DNA of 49,960 bases, from assembly GCA_021199655.1 (NCBI GenBank), contig JAJQHQ010000098.1:1-49960 (forward strand), read 5' to 3'. The stretch is from Lachnospiraceae bacterium (GTDB lineage: Bacteria > Bacillota > Clostridia > Lachnospirales > Lachnospiraceae). A program made the translations under genes and the position numbers. Shown here piece after piece: positions 1 to 49,960 of the stretch. A model generated the notes under the pieces. The model was not told the origin of the DNA and did not search any database. It saw nothing but the letters and a program-made list of their open reading frames with translations. Within the stretch, counting starts at the first letter, position 1, and every line of letters starts with the position of its first letter.

Positions 1-34
1 CGAGGGGTTGTTGGTTCGAGCCCAACTCGGGGAG
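1..34 (+). tRNA. tRNA-Asn, 3' part only (cut by the window edge)
   Basis: The window opens inside a tRNA. A T-arm (GTTGG, TTCGAGC, CCAAC, 10-26) is followed by the acceptor strand TCGGGGA (27-33) and discriminator G34. A 5' end beginning with T and a G discriminator are typical of tRNA-Asn, but the anticodon is outside the window, so the identity is inferred. No CCA is encoded. Confidence 0.7.
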
Positions 35-103
35 TTTTCTTATATACAGGAATTTTGTTAAGAGAGTATTCCTTTAGATAAGAATTGATTTTTAATATAA
101 TAT

Positions 104-175
104 GGCTCCATGGTCAAGCGGTTAAGACATCGCCCTTTCACGGCGGTAACCCGGGTTCAATTCCCGGTGGAGTCA
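104..175 (+). tRNA. tRNA-Glu (anticodon TTC)
   Basis: A complete 72-nt cloverleaf. Acceptor GGCTCCA (104-110) pairs with TGGAGTC (168-174), the discriminator is A175, the anticodon loop CCTTTCA reads TTC, and the T-arm is CCGGG/CCCGG around TTCAATT. CCA is not encoded. It is the middle gene of an Asn-Glu-Cys cluster. Confidence 0.97.
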
Positions 176-228
176 CTTTTACAGCGGCTGTCTTTGGCAG
201 CTGCATGATTTACAAAAGAATGGAATAA

Positions 229-299
229 GGTGCCATAGCCAAGCGGTAAGGCAAAGGTCTGCAACACCTCTATCGCCGGTTCAATTCCGGCTGGCACCT
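229..299 (+). tRNA. tRNA-Cys (anticodon GCA)
   Basis: A complete 71-nt cloverleaf. Acceptor GGTGCCA (229-235) pairs with TGGCACC (292-298), the discriminator is T299, and the anticodon GCA is at 261-263. The T-arm is GCCGG/CCGGC. CCA is not encoded. A strong terminator follows directly, so this is the last gene of the tRNA transcript. Confidence 0.97.
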
Positions 300-302
300 C
301 TG

Positions 303-333
303 AAGGAATCACAGTGATGTGGTTCCTTTTTTT
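303..333 (+). terminator. Rho-independent terminator of the tRNA cluster
   Basis: A ten-pair stem (AAGGAATCAC with GTGGTTCCTT, one T-G pair) closes a six-base loop and is followed by a run of T up to 333. It starts four bases after tRNA-Cys. Confidence 0.9.
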
Positions 334-460
334 GCTTTGCCTGTGGTTTTTCAGGTGCAGCTATGCTATACTGCAGTAAACTGTTACCACCGTCCGGAAG
401 TGTTGTATTTACAGGGAATGCGGACGTTAGTTTTCACGACTTGCAACACCCCATTTCAAG

Positions 461-489
461 TTGACAATCCGATAAGATTCATTTAAGAT
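461..489 (+). promoter_or_regulatory. Sigma-A promoter for the zinc-ribbon gene
   Basis: TTGACA (461-466) and TAAGAT (484-489) are separated by 17 bases. The start codon is 36 bases downstream. Confidence 0.7.
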
Positions 490-525
490 AGCGGTAATAT
501 GAATTTCTGATTAGGAGGGATAATT

Positions 526-1290
526 TTGAATATTGATGATATAACAGCAAAAGTGAGAAAAATCAGTATGGAAACAGTTGCTGAGGTTCAGAAATTGAAT
601 GATGTCAGGAACCTTAACGCACAGATCAACGCGCAGAAAAAGATGGTACAGGCGATGTACGGAGAGATAGGTAAAAAACTGTATGATCAATACAAAGAGG
701 CGCCCCTTGATGGCTTTGAATCGGATTTTCAGGCATTAAATGGCGCATTTGAGCATATAGAACAGTTGCGGGAAGAAATTCGCGCTGCAAAAGGAGTTAC
801 TCTGTGTCCGAACTGTAAGATGGAAGTTGGTGTTGATGAGCGGTTCTGTTCTAATTGTGGCAGCAAAATGCCAGAAGTGTTCCGTATTGTAGATGAGGAA
901 GCCGAAAAAAAACCGGAAAGTACAGCAGCTTCAGAAATGCCCGAAGATACTCAGGAAGATCAGCCAACAGAAATGGCTGAAAATTCGACAGGAGAGCAGA
1001 TGTCGGATACAACTGAAGATGCGGCAGAAGATCATGCACCGGATATGCTTGACGAAACGACAGAGGATCATGCACCGGATATGCTTGACGAAACGACAGA
1101 GGATCATGCACAAGAAATGCCCGAAGATAAGCCGGAAGATCAGGCTTTAGAAATGTCCGAAGATAAGCCGGAAGAGCAGGCATCAGAAATGCCCGAAGAC
1201 AAGCAGGAAGAGCAGGCATCAGAAATGCCCGAAGATATGCGGGAAGAGCGGACGTCGGACGCAGAGGAGAATTCAGAGGTAACTGCCTGA
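526..1290 (+). CDS. Zinc-ribbon protein with an acidic 12-residue repeat tail
   Basis: The 254-residue product has three parts. Residues 1-85 look helical and coiled-coil-like. Residues about 89-114 hold a zinc ribbon with two CxxC knuckles (CPNC, CSNC), presumably binding one Zn. The rest, from about 133, is a very acidic tail made of nine 12-residue repeats with the pattern E-M-P-E-D. The start is TTG at 526 because AGGAGG (513-518) lies seven bases upstream and a good promoter is at 461. There is no signal peptide or membrane segment. Similar zinc-ribbon proteins of unknown function are common in Lachnospiraceae; no enzymatic role can be read. The exact 36-bp periodicity means copy number probably differs between strains. 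Confidence 0.8.
   Translation: MNIDDITAKVRKISMETVAEVQKLNDVRNLNAQINAQKKMVQAMYGEIGKKLYDQYKEAPLDGFESDFQALNGAFEHIEQLREEIRAAKGVTLCPNCKMEVGVDERFCSNCGSKMPEVFRIVDEEAEKKPESTAASEMPEDTQEDQPTEMAENSTGEQMSDTTEDAAEDHAPDMLDETTEDHAPDMLDETTEDHAQEMPEDKPEDQALEMSEDKPEEQASEMPEDKQEEQASEMPEDMREERTSDAEENSEVTA
922..1245 (+). repeat. In-frame 36-bp tandem repeat, nine units
   Basis: Units begin at 922, 958, 994, 1030, 1066, 1102, 1138, 1174 and 1210. The units at 1030 and 1066 are identical; the others differ by point changes. The period is a multiple of three, so unit gain or loss leaves the zinc-ribbon gene in frame. Confidence 0.92.
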
Positions 1291-1329
1291 TATTTTAAAA
1301 ATTTTTTGATCATAAGGGGAACATAAATT

Positions 1330-2301
1330 ATGGAGGCTGTGTTTGAAAAGGAGGAAATGAATGAGCTGGTCGGGGATATTCTGGACAGCTATCAGAAATA
1401 TTCGAAGACATGCAGTATTGACATGGATAATCGCCTGAACAGGACGGAAATCATAGCAATTCTGGAGGAGATCCGATGCCTGGTATTTCCGGGATTTTTT
1501 GAGATGAAGAATCTGAATCGCGACGCAATCGGATACCATGTCGGAGAACTGTTAGAGGACGTACAGTATCGTCTGAGAAAGCAGGTCGCCAGAGCACTTT
1601 ACCATTCAGCTGATGCACCCCGGTGCGCGAAACAGGCGCAGGAGCGGGCAGGGGAGATTGTGAGGAGCTTCTTGCAGACGATTCCAACGCTGCGGGCTGT
1701 TCTGGATACGGATGTGCAGGCAGCGTATGACGGAGACCCTGCAGCGTTTAATACGGACGAGGTGATTCTGTCGTATCCGGGCGTTTTTGCAATCACGGTG
1801 AACCGGGTTGCGCACGAGCTTCATAAGCTGGGGGTTCCGCTGATTCCGCGTATGATGACGGAACATGCCCACAATCTGACAGGAATTGATATCCATCCGG
1901 GTGCGACGATCGGCAAATATTTCTTTATTGACCATGGCACCGGCGTTGTAGTTGGTGAGACGACTGAGATTGGCGATCGTGTAAAGATATACCAGGGTGT
2001 CACGCTGGGTGCGCTTTCCACAAGAGGAGGGCAAAGCCTTCGCAATAAAAAACGTCACCCGACGCTGGAAGATGATGTGACCGTCTACTCGGGAGCTTCT
2101 ATTCTTGGCGGTGAGACAGTGATCGGTACAGGCGCGATTATTGGCTCAAATGCGTTTATTACATCTTCGGTACCGCCAAGAACAAGAGTGAGTATAAAGA
2201 ACCCGGAACTTCAGTTCAAGGGACGTGTGAATATGACGGAACTGGGACAGGAAGGCTTCTGGAAGAATAAGGCTGATATGGCGCCGGATTGCGAAGGATG
2301 A
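1330..2301 (+). CDS. cysE: Serine O-acetyltransferase
   Basis: This cytosolic enzyme makes O-acetylserine from serine and acetyl-CoA, the first step of cysteine synthesis. The 323-residue product has a helical N-terminal half (to about 160) followed by a left-handed beta-helix of hexapeptide repeats. DIHPGA (about 187-192) and DHGTG (201-205) carry the Asp and His expected of the catalytic dyad, and VVVGETTEIGD is the family signature. It is longer than the E. coli enzyme (273 residues) because of the N-terminal extension. The start at 1330 follows an AGGGGA site. A weak hairpin (AACTC/GAGTT, 2317-2330) with a short T run follows the stop. No cysteine synthase lies next to it. Confidence 0.93.
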   Translation: MEAVFEKEEMNELVGDILDSYQKYSKTCSIDMDNRLNRTEIIAILEEIRCLVFPGFFEMKNLNRDAIGYHVGELLEDVQYRLRKQVARALYHSADAPRCAKQAQERAGEIVRSFLQTIPTLRAVLDTDVQAAYDGDPAAFNTDEVILSYPGVFAITVNRVAHELHKLGVPLIPRMMTEHAHNLTGIDIHPGATIGKYFFIDHGTGVVVGETTEIGDRVKIYQGVTLGALSTRGGQSLRNKKRHPTLEDDVTVYSGASILGGETVIGTGAIIGSNAFITSSVPPRTRVSIKNPELQFKGRVNMTELGQEGFWKNKADMAPDCEG

Positions 2302-2379
2302 AAATTCTGGTATCAGAACTCTTTTGAGTTTTTGTTACGGAGCATGTGACACGGATATCGTTGATAAGGAGGCACTTTC

Positions 2380-2550
2380 ATGGAAAAAGATCTGGAGAAA
2401 AAAGAACAGAGGAACTCAGTGTAGGAAAAGGCTTCTGCCGGAAGCGCGGATCAGAAGCCAAAAGAAAGCATCAGCGAGACCTGGGCAGAGGATACGATTG
2501 CTGATCTGGATGATTATATCGAATCACAGGGCATTTATCTTCGCCAGTGA
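2380..2550 (+). pseudogene. Small acidic-protein gene interrupted by an in-frame TAG
   Basis: A perfect AAGGAGG (2366-2372) lies seven bases before ATG 2380, but codon 15 is TAG (2422-2424). The same frame then stays open for 41 more codons to TGA at 2548-2550 and keeps a protein-like, acidic composition (ending DDYIESQGIYLRQ). Reading TAG as a single-base change from CAG gives a 56-residue protein. Either the gene has a nonsense mutation, only a 14-residue peptide is made, or the base is a sequencing error. I do not recognise the family. It follows cysE by 78 bases on the same strand. A longer overlapping open frame starting at 2324 has no ribosome site and is probably spurious. Confidence 0.55.
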
Positions 2551-2577
2551 CGAGACACATTACCCTGTCTCCGGTGC

Positions 2578-3525
2578 TCACAGGAGCCTTTCAGCTGCGA
2601 AAATAAAGGCCGGAATGGTAACCAGTGAGCAGAGCGTTGAAAATGCGTATATCTCGGAAGAATATGCGTAATTTTTGCGGTACTTTAATGCGAAAGCGGT
2701 ACCGGTCGCTGCACATGGGCAGGCGGAAGCAACCAGAATGGTGTAGGCCACGGTGGAATCAGCTTTTACAAGAAGCAGGATAATAAAGACGATGGCCGGC
2801 ATGAGAAACAGTTTTGCGAAAGTCACCAGATAAATCCTGCGATTTTTCAGAAGCTCTGAAATATTGGTCTGTGCAACGGATACCCCGGCGATAATCATGG
2901 CGAGCGGGGTATTCATATTTCCAATGCAGTTCAGTGTGTCTGTGAGGACAGCCGGAAACTTTATCTGCAGCGCAAAGAAAGTCAGCCCGATCACACAGGC
3001 GAAGATCATGGGCGTACATAAATTTTTGAGCAGGGTCTTTAAGGATGCGGCTAAGCCTGCGTGCTGCTGATTAGAAGTGTCATGCGTCATCAGCCCGAGA
3101 CCGTGCGTCCAGGAAAAGACATTGAAGACCGTCATGTAGGCGGTCAGATACAGGACGCCTTCGCTGCCCAGAATACTCTGTACCAGCGGAATTCCGAAAA
3201 AACCGCAGTTGGAATAAATGACAGCAAAGCGCTCAATAGCGAAATCGTCGTTGCCGTCTTTTTTGATCAAAAGGTTGGAAACCGGAATCATCAGAAGGTG
3301 CGTCACGACAGCGAGTGCGAATGAGATCAGAAGTCCGGTCACAAGCTCCGGCTCATAGTCGGCCTGCATGGCCATCAGGGTAACGATTGGATTAACAACC
3401 AGAAGAAGCAGGTTGGCAAGTCCCTGATTGGCGTGATCGTCAATGAGATTCAGGCGGCTGCATAGAATTCCAACAAAAAGTATCAGAAGCATTTTTATAA
3501 TTTGAGTAATAATAATAGAGAACAT
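2578..3525 (-). CDS. AEC (auxin efflux carrier) family permease
   Basis: The 315-residue integral membrane protein shows about ten hydrophobic segments. It has the AEC hallmarks: an N-terminal half with NLLLLVVNPIVTLMAM and a central YSNCGFFGIPLVQSILG motif, with a second repeat half toward the C-terminus containing NMNTPLAMIIAGVSVA. Family members export or exchange small organic acids such as malate, but the substrate cannot be told from sequence. It is transcribed away from maf from a promoter at 3601-3630 and converges on the cysE region. It appears monocistronic. Confidence 0.9.
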   Translation of the reverse strand: MFSIIITQIIKMLLILFVGILCSRLNLIDDHANQGLANLLLLVVNPIVTLMAMQADYEPELVTGLLISFALAVVTHLLMIPVSNLLIKKDGNDDFAIERFAVIYSNCGFFGIPLVQSILGSEGVLYLTAYMTVFNVFSWTHGLGLMTHDTSNQQHAGLAASLKTLLKNLCTPMIFACVIGLTFFALQIKFPAVLTDTLNCIGNMNTPLAMIIAGVSVAQTNISELLKNRRIYLVTFAKLFLMPAIVFIILLLVKADSTVAYTILVASACPCAATGTAFALKYRKNYAYSSEIYAFSTLCSLVTIPAFIFAAERLL

Positions 3526-3600
3526 GCAATACCCCTTTCCGGTTGAGCAAAGTGCGCAGCAATACCGAATTAGTTGTGCTTTTTATCGCGCACAAAAAAC

Positions 3601-3630
3601 AGAATACACCATAATGGGGATTTCAGTCAA
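3601..3630 (-). promoter_or_regulatory. Promoter of the AEC permease gene
   Basis: On the minus strand TTGACT (3630-3625) and TATTCT (3606-3601) are separated by 18 bases, about 76 bases upstream of the start codon. Confidence 0.55.
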
Positions 3631-3680
3631 GAGGCGTGAAGAGGGAAATTGAATGTCGAAAATATGGGGGGGTACATATC

Positions 3681-3785
3681 ATACAGGCATACGGATAATA
3701 CAGAAGTACAGAAATACAGGTATACAGGCATACGGATAATACAGAAATACGGGTATACAGGAATACGGATAATAGGGAAATAAAG
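3681..3785 (+). repeat. Imperfect 33-40-bp tandem repeat upstream of maf
   Basis: Three degenerate copies built from TACAGG, TACGGATAATA and AGAAATAC start near 3682, 3721 and 3754. They fill the middle of the 323-base gap between the divergent AEC and maf genes; the rest of that gap holds only the AEC promoter. No function is apparent. Confidence 0.8.
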
Positions 3786-3848
3786 AAGATACATGCAGAT
3801 GAAATTCAGACAAGTGACAAACAGAGGAACAGGAGGAAATTACAGAAT

Positions 3849-4460
3849 ATGAAACGGGTAATTCTCGCGTCAGGCTCTCCAAGAAGGAAGGAGCTGCTGG
3901 CACAGACCGGTATTGAATTTGAAGTAATACCGGGTGAAGTTGACGAAGATGCTGTAGTAAAAACGCTGGAGGATAAAACCAGCCCTTCAGGTACGGAGGA
4001 CGCATATCCGGCCAGAGTGGTCAAAGCTCTGTCCTGTAGCAAGGCAGAGGCGGTCGCTGAACAGATTCCCGAGGGGATCGTGATCGGTTCGGATACGATC
4101 GTCTGGGATGACAGAATATTGGGCAAACCAAAGGACCGGGCGGATGCGTATCAGATGCTTCGCCGCCTGCAGGGAAGAGTACATTCAGTATATACCGGCG
4201 TGACAGTTTTAGTGAAGACTGCGGACGATGCGGAAGATAAAAGACATACTTTTTTCTGCGAGACGAAGGTGGAAGTCTATCCGATGACAGAACAGGAAAC
4301 CGAAGACTATCTGGATACGGGTGAAGCAATGGATAAAGCCGGGGCTTACGGCATTCAGGGAAAATTCGGCCTCTGGGTGAAACGCATTGACGGTGACTAC
4401 AACAGTGTTGTCGGACTGCCGCTCTCTGCGCTCTGGCAGGTTCTGAAGGAATATGTCTGA
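3849..4460 (+). CDS. maf: Maf family nucleotide pyrophosphatase
   Basis: Maf proteins hydrolyse non-canonical or pyrimidine nucleoside triphosphates to monophosphate and pyrophosphate, and are linked to septum-formation control. The 203-residue length is usual. Hallmarks are the N-terminal LASGSPRRKELL (6-17), GSDTIVWDD (about 79-87) containing the catalytic Asp, LGKPKD, and a C-terminal KAGAYGIQG with GDYNSVVGLP. The AGGAGG site lies about 13 bases before the ATG, a rather long spacing. A short hairpin (CCCG/CGGG) follows the stop, before the convergent gene. Confidence 0.95.
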   Translation: MKRVILASGSPRRKELLAQTGIEFEVIPGEVDEDAVVKTLEDKTSPSGTEDAYPARVVKALSCSKAEAVAEQIPEGIVIGSDTIVWDDRILGKPKDRADAYQMLRRLQGRVHSVYTGVTVLVKTADDAEDKRHTFFCETKVEVYPMTEQETEDYLDTGEAMDKAGAYGIQGKFGLWVKRIDGDYNSVVGLPLSALWQVLKEYV

Positions 4461-4478
4461 GCCCGGAAACGGGTTTAT

Positions 4479-5393
4479 TCAGGAGTCAATTCGATATATT
4501 TCATAATCACCGGCAGAACCGATCAGTGAACATCCGGCTTCTTCATAAAATGAGCCCATTCCGTCATCACTGTGCATGATGATATAGTTGACATTGTATG
4601 CCTGACATGCTGTCCGAAAAGCGTCTGTATCCACCTCAAGATGGAACCGTGATACAAGCGTCATCAGGTAAAGCCAGGCGCGGGACTGGATCACCTGTTT
4701 CACGGTTTTCTGAATGGCTTCCTCATCAGATATTTTTGGACTGTAAGAAAGAAGTTCATGCCGATCTAACGCCCCGCTGATGGAGGCATCGTATACCCGC
4801 AGTTCAAGAAGCGAGGTATCAGAATAAAGGACCACAGTATCCAGACCGGTCTCGTCGGAATCTTCATTCAGGATATCGGCGATCTCAGGAATGACATCGT
4901 CTACTTTGTAAATATTGTGAGATATTTGCATATGCGGGATGACCGAATTACCAAAAATCATGACAGCAGCGATGATACTGATGAATAAGGCGGCCCGACA
5001 GGCAAAACTTACGTTTTTTTGACGTAAGACAGATGCCGGTGGGGTTATCAGCATGCCCTTATCTTTATGCGGCGTAATAGTCAAAATGCATGTAAAGACG
5101 TAGGCGAGTACCAGATTGATAGGCAGCAGCCAGAAAATACGCCGAATCCGGTTAGTCAGACCAACCAGTTCAGAGAATGGTACGATGACGAACGGATTGA
5201 AAATGGTCAGGCACATGAAGACGAACGGCCAGCCAAATGCGGCATTCAGGAATTTTTTCCGGAAGAAAAAAAATACCAGAATACAAATCAGATAGAGAAG
5301 CGCGAATTCTTTGATCCCGCTTATGGAACTTAAAAATGCTTCTGCTAAAAACTGAACATTTGATAATTGAAAAATAGAATTCACCTGAAGCAC
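4479..5393 (-). CDS. C-terminal part of a DUF6077-like membrane protein, split by a stop
   Basis: The 304-residue open frame has about four membrane segments, then an extracytoplasmic C-terminal domain of roughly 150 residues. It starts at GTG 5393 and lies in exactly the same frame as the upstream fragment (5466-6539), from which it is separated by one TGA and 23 open codons. It is best read as the second part of one gene of about 686 codons. A weak GAAAGG precedes the GTG, so independent translation is possible but unproven. The family function is unknown; members resemble polytopic surface-glycan proteins. Confidence 0.6.
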   Translation of the reverse strand: MLQVNSIFQLSNVQFLAEAFLSSISGIKEFALLYLICILVFFFFRKKFLNAAFGWPFVFMCLTIFNPFVIVPFSELVGLTNRIRRIFWLLPINLVLAYVFTCILTITPHKDKGMLITPPASVLRQKNVSFACRAALFISIIAAVMIFGNSVIPHMQISHNIYKVDDVIPEIADILNEDSDETGLDTVVLYSDTSLLELRVYDASISGALDRHELLSYSPKISDEEAIQKTVKQVIQSRAWLYLMTLVSRFHLEVDTDAFRTACQAYNVNYIIMHSDDGMGSFYEEAGCSLIGSAGDYEIYRIDS

Positions 5394-5465
5394 CAGCCTT
5401 TCTGCGTGTAGAGTGAAGTCTGGCTGGAATCGCCGGGAAGACGATTCCAGCGGTATGAAAAAATA

Positions 5466-5468
5466 TCA
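5466..5468 (-). other. In-frame TGA splitting a membrane-protein gene
   Basis: The codon is TGA on the minus strand. Upstream the frame codes for 357 residues ending FIYTSA; downstream it stays open through YFFIPLESS and into the 304-residue fragment. A single change from TGG would restore one protein. Confidence 0.75.
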
Positions 5469-6539
5469 GGCAGAGGTATAAATAAATAATCTGTTTTTGG
5501 TAAGCAAATATGCCGCTGCCATCAGGATACAGGGAAGCAGAAGAATCAGCAGGCGCCGGAAAATGGAAAGCTTTTTTTCCCGGATGAAAAGCGGCAGATA
5601 AAAGGCGCTGATCTCAAACGGAATCATATAAATGGCGGACATATTCAGACCGAACGAGCCGAGGATCACAAGAAACGAACAGGCCCACCAGGAGCGTGGC
5701 AGATATTCGCTGATGGTTTTTAAAAAGAAAAGCAGCAGCGACGGGATGATCAGTACCGCCAGGATCGTTTTCCCTTCCGAAGGCCGCAACAGCAGGAATT
5801 CTGCAGCTGTATACAGATTAAAGCTGAAAAAATTCAGCAGCGTCAGAAAGCCGTTCATAAGCAGACTTTTCGCCCGGTTTCCATGAAAAAGAACAAGACC
5901 GAGCTCCCACGCGATCAGATTGTATAGAATAATGACTATGGAGGCCATTACGGTACGATTTTCGACCAGCGGATGCAGACCGAAAATCTGACACATGACA
6001 GCCGTGTGATTCTGATAGGTTTCCAGAAGGTATTCTGGATCCAGCTTTTCCAGAATCCTTCCCGTATAGGGATCATACTGGCTGATCGTATCTGTATACA
6101 AAGAGGTCGCGGAATCGCCGATATAATAGGACTGATCCCACAGTGCGTAGGTTTCCCGGTTCAGATTGACAATGATAAGCTGCGTGAGTACCAGAAGCAA
6201 AAACAGAAAAAAAACTGTTTTTTGTTTTCCACGGAACACCTCTCTGCCAGAGGAGAGCTTCTGCTTTCGGCCTTTTCGGAAAAAAAACAGAGAAAGCGCT
6301 GTAAGGAGAAGAAGCACACCCGCCCAGATGCGGGAAAGTGTGGAGAGCGGCTGCAATGTCACTTTTAACGGTATGGTGATCACGGAAAACAGGAAAAAAT
6401 AACAGAAAAATCCGATGATGATCTTGAGCGGCCGCGAACCGGAAATCGCAGGAATCCGTTTCGCGGCAAGTGAACCAAACATATAATAAAAGCACAGATA
6501 GAGCAAAATCAGCCCTGCACAGCATATATACTGAAACAT
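5466..6539 (-). CDS. N-terminal part of a DUF6077-like membrane protein, ended early
   Basis: The 357-residue frame has about nine hydrophobic segments and a conserved-looking extracytoplasmic stretch (WDQSYYIGDSATSLYTD, then QYDPYTG) that I associate with DUF6077. It ends at TGA 5466-5468 in the middle of the expected family length. The same frame continues downstream into the 304-residue fragment, so the native gene probably spans 4479-6539. Family assignment is from memory of the motif. The 291 bases between this gene and htrA (6540-6830) are AT-rich and show no clear promoter pair. Confidence 0.65.
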   Translation of the reverse strand: MFQYICCAGLILLYLCFYYMFGSLAAKRIPAISGSRPLKIIIGFFCYFFLFSVITIPLKVTLQPLSTLSRIWAGVLLLLTALSLFFFRKGRKQKLSSGREVFRGKQKTVFFLFLLLVLTQLIIVNLNRETYALWDQSYYIGDSATSLYTDTISQYDPYTGRILEKLDPEYLLETYQNHTAVMCQIFGLHPLVENRTVMASIVIILYNLIAWELGLVLFHGNRAKSLLMNGFLTLLNFFSFNLYTAAEFLLLRPSEGKTILAVLIIPSLLLFFLKTISEYLPRSWWACSFLVILGSFGLNMSAIYMIPFEISAFYLPLFIREKKLSIFRRLLILLLPCILMAAAYLLTKNRLFIYTSA

Positions 6540-6830
6540 CTTCAGGCTCCTTTATGGCATCTCTTAAACGAGTTTCTTCTTAAAATATGAATAGTGACAG
6601 CATAGCAATTTTCAGTGGAAAAATCAAGACAGAATAATCGGACATGATTTCTGCGTTCACAGAATAGACACAATTTTGTCATATAAGAACCACATATTCA
6701 ACACAAATCGGTCAAACCGGGAAATTATACTACAGCCATGATAAACAAGACGGCTGCAGATTAAAAATAAAATCAGTTTGCAGTAGTCTGAATCATACAT
6801 TATCATCATATTACGAAAAGAGGGATTGCT

Positions 6831-8123
6831 ATGAAGAACAAAAATGTTATTTCAGCAGTATTGGCAGGAGTATTGACAGTAGGAGCAGTCGCTGGACTGA
6901 CCGGATTTACTTCGAAAGACACAGAGGTAGCGACGACATTTGCATCAGAGTCGGAGGCTGGCGACACGGTTACGCTGACGACAGTATCGGATGACAGCGT
7001 GACAGAGGAGAGCACAACAAACGACAGCTCCTCTTCGACACTGACCGTCGCGGAGGTGGCGGCAAAAGCGCTTCCGTCGGTGGTAACGATCACGAACACA
7101 TCCGTGACAGAACTGGAAAGCATGTATGGTAATTATGGTTATTATTTCGGATATGGCTACGGCAGTGACGAAGGCACCACCACTTATGAGACCGTGAGTG
7201 TCGGTTCCGGTATCATCATCGGTGAGAACGATACGGAGCTGTTGATCCTGACCAACTACCATGTGGTAGAGGACGCGACGGAACTTTCCGTAGGATTTAT
7301 CAGCGACGATGAGGAAGAGGCTGAGGCGGTCGAGGCGGTGATCAAAGGCACGGATGCGTCAATCGATATCGCGGTAGTTGCGGTGCAGCTGGAAGATATT
7401 TCAGATGAGACAATGTCTGAGATCGCGATCGCGGAAATTGGCAGTTCCGATAACCTGCAGCTTGGTGAGCAGGTTGTGGCAATCGGCAACGCGCTTGGTT
7501 ATGGGCAGTCTGTGACGACCGGTATTGTCAGTGCCCTGAACCGTACGGTTGAGCTTGATACGTATACCGCAGAAATGATTCAGACAGACGCGGCGATCAA
7601 CGCCGGCAACAGCGGCGGCCCGCTGCTCGACATGAACGGCCGTGTGGTCGGTATCAATTCCGCGAAAGCATCCGCAACCGGTGTAGAGGGCATGGGTTAT
7701 GCGATTCCGATCTCAGATGTGGTATCGATCATCGAGGATCTGATGAACAAGCAGACCAGAACGGAGACAGTCAGCGAGGAAGAGAGCGCGTATATCGGCA
7801 TTACGGGACAGGAGGTTTCCTCTGAGATGTCCAGTGTGTATGGGATTCCGGAAGGCATCTACATCACTGAGGTGGCTGAGGACAGCCCGGCAGCGGCAGC
7901 GGGACTGCAGGCAGGCTATATCATTACGAAATTTGACAGCACGAGTGTAAGCTCCATGACGGATCTCAAGAACCTGCTGGCGTATTATGCAGGAGGCGAG
8001 ACGGTATCGATTGTGGTAAGCTATCAGTCAAATGGCGAATACATTGAGGAGACCATTGACCTGACGCTGGGACTGCTGTCGGATTATCAGACGGAAACCG
8101 AAGGCAGAACGGTAAATGAGTAA
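6831..8123 (+). CDS. htrA: HtrA/DegP-like serine protease with a PDZ domain
   Basis: A membrane-anchored envelope quality-control protease of 430 residues. Residues 5-27 form an uncleaved-looking signal anchor, followed by a Thr/Ser/acidic linker to about 70. The trypsin-like domain carries the full triad: His144 (TNYHVV), Asp179 (SIDIAV) and Ser261 (GNSGGP). A single PDZ domain occupies about 320-412. A Tyr/Gly-rich loop (100-111) is unusual. AAGAGGG precedes the ATG. The gene stands alone; a promoter and terminator follow before gdhA. Confidence 0.93.
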   Translation: MKNKNVISAVLAGVLTVGAVAGLTGFTSKDTEVATTFASESEAGDTVTLTTVSDDSVTEESTTNDSSSSTLTVAEVAAKALPSVVTITNTSVTELESMYGNYGYYFGYGYGSDEGTTTYETVSVGSGIIIGENDTELLILTNYHVVEDATELSVGFISDDEEEAEAVEAVIKGTDASIDIAVVAVQLEDISDETMSEIAIAEIGSSDNLQLGEQVVAIGNALGYGQSVTTGIVSALNRTVELDTYTAEMIQTDAAINAGNSGGPLLDMNGRVVGINSAKASATGVEGMGYAIPISDVVSIIEDLMNKQTRTETVSEEESAYIGITGQEVSSEMSSVYGIPEGIYITEVAEDSPAAAAGLQAGYIITKFDSTSVSSMTDLKNLLAYYAGGETVSIVVSYQSNGEYIEETIDLTLGLLSDYQTETEGRTVNE

Positions 8124-8209
8124 TAGCGGCCAGCTGCGATAAGCTTCGCAAAAGGACGATGCTATGGTAAAAAATGTTGAATAAATATGCATTTACCGAT
8201 GAAAATGGA

Positions 8210-8238
8210 TTGCAAATCAAAAATCATGCGTGTATAAT
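8210..8238 (+). promoter_or_regulatory. Promoter upstream of gdhA
   Basis: TTGCAA (8210-8215) and a perfect TATAAT (8233-8238) are separated by 17 bases. Transcription would begin near 8245, giving a leader of about 207 bases before the gdhA start. A terminator-like hairpin lies only about 26 bases inside that leader. Confidence 0.65.
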
Positions 8239-8270
8239 AAAGCCGCATGTGTGCGACGGAGCAGACAAAA

Positions 8271-8300
8271 AATACCCGTGGCTTGTGCCACGGGTATTTT
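8271..8300 (+). terminator. Strong hairpin with T run inside the gdhA leader
   Basis: A perfect 12-pair stem (AATACCCGTGGC, 8271-8282, with 8287-8298) closes a four-base loop, with A residues before and TTTT after. It could end the htrA transcript, but it also lies just downstream of the 8210 promoter and so could attenuate gdhA. Confidence 0.8.
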
Positions 8301-8343
8301 GCGGTTTTGCCAAATGTTTGCCGGATCGTACACGACACGATAA

Positions 8344-9789
<1,446 letters not shown>

Positions 9790-9803
9790 AATGATGATTT
9801 AGG

Positions 9804-9991
9804 GTAACTATTCAGGACAGTACTTCGCACTTGCTGCGAAGTACGTATGAAAACGTATATTATGTGGGGAAAAGCCCCATCGCGGCGCTGAACGTCCAGT
9901 GGACGTTCGCTTAGCGCCGACCGAAGCGGCAGCGGAGACGCGATTTTAAATGGGCTTTTCCCTCGTAACTGTGCAGGTACTGAACAGTTAC
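9804..9991 (+). mobile_element. 188-bp MITE with an exact 8-bp target duplication
   Basis: The terminal inverted repeats are GTAACTATTCAG (9804-9815) and CTGAACAGTTAC (9980-9991). The flanks are identical: GATTTAGG at 9796-9803 and again at 9992-9999. Inside are a hairpin (GTACTTCGCA, 9820-9829, with 9835-9844) and a long foldback (9867-9880 with 9950-9962) that encloses nested stems (9883-9889/9913-9919 and 9891-9898/9900-9907). It has no coding capacity. It is the best-preserved long member of the GTAACT family in this window. Confidence 0.9.
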
Positions 9992-10011
9992 GATTTAGGA
10001 TTCAGAAACAG

Positions 10012-10054
10012 AAAAGCAGTCTTTTTCCATGGCAGGGGAAGGACTGCTTTTTTT
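10012..10054 (+). terminator. Rho-independent terminator before clpB
   Basis: AAAAGCAGTC pairs with GACTGCTTTT, with further pairing of TTCC and GGAA toward the loop, followed by a T run. It probably ends the gdhA transcript beyond the inserted MITE. Confidence 0.8.
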
Positions 10055-10090
10055 ATGCGCACTGTCAGGTAATAAAAAAGATTCTGAAAA

Positions 10091-10133
10091 TTAGCACTCA
10101 CCTCTTGACTTGGCTAACAAACGGTGTTATAGT
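10091..10133 (+). promoter_or_regulatory. clpB promoter with a CIRCE-like HrcA operator
   Basis: TTGACT (10105-10110) and TATAGT (10128-10133) are 17 bases apart. Overlapping the -35 box is TTAGCACTC (10091-10099), nine bases, then CTTGGCTAA (10109-10117). This fits the CIRCE operator TTAGCACTC-N9-GAGTGCTAA with a perfect left half and a partial right half. It predicts heat-shock control of clpB by HrcA, although the degenerate half may weaken binding. Confidence 0.8.
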
Positions 10134-10152
10134 GCGGTTGTATGAAAGAAAC

Positions 10153-10179
10153 GTAACTGTGAAAATATGGAACGGTTGC
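10153..10179 (+). mobile_element. 27-bp GTAACT-family mini-element in the clpB leader
   Basis: It begins GTAACTGTGAA and ends GGAACGGTTGC. The flanks AAAGAAAC (10145-10152) and GAAGAAAC (10180-10187) match at seven of eight bases, as expected of an aged target duplication. It lies between the clpB promoter and its start. Confidence 0.65.
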
Positions 10180-10222
10180 GAAGAAACAGAAAAACAGTAA
10201 AAACAGTAAAAACTGAAAAACA

Positions 10223-10255
10223 CATGATCCGGCGGAAGACAGAGCCGGGATCATG
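10223..10255 (+). promoter_or_regulatory. Hairpin in the clpB 5' leader
   Basis: CATGATCC (10223-10230) pairs with GGATCATG (10248-10255), extended inward by GGC/GCC. It ends about 11 bases before the ribosome site and could affect translation or RNA stability. This role is inference. Confidence 0.5.
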
Positions 10256-10279
10256 TCGTAAGTGATAAGGAGGGAGCTT

Positions 10280-12883
<2,604 letters not shown>

Positions 12884-12958
12884 GACCGGCGGAATCAGAA
12901 AAAGGGGCGCGGATAGGCGCCCCTGCAGAGTAAAAATGAAGGACAGAGGAGCAAAACA

Positions 12959-13135
12959 ATGGAACTACCCAATGACCCGATGATTTTATTAAGTTATATC
13001 AACACTCAGCTTCGCGACAATTACGCGTCCCTCGACGACCTGTGCGCGGGGCTGGGCGCCTCCAAAGAGATGATTCTGGAGAAGCTGGCCGCGGTGGATT
13101 ATGAGTATGATATGGAGAAGAATGCGTTTGTGTGA
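12959..13135 (+). CDS. DUF4250 domain protein
   Basis: A 58-residue protein beginning MELPNDPMILLSYINTQLRD and ending YDMEKNAFV. This matches the short DUF4250 family of Clostridia: an N-L/P-N-D-P opening and a predicted helix-turn-helix-like body (SLDDLCAGLGASKEMILEKL). Its function is unknown; the fold suggests a small nucleic-acid-binding protein, which is inference. GAGGAG lies upstream of the ATG. It is 75 bases after clpB and may be co-transcribed with it, since the hairpin between them has no T run. A terminator follows. Confidence 0.85.
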   Translation: MELPNDPMILLSYINTQLRDNYASLDDLCAGLGASKEMILEKLAAVDYEYDMEKNAFV

Positions 13136-13175
13136 TTACGAAAAACCATACAATATGGTTAATGAATTCTTGTTC

Positions 13176-13211
13176 AGAAAAAGTCGGACGCTGATTCGTC
13201 TGGCTTTTTCT
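13176..13211 (+). terminator. Terminator after the DUF4250 gene
   Basis: AGAAAAAG pairs with CTTTTTCT, with inner GACG/CGTC pairing around a six-base loop. The A/T-rich arms would work in either direction. Confidence 0.75.
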
Positions 13212-13265
13212 ATGTACACCTGCGCGTAGGGAAATACAGTTTTCTTAACATAATTCTGCTGAAAG

Positions 13266-13345
13266 GTAACTGTTCAGTACCTTCACAGTTACTTTGAAGA
13301 CTTGCTGCTCTTCCTACAATTTGTATGAAAAAAGATATTATTTTC
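13266..13345 (+). repeat. Decayed GTAACT-family element
   Basis: It starts with a complete 27-bp palindrome (GTAACTGTTCAG at 13266, ending CACAGTTAC at 13292). It continues with sequence resembling the body of the 188-bp MITE: ACTTGCTGC, then GTATGAAAA and TATTAT. A right end and target duplication are not recognisable. With the promoter at 13353 it fills most of the 381-base gap before the methyltransferase gene. Confidence 0.65.
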
Positions 13346-13352
13346 CTAAGAA

Positions 13353-13388
13353 TTGACATTGCCAAAGAAATTGTACAAATGATACAAT
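13353..13388 (+). promoter_or_regulatory. Possible promoter and operator of the methyltransferase gene
   Basis: TTGACA at 13353-13358 is followed at 15 bases by TACAAA. The -10 region lies in an inverted repeat, ATTGTA (13370-13375) and TACAAT (13383-13388), that could be a regulator site. The spacing is not ideal and the call is tentative. Confidence 0.4.
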
Positions 13389-13516
13389 AATTCATCAAAA
13401 AATGATCGCGTGAAAGCTGTTTTGACTACAGAAAAAACAGGCGCGGGATATTTTGGTGAACAGATTGACTAATCTTATGGAAATGCAGAATGTGAATAAG
13501 AAGGAGGAACGCAAAT

Positions 13517-14551
13517 ATGTTGACACCGAAACAAAATATGCTTGAAGTGATCCGCGGGGGTAATCCGGATCGAATCGTGAACCAGTACGAGGCGGTACAG
13601 CTTCTGATGCATCCTTTTATGTTTTCGAGCCCTCTGCTCGAGCCGGGGCAGGAGAATGTCGTGAATGCGTGGGGCGTGACGAATACGTTTCCGAAAGGAG
13701 TACCCGGAGCGTTCCCGGTACATACGCCGGATAAGATCGTGGTAAAAGATATCGAGAACTGGAGAGACTATGTGCATGCGCCGTCTCTCAAATTTTCACA
13801 GGAACAGTGGGATATGGTGAAAGCAACATATGACGCTGTAGACGGTGAGCAGTCCTTTAAGGCGGCGTTTGTGGCGCCGGGACTTTTTGAGCAGACACAT
13901 CATCTCTGCGAGATTTCCAATGCACTGATGTACTACATTACCGATGAGGATGAAATGCATGATCTGGTTAAATATCTGACAGAGTGGGAACTGGAACTGG
14001 CTGAGGGCATTTGTTCGAATCTTCATCCGGATGCGCTGTTCCATCACGATGACTGGGGCGGTCTGGACAGCACTTTTATGAGTCCGGCAATGTTTGAGGA
14101 TTTCTTTTTGGAACCGTATAAGCAGATCTACGGATACTATCACAGCCACGGCGTAGAGCTCGTGATCCATCATTCCGATTCCTACGCGGCGACACTTGTG
14201 CCGGATATGATCGAAATGGGGATCGACGTGTGGCAGGGCTGCATGAGAACGAATAATCTCCCGGAACTGATTAAGAAATACGGCGGAAAGATCAGCTTTA
14301 TGGGCGGCATTGAGAACCGCGCCGTAGATTATGAAGGCTGGACAGACGAGAACTGTGAGGCAGTCGTGCGGAGCGTCTGTGAGGAATGCGGAAATAAGTA
14401 TTTTATCCCGTGTATCGCGCAGGGCGGACCAGGATCGGTCTATCCGGGCGTTTACATGTCTCTGTGCAATGCGATTGATAAGCTGAATGCGGAAAAATAT
14501 GGCATTAACGCGGCGGAATCTACAAGACTTCCGTGGCAGATCATGTTCTGA
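13517..14551 (+). CDS. UroD-family corrinoid methyltransferase
   Basis: A 344-residue TIM-barrel protein of the uroporphyrinogen decarboxylase/MtaA superfamily. Gene context (activase and corrinoid protein downstream) argues for methyl transfer between a substrate and a corrinoid protein rather than heme synthesis. Where MtaA-type enzymes have a His-x-Cys zinc motif, this protein has VIHHSDS, keeping His but not Cys; a later Cys (YFIPCIAQGGPG) may be another metal ligand. That pattern fits demethylating, substrate-side members better than MtaA, but the substrate is not readable. AAGGAGGA precedes ATG 13517. It has its own terminator, so it is transcribed apart from the genes below. Confidence 0.85.
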   Translation: MLTPKQNMLEVIRGGNPDRIVNQYEAVQLLMHPFMFSSPLLEPGQENVVNAWGVTNTFPKGVPGAFPVHTPDKIVVKDIENWRDYVHAPSLKFSQEQWDMVKATYDAVDGEQSFKAAFVAPGLFEQTHHLCEISNALMYYITDEDEMHDLVKYLTEWELELAEGICSNLHPDALFHHDDWGGLDSTFMSPAMFEDFFLEPYKQIYGYYHSHGVELVIHHSDSYAATLVPDMIEMGIDVWQGCMRTNNLPELIKKYGGKISFMGGIENRAVDYEGWTDENCEAVVRSVCEECGNKYFIPCIAQGGPGSVYPGVYMSLCNAIDKLNAEKYGINAAESTRLPWQIMF

Positions 14552-14649
14552 CAGATGCAGAAGCCATATTTCCTGTATCAGGTTATGTTTCGTTTGGGCT
14601 TGAAGTGAGACAGAAAGGCTTATGTTATTCAGAAATAATTTCTGAGTGA

Positions 14650-14696
14650 AATGCTGTCACGCTCTGTGAAAAGTGCATTGTGGGACAGCATTTTTT
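14650..14696 (+). terminator. Terminator after the methyltransferase gene
   Basis: AATGCTGTC (14650-14658) pairs with GACAGCATT (14684-14692) across a 25-base loop, followed by a run of T. Confidence 0.7.
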
Positions 14697-14706
14697 GTGC
14701 TACAAT
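14678..14706 (+). promoter_or_regulatory. Candidate promoter of the activase operon
   Basis: TTGTGG (14678-14683) and TACAAT (14701-14706) are 17 bases apart. The site overlaps the preceding terminator and lies 70 bases before the activase start. The -35 box is poor. Confidence 0.45.
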
Positions 14707-14775
14707 TATTTTAAATATCAGTTCGGGAGCAGGCGGCCTGTGGTCTGCTGTTCATCACGAAAGGAGGAACGTCCT

Positions 14776-16584
14776 ATGGTTCGGGTTTCTTTTGTCAGAG
14801 AAGAAAAGAGCATCTGTGTTCCGGAAGGTACAACTGTGCTGGAAGCGGAGATCATGGCAGGATTGAAGCCGGATGCGCCCTGCGGAGGCGCGGGCAGGTG
14901 CGGAAAATGCCTGGTGCGGATCACCGAGGGACCTTCTGATGGAAACGCGGACACTTCCCCTGTACGTGCCTGCCGGACGAAAGTGACGTCGGATCTCTTT
15001 GTGGATACGATGATTCCACGAAATAAAGAACTTTCGATATTGACTGAAGGTTATCTGCGCCCGGTGACGTATCATCCGGGACTTTCTGTACATAAAATAC
15101 AGCTTGATAAGCCGGAGACCGGTGATAAACGCTCCGACTGGGGGCGGATGCTGGGACAGCTTGCAAAGGCGGAGCCGGGAATACAGCCAGGGATAAAGCC
15201 GGATTCGCAGCCGGATATACGGATGGAAGAAATGTCGGGCATACAGCCGGATCCGGCGCTTGCCTCAACGTTGTATGACAGGCGTGGAAAATCTGCCGTG
15301 TGGTATGCGATCCATACCGAAGACGAGATTCTGGAGCTGCGCCGTGAAGCAGGACGGGTCTGTTTTGCAGCGTTTGACATTGGGACAACGACAGTGGTGG
15401 GCTACCTTCTGGATGCTGAGGATGGCCGTACCCTGGCTGTGGAAAGCCGGTTGAATCCGCAGACGCAGTACGGAGCAGACGTGATCATGCGGGCAAACTA
15501 TGCACTTGAGCATGGAACGGAGGTTCTTGCTGCATGCATCCGTACTGCAGTCAATGAGATGCTGAAGAAGCTTGCCGGAAAAGCTCAGATAAGTACGGAA
15601 GATATTTTTCAGGTGAGTATCGTGGGTAATACCTGTATGCACCATCTGTTTTTAGGAATCTCACCGGCAAGTCTGGTACACGCACCCTATACGCCTGCGA
15701 TCAGCCGGCGTATGACCCTGCGCGCGGCGGACTATGGTTTAAATATCCATCCGAAGGCGCAGATTCTGATGCTGCCGGTCATTGCCGGCTATGTCGGCGC
15801 GGATACCTGCGCCTGTCTGATGGCGGTGAGACCGGATCAAAAAGATGAGATGACGCTGCTGCTTGACATCGGCACCAATGGAGAAATGGTGCTTGGAAAC
15901 CGCAAAAGAAGGGTCGCCTGTTCGACTGCGGCCGGTCCTGCGTTTGAGGGCGCAAAAATCACCTGTGGGATGCGGGGAGCCGCGGGGGCGGTAGACCATG
16001 TTTTTTACGAAAATGGAGTCTGGAACTATTCGACCATAGGCGGTGGGCCGGCGGTGGGACTGTGCGGTTCCGGTCTGATCGATCTGGTGGCATGCCTGCT
16101 TCGTGCCGGAAAGATTGATGAAAACGGCAGGCTTGAGAGCGGTCAGGAGGATCCGCAGGTCTTTGTACTTGTTGCTCCGGAGGATTCCGGGAACGGAAAA
16201 GGCGTCTGGCTGACCCGGAAGGATGTCGGAGAAGTGCAGCTTGCGAAGGCTGCGATCGCTGCCGGCATACAGCTTTTAATGGAAGAACTTGGGGTAACGG
16301 AGGAGGATATTTCCGAAGTCTGTATTGCCGGAGCGTTTGGCAGCTATATGAATCCGTTGAGCGCCGGGGAGATCGGCATGTTTCCATGTTCACTGACCGG
16401 CCGCGTGCGGGCAATTGGGAATGCCGCCGGTGAGGGCGCGAAGCTGGCTCTGATCAGTCGGGAAGAGCTGGAAATGTCAGATGAGCTGGCTTACGGAACG
16501 GATTTTATTGAACTGGCGGCGCTGCCGGAATTTCAGGATTGTTTTATTGAACATCTGGAATTTGAAAATGCGCGGCAGCTGTGA
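14776..16584 (+). CDS. Reductive activator of corrinoid proteins (RACo, Fe-S plus ASKHA)
   Basis: An ATP-dependent activase that re-reduces a corrinoid protein from inactive Co(II) to Co(I). The 602 residues start with a plant-type 2Fe-2S domain: Cys36, Cys42, Cys45 and Cys66. The C-terminal ASKHA/DUF4445 domain has FDIGTTTVVGYL, VSIVGNTCMHHL, LLLDIGTNGEM, GLCGSGLIDL and CIAGAFGSYMNP. Residues about 136-170 are a low-complexity insert rich in G-I-Q-P-D repeats, not expected in the family. ATG 14776 is chosen because AAGGAGG lies nine bases upstream. The stop codon falls inside a 27-bp GTAACT-family repeat. It probably serves the corrinoid protein at 17336. Confidence 0.92.
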   Translation: MVRVSFVREEKSICVPEGTTVLEAEIMAGLKPDAPCGGAGRCGKCLVRITEGPSDGNADTSPVRACRTKVTSDLFVDTMIPRNKELSILTEGYLRPVTYHPGLSVHKIQLDKPETGDKRSDWGRMLGQLAKAEPGIQPGIKPDSQPDIRMEEMSGIQPDPALASTLYDRRGKSAVWYAIHTEDEILELRREAGRVCFAAFDIGTTTVVGYLLDAEDGRTLAVESRLNPQTQYGADVIMRANYALEHGTEVLAACIRTAVNEMLKKLAGKAQISTEDIFQVSIVGNTCMHHLFLGISPASLVHAPYTPAISRRMTLRAADYGLNIHPKAQILMLPVIAGYVGADTCACLMAVRPDQKDEMTLLLDIGTNGEMVLGNRKRRVACSTAAGPAFEGAKITCGMRGAAGAVDHVFYENGVWNYSTIGGGPAVGLCGSGLIDLVACLLRAGKIDENGRLESGQEDPQVFVLVAPEDSGNGKGVWLTRKDVGEVQLAKAAIAAGIQLLMEELGVTEEDISEVCIAGAFGSYMNPLSAGEIGMFPCSLTGRVRAIGNAAGEGAKLALISREELEMSDELAYGTDFIELAALPEFQDCFIEHLEFENARQL

Positions 16585-16601
16585 AGGTACTGAACAGTAA
16601 C
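16575..16601 (+). repeat. GTAACT-family 27-bp element overlapping the activase stop
   Basis: A left arm GCAGCTGT, core GAAGGTACTGA and right arm ACAGTAAC. The activase stop codon (16582-16584) lies inside it. The left arm is diverged; no convincing duplication flanks it. Confidence 0.65.
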
Positions 16602-16716
16602 AATATGAATGGACCGCGGCAGGATTTTCATGAAGCGTTGCCAAACTGAGGAAGAATACGATAAACCTTGCAGGAAAAGCGATGCGCTCATTTGCGATGG
16701 ATGGGAGGAATCCGAA

Positions 16717-17256
16717 TTGATCGATATGGAGAAACTGAAAAAGCAGGGGGAAGAGCAGGGCTTTTCTCATGTTGCTTTTCTTGACTGCGGGACATTAAAG
16801 CTGCGTCCGGAAGTGCGTCAGATGTGTGAGGCAAATACCTGCCATATGTACGGAAAATGCTGGAGCTGCCCGCCGGGCTGCGGTTCTTTGGAAGAATGCC
16901 GGGAAAAGATCGGACGGTATCGAGAGGGGATTATCGTGCAGACAGTCGGTGAACTGGAGGACGAGCTGGATGGAGAAACCATGATGGAGACCGAGCAGCG
17001 GCATAAAGAGAATTTTTATGCGCTTGAAAAGGTCCTGCGGAAACAATATCCTGAAATGCTTGCAATCGGAGCGGGCTGCTGTACAAAGTGTAAAGTCTGT
17101 ACCTGTCCGGATCAGCCGTGCCGTTTTCCGGGCGAGGCGTTTTCTTCCATGGAAGCATATGGCATGCTGGTTACGGAGGTCTGTCAGGCAAATCATCTTG
17201 AGTATTATTACGGAGCCTGTACGATCGCTTATACGAGCTGCTATCTGCTGGTGTAG
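16717..17256 (+). CDS. DUF2284 cysteine-rich metal-binding protein
   Basis: A DUF2284 protein, a predicted Fe-S or metal-binding family often found beside corrinoid methyltransferases. With the start chosen here it has 179 residues. Cysteine clusters are MCEANTCHMYGKCWSCPPGCG and, later, GCCTKCKVCTCPDQPC, with CTIAYTSC at the C-terminus. I choose TTG 16717 because GGGAGGA lies exactly seven bases before it and family members begin close to this point. An open frame from ATG 16609 would add 36 residues but has no ribosome site and abuts a repeat. It may pass electrons to the activase; that is inference. Confidence 0.8.
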   Translation: MIDMEKLKKQGEEQGFSHVAFLDCGTLKLRPEVRQMCEANTCHMYGKCWSCPPGCGSLEECREKIGRYREGIIVQTVGELEDELDGETMMETEQRHKENFYALEKVLRKQYPEMLAIGAGCCTKCKVCTCPDQPCRFPGEAFSSMEAYGMLVTEVCQANHLEYYYGACTIAYTSCYLLV

Positions 17257-17263
17257 AATGAAA

Positions 17264-17315
17264 GCAACTGTTCAGAACAGCAATCCGTACTTGTTGTGAA
17301 GGTATTGAACAGTTG
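17264..17315 (+). repeat. 52-bp GTAACT-family element
   Basis: The ends GCAACTGTTCA (17264-17274) and TGAACAGTTG (17306-17315) are inverted repeats. The core contains GTACTTGTTGTGAAGG, related to the hairpin of the 188-bp MITE. It fills the gap between the DUF2284 and corrinoid genes. No matching 8-bp flank is seen. Confidence 0.7.
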
Positions 17316-17335
17316 AAAAGGAAAAGGGGAAGATT

Positions 17336-17971
17336 ATGACTGTACTGGAAAAACTGCGGCAATCAATAGAAGCCGGACATCCGGGAGAGACAGAAAAACT
17401 GGTGGAAGAAGCGCTGGAGGAACAGGTTGACTCCATGTGTATCGTGGAGGAAGCCATGATGCCGGCGATGCGCACGATGGGCGAGAAATATAAGAATCAG
17501 GAGGCGGACATTCCTCATATTCTCGCGGCTGCCCGCTGCATCCGCTCCGGTTTTGCGCTGATTGAAAAGCAGGATCCCGCGTTTGAAGAGCGGAATATCG
17601 GGACCGTGATCGTTGGCACGGTAGAAGGTGATCTCCATGATGTCGGGAAAAATCTGGTCGCACTGATGTTCCGCAGCGCGGGATTCCGGGTGATTGACCT
17701 GGGCGTGGATATCTCGGAAAAACAGTTTTTAAAGGCGGTTCGTGAGACACCAGACGTGCAGATTGTGTGTATTTCTTCTCTTTTGAGTACGGCTTTGCCG
17801 GAGATGAAGCAGGTAGTGAAAACGCTGCGGCGTAACGATCCGGAGAAAAAATACAAAATCATGGTGGGGGGCGGTGCGGTGACCAGGCAGCTGGCCGAGC
17901 ATATGGGTGCGGACGCTTACACCGAGAACTGCGTAGAGGCGGCGGAGGTCGCGAAGACCTTTATTGTCTGA
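17336..17971 (+). CDS. Corrinoid (B12-binding) methyl carrier protein
   Basis: A methyl carrier of the MtaC/MtbC/MttC type. The 211 residues comprise an N-terminal four-helix B12-binding-2 cap (about 1-85) and a Rossmann-like B12 domain (about 88-211). The base-off/His-on motif is present as Asp99-x-His101-x-x-Gly104 (GDLHDVGKN), with SSL near 145 and a GGG stretch near 180. The cobalt would receive a methyl group from the substrate-side methyltransferase and hand it to a pterin-linked second methyltransferase, which is not encoded in this window. ATG 17336 follows a GGGGA site. Confidence 0.93.
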   Translation: MTVLEKLRQSIEAGHPGETEKLVEEALEEQVDSMCIVEEAMMPAMRTMGEKYKNQEADIPHILAAARCIRSGFALIEKQDPAFEERNIGTVIVGTVEGDLHDVGKNLVALMFRSAGFRVIDLGVDISEKQFLKAVRETPDVQIVCISSLLSTALPEMKQVVKTLRRNDPEKKYKIMVGGGAVTRQLAEHMGADAYTENCVEAAEVAKTFIV

Positions 17972-17974
17972 TAG

Positions 17975-18001
17975 ATTGCTGTGAAAAGACGGAACAGTTA
18001 C
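17975..18001 (+). repeat. Degenerate GTAACT-family element
   Basis: GCTGTGAAAAGAC followed by GGAACAGTTAC resembles the right two thirds of the 27-bp element. It starts just after the corrinoid-protein stop. Flanks match at only five of eight bases. Confidence 0.5.
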
Positions 18002-18031
18002 CATGATGGGAAAAGCAGGTGAGGAACACAA

Positions 18032-19690
18032 GTGAAGCTTTCATCAGTCTGGCTGTATGAACAGCTGAAAAAGGAATATAAAATTACGGGGGCTGCGGGT
18101 CTGTCCGGCAGGGACGGTTACCTGCGCCCTCTTTTTGGCTGTGAACCGTGCGGCAGGGAGCATGCGGGACATGGAAATGATGTATCGGGCGGAAACGGAT
18201 CGGGTACCGGTCATGTATATGTGATACCTGTCGAATCTGAGCGGGAGATCAGAACATGGACAGGCACGGGGCTGCAGGACAGAAGCTTTTTCGTATTCTG
18301 CCAGAACGGGACGGATCAGGGGAAATTTTCCGATACGGAATCGGGAGACAGAGATGCAGGAGGGACCTTTGAGACGAAAACTGCGGACGGGAATGCAGGC
18401 GGTGTCTGGGTGAGTGTGGCGATAGAAGGAAAAGATGAGAGCCGTGGTGCGGCTGAGATCCTGAATTATATTCAGACGGCATTTGACAGCTGCGATGAAT
18501 GGGAAGATGAGGTCATCCGACTAATGACCGGGAATGCCGGAATTGCGAAGGTATTGGAGCTTAGCGCCGGGTTCCTTAAGAATCCGCTGATGGTGATGGG
18601 CACGGATTTTTCTCTGATTGCTTCTGCGGGAATGGAAAAGCTGCCTGAGCGGGCAAGGCTGTTTACAGAAGACAGCGTAAATGTCGATTATATGAACGCC
18701 CTGCTGCAGGATGAGGAGTATCAGAAGATTACACAGGCGAAGCATACCGTACTGTATCCGGGCTACATCAGCGGCTATCGTACGGTGAACCGCAACCTGT
18801 TTGTCAATGGTCAGCCGGCTTATCGGCTGGTGCTCACTGAATGTGAGAGTCCGGTCACGCAGGGCTGCATCTGCATTCTGGAGACATTAAGCAGACATCT
18901 GGAATATCAGCTCTCCAGTGAAATGCCTGCTTCCATGAAGGGAACGCTGGAGACCATTTTCCAGAGTATTTTGACTGACCGGACTGCGGATTACGTGCAG
19001 ATCAGCCGCAGGCTGACGGCGGCCGGGTGGAGCGGCGATGATGAGTATCTCTGTCTTATATTGCAGATTACCTACCTGAATCAGAAGCAGATTTCTACAG
19101 GAGCCATCTGTCATTACATCCAGAAACAGCTGAAAGATTCTGTCAGTTTCCTGTATCAGGAGGAAGTGGTCAGCTTTTTTGATCTCTCCCGTTTGGGACT
19201 GAATGAAGAAGAAGTGGCCTCGAAGCTGGTTTATTTTATTCGGGACAGTTATCTGAAGGCCGGGTACAGCCGGACTATGCGGGGGCATATGAATCTGCGC
19301 CGTCAGTATGTGCAGGCACGCACGGCGCTGGATGTGGGAAGCCGCAAAAAACCGTACCTGTGGATTCATACTTTTAATCAGGTGGCGCTGACTTATATCA
19401 TCGAGCAGTCTACGAGAAAGCTGCCGGCTAATATGATCTGCCATGAAGGGCTCCTGCGGCTGAAAGAGCAGGACGAAAAAAACCACACGGAGTATATGCT
19501 GACGCTGAAGACGTATCTGGATCAGCAGCTGAACGCGACGCAAACTGCAAAGGAGCTTTTTATTCACAGAAGTACCTTCCTGTATCGTCTGGAAAAGATA
19601 AAAGAAATCCTGCACTCAGATCTGGAGGATGCGGAAGAAATCTTTTATCTGGAGCTTTCTTTCCGTCTGCTGGAACAGAATGGTTCGTAA
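18032..19690 (+). CDS. PucR-family transcription regulator
   Basis: A 552-residue regulator with the PucR/CdaR-type C-terminal helix-turn-helix (NATQTAKELFIHRSTFLYRLEKIKE, about 507-531). The middle (about 180-290) looks like a ligand-sensing domain. Residues about 28-125 are Gly/Asp-rich and poorly ordered, unusual for the family. The start is GTG 18032 behind AGGTGAGG. It closes the corrinoid gene cluster on the same strand and probably senses the methylated substrate; that role is inferred from position. The TAA stop overlaps the next repeat. Confidence 0.85.
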   Translation: MKLSSVWLYEQLKKEYKITGAAGLSGRDGYLRPLFGCEPCGREHAGHGNDVSGGNGSGTGHVYVIPVESEREIRTWTGTGLQDRSFFVFCQNGTDQGKFSDTESGDRDAGGTFETKTADGNAGGVWVSVAIEGKDESRGAAEILNYIQTAFDSCDEWEDEVIRLMTGNAGIAKVLELSAGFLKNPLMVMGTDFSLIASAGMEKLPERARLFTEDSVNVDYMNALLQDEEYQKITQAKHTVLYPGYISGYRTVNRNLFVNGQPAYRLVLTECESPVTQGCICILETLSRHLEYQLSSEMPASMKGTLETIFQSILTDRTADYVQISRRLTAAGWSGDDEYLCLILQITYLNQKQISTGAICHYIQKQLKDSVSFLYQEEVVSFFDLSRLGLNEEEVASKLVYFIRDSYLKAGYSRTMRGHMNLRRQYVQARTALDVGSRKKPYLWIHTFNQVALTYIIEQSTRKLPANMICHEGLLRLKEQDEKNHTEYMLTLKTYLDQQLNATQTAKELFIHRSTFLYRLEKIKEILHSDLEDAEEIFYLELSFRLLEQNGS

Positions 19691-19713
19691 CTGTTCAGTA
19701 TTTTCACAATTAC
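19687..19713 (+). mobile_element. 27-bp GTAACT-family mini-element at the regulator stop
   Basis: The arms are GTAACTGT and ACAATTAC. The TAA stop of the PucR gene is inside it. AATGGTTC (19679-19686) and AATCGTTC (19715-19722) flank it and match at seven of eight bases, with one extra base at the right edge. Confidence 0.65.
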
Positions 19714-19722
19714 AAATCGTTC

Positions 19723-19752
19723 TTGACAAAGACATAAGAAACTGACTATACT
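19723..19752 (+). promoter_or_regulatory. tyrS promoter
   Basis: A consensus TTGACA (19723-19728) and TATACT (19747-19752) are 18 bases apart, 32 bases before the start codon. The leader is too short for a T-box. Confidence 0.75.
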
Positions 19753-19784
19753 GATTTGATTTACAGGAAAGAGAGGACAACACA

Positions 19785-21011
19785 ATGCAGATTTATGACG
19801 AACTGGTGGCAAGGGGACTGATCGCTCAGGTGACGGACGAGGACAAGATCCGTGATCTTGTGAATAACGGAAAGGCGACATTTTACATCGGATTTGACCC
19901 GACGGCGGACAGCCTTCATGTGGGACATTTCATGGCGCTGTGCCTGATGAAACGGCTGCAGATGGCGGGCAACAAGCCGATTGCGCTGCTTGGCGGCGGC
20001 ACAGGGATGATCGGCGACCCATCCGGGCGCAGCGATATGCGCCAGATGATGACGCCGGAGACGATTCAGCACAACATTGACTGCTTTAAGGTGCAGATGA
20101 GCCGCTTTATCGATTTTTCCGATGACAAGGCGCTGATGGTCAACAATGCGGACTGGCTGATGAAGCTGAATTACGTTGAACTGCTGCGCGAGGTCGGCGC
20201 GCATTTTTCCGTGAACCGGATGCTGACTGCGGAGTGTTATAAGCAGAGAATGGAGCGCGGCTTAAGCTTCCTTGAGTTTAACTACATGATCATGCAGAGC
20301 TATGATTTCTATATGCTGTTCCAGAAATACGGCTGCAACATGCAGTTCGGCGGCGACGATCAGTGGAGCAACATGCTCGGCGGCACGGAGCTGATCCGCC
20401 GCAAGCTGGGCAAGGATGCGTACGCGATGACGATCACCCTGCTTTTGAACTCAGAAGGCAAAAAGATGGGTAAGACGCAGAGCGGCGCGGTGTGGCTTGA
20501 TCCGAACAAGACGTCTCCGTTTGATTTTTACCAGTACTGGAGAAATGTGGCGGACGCGGATGTGCTCAAATGTCTGCGGATGCTGACGTTCCTGCCTCTG
20601 GAGCAGATTGATGAGATGGATAAATGGGAAGGCAGCCAGCTCAATCAGGCGAAAGAAATCCTCGCATACGAGCTGACGAGCCTGGTACACGGTGAGGAAG
20701 AGGCGAAAAAGGCGCAGGAAGGCGCGCGTGCGCTGTTTTCCGGCGGCGGAAACGCTGCGGATATGCCGACTGCGGAAATCTCGGAAGAAGATCTGGATAC
20801 AGACGGCGGCATTGACCTGATTTCCCTGCTTCTGAAAGCCGGTCTGGTACCGTCCCGCTCCGAGGGACGCCGTGCGATCGAACAGGGCGGCGTGACCGTG
20901 GACGGCGAAAAAATCACGGATTTCAAGGCGGTCATTCCGGGAGAAAGCTTCAAAAACGGTCTTGTTGTAAAGCGAGGCAAGAAAAACTTCCGCAAGGTGG
21001 TGCTGAAATAA
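19785..21011 (+). CDS. tyrS: Tyrosyl-tRNA synthetase
   Basis: Charges tRNA-Tyr with tyrosine. The 408 residues carry the class I signatures: HVGH (45-48, HIGH motif) and KMGKT (227-231, KMSKS motif). Others are [23 protein letters not shown] and [14 protein letters not shown]-terminal S4 RNA-binding domain spans about 345-405 ([18 protein letters not shown]). AGAGGA precedes ATG 19785. It is transcribed from its own promoter with a short leader and no T-box, unlike many Firmicute synthetase genes. Confidence 0.97.
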
Positions 21012-21033
21012 CAGGCGTTGAGCGCTTTCCTAT

Positions 21034-21065
21034 GGTCCCTGCAGCAAGTGCGAGGACCGGTTCAG
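21034..21065 (-). repeat. Remnant of a GTAACT-family element core
   Basis: GGTCC (21034) pairs with GGACC (21054-21058) around GCAGCAAGTGCGA, and GTTCAG follows. On the minus strand this reads TTCTGAACC, then CGCACTTGCTGC, like the hairpin of the 188-bp MITE. The outer ends are lost. Confidence 0.5.
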
Positions 21066-21177
21066 AATGGATATCAGGTGATTTGTGAAGCAACAGCGCT
21101 GTGAGTCGGATATGCTGCATTTTCCGGAAGAGAACGTCATAGAATATGAAGGAATGGTATGAGAACATTTCTTTTGT

Positions 21178-21207
21178 GCGGGCAGGGGAGAAAAGCGCCC
21201 TGCCCGC
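21178..21207 (+). terminator. GC-rich hairpin before the deacetylase gene
   Basis: A ten-pair stem (GCGGGCAGGG with CCCTGCCCGC) around a ten-base loop. The following bases are TTCAAT rather than a T run, so termination would be weak. Confidence 0.5.
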
Positions 21208-21219
21208 TTCAATCTATGG

Positions 21220-22176
21220 ATGATGTGGCGGGGCGGCATGAAAAGATCACAGCGTGAGCGTAATAAAAACGGAGCGGGCAGATATCACGGCCGATTCTGC
21301 GGGTTTTCTGAGAAACTGACGACAATTGCTTTTGCCTTTCTGGCAGCGGCAGTTTTGCTGATCACCTTATATCGAAGCCTGTCGGATATTGTTGTGGCAG
21401 AAAAGATGGCAGAGGTATCCGGAGAAAAAATGACGGCAGCTGACGGCGGCACTGCAGAGATATCTGAGACGGCGGTGGCAGAGGAGCCCGCAGGAATATC
21501 CGGAGCAGAGACGGATGTGGAAATGGCGATGGAGAGCGAGAATCAGACGGACAAATCAGAAACGGAAATAATGAATTCGGAAGAAATCAAATCAGAAACG
21601 GAGAGAATTAATTCGGAAGAAATCAAACGGGTAGCAATCACATTTGACGACGGCCCGCATCCGGTCTGCACGCCAAAGCTGTTGGATGGTCTGAAAGAGC
21701 GCGGCGTCTGCGCAACCTTTTTTGTGATCGGGAAGAATATTCCGGGCAACGAGGACATCATCCGGCGGATGGATGAGGAAGGACATCTGATCGGGAACCA
21801 CACCTACGACCATGTGAAGATCAGCGATCTGAGCGTGGAGGCAGCCTGCGAACAGGTGGAGAAAACGAGTGCGCTTATCCGCGAAATTACAGGAAAGGAC
21901 ACCGAATATGTGCGGCCGCCGTTCGGTTCCTGGTGCAAAGACCTGGAATGTTCTTTTGAAATGTTTCCCGTACTCTGGGATGTAGACCCGCTGGACTGGA
22001 CGACGAAGAATACTGGCGATGTCGTGCGCAGAGTGCTGGAGGCGGTGGAGCCGGACGACATCATTTTGCTGCATGACTGCTATGAGTCTTCCGTGGACGC
22101 GGCGCTGCAGATTGTTGATGCGCTCACGGAACAGGGGTATGTGTTTGTGACGGTGGATGAGTTGATCCTGGAGTGA
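21220..22176 (+). CDS. Membrane-anchored polysaccharide deacetylase
   Basis: A NodB-fold, metal-dependent deacetylase acting on N-acetylglucosamine polymers outside the membrane, most likely peptidoglycan. The 318 residues have a basic N-terminus, one membrane anchor (about 34-52), a Glu/Ser-rich linker with an internal repeat (NSEEIKSE, NSEEIKR) and the NodB domain from 137. All five NodB motifs are visible: TFDDG (141-145), NHTYDH (193-198, metal ligands His194 and His198), RPPFG, DPLDW and LLHD. ATG 21220 and ATG 21238 are both possible starts; neither has a clear ribosome site. The next gene begins 92 bases later. Confidence 0.9.
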   Translation: MMWRGGMKRSQRERNKNGAGRYHGRFCGFSEKLTTIAFAFLAAAVLLITLYRSLSDIVVAEKMAEVSGEKMTAADGGTAEISETAVAEEPAGISGAETDVEMAMESENQTDKSETEIMNSEEIKSETERINSEEIKRVAITFDDGPHPVCTPKLLDGLKERGVCATFFVIGKNIPGNEDIIRRMDEEGHLIGNHTYDHVKISDLSVEAACEQVEKTSALIREITGKDTEYVRPPFGSWCKDLECSFEMFPVLWDVDPLDWTTKNTGDVVRRVLEAVEPDDIILLHDCYESSVDAALQIVDALTEQGYVFVTVDELILE

Positions 22177-22268
22177 TGGTAATCAATCCTGTCAATTTTG
22201 CCAAATGGATTTACAGCAACTACACGAGAAAAACAGGTATACATAAGATGGGATCGGAGGGGATAAGA

Positions 22269-22484
22269 ATGAGAGATGAATATGATATCGAAAAATTAAA
22301 CCCACGGAAGAATCCGTACTCCAACAGATTAAAAAAGCAAATCACTATAAACATTGATAGCAGTACAATAGAATATTTTAAAGGTCAGTCGGAATCTTCC
22401 GGTATTCCTTACCAGACATTGATTAATCTGTACCTGACAGATTGCGCTTCCAAAGGACGGAAGCTGACACTTTCATGGGAGTGA
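22269..22484 (+). CDS. Orphan CopG/BrnA-type antitoxin
   Basis: A 71-residue protein beginning MRDEYDIEKLNPRKNPYSNR and carrying a ribbon-helix-helix-like core (ITINIDSSTIEYFKGQS, then GIPYQTLINLYLTDC). This matches the CopG/BrnA antitoxin family. ATG 22269 is chosen because GGAGGGG lies close upstream and family members start with this M-x-D-E-Y-D motif; a longer frame from 22173 overlaps the deacetylase stop and has no site. No toxin partner is visible on either side, so it is either orphaned or has a regulatory role. Its stop is two bases before the rarA start, suggesting translational coupling. Confidence 0.75.
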   Translation: MRDEYDIEKLNPRKNPYSNRLKKQITINIDSSTIEYFKGQSESSGIPYQTLINLYLTDCASKGRKLTLSWE

Positions 22485-22486
22485 AC

Positions 22487-23800
22487 ATGGACTTATTTGA
22501 GTACGCAAGAGAAAAAACGATGCGGGAGGAAGCACCTCTGGCATCGCGGATCCGTCCGCGGACGCTGGACGAGGTCGTCGGGCAGCAGCATATTATCGGA
22601 AAGGATAAGATGCTCTACCGCGCGATACAGGCGGACAAGCTGAGCTCGCTGATTTTTTACGGACCGCCGGGGACAGGAAAGACGACGTTGGCGAAGGTGA
22701 TCGCGAACACGACGCAGGCAGAATTTACACAGATCAACGCGACTGTGGCCGGAAAAAAGGATATGGAAGAGGTCGTGAAGACGGCGAAAGAGCACCTTGG
22801 CATGTACGGGAAGCGGACGATTTTGTTCGTGGATGAGATTCACCGCTTTAATAAAAGCCAGCAGGACTATCTGCTGCCGTTTGTGGAGGACGGAACACTG
22901 ATTCTCATTGGGGCGACGACTGAAAACCCGTATTTCGAGGTGAACGGCGCTCTGCTTTCCCGCTCGGTGATCTTTGAACTGAAACCTCTTGGAAAAGAAG
23001 ATATTCGAACGCTGATCCGTCGCGGGGTGTATGATGTGGAGCGCGGCATGGGGGCCTATAACGCTGTGATTGAGGAGGATGCGGAGATATTCCTTGCCGA
23101 TATGTCTGACGGCGACGCCAGACGCGCCCTGAACGCGGTGGAACTGGGTGTGCTGACGACGGCGCCCGGCACGGATGGGGAAATCCATCTGACACTGGAG
23201 GTCGCTTCAGAGTGCATCCAGAAACGGGTCATCCGTTATGATAAGGATGGAGACAGTCATTATGATGTGATTTCTGCATTTATTAAAAGCATGCGGGGCT
23301 CTGATCCGGATGCGGCTGTGTATTATCTGGCGCGGATGCTGTACGCGGGAGAGAGCGTCACTTTTATCGCGCGCCGGATCATGATCTGCGCGTCGGAGGA
23401 CGTCGGGAATGCGGATCCGCAGGCGCTGCAGGTGGCAGTCGCCGCCTCGCAGGCAGTCGAGCGGGTCGGGATGCCGGAAGCACAGCTGATCCTGGCGCAG
23501 GCCGCACTGTACGTCGCCTGCGCGCCCAAAAGCAATTCTGTGACAAACGCCATCTTTGACGCGATGGAAGCCGTAAAAGAGACACCCGCTGCGGTGCCGC
23601 CCCATCTGCAGGATGCACATTATAAAGGAGCGGCGAAGCTCGGACACGGAGTCGGCTATGAGTACGCGCACGATTGTCCGAAGCATTTCTCCCGGCAGCA
23701 GTATCTGCCGGACGCGGTGAAGGATCGGACATTCTATGAACCTTCTGAAAACGGTTATGAGCAGACTATTGCAAAATATCTGAAATGGATTCATGAGTAA
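22487..23800 (+). CDS. rarA: Replication-associated recombination protein A (AAA+ ATPase)
   Basis: A RarA/MgsA/WRNIP1-family clamp-loader-like ATPase acting at stalled replication forks. The 437-residue length is usual. Walker A is GPPGTGKTT (59-67), Walker B is ILFVDEIHRF (about 108-117), followed by GATTENPYFEVN. The C-terminal MgsA tetramerisation domain includes YLARMLYAGE and ASEDVGNADP, ending with a typical YLPD-x-YEPSENGYE. ATG 22487 lies just after the antitoxin stop, behind GGGAG. A terminator follows. Confidence 0.95.
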   Translation: MDLFEYAREKTMREEAPLASRIRPRTLDEVVGQQHIIGKDKMLYRAIQADKLSSLIFYGPPGTGKTTLAKVIANTTQAEFTQINATVAGKKDMEEVVKTAKEHLGMYGKRTILFVDEIHRFNKSQQDYLLPFVEDGTLILIGATTENPYFEVNGALLSRSVIFELKPLGKEDIRTLIRRGVYDVERGMGAYNAVIEEDAEIFLADMSDGDARRALNAVELGVLTTAPGTDGEIHLTLEVASECIQKRVIRYDKDGDSHYDVISAFIKSMRGSDPDAAVYYLARMLYAGESVTFIARRIMICASEDVGNADPQALQVAVAASQAVERVGMPEAQLILAQAALYVACAPKSNSVTNAIFDAMEAVKETPAAVPPHLQDAHYKGAAKLGHGVGYEYAHDCPKHFSRQQYLPDAVKDRTFYEPSENGYEQTIAKYLKWIHE

Positions 23801-23805
23801 AGTAA

Positions 23806-23840
23806 AAAGCCGGGGAATGCGGTTGCATATCTCCGGCTTT
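23806..23840 (+). terminator. rarA terminator
   Basis: AAAGCCGG (23806-23813) pairs with CCGGCTTT (23833-23840), preceded by A and followed by GATTTAT. Confidence 0.75.
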
Positions 23841-23847
23841 GATTTAT

Positions 23848-23933
23848 GCGCAGAGCCGGGCAAGGTGTATTGCGGCCCAAGCCGCACCCGGCTCGCGCGG
23901 GCGAGTAGGAGCCGACAGGCTGCCTCCTACTCG
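23848..23933 (+). repeat. Structured repeat element, copy A (three stems)
   Basis: Stem 1 is GCGC-A-GAGCCGGG (23848-23860) with CCCGGCTC-GCGC (23887-23898). Stem 2, inside it, is GCGGC/GCCGC (23872-23876/23881-23885). Stem 3 is CGAGTAGGAG/CTCCTACTCG (23902-23911/23924-23933). The same architecture recurs at 33352-33438 with compensatory changes. Both copies begin shortly after a terminator with ATGCGCAGAGC or TTTATGCGCAGAGC. Confidence 0.8.
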
Positions 23934-23961
23934 ATTTTTGAGAGCGTTAGCGGGATTTAGA

Positions 23962-24109
23962 ATGCGCGGCTCTCCATGATATGTCCTGCATCGGTTTTTG
24001 ATGCTACGTGTCATAAGGAATCCTCCGACTTCGTCGGCTATCCTTATGACGTGGGAAGCAGGCCGCGCCATCGCGCTTCAGCGCGATTTTAAATGCGCGG
24101 CTCTCCATG
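23962..24109 (+). repeat. 17-bp direct repeats bracketing a hairpin segment at the gdt1 3' end
   Basis: ATGCGCGGCTCTCCATG occurs at 23962-23978 and 24093-24109, with weaker similarity (CGGGATTTAGA against CGCGATTTTAA) just before each. Between them are GTCATAAGGA/TCCTTATGAC (24010-24019/24041-24050) with inner CCGAC/GTCGG, and ATCGCGC/GCGCGAT (24070-24076/24081-24087). The right copy encodes the last residues of the Gdt1 protein, so this looks like an insertion or duplication at its stop. Confidence 0.7.
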
Positions 24110-24752
24110 TACAGACGCAGATCAGTGCAAACAGCGCCGCCGTACAGACAGCGATGATCCAGGGCGTGGCTCCTGTGGTCAGCAGAGCGGCGCCGTCTTT
24201 CATGGTCGTAAACCCGAAGAACGCAAAGATCACGAAAGCCAGCTTATCCAGAAAACCGGCCGGCATTTTGCTTTCAATCAGATGGCCGACCAGCATGCCG
24301 ATCAGATCTGCTGCGAACAGGCCGATGGAACAGGCCAGCCAGATGAGGATAGCGTGCTGCGCACCCTCATTTGCAGCAAATGTAATGGCAGTCAGCTGTG
24401 TTTTGTCCCCGAGCTCCGCGATGAAAAATGTACCGAAAACCGTCAGGATCGGGAATTTCGAATCCTTGACGTTCTCCTTTTCTTCCCCTTCCTCCACCTT
24501 GCGCAGCGTCGTCCAGGCGAAGTAAAAGAACGCCAGAGCTGCCACGAGCTTGATCAGCCAGGTGGGGATAAAACGGGAGAGCAGAGCGCCGAGACAGACA
24601 GCGATCGCGTTCAGTGCCAGAATGGAAGCACCGGAGCCGATGATGATATCCCGAAGCTTATATCGGGAAGTCATGGCGATCATCAGAAGCTGCGTCTTAT
24701 CGCCCATCTCGGCGATGAACATGGTGATGAGAATCTGGAAAAACAGTAACAT
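24078..24752 (-). CDS. UPF0016/Gdt1 (TMEM165) family manganese exporter
   Basis: A six-to-seven-helix cation exporter of 224 residues. The two family signature motifs are present, EMGDKTQ (15-21) and ELGDKTQ (113-119), one in each inverted repeat half, separated by a charged loop (EEGEEKENVKDSK). Bacterial members export Mn2+. The start is ATG 24752: AGGAGG lies just before it (24759-24764), while an open extension to 24794 lacks a site. The long leader contains a yybP-ykoY manganese riboswitch, which agrees with the function. The C-terminal residues come from a 17-bp direct repeat. Confidence 0.92.
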   Translation of the reverse strand: MLLFFQILITMFIAEMGDKTQLLMIAMTSRYKLRDIIIGSGASILALNAIAVCLGALLSRFIPTWLIKLVAALAFFYFAWTTLRKVEEGEEKENVKDSKFPILTVFGTFFIAELGDKTQLTAITFAANEGAQHAILIWLACSIGLFAADLIGMLVGHLIESKMPAGFLDKLAFVIFAFFGFTTMKDGAALLTTGATPWIIAVCTAALFALICVCTWRAAHLKSR

Positions 24753-24808
24753 AAAAAACCTCCTTTGCGTTGCGCTGTCAAAAAAGGACAGCAAATTGTT
24801 TCGCTGCC

Positions 24809-24851
24809 CAAAAAATAACCCATGTATGGCAGCACAAAAGTACCATACATG
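24809..24851 (-). terminator. Riboswitch-controlled terminator upstream of gdt1
   Basis: On the minus strand CATGTATGG (24851-24843) pairs with CCATACATG (24829-24821) and is followed by GGTTATTTTTTGGG. It lies between the riboswitch aptamer and the gdt1 ribosome site, as expected of an expression platform. Confidence 0.75.
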
Positions 24852-24889
24852 AGTCTCGTTATTTCATACAAGCCAGATTCATACAGGAA

Positions 24890-25000
24890 AACGTTTCGCC
24901 GGGAAAGCATCTGTCTGCCGCGGCTCGTCTCATGCAGAATCAGTATGTTGACTTGCAACACCCAGATAGAAAAGTGGTGCCAACTACTCCCTCATGCAAT
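24890..25000 (-). ncRNA. yybP-ykoY manganese riboswitch (aptamer, ends approximate)
   Basis: The minus-strand leader of gdt1 has the conserved GAGGGAGTAG (around 24995-24986) and, about 35 bases on, AGTCAACATACTG, then GAGACGAGCC. These are the conserved loops of the yybP-ykoY class, which binds Mn2+ and turns expression on. The downstream gene is a typical target. An additional nested hairpin (TGTCG with CGACA, inner ATCTGC/GCAGAT) lies just upstream at about 24998-25031. Exact stem boundaries were not computed. Confidence 0.85.
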
Positions 25001-25102
25001 GTCGTGTATCTGCGGAGCAGATGCTCGACATTTGCCTTAAGATAGCACAGTTTTTGTGAGAGGGCAACCCCTAAAATATGAAAACAGGCAGTTTGTTCAT
25101 TC

Positions 25103-25153
25103 GTAACTGATTCAGTACCTTCACAGTTACAAGGTACTGGCCTGAATCGTTAG
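25103..25153 (+). mobile_element. 51-bp GTAACT-family MITE with an exact 8-bp target duplication
   Basis: The ends GTAACTGATTCAG (25103-25115) and CTGAATCGTTAG (25142-25153) are imperfect inverted repeats. A complete palindrome lies inside the left part (25103-25130). GTTCATTC flanks it exactly at 25095-25102 and 25154-25161. The right copy contains the ybaK stop codon, so insertion occurred at the very end of that gene. Confidence 0.9.
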
Positions 25154-25155
25154 GT

Positions 25156-25650
25156 TCATTCACCATGGGTTCGCGTCAGCGGGCAGAAAACTGCCTGACA
25201 GGCCTTTTCATAATCGCGCGGCGCGAGCGTCAGCTGCAAGCCGATCTTTCCGCCGCTGACGGCAATCTTTTCATAGCGCAGGGCCGACTCATCCATAAAG
25301 ACCGGGTAGTTCTTCTTCATGCCGATCGCGGTGCAGCCGCCCCGTATGTAACCAGTGACACTCTGGATATCCTTTACGTGAATCATGGAGAGCGATTTGC
25401 ACCCGGCGGCTTTTGCCGCTTTCTTCAGGTCCAGTTCCTCATCAATCGGGAGTGCAAATACATAATATGCGTGTTCCGGGCTTACCGTGACGAGCGTCTT
25501 GAAAACAATCTCGTGGGGCAGCCCGAGCAGATCTGCAGCGTGCTGTCCGTCGATAAACTCCTCGCACTCATAGGATTGAAATGTATACGGAATCTTCATG
25601 CGGTCAAGAATCCGCATGGCGTTGGTTTTGAAATCTTTTTGCTTTGCCAT
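25156..25650 (-). CDS. ybaK: Cys-tRNA(Pro)/Cys-tRNA(Cys) deacylase
   Basis: A YbaK/EbsC-type trans-editing enzyme that removes cysteine wrongly attached to tRNA-Pro. The 164-residue length fits the family. Motifs include VFKTLVT, a K-A-A-K-A-A-G-C region, GYIRGGCTAIGMKKNYPVF with the conserved GG-C/S-P-like loop, and SGGKIGLQL near the end. It is the sole gene on its strand here; GTGAATGAAC at its stop was duplicated by insertion of a 51-bp element. Upstream is the divergent arg promoter. Confidence 0.93.
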   Translation of the reverse strand: MAKQKDFKTNAMRILDRMKIPYTFQSYECEEFIDGQHAADLLGLPHEIVFKTLVTVSPEHAYYVFALPIDEELDLKKAAKAAGCKSLSMIHVKDIQSVTGYIRGGCTAIGMKKNYPVFMDESALRYEKIAVSGGKIGLQLTLAPRDYEKACQAVFCPLTRTHGE

Positions 25651-25777
25651 TGTGAGTCCTTTCGTTTATGACACGAGAATGCGATAAGTCTGCTTCGCTG
25701 AGCCGGGCTTCCTCTACAGCTTTATCTGAAACAAGTATAATTTCATGAAAGTAATTTGTCAAATATGAAAAAAAGAC

Positions 25778-25812
25778 TTGCATAATATACATTACATGTG
25801 TATAATTATGCA
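25778..25812 (+). promoter_or_regulatory. arg operon promoter overlapped by two ARG boxes
   Basis: TTGCAT (25778-25783) and TATAAT (25801-25806) are 17 bases apart. TGTATAATTATGCA (25799-25812) fits the ArgR consensus TGNATWWWWATNCA exactly and covers the -10. A second, one-base-off box (TGCATAATATACAT, 25779-25792) covers the -35. The centres are 20 bases apart. This predicts arginine-dependent repression by ArgR. Confidence 0.75.
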
Positions 25813-25883
25813 ATCGCGAAAATGCTTTACAGAAAAGTAGCATGGTAGTATGATGTACCTGCTGTTTTTCAGATGAGAGAACG

Positions 25884-25948
25884 CGTCAGCGATGCAGAAA
25901 AGCTTTGCGTTTCGCTGACGATATAGAATGAAGGTACTGAACAGTTAC
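25884..25948 (+). repeat. Palindrome plus GTAACT-family half element upstream of argC
   Basis: CGTCAGCGA (25884-25892) pairs with TCGCTGACG (25912-25920) across a TGCAGAAAAGCTTTGCGT loop. Then GAAGGTACTGAACAGTTAC (25930-25948) is the right two thirds of a GTAACT-family element. A close relative of 25891-25920 lies inside argJ. With the promoter this accounts for most of the 314-base gap. Confidence 0.7.
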
Positions 25949-25964
25949 GAATGGAGATTTTATT

Positions 25965-27005
25965 ATGATAAAAGTGGGAATTATTGGAGCGACCGGCTAT
26001 GCGGGAGGCGAGCTGGTGAGGCTGCTTCTCGGACATAAGGATGCAGAGATCGTATGGTATGGGTCGAGAAGCTACGTGGATCAGAAATATGCATCGATTT
26101 ATCAGAATATGTTTCAGCTTGTGGATGCAAACTGCATGGATGACAATATGGAGGCGCTGGCGGATCAGGCGGATGTGATTTTCACGGCAACGCCGCAGGG
26201 GCTGTGCGCGTCTCTGGTAAATGAAGGGATTCTCTCGAGGACGAAGGTGATCGACTTAAGCGCTGACTTCCGTCTGAAGGATGTGAAGGTTTACGAAGAC
26301 TGGTATAAGCTGAAGCACGCGGCACCGCAGTTTCTGGACGAGGCGGTGTACGGCCTGTGCGAGATCAATCGGGACAGCATCAAGGGAGCACGGCTGATCG
26401 CCAATCCGGGCTGCTATCCGACCTGCAGCACCCTTTCGATTTATCCGTTGGTAAAGGAAGGCCTGATCGATCCGGCGACGATTATTATTGACGCCAAGTC
26501 CGGTACCTCCGGCGCGGGTCGAGGCGCAAAGACGGACAATCTGTACTGTGAGGTCAATGAGAATATCAAGGCGTACGGTGTGGCGAGTCACCGGCATACG
26601 CCGGAGATCGAGGAGCAGCTGAGTTATGCGGCCGGGAAACCGGTTGTGCTGAATTTCACTCCGCATCTGGTGCCGATGAACCGTGGTATTCTGATCACCG
26701 CTTATGCGTCTCTGACTAAAAAGGTGTCCTATGAGGATGTAAAAGCGATCTATGATCAATATTATGAAGATGAATATTTTGTCCGCGTCCTCGATAAGGA
26801 TATCTGCCCGCAGACCAGATGGGTGGAAGGCAGTAATTTTGTAGATGTGAACTTTAAGATCGACCCGCGCACAAACCGCGTGATCATGATGGGCGCGATG
26901 GACAACCTGGTCAAGGGTGCGGCCGGACAGGCGGTGCAGAACATGAACCTGCTGTTCGGGGAGGACGAAGCGGAAGGACTGCGGATGGCACCGATATTCC
27001 CGTAA
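25965..27005 (+). CDS. argC: N-acetyl-gamma-glutamyl-phosphate reductase
   Basis: The third step of ornithine synthesis: reduction of N-acetylglutamyl phosphate to the semialdehyde with NADPH. The 346 residues show a Rossmann start GIIGATGYAGGELVRLL (5-21), ATPQG, and the catalytic Cys150 in NPGCYPT, with SHRHTPE supplying the catalytic His. The GGAG site before ATG 25965 is about ten bases away. First gene of argCJBD, behind an ArgR-type promoter. The 3' end is duplicated in degenerate form just downstream. Confidence 0.97.
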   Translation: MIKVGIIGATGYAGGELVRLLLGHKDAEIVWYGSRSYVDQKYASIYQNMFQLVDANCMDDNMEALADQADVIFTATPQGLCASLVNEGILSRTKVIDLSADFRLKDVKVYEDWYKLKHAAPQFLDEAVYGLCEINRDSIKGARLIANPGCYPTCSTLSIYPLVKEGLIDPATIIIDAKSGTSGAGRGAKTDNLYCEVNENIKAYGVASHRHTPEIEEQLSYAAGKPVVLNFTPHLVPMNRGILITAYASLTKKVSYEDVKAIYDQYYEDEYFVRVLDKDICPQTRWVEGSNFVDVNFKIDPRTNRVIMMGAMDNLVKGAAGQAVQNMNLLFGEDEAEGLRMAPIFP

Positions 27006-27060
27006 AGAAAATCGGGTTGGAAGTCTGCAGATGGCGTTGATGTTTCCGTAAGAAAATCGG
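26972..27060 (+). repeat. Degenerate tandem duplication of the argC 3' end
   Basis: 26972-27015 and 27019-27060 share GGAAG, CTGC, GATGGC, TTCCCGTAA/TTTCCGTAA and GAAAATCGG at about 80% identity, period 47. The first copy contains the argC stop. Confidence 0.7.
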
Positions 27061-27180
27061 AAACAGGATGATTATTGTACGGAGCGGTTCATCTGGTGCG
27101 CTGATGGAATGGTTATAATAATGAAAGAATCGGATGGTTCATATAACGAAAAAAGCAGTGAGAAGGAGTCAGAACTGGTT

Positions 27181-28428
27181 ATGAAAAAAATTGAGGGCGG
27201 CGTGACCGCCGCAAAAGGATTTCAGGCGACCGGCGTTGCGGCCGGGATTAAGAAAAGCAAAAAGGATATGGCCATGATTTACAGTGAAGCGGCCTGCCGC
27301 GTGGCGGGAACCTTTACGACAAATCTGGTCAAAGCAGCGCCGGTGAAGTGGGATCAGGAAATTGTTAAAAGCTGTAATGATGCAGAAAACGCTGCGCGTT
27401 TCGCTGGCGTTCATGCAGTGGTTGTGAACAGCGGCGTGGCGAATGCCTGCACCGGAGCGGAGGGCTACGGCTACTGCCGTGATACGGCTTCGAAAACGGC
27501 AGAGCTGTTCGGAATTCAGGAAAATCAGGTGCTGGTCGCGTCGACCGGCGTGATCGGGAAGCAGATTCCGATCGATAAGATCTGTACGGGAATTGAGATG
27601 ATGAAGCCACAGCTGTCAGATACGAAAAAGGGCGGCACGCTGGCGGCGGAAGCTATCATGACCACGGATACCGTGGTGAAAGAGGTGGCCGTGGAAGTAG
27701 AACTCGGCGGCAAAACTGTGACCATTGGCGGTATGTGTAAGGGCAGCGGCATGATTCATCCGAATATGTGTACGATGTTAAGCTTTATCACCACGGATGC
27801 GAATATTTCGCAGGAGCTTCTGCAGAAGGCTTTAAGTACGAGTGTTCCGGACACCTACAACATGGTATCCATTGACGGCGATACTTCGACCAACGACACC
27901 TGCCTGGTGCTGGCGAATGGTCTGGCGGGTAATCCGGAGATTACGGAAGAAAACGAAGACTATCAGGCATTTTATGAAGCATTAAATGAGATCAATACCG
28001 TTCTGGCGAAAAAGATGGCCGCAGACGGCGAGGGCGCAACTGCGATGTTTGAAGTCAAAGTCGTCGGAGCTGCAAGCAGGGAACAGGCTGTGACCATCAG
28101 CAAGTCCGTCGTTTCTTCCAGTCTGGTCAAGGCAATGATCTACGGTCACGATGCGAACTGCGGCCGGATCCTCTGCGCGATGGGTTACTCCGGTGCATCC
28201 TTTGACCCGGATCAGGTCGATGTGTATTTCGAGAGCGCGGCCGGCAAGATCAAGATTATCGAGAACGGCGTACCGACCGGCTACAGTGAGGAGGAAGCTA
28301 CCCGCATCCTCTCCGAAAGTGCAGTCACCGCCATCGCCGACATCAAGATGGGCGAGGAGACCGCCACCGCGTGGGGCTGCGACCTGACCCATGATTACAT
28401 TAAAATTAATGCGGATTATCGGAGTTAA
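27181..28428 (+). CDS. argJ: Glutamate N-acetyltransferase / amino-acid acetyltransferase
   Basis: ArgJ transfers acetyl from N-acetylornithine to glutamate, recycling the acetyl group. From ATG 27181 the product has 415 residues. The autocleavage site is GMIHPNMCTML, with nucleophile Thr198 preceded by Cys instead of the usual Ala. GEGAT, WGCDLTHDYIKINADYR and TGVIG are family motifs. Residues about 65-76 (CNDAENAARFAG) are extra compared with the B. subtilis protein as I recall it and coincide with a repeat fragment (27379-27409). ATG 27181 follows AAGGAG by 12 bases; ATG 27121 is an alternative adding 20 polar residues. Confidence 0.94.
   Translation: MKKIEGGVTAAKGFQATGVAAGIKKSKKDMAMIYSEAACRVAGTFTTNLVKAAPVKWDQEIVKSCNDAENAARFAGVHAVVVNSGVANACTGAEGYGYCRDTASKTAELFGIQENQVLVASTGVIGKQIPIDKICTGIEMMKPQLSDTKKGGTLAAEAIMTTDTVVKEVAVEVELGGKTVTIGGMCKGSGMIHPNMCTMLSFITTDANISQELLQKALSTSVPDTYNMVSIDGDTSTNDTCLVLANGLAGNPEITEENEDYQAFYEALNEINTVLAKKMAADGEGATAMFEVKVVGAASREQAVTISKSVVSSSLVKAMIYGHDANCGRILCAMGYSGASFDPDQVDVYFESAAGKIKIIENGVPTGYSEEEATRILSESAVTAIADIKMGEETATAWGCDLTHDYIKINADYRS
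27379..27409 (+). repeat. Intergenic-palindrome fragment inside argJ
   Basis: This 31-bp stretch (starting GATGCAGAAAACGC, ending CGTTTCGCTGGCG) matches 25891-25920 upstream of argC at about 27 of 31 positions, with one gap. It is in frame and encodes roughly DAENAARFAGV. Confidence 0.65.
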
Positions 28429-28450
28429 GACTGACCAACCGAGCATAGAT

Positions 28451-28486
28451 TTCCCTGCTTCGCCATTGTTTGAGCGAAGCGGGGAA
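28451..28486 (+). repeat. Foldback between argJ and argB
   Basis: TTCCCTGCTTCGC (28451-28463) pairs with GCGAAGCGGGGAA (28474-28486), 13 pairs with one T-G, around a ten-base loop. No T run follows, so it is more likely an RNA-stability or repeat element than a terminator. Confidence 0.7.
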
Positions 28487-28580
28487 TCATAAGCGGCGCG
28501 GAGAAACGAAAAAATCAACGTGGCTGCGTCGGAAATCAGTTGGCCGATTTTTTGAAGAAGCAAAGGAGACTTTTCAGATC

Positions 28581-29489
28581 ATGGAATCAACAGATATGGA
28601 ACTCTGGCTGCAGAAAGCCAACGTCCTGATTGAAGCGCTGCCGTATATCCAGCGTTTCCAGGGAAAAACGATCGTCGTCAAATACGGCGGCAGCGCGATG
28701 GTGGATCACGAACTCAAAAAGAGCGTCATCCGCGATGTGGCGCTTTTGAAGCTGGTCGGCTTCCGGCCGATCATCGTGCATGGAGGCGGCAAGGAAATCA
28801 CAAAATGGATCAACAAGGTCGGCCTGGAGACAAATTTTGTCAACGGCCTGCGTGTCACAGACAAGGACACGATGGAAGTGGCGGAAATGGTGCTGAACCG
28901 CATCAATAAAGGACTGGTCTCGATGATGGAAAAGACCGGACTGAAAGCCGTCGGTATCAGCGGTAAGGACGGCACAGTGCTGCGTGTGGACAAAAAGCTG
29001 GCGGACGGCAAGGACATCGGCTACGTCGGAGAAGTGAAAGAAGTCAACACGGAACTTCTGGATACGCTTCTCGACAATGATTTTATCCCGGTCATCTGCC
29101 CGATCGGTTCGGATGACCAGTATCATTCGTACAACATCAACGCGGACGATGCGGCCTGCGCGATCGCGACAGCGGTCAAGGCGGCGAAGCTGGCGTTCCT
29201 GACCGATATCGAGGGCGTTTACCGGGACCCGCTTGATCATAGCTCTCTTATCAGCGAGCTGACGATCCCGGAAGCAAAGGAATTTTTAAAGAGCGGCAAT
29301 GTCGGCGGCGGTATGCTGCCAAAGCTGCAGAATTGCATCGCTGCGATCGAGGCGGGCGTCTCCAGAGTCCATATTCTGGACGGCAGGATTGAGCATTGCC
29401 TGCTGCTGGAATTCTTTACCAACAAAGGAATCGGCACGGCGATCATCGGAGACAAAGAGGAACGCTATTACGAGGAGGGCCAGCAATGA
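28581..29489 (+). CDS. argB: N-acetylglutamate kinase
   Basis: Phosphorylates N-acetylglutamate, the second step of ornithine synthesis. From ATG 28581 the product is 302 residues, normal for the arginine-sensitive class. It has the amino-acid-kinase fold signatures [23 protein letters not shown]-like AVGISGKDG and [13 protein letters not shown], and an N-terminal helix ([20 protein letters not shown]) of the kind that mediates arginine feedback inhibition. AAGGAG lies 12 bases upstream. Its TGA overlaps the argD start by four bases (ATGA), so the two are translationally coupled. Confidence 0.96.
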
Positions 29490-30748
29490 CAAGTCAGAAT
29501 TATATGGAGAAAACAGAACAGTACGTGCTCCACACTTACAACCGTTTTCCGGTCGTATTTGAAAAAGGCGAGGGCGTGTATCTCACCGATGTGGACGGCA
29601 AACAGTATCTGGATTTCGGAGCCGGGATTGCGGTGTTTGCGCTCGGCTACGGCAATGAAGAATTCAACAATGCGCTGAAAACACAGATTGACAAGATCAT
29701 ACATACCTCCAATCTGTTTTATAATGTGCCGCTTGCGGACGCAGCGGAAAAGCTGGCAAAGGCAAGCGGCCTCAGTAAGGCGTTTTTTACCAACAGCGGC
29801 ACCGAGGCAATTGAGGGTGCGCTCAAGGCGGCGCGGAAATATGCTTACCTGAAGGAGCAGGCAAAGAGATTGGCAGCGGCTGCCGCATCGGGATCGGATG
29901 GAGATACAGCATCAGCGGCTGCCCCGGATGACAACGCTGCAGCATATGAGATCATAGCGATGAATCATTCTTTCCACGGCAGGAGCGTCGGTGCACTTTC
30001 CGTGACCGGCAACCCGCATTATCAGGAAGCGTTCAAGCCGCTGATGGGCGGTGTGAGATTTGCGGATTTTAATGATCTGGAGAGCGTAAAGGCGCAGGTC
30101 AACGACCGCACCTGCGCGATCATTATGGAAACGGTGCAGGGGGAAGGCGGCATTTATCCGGCAGAACCGGAATTTCTGCAGGGTGTCCGCGCACTTTGTG
30201 ACGAGAAAGATATCCTGCTGATCCTCGATGAGATCCAGTGCGGTATGGGACGTACCGGAAGCTGGTTTGCATGCCAGCAGTACGGTGTGCAGCCGGACAT
30301 CATGACCTGCGCGAAAGCGCTTGGCTGCGGTGTGCCGGTCGGCGCGTTTGTCCTCAGCGAAAAGGTCGCACAGGCATCTCTCGTACCGGGCGACCACGGC
30401 ACGACCTACGGCGGCAATCCGTTCGCGTGCGCGGCGGTCTCCAAAGTGTTTGACCTTTTCGAGAAGCTTCACATCGTCGAGCATGTGCAGGCGCTCACCC
30501 CGTATTTTGAGCAGCAGTTGGATGCGCTCGTAGAAAAATATGATTTCCTGACTGCCCGCCGAGGCAAGGGCTTCATGCAGGGGCTTGTGGTGGAAGGACT
30601 TCCGGTCGGCGACATCGTAAAGGCTGCTCTTGAAAACGGTCTTGTCGTATTAAGTGCTGAGGGCAATGTACTCCGTCTCGTGCCGCCGCTCGTGATCGAG
30701 AAAGAAGATATCGACGAGATGGTGCGCAGACTGGAGAAGTCGTTCTGA
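29486..30748 (+). CDS. argD: N-acetylornithine aminotransferase
   Basis: A PLP-dependent class III transaminase converting N-acetylglutamate semialdehyde to N-acetylornithine. The 420 residues include the PLP-site signatures [40 protein letters not shown] and the lysine in [15 protein letters not shown]. It exceeds the usual ~395-400 residues because of an Ala/Ser/Asp-rich insert at about 124-152, lying on the surface in homologous folds (inference). The ATG at 29486 overlaps the argB stop and follows GAGGAGGG. Last enzyme gene of the arg operon; carbamoyltransferase genes are not here. Confidence 0.95.
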
Positions 30749-30810
30749 GAAAGCAGAAAACGTATAGATAAATGAAATTTGCACATACTCCTGTTAAGGA
30801 AAGAATCATA

Positions 30811-30837
30811 GTCACTGTGCAGGTGCTGAACAGTGAC
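30811..30837 (+). repeat. 27-bp GTAACT-family element with compensated arms
   Basis: The arms are GTCACTGT and ACAGTGAC: the usual A and T are replaced by C and G together, so pairing is kept. The flanks GAATCATA and GAATCAGG share six bases. It stands eight bases before another copy. Confidence 0.7.
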
Positions 30838-30845
30838 GAATCAGG

Positions 30846-30872
30846 GTAACTGTGAAGGTACGGAACAGTTAC
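30846..30872 (+). repeat. 27-bp GTAACT-family element
   Basis: Perfect arms GTAACTGT and ACAGTTAC enclose GAAGGTACGGA. The flanks GAATCAGG (30838-30845) and GAATCGGA (30874-30881) match at six of eight bases. It sits 24 bases before the next start codon. Confidence 0.75.
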
Positions 30873-30896
30873 AGAATCGGACAGGAGGACTGCAAT

Positions 30897-31325
30897 ATGT
30901 GGGGAATCTTAACGGCGCTTTTATCCGGAGCGCTCATGAGCATACAGGGTGTATTCAACACAGAAATGACAAAGCAGACGAGCCTCTGGCTATCGTCTGC
31001 TTTTGTGCAGTTTACGGCCATGCTTGTCTGTATCGCGGCATGGCTGTTTACCGACCGGACAAATGCGGCCGCTCTTCTTGACGTGCAGCCGAAATATATG
31101 CTGCTTTCCGGTGTGATCGGCGCTTTTATTACCATTACCGTCGTAAAAGCAATGGGCGCTTTGGGACCGGCCCGTGCGGCGATGCTCATCGTTGTCGCGC
31201 AGCTGATCGTCGCGTATCTGATCGAACTGATGGGACTTTTTGGGGTGGATCGTCAGCCAATCGAATGGCGCAAAATACTCGGCATGGCAATTGCAATTGT
31301 GGGAATCGTGATCTTCAGGTGGTGA
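30897..31325 (+). CDS. DMT-family (YdcZ/DUF606) membrane protein
   Basis: A 142-residue, four- to five-helix member of the small DUF606/YdcZ branch of the drug/metabolite transporter superfamily (WGILTALLSGALMSIQGVFNT at the N-terminus; KILGMAIAIVGIVIF at the C-terminus). These half-size transporters usually work as dimers; the substrate is unknown. ATG 30897 follows AGGAGG at an eight-base spacing. It is on the arg strand and may be co-transcribed, ending at the terminator at 31425. Confidence 0.85.
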   Translation: MWGILTALLSGALMSIQGVFNTEMTKQTSLWLSSAFVQFTAMLVCIAAWLFTDRTNAAALLDVQPKYMLLSGVIGAFITITVVKAMGALGPARAAMLIVVAQLIVAYLIELMGLFGVDRQPIEWRKILGMAIAIVGIVIFRW

Positions 31326-31424
31326 GTCGTTTTGTCTGAGCCGGAGTGTCACTCAAACCCGCAGTATTTCGTTTTTTTACTATACTTTGAAAATGAATGA
31401 TGTATAATGATGAAGAATTTCCGC

Positions 31425-31452
31425 AAGGGCGCGTTTGATACGCGCCCTTTTT
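31425..31452 (+). terminator. Rho-independent terminator after the arg-DMT genes
   Basis: AAGGGCGCGT (31425-31434) pairs perfectly with ACGCGCCCTT (31440-31449) around TTGAT, followed by a T run. Confidence 0.9.
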
Positions 31453-31593
31453 CTGTACTGTTCAAATCTGGCGATGAGATATTGAAGTGCGGGGCGGAAA
31501 AACTTTTGTTTCATTTCAGAGGCGGATATCTTGCTCTGCAGTGTGCACAAAGGCATTTAAGATAGTTCGTAACGATAAGAAGGAGGAGATATT

Positions 31594-33150
31594 ATGAGAA
31601 GGAAAGCATCAAAGGCTCTGGCAATGGCACTGGCGCTGACGACCACGCTTGGCAGTTTTTGCGGTATGACTTCCGTGACTGCTCTGGCGGAAGAATCCTA
31701 TGAGGTCGTGACTCTGGCAAGAGATCTGGATTCGAACAATCTGGATCCGGTAATGACTGCGGATAACTGTGATATCTGGGTATTGAATATGATGGTTGAA
31801 GGTTTGGTCGGGACATCGGACGACGGACAGGAGATCATCCCGGCTGTAGCGGATACCTGGGAGGTGTCGGACGACGGACTGGTTTATACATTCCATTTAA
31901 GAGACGGAATTAAGTTTTCCAACGGCGACGACGTGACGATTGAAGACTGCATTTACAGCATTGACCGCGCGAAGAACGCGGATGGTCCGTGGATCGGAAT
32001 GCTGGATATGATTGAGACTATTGAGGATGGCGGAGACGATACGATTGTGATCACCTTGAATACGGTATCGCCTTCCTTCCTTTCTACGCTGGCGATGTTC
32101 AGTTCCGGAATTATGCAGAAGTCTTACTGTGAAGAAGTCGGAGAGGATGGAATTTCTGCCTGCCCGATGGGCACGGGTCCATACGTGCTGACAGAATGGG
32201 ACAGAGGCGAAAAGATGGTTTTCACCAAAAATGAGTATTACTGGGAAGAGGGAAAACCAGAAGTAGATGAGATTGATATGGTGATCGTGGCGGATGACAA
32301 TACCCGTATCATGCAGCTGGAAAGCGGCCAGATCGATATCGCGACCCAGGTACCGTACAGCCGGATCGATGAGCTGATGGCAATGGATGGAATTAATGTG
32401 GAGCTGTTTGATTCGACGGATGTCAAGTTTGTGCTTTTGAACTGCCAGTCTGAGTACCTGCAGGATAAGAGGGTGCGTCAGGCGCTGAGCCTCGCAACTG
32501 ACAAGGCGGCGATCAACACTGCTGTTTACTTTGGTTATGGAGAGCTTGCGGAGACCTTCCTTTCCCCGTCAGCGCCGCATTACAATGAAAACCTTGAGAC
32601 GACAGAGGTTGACATTGAGGCGGCGAAGGCGTTGATGGAAGAGGCTGGATATGCGGATGGTTTCCCACTTACCATTGAGGTCGGCAGCGGCGATACCGCA
32701 TACCTGCAGATTGCGACCATGCTGCAGGCGGAATGGGCGGAAATCGGCGTAACCTTAAGCATCCAGCAGATTGATACGGCGACCGCGAGACAGAACTGGA
32801 AGGACGGCAATTATGATGTGTATATCAGCTACATGACTTCCGATATGACCGATACTTCTGAACTGGCAGGTCTGTGGTGTATTGAGGAGCAGGCACATTG
32901 CTGGAGAACCTATTGGAACGACGAGGATCAGGCCGCGGCTGAGGAGCTGTGCAAACTGGCAAACAGTGAGATGGATGAAACCCTTCGGATGGAATACTAC
33001 TGCGAGATGCAGGAGATCGTAGCAGACGCGGTTCCGCTGATTCCGTTAGTATACAGCCCGTTTACCTTTGTATATTCGGACCGCGTATCCGGTGCGACAC
33101 AGAGCCCTCTGGGCATCTATAATTTCAAGAATCTTGTGGTGAATGAGTGA
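31594..33150 (+). CDS. Oligopeptide/dipeptide ABC transporter, substrate-binding protein
   Basis: A secreted or surface family 5 solute-binding protein of 518 residues. It has a classical signal peptide (basic MRRKASK, hydrophobic to about 31, likely cut after VTALA) and no lipobox cysteine, unusual for a Gram-positive binding protein. Family 5 features are LDPVMTADN, YTFHLRDGIKFSNGDDV and MGTGPYVL. It is the first gene of an Opp/Dpp-type operon, with two permeases and two ATPases downstream. A strong AAGGAGGAG site precedes ATG 31594. A terminator and repeats between this gene and the permease would give it higher expression than the rest. Confidence 0.93.
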   Translation: MRRKASKALAMALALTTTLGSFCGMTSVTALAEESYEVVTLARDLDSNNLDPVMTADNCDIWVLNMMVEGLVGTSDDGQEIIPAVADTWEVSDDGLVYTFHLRDGIKFSNGDDVTIEDCIYSIDRAKNADGPWIGMLDMIETIEDGGDDTIVITLNTVSPSFLSTLAMFSSGIMQKSYCEEVGEDGISACPMGTGPYVLTEWDRGEKMVFTKNEYYWEEGKPEVDEIDMVIVADDNTRIMQLESGQIDIATQVPYSRIDELMAMDGINVELFDSTDVKFVLLNCQSEYLQDKRVRQALSLATDKAAINTAVYFGYGELAETFLSPSAPHYNENLETTEVDIEAAKALMEEAGYADGFPLTIEVGSGDTAYLQIATMLQAEWAEIGVTLSIQQIDTATARQNWKDGNYDVYISYMTSDMTDTSELAGLWCIEEQAHCWRTYWNDEDQAAAEELCKLANSEMDETLRMEYYCEMQEIVADAVPLIPLVYSPFTFVYSDRVSGATQSPLGIYNFKNLVVNE

Positions 33151-33261
33151 TGATTGCTGCAAAGAGAGCCGGGATGAATGCATTACGGGCATTGGAAGCG
33201 TTCCTGTGAGAAAAGGGACTCAGAGACAAAGATGTAAAAAGATGCGGAACGGCTATTAAAA

Positions 33262-33288
33262 GCAGCTGGGAAGGTACTGAACAGTTAC
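33262..33288 (+). repeat. GTAACT-family 27-bp element after oppA
   Basis: The right part (GAAGGTACTGAACAGTTAC) is intact and the left arm (GCAGCTGG) diverged. No flanking duplication was found. Confidence 0.6.
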
Positions 33289-33309
33289 CAGATACGAGGA
33301 AAAGGTGTT

Positions 33310-33337
33310 GGGGGCATATTCTGCCCCCGGCTCTTTT
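33310..33337 (+). terminator. Terminator after the binding-protein gene
   Basis: GGGGGCA (33310-33316) pairs with TGCCCCC (33322-33328), followed by GGCTCTTTT. It would let only part of transcription continue into the permease genes. Confidence 0.75.
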
Positions 33338-33351
33338 CTGTGATTTTTGAT

Positions 33352-33438
33352 GCGCAGAGCTGCGTAAGGAGTTTTCCGGCTGGAGCCGGACGCAGCTCGC
33401 GCAGGCGAGCAGGAGGCAGGCACGCCTTCTCCCGCTCG
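33352..33438 (+). repeat. Structured repeat element, copy B (three stems)
   Basis: Stem 1 is GCGC-A-GAGCTGCGT (33352-33365) with ACGCAGCTC-GCGC (33390-33402). Stem 2 is CCGGC/GCCGG (33376-33380/33385-33389). Stem 3 is CGAGCAGGAG/CTCCCGCTCG (33406-33415/33429-33438, one mismatch). Relative to copy A at 23848, at least four paired positions differ but remain paired. With the terminator and repeat it fills the 336-base gap before oppB. Confidence 0.8.
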
Positions 33439-33486
33439 ATCGGAGAGCAGTGCTACGTAAGGAAAAAAAGAAAAGGACTGATACAT

Positions 33487-34428
33487 ATGGAAGAACTGAC
33501 TTATATTGCTAAAAGGATCCTGCAGATGATCCCGGTGCTGCTGATCATCACGTTCGTCATATTCTTCGGGATGCGGCTGATCCCCGGGGATCCGGCGCTG
33601 CTTCTGCTGGGAAACAGAGCCAGCGACGAGGCGCTGGCGGCCATGCACAAAAAGCTGGGGCTGGATCAGCCTTTGATCACGCAGTATTTTCTTTTCCTGA
33701 AGCAGTGCATTACATTTGATTTCGGCGATTCCCTGTCCATGAAGACCTCGGTCACGGGCCTGTTCCGGCAAAAGGCGGTCATTACGGTTTCACTGACGCT
33801 TATGACCATTTTCTTCGCTATGCTGATCAGTTTTCCGCTGGGTTATATATCCGGCATGATGCATGACAGGAAGATCGGAGCGTTCATTGATTCCCTGTCG
33901 CTGATCTTTGTTTCCGTGCCCGAATTTCTGATCGGACTGATCATGCTGATCGTTTTTGCGTTGAATCTGAAGCTGTTTCCGGTGGGAGGCTGGGGCACGA
34001 CTGTGCCGGAGCATATCCGAAGCCTGATTCTGCCGTCCTTTACCGGAGCACTGGGAACTGCGGCTCTGGTGCTGCGGAACATCCGCGGCAATGTGATCGA
34101 CGTGCTGCAGAAGGATTATGTCGATTTTGCGTACAGCAAGGGACTTTCTCCGTGGAGAATTCGCAGCAGCTACATTTTCAGAAATGTGATGATCTCTACC
34201 GTGACGCTGCTGACAATGCGCATGACCTATATGCTTGCCGGCAGCATTGTGATCGAGAGTGTATTCGCGCTTCCGGGGCTGGGGCAGATGATGCTGAACG
34301 CGATCCTGGCGAGGGATTATCCCGTGGTTCAGGGGACGGTATTTCTGTTTGCAATCATTGTACTGGTGATGAATCTGATCACGGATGTGCTTTATTCAAT
34401 CCTGGATCCAAGAGTGAAGCTTAACTGA
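33487..34428 (+). CDS. Peptide ABC transporter permease (OppB/DppB type)
   Basis: A 313-residue inner permease with six predicted helices. The N-terminus (ILQMIPVLLIITFVIFFGMRLIPGDPA) is the family hallmark of DppB/OppB, and the EAA-type loop contains YVDFAYSKGLSPWRIRSSYIFRN, which contacts the ATPase. It pairs with the OppC-like permease 23 bases downstream. ATG 33487 is chosen because family members start here behind AAAGGAC; the open frame extends back into the structured repeat without a site. Confidence 0.95.
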   Translation: MEELTYIAKRILQMIPVLLIITFVIFFGMRLIPGDPALLLLGNRASDEALAAMHKKLGLDQPLITQYFLFLKQCITFDFGDSLSMKTSVTGLFRQKAVITVSLTLMTIFFAMLISFPLGYISGMMHDRKIGAFIDSLSLIFVSVPEFLIGLIMLIVFALNLKLFPVGGWGTTVPEHIRSLILPSFTGALGTAALVLRNIRGNVIDVLQKDYVDFAYSKGLSPWRIRSSYIFRNVMISTVTLLTMRMTYMLAGSIVIESVFALPGLGQMMLNAILARDYPVVQGTVFLFAIIVLVMNLITDVLYSILDPRVKLN

Positions 34429-34451
34429 CAGGGGAAAGGAAGAGACGAATC

Positions 34452-35276
34452 ATGAAAAGAATAAAACGAAAGAAATTTTCTATTGCGTTCTGGATTGCTT
34501 CCGCTTTTCTCGCCCTGATCGTTCTTATGGCGGTCGTTCCCGGATTGTTTACTCCCTATGATCCGATCGGTCAGGATATGACGGCGCTGATGCAGAAGCC
34601 TTCCTCCGCGCACTGGTTTGGCACGGACAATCTGGGCAGGGATATTTTTTCACGGGTGGTCTACAGCGCCAGGCTGGATCTGGAGATCGGTATTTTTGCG
34701 ATGCTGGTCCCGGCAGTGGTCGGTACGATGGTGGGACTGCTCTCCGGATATTACGGCGGGAAGGTGGATGCCATCATCATGCGCATTCTGGATATTTTTA
34801 CCGCATTTCCGCTGATGGTCCTGGTGATCGCGATCGTGGCGATCCTCGGTTCCGGCATTAAGAATCTGTTTATTGCCATCTGGCTTGTGGGATGGCGCGA
34901 GTACGCGAAGCTGGTGAGAGGGGAGACGCTGGTGGCCAAAAACAGTGAATATGTAGCTGCGGCCAGAACTCTGGGCTTCTCAAACGCGAGAATTATGCTG
35001 CGTCATGTGCTTCCGAATGTCGTAAACGGCGCTTTTGTCTATGCAATCTCGGATATTATGCTGTGCATGCTGATGGGGGCGTCATTAAGCTTTCTCGGGC
35101 TGGGAGTTCCCGCACCGACGCCGGAGTGGGGCGCGATCATTGCGGACGGAAAGCTGTTTATCACGACCGCACCGTGGATCGTGGTATTTCCGGGCATTAT
35201 GCTGGCACTGACGGGAATCTCCATCAGCATTATCGGAGAACAGGTTTCTGCAGTCCTGCAGAAGACGACATCATGA
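34452..35276 (+). CDS. Peptide ABC transporter permease (OppC/DppC type)
   Basis: A 274-residue permease with six predicted helices. Features are the N-terminal FTPYDPIGQDM, HWFGTDNLGRDIFSRVVYSARLDL (the OppC signature) and the ATPase-coupling loop EYVAAARTLGFSNARIMLRHVLPN. It forms the heterodimeric channel with the preceding OppB-like protein. AGGAAGAGA precedes ATG 34452. Confidence 0.95.
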   Translation: MKRIKRKKFSIAFWIASAFLALIVLMAVVPGLFTPYDPIGQDMTALMQKPSSAHWFGTDNLGRDIFSRVVYSARLDLEIGIFAMLVPAVVGTMVGLLSGYYGGKVDAIIMRILDIFTAFPLMVLVIAIVAILGSGIKNLFIAIWLVGWREYAKLVRGETLVAKNSEYVAAARTLGFSNARIMLRHVLPNVVNGAFVYAISDIMLCMLMGASLSFLGLGVPAPTPEWGAIIADGKLFITTAPWIVVFPGIMLALTGISISIIGEQVSAVLQKTTS

Positions 35277-35292
35277 CCGGGAGGATGAGAGG

Positions 35293-36324
35293 ATGGCTGG
35301 AAGTGTTTTGCTGGAAGTCAAAGATCTGCATACCGACTTTGCTTCCGAAGATAAAAATGTGCATGCGGTAAACGGCGTGAGCTTTTCCATTATGGAAGGA
35401 GAAATATTCGGACTGATCGGGGAGAGCGGCTGCGGAAAAAGCGTGACCTGCCGATCTTTGATCCGTCTGGTAAAAAAGCCCGGAAAGATTGTGGGAGGCC
35501 AGATCGTTTATCAGGGAAAAAATATTCTGGAATGCAGTGATAAGGAAATGCAGAAGATCCGCGGGAAAGAGATCGGCATTATTTTTCAGGAGCCGATGAC
35601 GACTCTGAATCCGGTTCTGACGATCGGACAGCAGCTGATGGAATCCTTTAAAGAGCCGGGGATGACAAAAAAAGAAAAGAAAACGCATGCTGCCCAAATG
35701 CTGAGACTGGTGGGGATCCCTTCCCCGGAGGAGCGCCTTGACAGCTATGCACATGAGTTTTCCGGCGGAATGAGGCAGCGGGCAATGATCGCAATCGCGC
35801 TTGCGTCCAGACCTCACCTTTTGCTGGCGGATGAACCGACTACCGCGCTGGATGTGACCGTACAGGATCAGATCATCCGGCTGCTTCTGCGGCTGCGGGA
35901 AGAACTGAAGATGAGCATGGTGCTGGTGACGCATGATTTGGGTGTTGCCTCCATGATGTGTGATCATATTGCGGTGATGTATGCGGGAGTGATCATGGAG
36001 AGCGCGGATGCCGGGACGATTTTCAAACGGCCGGCCAATCCGTATACCTATGGGCTGATGCGTTCGATCCCGTCTCTGGAAAAAAAGGGCGGCGAGCTTT
36101 ATTCCATCGAAGGAGCTCCGCCGGATCTGGACCATATGCCTGAGGGCTGCCCGTTTGCGCCGCGGTGCGAATTCTGTGAAGAGATCTGTCGGAAAAGCAT
36201 GCCGGAGCTGGCGGAGACGGAACCGGGACATTTTACCAGGTGTCATCGTGCGGAATGCATGGGAAGCCTTCTGGCTGACAGTTTCCTTGCGGATACAGTG
36301 AAAGGAGGAACGTCGGATGTCTGA
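35293..36324 (+). CDS. Peptide ABC transporter ATPase (OppD/DppD type)
   Basis: A 343-residue ATPase. Walker A is GESGCGKS, the Q-loop is FQEPMTTLNP, the signature is FSGGMRQRAMIA and Walker B is LLLADEPTTALD. The OppD/OppF C-terminal domain ends with a cysteine cluster (CPFAPRCEFCEEIC) found in many members and sometimes holding an Fe-S cluster. It starts 16 bases after oppC behind GGAGGATGAGAGG, and its end overlaps oppF by eight bases. Confidence 0.95.
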   Translation: MAGSVLLEVKDLHTDFASEDKNVHAVNGVSFSIMEGEIFGLIGESGCGKSVTCRSLIRLVKKPGKIVGGQIVYQGKNILECSDKEMQKIRGKEIGIIFQEPMTTLNPVLTIGQQLMESFKEPGMTKKEKKTHAAQMLRLVGIPSPEERLDSYAHEFSGGMRQRAMIAIALASRPHLLLADEPTTALDVTVQDQIIRLLLRLREELKMSMVLVTHDLGVASMMCDHIAVMYAGVIMESADAGTIFKRPANPYTYGLMRSIPSLEKKGGELYSIEGAPPDLDHMPEGCPFAPRCEFCEEICRKSMPELAETEPGHFTRCHRAECMGSLLADSFLADTVKGGTSDV

Positions 36325-37330
36325 ACAGAAACAGGAGCAGGTGATCTGCGTAAGCCATCTTTGCAAAACCTTTCCGGTCAAACAGAACCTTCAGGAGATT
36401 GCCGCCCGGAAAGAACAGAAGGTCGTGCGTGCGGTCGATGATGTGAGCTTTTCCATAGACCGGGGTGAAACGCTGGGACTCGTGGGAGAAAGCGGCTGCG
36501 GGAAAAGTACGCTTGCAAGGACGCTGATCCGCCTGTACCGGCCGGATGCCGGCTCGATGGAATTAAATGGCTACGGCGATCTGGCAGGTCTGGAAGGAAA
36601 AGCGTTAAAAGAGGCCAGAAAGGACATACAGATGGTTTTTCAGGATCCGTATTCTTCCCTGAATCCAAGGATGACGATCCGCCAGATCTTTTACGAGATC
36701 CTGTCGGTCCACCATATTTGCCCAAAGGAAGAATATGAGAAACGGACGATCGAGATCCTGGAAAAGACCGGAATGCCGTCCTATGCGCTGGATCGGCGAC
36801 CATCCGCCTTTTCAGGCGGTCAGCGGCAGAGAATCGGCATTGCGAGAGCGCTGGTGATGAACCCGGAGCTTCTGATCGCGGATGAGCCGGTCTCGGCTCT
36901 GGATGTTTCAATCCAGGCACAGATCATCAATCTGTTGATGAAGCTGAAAAAGGAACTGAATCTGACAATGCTGTTTATTTCTCATGATCTGCGGGTCGTC
37001 CAGTATCTTTCGGATCGGGTGATGGTCATGTATCTGGGCCATGTGGTGGAGCTGGCAAAGACTCAGGAACTGTTTGCGCATCCGGCACATCCCTATACCA
37101 GAATACTGATCGATGCGGCTCCGGCCATCGGCGCAGTCCGTGCCGGAGAAGAGAGTGCGATCCAGGGGGAGCCGCCCAGTCCGATCCATGTGCCGAAGGG
37201 CTGTGCGTTTTCTCCGCGCTGTCCATACGCGACTGAACGCTGCAGACAGGAGGAACCGGCACTGACCGGGGATACGGAAGGCAGACTGGTAAGGTGCCAT
37301 TATCCGCTGATCGACGGCTTTTACGGGTGA
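36317..37330 (+). CDS. Peptide ABC transporter ATPase (OppF/DppF type)
   Basis: A 337-residue ATPase, partner of OppD. Walker A is GESGCGKSTLART, the Q-loop VFQDPYSSLNPRMT, the signature FSGGQRQRIGIARAL and Walker B LLIADEPVSALD. The C-terminal region has GCAFSPRCPYATERC. AAAGGAGGAACG lies inside the end of oppD, before ATG 36317, and the genes overlap, so translation is coupled. Confidence 0.95.
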   Translation: MSEQKQEQVICVSHLCKTFPVKQNLQEIAARKEQKVVRAVDDVSFSIDRGETLGLVGESGCGKSTLARTLIRLYRPDAGSMELNGYGDLAGLEGKALKEARKDIQMVFQDPYSSLNPRMTIRQIFYEILSVHHICPKEEYEKRTIEILEKTGMPSYALDRRPSAFSGGQRQRIGIARALVMNPELLIADEPVSALDVSIQAQIINLLMKLKKELNLTMLFISHDLRVVQYLSDRVMVMYLGHVVELAKTQELFAHPAHPYTRILIDAAPAIGAVRAGEESAIQGEPPSPIHVPKGCAFSPRCPYATERCRQEEPALTGDTEGRLVRCHYPLIDGFYG

Positions 37331-37344
37331 AAATTTTAAGTCCC

Positions 37345-37371
37345 GTAACTGTGAAGGTATGGAACAGTTAT
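37345..37371 (+). repeat. GTAACT-family 27-bp element after oppF
   Basis: The arms are GTAACTGT and ACAGTTAT around GAAGGTATGGA. It lies 14 bases after the oppF stop and 29 bases before the next gene. No flanking duplication is seen. Confidence 0.7.
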
Positions 37372-37400
37372 GATGATACGGAATATGGGAGTGAGTGAGG

Positions 37401-38873
37401 ATGGAATTGCTGGATGAAGCATTTGTGAAAAAGGAAATGACTTACTGGAATGTCCCCGGGATGGCTGTGGCTATCTGCCGTGATGGGGAGGTGCTTTTTG
37501 AAAAGGGATACGGCTGTCGTTCGCTTGCTTCAAAGGAACCGATGACGCCATCTACGTTAAGCGGGATCGCCTCCTGCTCGAAATCGTTTACTTCGGCGGT
37601 TCTGGCGGCACTGGTGGATCGGGGCCTGCTGGATTATGACACTCCGGTCAGGGAGTACCTGCCGGATTTTGCGCTGATGGATCCGGTCGCCACCGCACAG
37701 GCGACGGTAAGAGATATGCTTTATCACCGGACGGGACTGGCCGGTCATGACGCAATGTGGCCGGACGATACAGTAAGCCGCGATGAGTGGATGCACAGGC
37801 TGCGCTATCTGGAGCCAAACAGGCCGTTCCGCAGTGCAACGCAGTACAGCAACGTGATCTATTCCCTGCTAGGGCACATCGCGGAGCGCATCACGGGACA
37901 TACCTGGGAAGAACTGGTGCGGGAGCTGATCTTTGAGCCGCTTGGCATGAAGCGCAGCTGCCTGACGGTGGAGGAAATGCGCAGGGACAGCAACTATGCC
38001 GTCGGTTATTTTGAGCGGGACAGACATGGCGTACTGGAAGAAATGCCTGCCTGGGAGATGAATGTGGGGGCTCCGGCAGCGGCCGTGAATACCTGTGTCC
38101 ATGAAATGATGAGCTGGCTCATGCTGCATCTGGAAAACGGCGTATATGAGGGAAAACGCCTTTTTTCGGAGAATGTCATGCAGCAGATGCACAGGGGATG
38201 CGTGGACATGGATCTGTTCCCCTGGAGTTATCCGGAGATTCCTTCCTGCGGCTTTTACGGTATGGGATGGAAATCCTTCTTTTACCGGGGAATGCCGTTT
38301 GTATTTCATACAGGAGAGCTCGAGGGATACTGCGCGATGCAGATTCTTTTGCCGGAGCAGAAGCTGGGGATCATGATCCAGGTGAACCGGCACAAACCTC
38401 TCTCTCCGTTCCTCAATGAGATCGCTTACACATTGATCGATCATGCGCTCGGTATGCCTGATGTCGACTGGGCAAAAAGGCTGCATGAGTTTGACGGTCA
38501 CTTTGGCGGAACGCATTATGACTGGCGGGTGAATCTGCTGTCGGATGCGCCTGTCCCCGGTACCTGTCTTTCTCATGAGATTGCGGCGTATACCGGGACT
38601 TTTGAGAGTAAAGCCTATGGGAAGATACAGGTGAAACAGGAAAAGGATGGCCTGATCCTGTATTACAAACACTGGGCGTTTCCGATGGAGCATTACCATT
38701 ATGACACGTTCCGGATCCGGGAACTGAAAGAAGATACCATTTTTGTCACGCTGCCGATGACCTATCATTATGAGGAGAACAGCGGAGCCATTGACGGCTG
38801 CTATCTGAAGCTGGAACCGGAAACCTCGTCCATATGGTTCCAAAAACTGGATGATGAGCCGGTTTCCGCCTGA
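37401..38873 (+). CDS. Serine hydrolase, beta-lactamase / penicillin-binding fold
   Basis: A 490-residue class C beta-lactamase-like hydrolase. The nucleophile motif SxxK is Ser58-Cys-Ser-Lys61 (SGIASCSKSF), the second motif is YSN (TQYSNVIYS), and HTG (VFHTGELEGY) replaces KTG. A C-terminal beta-barrel-like extension (about 370-490) resembles DUF3471-type domains. There is no signal peptide, so it appears cytosolic. Placed right after a peptide transporter, it may hydrolyse an imported peptide or D-amino-acid compound; that is inference. ATG 37401 follows GGGAGTGAG. Confidence 0.88.
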   Translation: MELLDEAFVKKEMTYWNVPGMAVAICRDGEVLFEKGYGCRSLASKEPMTPSTLSGIASCSKSFTSAVLAALVDRGLLDYDTPVREYLPDFALMDPVATAQATVRDMLYHRTGLAGHDAMWPDDTVSRDEWMHRLRYLEPNRPFRSATQYSNVIYSLLGHIAERITGHTWEELVRELIFEPLGMKRSCLTVEEMRRDSNYAVGYFERDRHGVLEEMPAWEMNVGAPAAAVNTCVHEMMSWLMLHLENGVYEGKRLFSENVMQQMHRGCVDMDLFPWSYPEIPSCGFYGMGWKSFFYRGMPFVFHTGELEGYCAMQILLPEQKLGIMIQVNRHKPLSPFLNEIAYTLIDHALGMPDVDWAKRLHEFDGHFGGTHYDWRVNLLSDAPVPGTCLSHEIAAYTGTFESKAYGKIQVKQEKDGLILYYKHWAFPMEHYHYDTFRIRELKEDTIFVTLPMTYHYEENSGAIDGCYLKLEPETSSIWFQKLDDEPVSA

Positions 38874-38948
38874 TATGAGACAGAAAAAACTGTCGGGAAC
38901 GGATGGACAGTGTGGGAGGGAAATTTTTGGAAGAGAAAGGCTTTTTAT

Positions 38949-39650
38949 ATGGAACAGCGGGTTGTCTGTGTGCGGGAATGCACTCAGGGCGGCCTGATTC
39001 GCTGCCTGTATGAAATGCGGAAATGTAAGGGCGCCGGAATTATCGAAATCCCCACAGGCTGTACGGAAATCCGCTGTATGTCGGATGGGGTCAATTCTCA
39101 GATGGAAATCATGGAAGGATTAACGAAAGCCGAAGAGTGCAGCTTCTCCCGATACGACAGGTGCGTGGGCATCCGGCTCACACCCGGTGTTTCCGTCCGA
39201 AAAGAAGTGCTTGAAAAGGATCCCGGCCTGAAGCAGCAGCTGATGAAACAGATGCTGAGTGAAATCTCTTTAAAAGACCGTTTGCAGGAGTTCGAACAGA
39301 TTCTCCCGGAAGGCCTGCTTGCCGACTGCCCGGAACCGGTCAGAGAGCTGGTGCAGATGCTGCAGCAGAATAATGGGTGTGTGAATGTAAACACCTGCCT
39401 GCGGGAAATGGCATACAGCCAGCGCCGGATGGAAAGCCTGTTCAAAGAAGCGCTGAAGCTTTCTATGAAAAAATATGCGATGATCGTGAAGCTTCAGATC
39501 TGCCTTGGCAGAATGGAAAAGCAGATTCCGGAGGTCTGGAATGACCTGCAGTTTTATGATCAGACACATTTTATCAAATCATTTAAAACATTTCTATCCG
39601 TGACACCCACACAGTATGAGAAAAACAGAACAGAGATGGGCGTATATTAA
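38949..39650 (+). CDS. AraC-type helix-turn-helix regulator
   Basis: A 233-residue protein whose last 90 residues form an AraC-like double helix-turn-helix (VNVNTCLREMAYSQRRMESLF, then DLQFYDQTHFIKSFKTFLSVTPTQYEKN). The N-terminal 140 residues resemble the short sensor part of AraC-family members without a clear cupin. ATG 38949 follows GAAAGG at eight bases; an upstream GTG at 38910 has no better site. It probably controls the peptide operon and hydrolase it follows; that is inference. Confidence 0.8.
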   Translation: MEQRVVCVRECTQGGLIRCLYEMRKCKGAGIIEIPTGCTEIRCMSDGVNSQMEIMEGLTKAEECSFSRYDRCVGIRLTPGVSVRKEVLEKDPGLKQQLMKQMLSEISLKDRLQEFEQILPEGLLADCPEPVRELVQMLQQNNGCVNVNTCLREMAYSQRRMESLFKEALKLSMKKYAMIVKLQICLGRMEKQIPEVWNDLQFYDQTHFIKSFKTFLSVTPTQYEKNRTEMGVY

Positions 39651-39752
39651 GGACAGCTAAAATTCGCAGCAGCTGTTCTTTGTCTTCACATCTGCGGGGG
39701 ATTATCGCAAACGGCGGCAAATCGTATGGATATGCATTTCATCAGAAAAAGA

Positions 39753-39782
39753 ATGGCACTTTCAGGGAAAGCGTGGTATACT
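39753..39782 (+). promoter_or_regulatory. Weak promoter candidate for the sugar ABC operon
   Basis: TATACT (39777-39782) has an 18-base spacer to ATGGCA (39753-39758). It lies 90 bases before the ATPase start and just before the 22-bp element. Confidence 0.4.
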
Positions 39783-39803
39783 GTCAGCAATCAAAAGGGA
39801 CGG

Positions 39804-39825
39804 GTAACTGTCCTGAATCAGTTAC
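39804..39825 (+). mobile_element. 22-bp GTAACT-family element with an exact 8-bp target duplication
   Basis: Arms GTAACTG...CAGTTAC with core TCCTGAAT. AGGGACGG flanks it exactly on both sides (39796-39803 and 39826-39833). It is barely longer than two inverted ends, yet shows the same duplication size as the 188- and 246-bp members. It lies in the leader of the sugar ABC operon. Confidence 0.85.
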
Positions 39826-39872
39826 AGGGACGGAACGACTCTGATGCTGACATGGAGTCTGAGGAGAATGAC

Positions 39873-41120
39873 ATGGAGATACGATTAGAACATCTGACAA
39901 AAAAATTTCCGAACCGCGATCGGAAATCCGGCTGGGGCGCACGGCGACACGGTAAGAACAGCGGAGTAAGTAATTCCGTTATTCCACAGGATGTGGTGGC
40001 GGTGAATGACTTTACGTTTACCATTCCGGACGGGAAGCTGATCGGACTCTTAGGACCGTCCGGCTGCGGTAAGAGCACGACGCTGAATCTGATCAGCGGC
40101 CTTCTGGCGCCGACGAGCGGCAGGATTTTCTTCGGGGACGACAATGTGACGGAACTGCAGCCGGAGATGCGCGGGATCGGACTGGTGTTTCAGAATTACG
40201 CATTGTATCCGCATCTGACGGTGCGGCAGAATATTATGTTTCCGCTGGAGAACCGCAAGGGGAAGGACCGCCTTTCCAAAGAGCAGATGCTTTCGATGGC
40301 GGATGAGGCGGCGCGTCTGGTGCAGATCGATAAGCTGATGGAGCGCAGGCCGGGCGAGCTGTCGGGCGGACAGCAGCAGCGCGTGGCGATCGCGCGGGCC
40401 CTGGTGAAGCAGCCGCGGGTGCTGCTCCTTGACGAGCCTCTGTCCAATCTGGATGCCCGCCTGCGGCTGCAGACGAGGGATGAGATCCGCCGGATTCAGC
40501 GTGAGACGGGAATTACGACGGTTTTTGTAACGCATGATCAGGACGAGGCGATGAGCATTTCAGATCTGATCGTAGTGATGAAGGAGGGCGTGGTGCAGCA
40601 GATCGGGAAGCCGCAGGAGGTCTACGACAGCCCGGCGAACCTGTTTGTCGCGAAGTTCCTCGGCACGCCGCCGATCAATGTCTTTGAAGGACAGGTGCGC
40701 GGCGGAAAGCTGTACATCGGAGAAGACGCGGTGCTGGATGCCGGATGTGTAACTGCCCGTAATGAGAAGACTGCTGAGGTACCTGTCGGTGGCTTCGCAC
40801 GGAAATCTGAAGGAAAATCTGCTGAGAATTCTGCCGGGGGAGAAACTGCAGGCGTGCCGGATCGTGACGTCTGGGTCGGCATCCGTCCGGAAGGATTTCT
40901 GCTTCGTGAGGACGGACCGTTTTGCTGTGAACTGAACGGCGTCGAGGTGATGGGACGCGATATCAGTGTACTTTCAAAAAACAAAGCTTCGGTGAACCCG
41001 GTCGTCCGCTCGATCATTGGTACGGAAAATAAGGTCGACACATCGAGTCCGGTCGTCCGCTTTGCACTGCGGCCGGAGAAGGTGTTCCTGTTTGACCGGA
41101 GCTCGGAGGAACGTCTATGA
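39873..41120 (+). CDS. Sugar-type ABC transporter ATPase (MalK/UgpC/MsmK family)
   Basis: A 415-residue ATPase of the carbohydrate CUT1 family. Walker A is GPSGCGKST, the signature LSGGQQQRVAIARAL, and Walker B VLLLDEPLSNLD followed by ARLRLQTRDEIRRIQ. A C-terminal regulatory TOBE/MOP region starts near 265. Two hydrophilic inserts are unusual: RDRKSGWGARRHGKNSGVSN near residue 14 and a Ser/Gly/Glu-rich stretch at about 300-325. ATG 39873 is chosen because GAGGAG lies six bases upstream and MEIRLEHLTKKF is the family start. Its last four bases overlap the permease gene. Confidence 0.93.
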   Translation: MEIRLEHLTKKFPNRDRKSGWGARRHGKNSGVSNSVIPQDVVAVNDFTFTIPDGKLIGLLGPSGCGKSTTLNLISGLLAPTSGRIFFGDDNVTELQPEMRGIGLVFQNYALYPHLTVRQNIMFPLENRKGKDRLSKEQMLSMADEAARLVQIDKLMERRPGELSGGQQQRVAIARALVKQPRVLLLDEPLSNLDARLRLQTRDEIRRIQRETGITTVFVTHDQDEAMSISDLIVVMKEGVVQQIGKPQEVYDSPANLFVAKFLGTPPINVFEGQVRGGKLYIGEDAVLDAGCVTARNEKTAEVPVGGFARKSEGKSAENSAGGETAGVPDRDVWVGIRPEGFLLREDGPFCCELNGVEVMGRDISVLSKNKASVNPVVRSIIGTENKVDTSSPVVRFALRPEKVFLFDRSSEERL

Positions 41121-42022
41121 ACATGGCAAGAGGTCGGTTTGATAAGGTGAAGGGCTGGCTGTATCTGCTCCCGGCAATCCTGTTTCTGGGCGCGTTTCTG
41201 GTCTACCCTCTGATCGATGTGTTTATTTATTCGTTTGAGGAGGGATATAATTTCACATCGCAGACGTATTTTGGCGTCGGTATTTACAATTATTCCTATG
41301 TCCTGCATGACCCGTATTTTCTGCAGGCCGTGATCAATACCTTTATCCTCGTGATCATCACGGTGCCGGTCTCGACCGGCCTTGCGCTGCTGATCTCGGT
41401 GGCACTGCACTCGATCACGAGATTCCGCAATCTTTTGCAGACCATTTATTTTCTGCCGTATGTGACGAATACGCTGGCAGTCGGCCTGGTCTTTATGATC
41501 CTGTTTAAAAAGACCGCCTACAGCGACGGCCTGATCAACCAGCTGATCAATCTTTTCGGGGGAAACTCCGTGGATTTTATCGACGGGCCATACTGGGCGA
41601 AAATGCTGGTACTCTGCATTTATACGATATGGGTCGTCATGCCGTTTAAAATCCTGATTCTCACCGGCGCGCTCGCGTCCGTGAACGAGGATTACTATAA
41701 GGCGGCGCGCGTGGACGGCACGTCGAAATTCCGGATTTTCCGTAAGATCACGCTGCCGATGATCTCTCCGATGATCTTTTATCTGGTGATCACCGGATTT
41801 ATTGGCGCGTTCAAGGCATACAGCGACGTGGTCGCGCTCTTTGGCACAGACCTGAACGCGGCCGGGATGAACACGATCGTCGGCTACGTGTATGACATGC
41901 TCTACGGCGACAGCGGCGGATATCCGTCGTACGCCTCCGCGGCGGCGATCATTCTGTTCGCGATCATACTGACGATCACGGTCATCAACCTGATGGTCAG
42001 CAGAAAGAGCGTACATTATTAA
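41117..42022 (+). CDS. Sugar-type ABC permease (MalF/UgpA family)
   Basis: A 301-residue permease with six predicted helices. The N-terminus (GWLYLLPAILFLGAFLVYPL) and the ATPase-coupling loop (EDYYKAARVDGTSKFRIFRKITLPM) are typical of CUT1 permeases. The start overlaps the ATPase stop (ATGA), behind GGAGGA. A large foldback begins at its stop codon and separates it from the second permease. Confidence 0.95.
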   Translation: MNMARGRFDKVKGWLYLLPAILFLGAFLVYPLIDVFIYSFEEGYNFTSQTYFGVGIYNYSYVLHDPYFLQAVINTFILVIITVPVSTGLALLISVALHSITRFRNLLQTIYFLPYVTNTLAVGLVFMILFKKTAYSDGLINQLINLFGGNSVDFIDGPYWAKMLVLCIYTIWVVMPFKILILTGALASVNEDYYKAARVDGTSKFRIFRKITLPMISPMIFYLVITGFIGAFKAYSDVVALFGTDLNAAGMNTIVGYVYDMLYGDSGGYPSYASAAAIILFAIILTITVINLMVSRKSVHY

Positions 42023-42198
42023 TTTATGTGACGTGCATGGCAATGCAGGGCGGGCTCGGACATGCTCGCGCTTATAAAATGGCGCAGCGGTACTAAGTTC
42101 ACCCATTTCCCTGCGGGATGGGTTCACTAAGGACCGGCGCCATCTTTAATAGTCCGAGTCCATCCCTGCATCGCTCAGCACTGATTTCATATAAATTA
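42020..42198 (+). repeat. 179-bp multi-stem foldback between the two permease genes
   Basis: The outer stem TAATTTATGTGA (42020-42031) pairs with TCATATAAATTA (42187-42198). The middle stem ATGCAGGG plus CTCGGAC (42043-42061) pairs with GTCCGAG plus CCCTGCAT (42152-42171). The inner stem ATGGCGC (42079-42085) pairs with GCGCCAT (42137-42143). A top hairpin is CCCAT/ATGGG. The first bases are the permease stop codon. No 8-bp duplication was found. Confidence 0.8.
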
Positions 42199-42229
42199 CG
42201 AAATAATACATGAGTGGTGGGTGACCAAT

Positions 42230-43105
42230 ATGGATACTTCTGTTGATTATAAGAAAGCGGAAGCTTCGGCGCGGATCCGCGGACGCGTTCTCGGCGCGGT
42301 GAAGGGCGTGTTTCTGGCGCTGTGGGCGCTGATCGTCCTGTTCCCGTTTTACTGGATGGTGCTGACATCGGTCAAGAGCTACAGCCAGTACAGTTCCGAG
42401 TCTGTCCCGAAGCTGTATACGTTAAGCCCGACGTTTCAGAATTACACTTCCGCGTTTACGGAGGTGCCGCTCGCGCGTTATCTGGCAAACACGCTGATCT
42501 TTGCGGTGGGGACAACACTGATCATGCTGGTGGTGATCACGCTGGCGGCGTTTGCGTTCGCGAGACTGGAGTTCCGCGGGAAAAATGCGGTGTTTGTGTT
42601 TTTTCTTTCTCTGATGATGATTCCGAATGAGCTGGTCATTATCACAAACTTCGTGACGATCACGAATCTGAACCTGCGGAATACTTTCGCCGGTCTGATC
42701 CTGCCGTCGGTGACGAGCGTTTTCTACATTTATTTGCTGAAAGAAAATTTTGAACAGATACCGGACAGCCTCTATTATGCGGCCAAAGTGGACGGCACGT
42801 CGGATTTCCGCTATCTCTGGAAGGTGATGCTGCCGATCTCGAAGCCGACGATGACGACCATCGTCATTCTGAAGGTGATCGAGTGCTGGAATTCCTATGT
42901 GTGGCCGCGGCTGATCACGGACGACCAGAATTATTATCTGGTGTCGAACGGCATTCAGGAGATTCGGGAAAACGGCTTTGGACGAGAAAACATCCCGGCG
43001 ATGATGGCGGCGGTGGTAGTGATTTCCGTGCCGCTGATCGTATTGTTTCTGATCTTCCGGAAGCAGATCATGGCAGGCGTCTCGAGGGGCGGGCTGAAAC
43101 AGTGA
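42230..43105 (+). CDS. Sugar-type ABC permease (MalG/UgpE family)
   Basis: A 291-residue permease with six predicted helices. WALIVLFPFYWMVLTSVKS and the coupling loop DSLYYAAKVDGTSDFRYLWKVMLPISKP are CUT1 signatures. ATG 42230 is preferred because GGTGGGTG lies at a workable distance; GTG 42221 is the other candidate and would add three residues. It follows a 179-bp foldback that may lower or separate expression from the upstream permease. Confidence 0.94.
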   Translation: MDTSVDYKKAEASARIRGRVLGAVKGVFLALWALIVLFPFYWMVLTSVKSYSQYSSESVPKLYTLSPTFQNYTSAFTEVPLARYLANTLIFAVGTTLIMLVVITLAAFAFARLEFRGKNAVFVFFLSLMMIPNELVIITNFVTITNLNLRNTFAGLILPSVTSVFYIYLLKENFEQIPDSLYYAAKVDGTSDFRYLWKVMLPISKPTMTTIVILKVIECWNSYVWPRLITDDQNYYLVSNGIQEIRENGFGRENIPAMMAAVVVISVPLIVLFLIFRKQIMAGVSRGGLKQ

Positions 43106-43128
43106 GAGAACACGCGGAGGGAAAAAAT

Positions 43129-44757
43129 ATGGGTAAAAAAGAATCAAAATGTGCGCGTTTGGTCTCATGTGCGGCTTTATTGCTTTTGTGCCTTCTGTCC
43201 CTGACGGGCTGCCATGGGTCGCAGGAGACAAAGGAGGCGTTTGAGGTCCCGGATGAGTTTGACACCTCTGCGGAATACGAGATCACGTTCTGGGCGAAAA
43301 ATGATACGAACAAGACGCAGGTAGCCATCTACGAACAGGCCATTGAGGATTTTGAAGAGCTGTACCCGAACATCACGGTAAATATCCGGCTGTATACGGA
43401 CTACACAGACATTTATAATGATGTCATTACAAATATCGCGACGGACACGACGCCGAATGTGTGCATTACGTATCCGGATCACATCGCGACTTATCTGACT
43501 GGCGACAATCAGGTCGTGGCGCTGGATGAACTGATGACGGATGAAAAATATGGATTGGGCGGCAGTGCTCTGGAATTTGATTCCCCGACTGTCGATGAGG
43601 TCGTGCCGCAGTTTCTGGAGGAATGTCAGATCGACGGAACGTATTATGCGCTTCCCTATATGCGCTCGACAGAGGCCTGCTATGTGAATAAGACCTATGT
43701 AGAAGCGCTTGGATATGAGCTTCCCGAGACACTGACCTGGGATTTTATCTGGGAAGTGTCGGAGGCGGCGATGGAGAAGGATGAGGACGGGAACTTTGTG
43801 GTGAACGGGCAGAGCGTGATGATCCCGTTTATTTACAAATCGACGGATAACATGATGATCACCATGCTGCAGCAGCTCGGCACGGGATATTCTACGGATG
43901 ACGGAGAGATCCTGCTTTTTAACGAAAGTACGCGGGACCTGCTGTATGAAATTGCCGGTCATGCGGAGAGCAGGACGTTTTCTACGTTTAAGGTATCCGG
44001 CTATCCGGCCAATTTCCTGAATGCGGGGCAGTGTATTTTTGCGATTGATTCGACCGCGGGCGCGACCTGGATGGGGACGGACGCGCCGCTGGTGGATATC
44101 AGCGAGGACAAGATCGTCGAATTTGAGACTGTAGTCATGGAAGTTCCGCAGTATGATACGGAGAATCCGCAGATGATCTCGCAGGGACCGTCCATCTGTA
44201 TCTTTAATAAAGACGATCCGCAGGAAGTGCTGGCGTCCTGGCTGTTCGCGCAGTACCTGCTCACGAACGAGGTGCAGATTGCCTATTCTCAGACGGAAGG
44301 CTACATTCCAGTGACGACGAAGGCGCAGGAATCTGACGAATACCAGGACTATCTGTCCCGCTCTGGCGAGGATAATGAGACCTATTACAGTGTCAAGATC
44401 GACGCGGCGGAACTGTTCCTGGACAACATCGAAAATACATTTACCACTGCGGTATTCAACGGCTCAACCTCCCTTCGGAGCGCGGCGGGACAGCTGATCG
44501 AGGACACGGTAAAGTCCGCGCGCAGGGGTGAGACCATCGACGATGCTTATTTTGAAACACTGTACAGTGATGTGACTTCACTTTACCGGCTGGATCAGAT
44601 TGAAGTTGCCGACGGGGAGGATTCTGACGGTAGACAGGATCTGGGACCGCTGCCGCAGACCGCGGTGATCCTGCTGGCGTCGATCGCGGCTGTGTGGGCG
44701 CTGATTTTGTTGTATTTGCTGATGCAGGAGATAAGAAAAAGAAAATTGCCTGAGTGA
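43129..44757 (+). CDS. Sugar-type ABC solute-binding lipoprotein with a C-terminal membrane helix
   Basis: A 542-residue family 1 binding protein. The lipoprotein signal ends in LTGC with lipidated Cys28. The binding fold runs from about 50 to 455 (EITFWAKNDTNKTQ; NVCITYPDHIATYL). Unusually, a hydrophobic helix (TAVILLASIAAVWALILLYLLM, about 510-531) followed by RKRK lies at the C-terminus, so the protein would be anchored at both ends. ATG 43129 follows GGAGGG. Last gene of the ATPase-permease-permease-binding protein operon. The sugar or polyol is not identifiable. Confidence 0.9.
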   Translation: MGKKESKCARLVSCAALLLLCLLSLTGCHGSQETKEAFEVPDEFDTSAEYEITFWAKNDTNKTQVAIYEQAIEDFEELYPNITVNIRLYTDYTDIYNDVITNIATDTTPNVCITYPDHIATYLTGDNQVVALDELMTDEKYGLGGSALEFDSPTVDEVVPQFLEECQIDGTYYALPYMRSTEACYVNKTYVEALGYELPETLTWDFIWEVSEAAMEKDEDGNFVVNGQSVMIPFIYKSTDNMMITMLQQLGTGYSTDDGEILLFNESTRDLLYEIAGHAESRTFSTFKVSGYPANFLNAGQCIFAIDSTAGATWMGTDAPLVDISEDKIVEFETVVMEVPQYDTENPQMISQGPSICIFNKDDPQEVLASWLFAQYLLTNEVQIAYSQTEGYIPVTTKAQESDEYQDYLSRSGEDNETYYSVKIDAAELFLDNIENTFTTAVFNGSTSLRSAAGQLIEDTVKSARRGETIDDAYFETLYSDVTSLYRLDQIEVADGEDSDGRQDLGPLPQTAVILLASIAAVWALILLYLLMQEIRKRKLPE

Positions 44758-44887
44758 CGTGTGCGGCAGAAGAGATGGCGCAGGTGTGGGGCAAATAGCT
44801 TTGGCGAAGCAAAAAGCGTTTTGCATTTTGGCAGTGTCAGGACAGAACGGGTGAACAGTTTACCGGGAACAAAAGGGGCGGCGATTA

Positions 44888-45334
44888 ATGGCAGGAAGAG
44901 AGATGGTACTGTATTACAGTCCGAATAAAGACACGAAGACCCGTAAGGTAAAAAGCGTGTTGGTACGACTTGGGATACGGATTAAAAATATCACAAAGGA
45001 ACAGTTTCAGGAGCAGGTCGGAACACTTGCGGGTTTGATGGAATTTGCCGGGAAGCGGACGGATGAAGCGAACCAGCCTGAGCTTACTGAAAAGCAGCAG
45101 GATGGGAGTGGAAAGAACGAACTTTCTGATGCGGAAACATTGGTAATTCCGGAAGAAGTGCTGGTGCTCTGCAATTTTACGGAGGCAGGACTGGACCGCC
45201 TTTTGCGTGAACTGCGAAAATCCAATGCTTCGGTGGCGTTGAAAGCGGTGTTGACGGAGACCAACTGCGCCTGGAGCTTTTATGAGCTGTATCAGGAAGT
45301 GCGCAGGGAGCATGAAAGTATGAGCAGGGGGTGA
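44888..45334 (+). CDS. DUF3783 domain protein
   Basis: A 148-residue cytosolic protein. Its C-terminal half (VLVLCNFTEAGLDRLLRELRKSN, then ALKAVLTETNCAWSFYELYQEVRREHE) matches DUF3783, a family of unknown function in Clostridia. The N-terminal half resembles a thioredoxin-like or PilZ-like start (MVLYYSPNKDTKTRKVKSVL), joined by a polar linker. GGGGCGGCG precedes ATG 44888. Its end overlaps the ribosome site of the DUF4160 gene. Confidence 0.85.
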   Translation: MAGREMVLYYSPNKDTKTRKVKSVLVRLGIRIKNITKEQFQEQVGTLAGLMEFAGKRTDEANQPELTEKQQDGSGKNELSDAETLVIPEEVLVLCNFTEAGLDRLLRELRKSNASVALKAVLTETNCAWSFYELYQEVRREHESMSRG

Positions 45335-45339
45335 TTCAA

Positions 45340-45606
45340 TTGCCGGCATTATCTATGTTTTTTGGAATTATTGTACGGATGCAAAGTGAACGAGGTGGGA
45401 AACATAATAAACCGCATATACATGCTTTGTATGGTGATGATGAAATTGTAGTTGGGCTGGATGGCGAAGTGTTGGAAGGCAGCTTTCCAGGCAAACAATT
45501 AAAATTACTGTTGGCATGGATGACAATTCATGAGGAAGAATTAAAGGCAAACTGGAAATTGCTTTGTGATGGGGATGGTTATTTTAAAATAGACCCGTTG
45601 CGTTAA
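45340..45606 (+). CDS. DUF4160 protein (possible toxin-antitoxin component)
   Basis: An 88-residue protein of the DUF4160 family: start MPALSMFFGIIVRMQ, then KPHIHALYGDDEIVVGLDGEVLEGSFP. TTG 45340 is chosen because AGGGGGTGA lies just before it and families start M-P-x-I/L-S-x-F-x-G-I. It is followed 18 bases later by a DUF2442 gene; the pair is widely found together and thought to act as a toxin-antitoxin-like module. Both genes are visibly richer in A/T than their neighbours, which suggests recent transfer. Confidence 0.85.
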   Translation: MPALSMFFGIIVRMQSERGGKHNKPHIHALYGDDEIVVGLDGEVLEGSFPGKQLKLLLAWMTIHEEELKANWKLLCDGDGYFKIDPLR

Positions 45607-45624
45607 ACAGTCAGGAGGAACAGT

Positions 45625-45867
45625 ATGCTTAGGCCAACAGCGATTCAGGCAACAGCAATTTGTGCGTATCAGATTCTGGTAGAATTTGATAATGGAGAAA
45701 AAAAATATTTTGATGTTGAACCATACATAAAAGGAGAATGGTATGGAAAACTGAGAGCTTATGAATATTTTAAGAGAGTAACTACGGATGGCTATACAGT
45801 TGTGTGGCCGGACGGACAGGATATTTGTCCGGATGAGTTGTACGAATTAGGGCGGCTGGAACCGTAA
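45625..45867 (+). CDS. DUF2442 protein (partner of DUF4160)
   Basis: An 80-residue DUF2442 protein (YQILVEFDNGEKKYFDVEPYIKG, then DGYTVVWPDGQDICPDELYELG). In related pairs DUF2442 contacts or regulates the DUF4160 partner; which is toxin and which is antitoxin is not established here. CAGGAGGA lies before ATG 45625. A/T-rich, like the gene before it. Three hairpins follow before deoC. Confidence 0.87.
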   Translation: MLRPTAIQATAICAYQILVEFDNGEKKYFDVEPYIKGEWYGKLRAYEYFKRVTTDGYTVVWPDGQDICPDELYELGRLEP

Positions 45868-45903
45868 AAAAGTTGTAATTATTTGTGATGTAAAGAAATA
45901 GTT

Positions 45904-46018
45904 AGTAAACGACGTAAGTCGTTTTACTTTGCGCCAGACGCGAGGCTGCAAAGCAGCCATTCCATGCGCGTCTGTGTGCATCGGTTATAGTGAATGACAA
46001 AAGAATTTTGTCGTTCAC
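45904..46018 (+). repeat. Cluster of three hairpins upstream of deoC
   Basis: Hairpin 1 is AGTAAACGAC/GTCGTTTTACT (45904-45928). Hairpin 2 is CAGACGCG/CGCGTCTG (45935-45974) enclosing GGCTGC/GCAGCC. Hairpin 3 is GTGAATGACAAAA/TTTTGTCGTTCAC (45990-46018), a 12-pair stem with one mismatch. It ends 12 bases before the deoC ribosome site. No T runs mark a clear terminator. Confidence 0.75.
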
Positions 46019-46042
46019 CCAAAAAATCAGGAGGAACTTAAA

Positions 46043-46708
46043 ATGGAATTAAAAGAAATACTGCAACATGTGGATCACACATTACTGGCGCAGGACGCAA
46101 CCTGGGAGCAGATTCAGCAGATCTGCGATGACGCGGTAACGTATCAGACGGCATCGGTCTGCATTCCGCCAAGCTACGTGAAGCAGGCGAAAGAATATCT
46201 GACCGGTGTTTCCGACAATGCGCCGGCAGTCTGCACTGTGATCGGCTTTCCGAACGGTTATAACACTACGGCAGTCAAGGAGTTTGAAACAAAAGATGCC
46301 ATCGCAAACGGCGCGGATGAGATTGATATGGTCATTAACATCGGCTGGGTGAAGGATCAGAAATACGACTGTCTTTTAAATGAGATCCGTGCGCTGAAGG
46401 CGGTCTGCGGCAGCAAGATCCTGAAGGTCATTATTGAGACCTGCCTGCTGACGGATGAGGAAAAGGTGAAGCTTTGTGAGATCGTCACGGAAGCGGGAGC
46501 GGATTTTATCAAGACATCAACCGGTTTCAGTAAGGGCGGTGCGACTTTTGCGGATGTTGCTCTGTTTGCGGAGCATGTCGGCAGCAACGTAAAAATCAAG
46601 GCTGCCGGAGGGATTTCTTCTCTTGATGACGCTGCAAAGTTCCTGGAGCTGGGGGCGTCGCGTCTCGGCACGAGCCGGATCGTTAAGATCGCGAAGCAGC
46701 AGGGATGA
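46043..46708 (+). CDS. deoC: Deoxyribose-phosphate aldolase
   Basis: Cleaves 2-deoxyribose 5-phosphate to glyceraldehyde 3-phosphate and acetaldehyde, in deoxynucleoside catabolism. The 221-residue TIM barrel has the catalytic residues in [14 protein letters not shown] and the Schiff-base lysine in [15 protein letters not shown]; the phosphate site is [16 protein letters not shown] precedes ATG 46043. It stands alone here, without other deo genes. A terminator follows. Confidence 0.97.
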
Positions 46709-46782
46709 TACATTTGGATTTTTCTTTTCAGGTATAGAAAATATGCAGGACCTTACATCAGAATATTAAAATGATTAAAATG

Positions 46783-46813
46783 AAAAGCTGCTCGGACACC
46801 CGGGCAGCTTTTT
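46783..46813 (+). terminator. deoC terminator
   Basis: AAAAGCTGCTCGG pairs with CCGGGCAGCTTTTT around a four-base loop (one T-G pair), followed by TCC. Confidence 0.85.
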
Positions 46814-46902
46814 CCATGCAGAGAATAATATTTCTAATATTGGAAAAGATACTTGCAAGGGAATCGGCATTACAAAGGCAATCAGAGAAGAAGGGAAACA
46901 GC

Positions 46903-47115
46903 ATGAGAAAAATAATACGATGGTATCTGGCTCTGCTCATTTTTGCAGCCGTCTGTGTTCTGGGAGTGTGGGTTGTTTCTTCAAGGAACAACGAGCCAAA
47001 GAATGCGACTCTTGTGTGGAACAGCTCAGAACCCTGGAAATGGAAGGATGAACAGGCTTCCATGACTGTTGCTGCCGGAAAACAGGGTTATGGATTTGGA
47101 GATTTGAGACTATGA
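46903..47115 (+). CDS. Small membrane protein preceding spoVAA
   Basis: A 70-residue protein with one N-terminal membrane segment (WYLALLIFAAVCVLGVWVV) and a polar outer tail. ATG 46903 is chosen because AGAAGGG lies close upstream; an open extension to 46771 covers the deoC terminator and is unlikely. Its stop overlaps the spoVAA start by four bases (ATGA). I do not recognise the family. Position suggests expression in the forespore with spoVA genes; that is inference. Confidence 0.7.
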   Translation: MRKIIRWYLALLIFAAVCVLGVWVVSSRNNEPKNATLVWNSSEPWKWKDEQASMTVAAGKQGYGFGDLRL

Positions 47116-47750
47116 GTACGTCAGACACATTATATCTGAAGATCGATAAAAACATCCGCATTCAGAAAGAAAAGGTTACGCTTGGTGAGATCGCGCAGTT
47201 CACCTGTGCGGAAAAAGCAGTGGTAAATAAGGTGAAAACACTTCGTCTGCCGACGGAACGGATACAAAAGCCGGGGCGGTACGTGTATTCTGTTCTGGAC
47301 GTCATTGAGGTGATTCAGGAGGAATATCCGCAGCTGGAGATCAGCAATCTTGGTGAGACGGATTTTGTCCTGACACTGGAGAAAGCGCCGGGCGGAGCGG
47401 ATGCATGGGGCTGGATTAAGACTGCGCTGCTGTGCCTGCTGTCTTTTTTCGGAGCCGCGATCTCCATCATGGCGTTTAATACGGATGTCGGTCTCACGGA
47501 TCTGTTTGGACGTCTGTATGAGATGTTTACCGGCAGGACATCCAACGGCTTTACTGCTCTGGAGATATCCTATTCGATTGGCGTAGGACTTGGAATCCTG
47601 ATCTTTTTCCATCATTTTGCGAGAAAAAAGGATGGGGCGGAGCCGACGCCGCTGCAGGTGCAGATGCGCGTTTATGAGGAGGATGTCGATAAAACGATGA
47701 TCGAGACCTCGCAGAGGATAGAAAAGGAGAAGATGGAGGCAGATGGGTGA
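47112..47750 (+). CDS. spoVAA: Stage V sporulation protein AA
   Basis: A 212-residue inner-membrane protein of the SpoVA channel set, which moves dipicolinic acid into the spore and out at germination. The N-terminal soluble domain (about 1-95; LYLKIDKNIRIQKEKVTLGEIAQ) resembles the SpoVAA N-domain, followed by two membrane helices (about 102-122 and 155-172). Its 3' end overlaps spoVAB by eight bases. It indicates a spore former. Confidence 0.92.
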   Translation: MSTSDTLYLKIDKNIRIQKEKVTLGEIAQFTCAEKAVVNKVKTLRLPTERIQKPGRYVYSVLDVIEVIQEEYPQLEISNLGETDFVLTLEKAPGGADAWGWIKTALLCLLSFFGAAISIMAFNTDVGLTDLFGRLYEMFTGRTSNGFTALEISYSIGVGLGILIFFHHFARKKDGAEPTPLQVQMRVYEEDVDKTMIETSQRIEKEKMEADG

Positions 47751-48156
47751 ACTGATTTTGATACTGACCGGATTTTCCGGCGGTTTTCTGGTGGCAGGCG
47801 GTGTGGCGTCCATCATGGTCGGCCTGGGAATCATTACCCGCTTTATCGGTATCACGCACACCGCGCGGCAGATCCTGTGGTATGAGGACGCGATCCTTTT
47901 AGGAGCGGTGGCCGGAAATATTGCCACGGTATTTGATTTTGAACTGGTGACAGGAGTCTGGCTGATGGCTGTGGCGGGGCTTTTTATCGGCATTTTTGTG
48001 GGCGGCTGGATCCTGGCGCTGGCTGAGCTGGTCGATGTGTTTCCGGTATATGGACGCAGGCTTGGCATCCGGCATGGTGTACGGGGCATTGTGATCGCGC
48101 TCGCAATCGGGAAGACGGTGGGGAGCTTTCTGTATTTTTTCCGCCATCTCGGGTGA
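47743..48156 (+). CDS. spoVAB: Stage V sporulation protein AB
   Basis: A 137-residue protein with four predicted helices, partner of SpoVAA (MGELILILTGFSGGFLVAGGVASIMVGLGI at the start; PVYGRRLGIRHGVR loop near the end). The start overlaps spoVAA. In Bacillus the operon continues with spoVAC, AD and AE; here it ends and a 246-bp MITE follows 19 bases after the stop, so the core channel genes must be elsewhere or absent. Confidence 0.92.
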   Translation: MGELILILTGFSGGFLVAGGVASIMVGLGIITRFIGITHTARQILWYEDAILLGAVAGNIATVFDFELVTGVWLMAVAGLFIGIFVGGWILALAELVDVFPVYGRRLGIRHGVRGIVIALAIGKTVGSFLYFFRHLG

Positions 48157-48175
48157 AAGGAATCAACGGGAATGT

Positions 48176-48421
48176 GTTACTATTCACGGCCTTCCACCCC
48201 GCATGCGCATCTACGCTCCGCTTCGGTCGGCGCCAAACGGGCGTCACTGGCGCCCGGCGCCGTCGCCCTTTCAGGGCTCCAGTTTCGCTGCTGACGCAGC
48301 TAAGACTGCTTATGTGGGGTGGAGTTCCTGCTTCACAGGCCTCATATGTAGTTACTTCCAGTCTCTTTCGTGCAAGCACGACGATTCTGTCAGTAACTAC
48401 ATATGGGCCGTGAATAGTAAC
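48176..48421 (+). mobile_element. 246-bp MITE with 16-bp perfect ends and an exact 8-bp target duplication
   Basis: The perfect terminal inverted repeats are GTTACTATTCACGGCC (48176-48191) and its complement (48406-48421). GGGAATGT flanks it exactly at 48168-48175 and 48422-48429. Interior stems are CCACCCCGCAT with ATGTGGGGTGG, and CATATGTAGTTACT (48343-48356) with AGTAACTACATATG (48392-48405), enclosing a CGTGC/GCACG hairpin. It has no coding capacity. The end sequence resembles the GTAACTATTCAG end of the 188-bp element. The remaining ~210 bases to the next gene show no supported gene. Confidence 0.93.
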
Positions 48422-48639
48422 GGGAATGTCTGGCAGAATGTGATTTTCTGGAAAATAAGCTTGAAAAGGAGGTATGGTTGTAGTAAAGTAGTGGCGAAAC
48501 ACGGCCGACCTGTTTGAGGCGGTTATTGTATATGATCCGCAGAATGGCATATTGAAAGCAGGAATAAGAGACAGGATCGTGCCAGTATGAAGATGAGTCG
48601 GTTCGGAATGAAAGATTAGAAAAACAGGGGGATAAGAAC

Positions 48640-49890
48640 GTGATTTCTGAGAAAATGCGGCCGTATCTTGCGAACAATTCGGCGATTCGCATGATGTTTG
48701 AGGAAGGGAAAAAGATGGCGGAGCTCTATGGAGCGGACAAGGTCTATGATTTCAGCCTTGGCAATCCGAATGTGCCGGCTCCGCAGAAGGTGAATCAGGC
48801 GATTAAGGAGATTCTCGATGAGGAGGATCCTCTTTTTGTTCACGGCTATATGAGCAATGCGGGCTATCCGCAGGTGCGTGCGGCGATCGCGGAGAATCTG
48901 AACCAGCGGTTTGGGACAAACTTTACGGAAAGAAATCTGATCATGACGGTGGGAGCCGGGAGCGGCCTGAATGTCGCGCTGAAGACGGTGCTGGATCCGG
49001 GCGATGAGGTGCTCACGGTTGCTCCGTATTTTCTTGAGTACCGCGCGTATGTGACGAACTATGACGGCGTACTGGTGACGGTTGAGCCGGACGAGGAGAC
49101 ATTCCAGATCAGTGCGGAGGCGTTTGCCGCAAAGATATCCGCGAAGACGAAAGCGGTGATCATCAACAACCCGAACAATCCGACCGGTGTGGTCTATTCC
49201 GAGGATACGATCCGGGCTCTGGCTGCCGTTCTGGATGAGAAACAGAGCGAGTATGGGCATGCGATCTATCTGATCTCCGATGAACCGTACAGGGAGCTGG
49301 TGTTTGACGGCGCAGCGGTTCCTTTTGTCACAAAGTATTATAAAAATACCATGGTGGTATATTCATACAGCAAATCTCTCTCCCTGCCGGGCGAGCGTAT
49401 CGGCTACGTGCTGATCCCGGACGAACTGGAGGAGAGCGGGATGACGATTGACGCTGCGACGATCGCGAACCGCATCAGCGGCTGCGTGAACGCGCCGTCC
49501 CTGATCCAGCTGGCCGTGGGGCGGTGTGTGGACTGTCAGGCGGATCTGGCCTTTTATGATAAGAACCGTAAGGCGCTTTACGAGGGTCTCACTGATATGG
49601 GCTTTACCTGCGTACGGCCGCAGGGGGCGTTTTATCTGTGGATGAAGGTGCCGGTGAAAAAAACGGATGAGCCGCAGGATGCCTCGCTGACGGAAGCTTC
49701 TGGAAATACGGACAAAAGCAAAGCGGAAACAGAGTTCGTGCAGGCTGCGAAAAAATATCACATCTTGATCGTGCCTGGCAGCTCCTTTGCGTGCCCGGGC
49801 TATGTGCGGATCGCTTACTGCGTGTCTTATGAGACGATCATGAATGCATTGCCGGAATTTAAAAAGCTTGCAAAGGAGTTTTCCCTGTAG
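48640..49890 (+). CDS. Class I/II PLP-dependent aminotransferase
   Basis: A 416-residue aspartate-aminotransferase-fold enzyme. FSLGNPNVPAP, VGAGSGLNVAL, NNPNNPTGVVY and SDEPYREL are PLP-binding motifs; the Schiff-base lysine is in YSYSKSLSLPGERIGY, and the C-terminal RIAYC has the substrate-carboxylate Arg. The amino-acid specificity is unclear. A hydrophilic insert (KKTDEPQDASLTEASGNTDK, about 345-364) interrupts the small domain. The start is GTG 48640 behind AGGGGGA. Confidence 0.92.
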   Translation: MISEKMRPYLANNSAIRMMFEEGKKMAELYGADKVYDFSLGNPNVPAPQKVNQAIKEILDEEDPLFVHGYMSNAGYPQVRAAIAENLNQRFGTNFTERNLIMTVGAGSGLNVALKTVLDPGDEVLTVAPYFLEYRAYVTNYDGVLVTVEPDEETFQISAEAFAAKISAKTKAVIINNPNNPTGVVYSEDTIRALAAVLDEKQSEYGHAIYLISDEPYRELVFDGAAVPFVTKYYKNTMVVYSYSKSLSLPGERIGYVLIPDELEESGMTIDAATIANRISGCVNAPSLIQLAVGRCVDCQADLAFYDKNRKALYEGLTDMGFTCVRPQGAFYLWMKVPVKKTDEPQDASLTEASGNTDKSKAETEFVQAAKKYHILIVPGSSFACPGYVRIAYCVSYETIMNALPEFKKLAKEFSL

Positions 49891-49905
49891 GAGAATGATT
49901 GCTTT

Positions 49906-49954
49906 TTTTCATACGGTCTTCGCAGCGAGTGCGAAGACCTGCCTGAATACTTAC
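49906..49954 (-). repeat. Left end of a GTAACT-family element, minus strand
   Basis: Read on the minus strand it begins GTAAGTATTCAGG, then a perfect hairpin (GGTCTTCGCA with TGCGAAGACC, 49915-49939) and GTATGAAAA, matching the first 55 bases of the 188-bp MITE. The rest is replaced by the aminotransferase 3' region, so it is truncated. Confidence 0.7.
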
Positions 49955-49960
49955 GGAGAT

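What the first reader, a model, noticed from the sequence alone, without database searches (positions are those of the whole stretch)
9796..39833. A family of very small insertion elements: 22-188 bp, related ends, exact 8-bp target duplications
Seen: ends near GTAACTGTTCAG/CTGAACAGTTAC recur about 16 times. Three insertions have perfect 8-bp direct repeats exactly at their borders: 9804-9991 (GATTTAGG), 25103-25153 (GTTCATTC) and 39804-39825 (AGGGACGG). Two 27-bp copies have 7/8 flanks (10145/10180; 19679/19715). Each exact flank would occur by chance about once in 65,000. Known: a fixed-size duplication is the mark of transposase-made insertion. Inference: the elements are mobilised in trans, and even copies made of little more than two ends can move or arise by internal deletion after insertion. 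The 22-bp element is far shorter than described MITEs.
Basis: partly seen in the sequence, partly recalled or inferred. Interest (0 to 1): 0.85.

Follow-up and report, generated by a model that had tools for sequence, protein, structure and literature searches.

The report
Miniature transposons that collapse to ends
A bacterium, probably of the family Lachnospiraceae, is sprinkled with short parasitic DNA inserts that seem to borrow another element's transposase, and its 'tiny elements' of 20-50 bp look mostly like what remains after such inserts shrink in place, much as 'solo LTRs' are left by retrotransposons.

Summary
In detail: three insertions with exact 8-bp flanking repeats sit at the stated coordinates. 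The 12-bp end occurs 186 times in the 3.98-Mb genome, reversed control 0. The full units are non-coding MITEs, mostly 132-143, 187-188 or 233-236 bp. Their ends (GTAACTRTTCAG) and 8-bp duplications point to IS66-family transposases: two intact IS66 elements with related ends and exact 8-bp repeats were found in relatives, and a published active one has a GTAACTGCTCAGCA end and an 8-bp repeat (PMC12898284). Sister species hold empty sites lacking exactly the element plus one 8-bp repeat (21 of 30 negative comparisons; 14 sites, one an artefact). The 21-51 bp forms, however, are best read as collapsed MITEs, not tiny mobile elements. At five orthologous sites, and less clearly a sixth, a 27-bp form faces a 135-, 85-, 50- or 31-bp or right-half form elsewhere. 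55 of 69 short forms have a length predicted by deletion between 5-6 bp direct repeats. Independent 27-bp mobility is not excluded, and the exact autonomous partner was not found. Nearest precedent: 'terminal-only' PATEs of Haloquadratum (PMC3119063).

The parts
9804..9991 (-). Full-length 188-bp MITE (27-bp palindromic left end at 9965-9991, right end at 9804); target duplication GATTTAGG at 9796-9803 and 9992-9999
   Evidence: exact empty site in sister genome G304; folds as DNA at z -8.3
10153..10179 (-). Old 27-bp solo end, 7/8 flanks, upstream of a ClpB-like gene; same place in G304, G307 and G308
13266..13292 (+). 27-bp solo end identical to the MITE left end, no clear target duplication; mostly missing from G308
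16575..16601 (-). 27-bp solo end, 3 mismatches to the left-end consensus, no target duplication seen
17264..17316 (+). 53-bp degenerate copy, flanks with 2 mismatches
17975..18001 (-). Degenerate 27-bp solo end; a diverged version in G308, not recognisable in G314
19687..19714 (+). 27-bp solo end plus one A; target repeat AATGGTTC / AATCGTTC; 50-bp form at the same site in G304, empty in G308
25103..25153 (+). 51-bp collapsed MITE, exact GTTCATTC repeats; 51-bp form in G304 and 52-bp form in G308 at the same site
25922..25948 (-). Half-degenerate 27-bp end (6 mismatches)
30811..30837 (-). 27-bp solo end beside another one; G308 lacks it plus one 8-bp repeat
30846..30872 (-). 27-bp solo end; a diverged copy is in G308
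33262..33288 (-). 27-bp solo end, also in G308 at the same place
37345..37371 (-). 27-bp solo end, also in G308 at the same place
39804..39825 (+). 22-bp remnant: outer tips of both MITE ends plus one base; exact AGGGACGG repeats; same site and flanks in G308, not at this site in G304 and G307
48176..48421 (.). 246-bp MITE of a sister subfamily (ends GTTACTATTCAC), exact GGGAATGT repeats; 12-bp ends as in an intact IS66 element of G306 and beside the IS66 remnant on contig C6

Best explanation
The elements are MITEs moved by IS66-family transposases, probably of the branch that includes ISBst12. The transposase, supplied in trans, recognises the GTAACTRTTCAG ends and inserts a hairpin-rich unit of 132-236 bp, duplicating 8 bp of target (insertion and duplication shown by empty sites; transposase identity inferred from ends and duplication length). 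The left end is itself a 27-bp palindrome (GTAACTGTTCAG-TAC-CTTCACAGTTAC), so its inner arm ends in AGTTAC, a direct repeat of the outer tip of the right end. After insertion, deletion between such 5-6 bp direct repeats, probably by slipped replication across the hairpins (inferred), removes the core and leaves 27 bp (AGTTAC), 21-22 bp (ACTGT), 31 bp (AGTAC), 50-52 bp (CGAGG, GTACCT) or 77-78 bp (TTACG) between unchanged target duplications. The small elements are thus mostly 'solo ends', comparable with solo LTRs.
For: Empty sites: the 188-bp element is missing from G304 together with one GATTTAGG; of 103 site comparisons (reciprocals counted) 30 are negative and 21 of these exactly -8, from 14 sites of which one (30846) is an artefact of its neighbour. 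States of one insertion, five sites: C10:63617 full 135 bp, G304 27 bp, same AAATATGG repeats; window 19687 27 bp, G304 50 bp, G308 empty; G304:C31:59611 27 bp against a right-half remnant in G000; G304:C81 27 bp, G307 31 bp at one site; G308:C89:72004 27 bp, G304 85 bp, G000 empty. Sixth, weaker: G307:C39 27 bp against 22 bp in G308 and G000, which fits a two-tip form with 0 mismatches but also a 27-mer less 5 bp with 1. Lengths: 55 of 69 TSD-flanked short forms have a length predicted from direct repeats of 5 bp or more; without the 27s 9 of 23 exact (p 0.0008) and 18 of 23 within 1 bp (p 8e-6). Age: exact repeats in 13 of 17 full copies against 14 of 48 27-bp copies among those with up to 2 mismatches (p 0.0012), and 51 of 65 against 14 of 27 among those with up to 1 (p 0.022). 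In G222, of 11 sampled copies whose inner repeat is AGTCAC, 0 are 27-bp solos (10 longer forms, 1 unclear); 2 of 2 with AGTTAC are. Transposase: intact 2358-bp IS66 element, ends GTTACTGTTCAC / GTTACTGTTCAG, TSD GCCGGAAT; 2267-bp one in the genus, TSD ACTATTTT; 12 of 25 IS66 loci from a family search carry an end within 1 mismatch of the three end types tried; published ISDge4 (PMC12898284, passages).
Against: No IS66 element with the longer MITE end (GTAACTGTTCAGTACC...) was found: 13 loci from ten genomes, 27 further genus loci and 7 more gave none; loci reach only 1.5 kb past the match, so some far ends were out of view. The own genome has one IS66 fragment, with the sister-type end. Only 5 non-27 short forms passed the junction fit to the consensus, with 0-4 bp of shared sequence at the junction, not 5. 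37 of 141 27-mers have neither flank pattern, and 52 more 27-mers without a repeat stand beside the 48 with one. Collapse is shown at five or six sites, not at the others. One site (G304:C31:80255 against C10:50993) has the 27-mer in the opposite orientation to the full copy and fits neither reading. Counts are not corrected for shared descent, and the predicted lengths come from three consensus copies chosen after the elements had been seen.
Confidence: 0.85

Rival explanations
1. The 27-bp units are themselves mobile: each has two outward-facing end motifs, so a transposase could insert the 27 bp directly.
For: 14 solo 27-mers with exact 8-bp repeats, 0 at shifted offsets. 27-bp sites with -8 empty sites and no longer allele seen, e.g. 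window 30811 and G304:C34:104465. The 27-mer is kept almost letter for letter in MITEs of four sampled genera whose cores differ.
Against: Five sites, and a weaker sixth, show formation in place; 27-bp copies have older flanks than full ones; forms near 21, 31, 50-52 and 77-78 bp need deletion anyway; ends 27 bp apart leave little room for a paired-end complex (inference).
Confidence: 0.13
2. Conserved regulatory palindromes or chance repeats, not insertions.
For: Some copies are shared by several species, e.g. 10153-10179.
Against: Empty sites, 8-bp duplications, 0 at shifted offsets, patchy distribution (20 of 299 family genomes with a match to the 27-mer).
Confidence: 0.01
3. REP/REPIN-like palindromes spread by a RAYT transposase.
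For: Size of 20-40 bp, palindromic, high copy number.
Against: Ends are GTAA, not the GTAG or CGTC tags named in the title of PMC3733652; a 132-236 bp parent with an 8-bp duplication exists. RAYT genes were not searched for.
Confidence: 0.01

Closest known systems
IS66 family, ISBst12 group (e.g. ISDge4 of Deinococcus geothermalis, PMC12898284, passages read)
   Same: 8-bp duplication; ends GTAACTGCTCAGCA (11 of 12 as the MITE end) and GTGACTACTCAGCA; IS66 transposase in the intact relatives found here
   Different: The MITEs carry no gene; their palindromic left end was not seen in any IS66 element found here; the two intact relatives have a small extra reading frame before the transposase
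PATEs of Haloquadratum walsbyi, 'terminal-only' 52-bp forms (PMC3119063, section 30 read)
   Same: Core lost by deletion between direct repeats that are near-terminal palindromes; complete in one strain and terminal-only in the other; the same doubt whether the short form also moves
   Different: Tied to IS605-type transposons, archaeal host, 22-bp and 19-bp repeats and 52-bp remnants against 5-6 bp repeats and 21-31 bp remnants; here retained 8-bp duplications mark the original insertion
Small dispersed repeats of cyanobacteria (Elhai et al. 2008; not held, known from citations in PMC3116915 and PMC2884548 and from recall)
   Same: About 20-bp dispersed repeats that might be mobile
   Different: Other hosts; sequences not compared
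Solo LTRs of retrotransposons (recall)
   Same: Element reduced to one end by deletion between direct repeats, target duplication kept
   Different: Here 5-6 bp repeats and a DNA transposon

Membership tests
MITE | Short, without a transposase gene, terminal inverted repeats, target duplication, many copies | tested here: met
   too short to code for a transposase
MITE | Ends shared with an autonomous element able to move it | tested here: inconclusive
   12-bp ends shared with or close to those of IS66 elements in relatives, but no partner with the longer MITE end and none intact in the own genome
IS66 family (as donor of the transposase) | 8-bp duplication | tested here: met
IS66 family (as donor of the transposase) | Ends like those of a known member | tested here: met
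   MITE end 11 of 12 as ISDge4; GTAA as the family's typical tip is recall
ISBst12 group of IS66 | A single transposase gene | tested here: inconclusive
   In two intact relatives the large frame matches PF03050; each also has a small frame before it, 89 aa in L203 (not scanned) and about 102 aa in L325 (no Pfam match above cut-off)
REP/REPIN | GTAG or CGTC tag at one end | tested here: not met
   ends are GTAAC or GTTAC; tags from the title of PMC3733652
REP/REPIN | RAYT transposase gene | not tested
   not searched
Cyanobacterial small dispersed repeats | Sequence relation to the published SDR families | not tested
   paper not held

The most novel reading that the evidence does not exclude
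The 27-bp palindromic end is a complete minimal transposon: two abutting IS66-type ends that a transposase can insert on their own, with an 8-bp duplication. The same end would then serve both as the mobile heart of the larger MITEs, which would explain why it is kept almost letter for letter across genera with different cores, and as an independent 27-bp element.
Probability: 0.13. Interest if true: 0.8.

Novelty: new member of a known kind. Interest (0 to 1): 0.45.

Why it matters
High-copy palindromes of 20-30 bp occur in many bacterial genomes and their origin is often open. Here a set can be traced from empty site to 135-bp MITE to 27-bp scar, with 8-bp duplications as proof of insertion. 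It supplies a testable rule: list the short direct repeats of the parent MITE and predict the scar lengths. It also warns that a tiny palindrome with perfect target repeats is not by itself evidence for a tiny mobile element.

Tried and rejected
Rejected: chance (shift controls; shuffles; reversed pattern); a long element of 300-5000 bp bearing the MITE ends in the loci held (three candidates with 7/8 flanks and poor ends, none convincing); the IS66 copies of G102, G027 and G250 as partners (no such end pair found). An Rfam scan of the window at gathering thresholds found two tRNAs only. Target-site composition of full (51) and solo (14) copies was tabulated: T is commonest at position 7 and C at position 8 in both, A is rare at position 8; other positions differ and the table does not separate the hypotheses. 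Eight paper searches listed no work on an IS66-derived MITE in Lachnospiraceae; the library is open-licence only and lists were capped, so this is weak evidence of absence.

Papers: PMC12898284, PMC3116915, PMC2884548, PMC3189936 and PMC10969869: passages found by term; PMC3119063: passages and section 30; PMC3733652: listing and start of abstract; Elhai 2008: not held.

Rows dropped: the 27-mers within 60 bp (left) or 400 bp (right) of a stretch end and repeated contexts; elements within 300 bp of a stretch end and comparisons whose flanks did not align to within 25 or 20 bp of the insertion. Searches took listed places only: 13 of 30 in G222, 7 of 52 in G102, 12 of 49 in G250 (two in one stretch), 9 of 31 in G225. 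Outcome in G102: 3 longer forms, 1 solo, 3 unclear; G250: 7, 1, 4; G225: 7, 0, 2.

Full report
WHAT IS THERE. The window is contig C3 of a 3.98-Mb, 110-contig assembly. The public records that share the 27-bp end are, by their titles, mostly Lachnospiraceae and other Clostridia (80 of 110 shown, capped), so the host is taken as a Lachnospiraceae species (inference). The 12-bp end GTAACTGTTCAG occurs 92 + 94 times in the genome, the reversed control 0 times.

THE REAL UNIT. Reading 0.41 Mb of the genome showed elements of 133-135 and 187-188 bp, most with exact 8-bp repeats. They share one plan: a 27-bp palindromic left end GTAACTGTTCAGTACCTTCACAGTTAC, a core hairpin (with an extra hairpin in the longer form), a second hairpin and a right end CTGTCCTGAATAGTTAC. 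The 188-bp copy folds at -50.6 kcal/mol as DNA, z -8.3. Related units in other genera have 132-136, 141-143 and 233-236 bp, different cores and the same left end. Of 141 left-end 27-mers in 110 public loci plus the contigs read, 51 belong to longer elements with exact repeats, 14 to longer ones with 7/8, 14 are solo 27-mers with exact repeats, 13 solo with 7/8, 12 have the long shape without the repeat and 37 have neither. For the solos, shifting a flank by 1 to 6 bp gives 0 matches throughout.

INSERTION IS PROVEN. In the sister genome G304 the site of the 188-bp element reads ATGATGATTTAGGATTCAG, one GATTTAGG and no element. In G308 the site of the 27-bp element at 19687 is empty. Over 412 kb of G000, 408 kb of G304, 257 kb of G308 and 180 kb of G307, 103 site comparisons (reciprocal ones counted) gave 30 in which the other genome is shorter than the two flanks laid end to end; 21 of these are shorter by exactly 8. 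These 21 come from 14 sites; one of them (window 30846) is an artefact, because G308 does hold that copy and only its neighbour is missing.

WHY THE SMALL ONES ARE SMALL. The same insertion appears in different states in different species. (1) C10:63617: 135 bp in G000, 27 bp in G304, both between AAATATGG. (2) Window 19687: 27 bp, 50 bp in G304, empty in G308; window and G304 share the same extra A. (3) 27 bp in G304:C31:59611, a right-half remnant with its repeat in G000. (4) 27 bp in G304:C81, 31 bp with both outer tips in G307. (5) 27 bp in G308:C89:72004, 85 bp in G304, empty in G000. A sixth, 27 bp in G307 against 22 bp in G308 and G000, fits a two-tip form with 0 mismatches, but a 27-mer that lost 5 bp fits with 1, so it is weaker. 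A 187-bp copy in G000 and G308 is about 140 bp in G304 and empty in G307. The window's 51-bp element is 51-52 bp in G304 and G308 too, and its 22-bp element is shared with G308, so those collapses are older than the split from these species. The 22-bp element reads as the predicted 21-bp two-tip product plus one base; without that base allowed for, the fit has 4 mismatches.

The direct repeats of 5 bp or more in the MITE predict products of 27 (AGTTAC), 21 (ACTGT), 31 (AGTAC), 50 (CGAGG), 52 (GTACCT), 77 (TTACG) and a few longer ones. Of 69 TSD-flanked short forms 55 have a predicted length; without the 27s it is 9 of 23 exact and 18 of 23 within 1 bp. These counts include copies shared by descent. 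Against this, only 5 non-27 forms passed the gap-free junction fit, with 0-4 bp shared at the junction. Full copies have fresher repeats than 27-bp copies: 13 of 17 against 14 of 48 exact (p 0.0012), and 51 of 65 against 14 of 27 (p 0.022). In genome G222 a subfamily has the inner repeat changed to AGTCAC: none of its 11 sampled copies is a 27-bp solo (10 are 133-, 61- or 50-bp elements with their repeats, 1 is unclear), while both sampled copies with AGTTAC are solos (13 of 30 places sampled). A bad inner end would also hinder direct 27-bp transposition, so this does not decide between the two readings.

WHO MOVES THEM. The single IS66 match of the genome is a C-terminal fragment on contig C6, followed by an end of the sister type GTTACTATTCAC. 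A search of 299 family genomes with it gave 25 loci, 12 of which carry an end within 1 mismatch of the three end types tried, in the loci viewed mostly downstream of the transposase match. G104 holds an intact 2358-bp element with ends GTTACTGTTCAC / GTTACTGTTCAG and repeats GCCGGAAT; G306, in the window's genus, a 2267-bp one with GTTACTATTCAC ends and repeats ACTATTTT. The large frame of each matches the IS66 transposase family. Each also has a small frame before it, 89 aa (not scanned) and about 102 aa (no Pfam match above cut-off), so the single-gene ISBst12 plan is not settled. G014 has an IS66 gene between ends GTATCTGTTCAG and GTAACTGTTCAG, without a matching repeat. The published ISDge4 (ISBst12 group) has ends GTGACTACTCAGCA / GTAACTGCTCAGCA, an 8-bp repeat, one gene, and was caught transposing (PMC12898284, passages). 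The transposase is therefore very likely of the IS66 family; the exact partner is not in hand.

LIMITS. Whether the 27-bp form can also move by itself cannot be settled from these data: deletion and direct insertion leave the same sequence. One site (G304:C31:80255) has a 27-mer opposite in orientation to the full copy and is unexplained. That the deletions arise by slipped replication across hairpins is inference from repeats and folds.

NOVELTY. A new MITE family of a known kind. Repeat-mediated collapse to 'terminal-only' copies is described for Haloquadratum PATEs (PMC3119063, section 30), and tiny dispersed repeats for cyanobacteria (Elhai 2008, recalled and cited by others). What is added is a bacterial IS66-type case with target duplications, insertion states compared across species, and predicted lengths.

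Noticed in passing
window 48176-48421: A second MITE subfamily (246 bp, ends GTTACTATTCAC, exact GGGAATGT repeats) whose 12-bp ends equal those of an intact IS66 element in the same genus (L325 1218-3484); a 143-bp element with such ends in G304 (C34:86971) is cut to 58 and 36 bp at the same site in G000 and G308.
   Followed up: partly
window 10153-10179: A 27-bp solo end sits between a promoter-like sequence and a ClpB-like gene and is kept at the same place in four species; it could have been taken into the leader.
   Followed up: partly
window 18032-19714: The insertion at 19687 supplies the stop codon (TAA) of the upstream PucR-like gene; in the empty G308 site the gene would end with TGA at the same codon (read from the alignment).
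   Followed up: partly
L347-L386 (G222, G102, G250, G225): The 27-bp left end is almost letter-identical in MITEs of four sampled genera although their cores differ, as if the end were exchanged or under strong constraint.
   Followed up: no
L377 (G250:C4:213700-214800), 464-743: Two 132-bp MITEs in tandem, 140 bp apart, with ATCTTTTT before, between and after: one MITE plus one 8-bp repeat has been duplicated.
   Followed up: partly
G304:C31:80255-80281 against G000:C10 near 50993: A 27-bp end at a site where G000 has a full MITE plus an extra right half, in the opposite orientation; fits neither simple collapse nor simple insertion.
   Followed up: partly
window 30811-30872: Two 27-bp ends side by side, the first apparently inserted next to the second; G308 has only the second.
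   Followed up: yes
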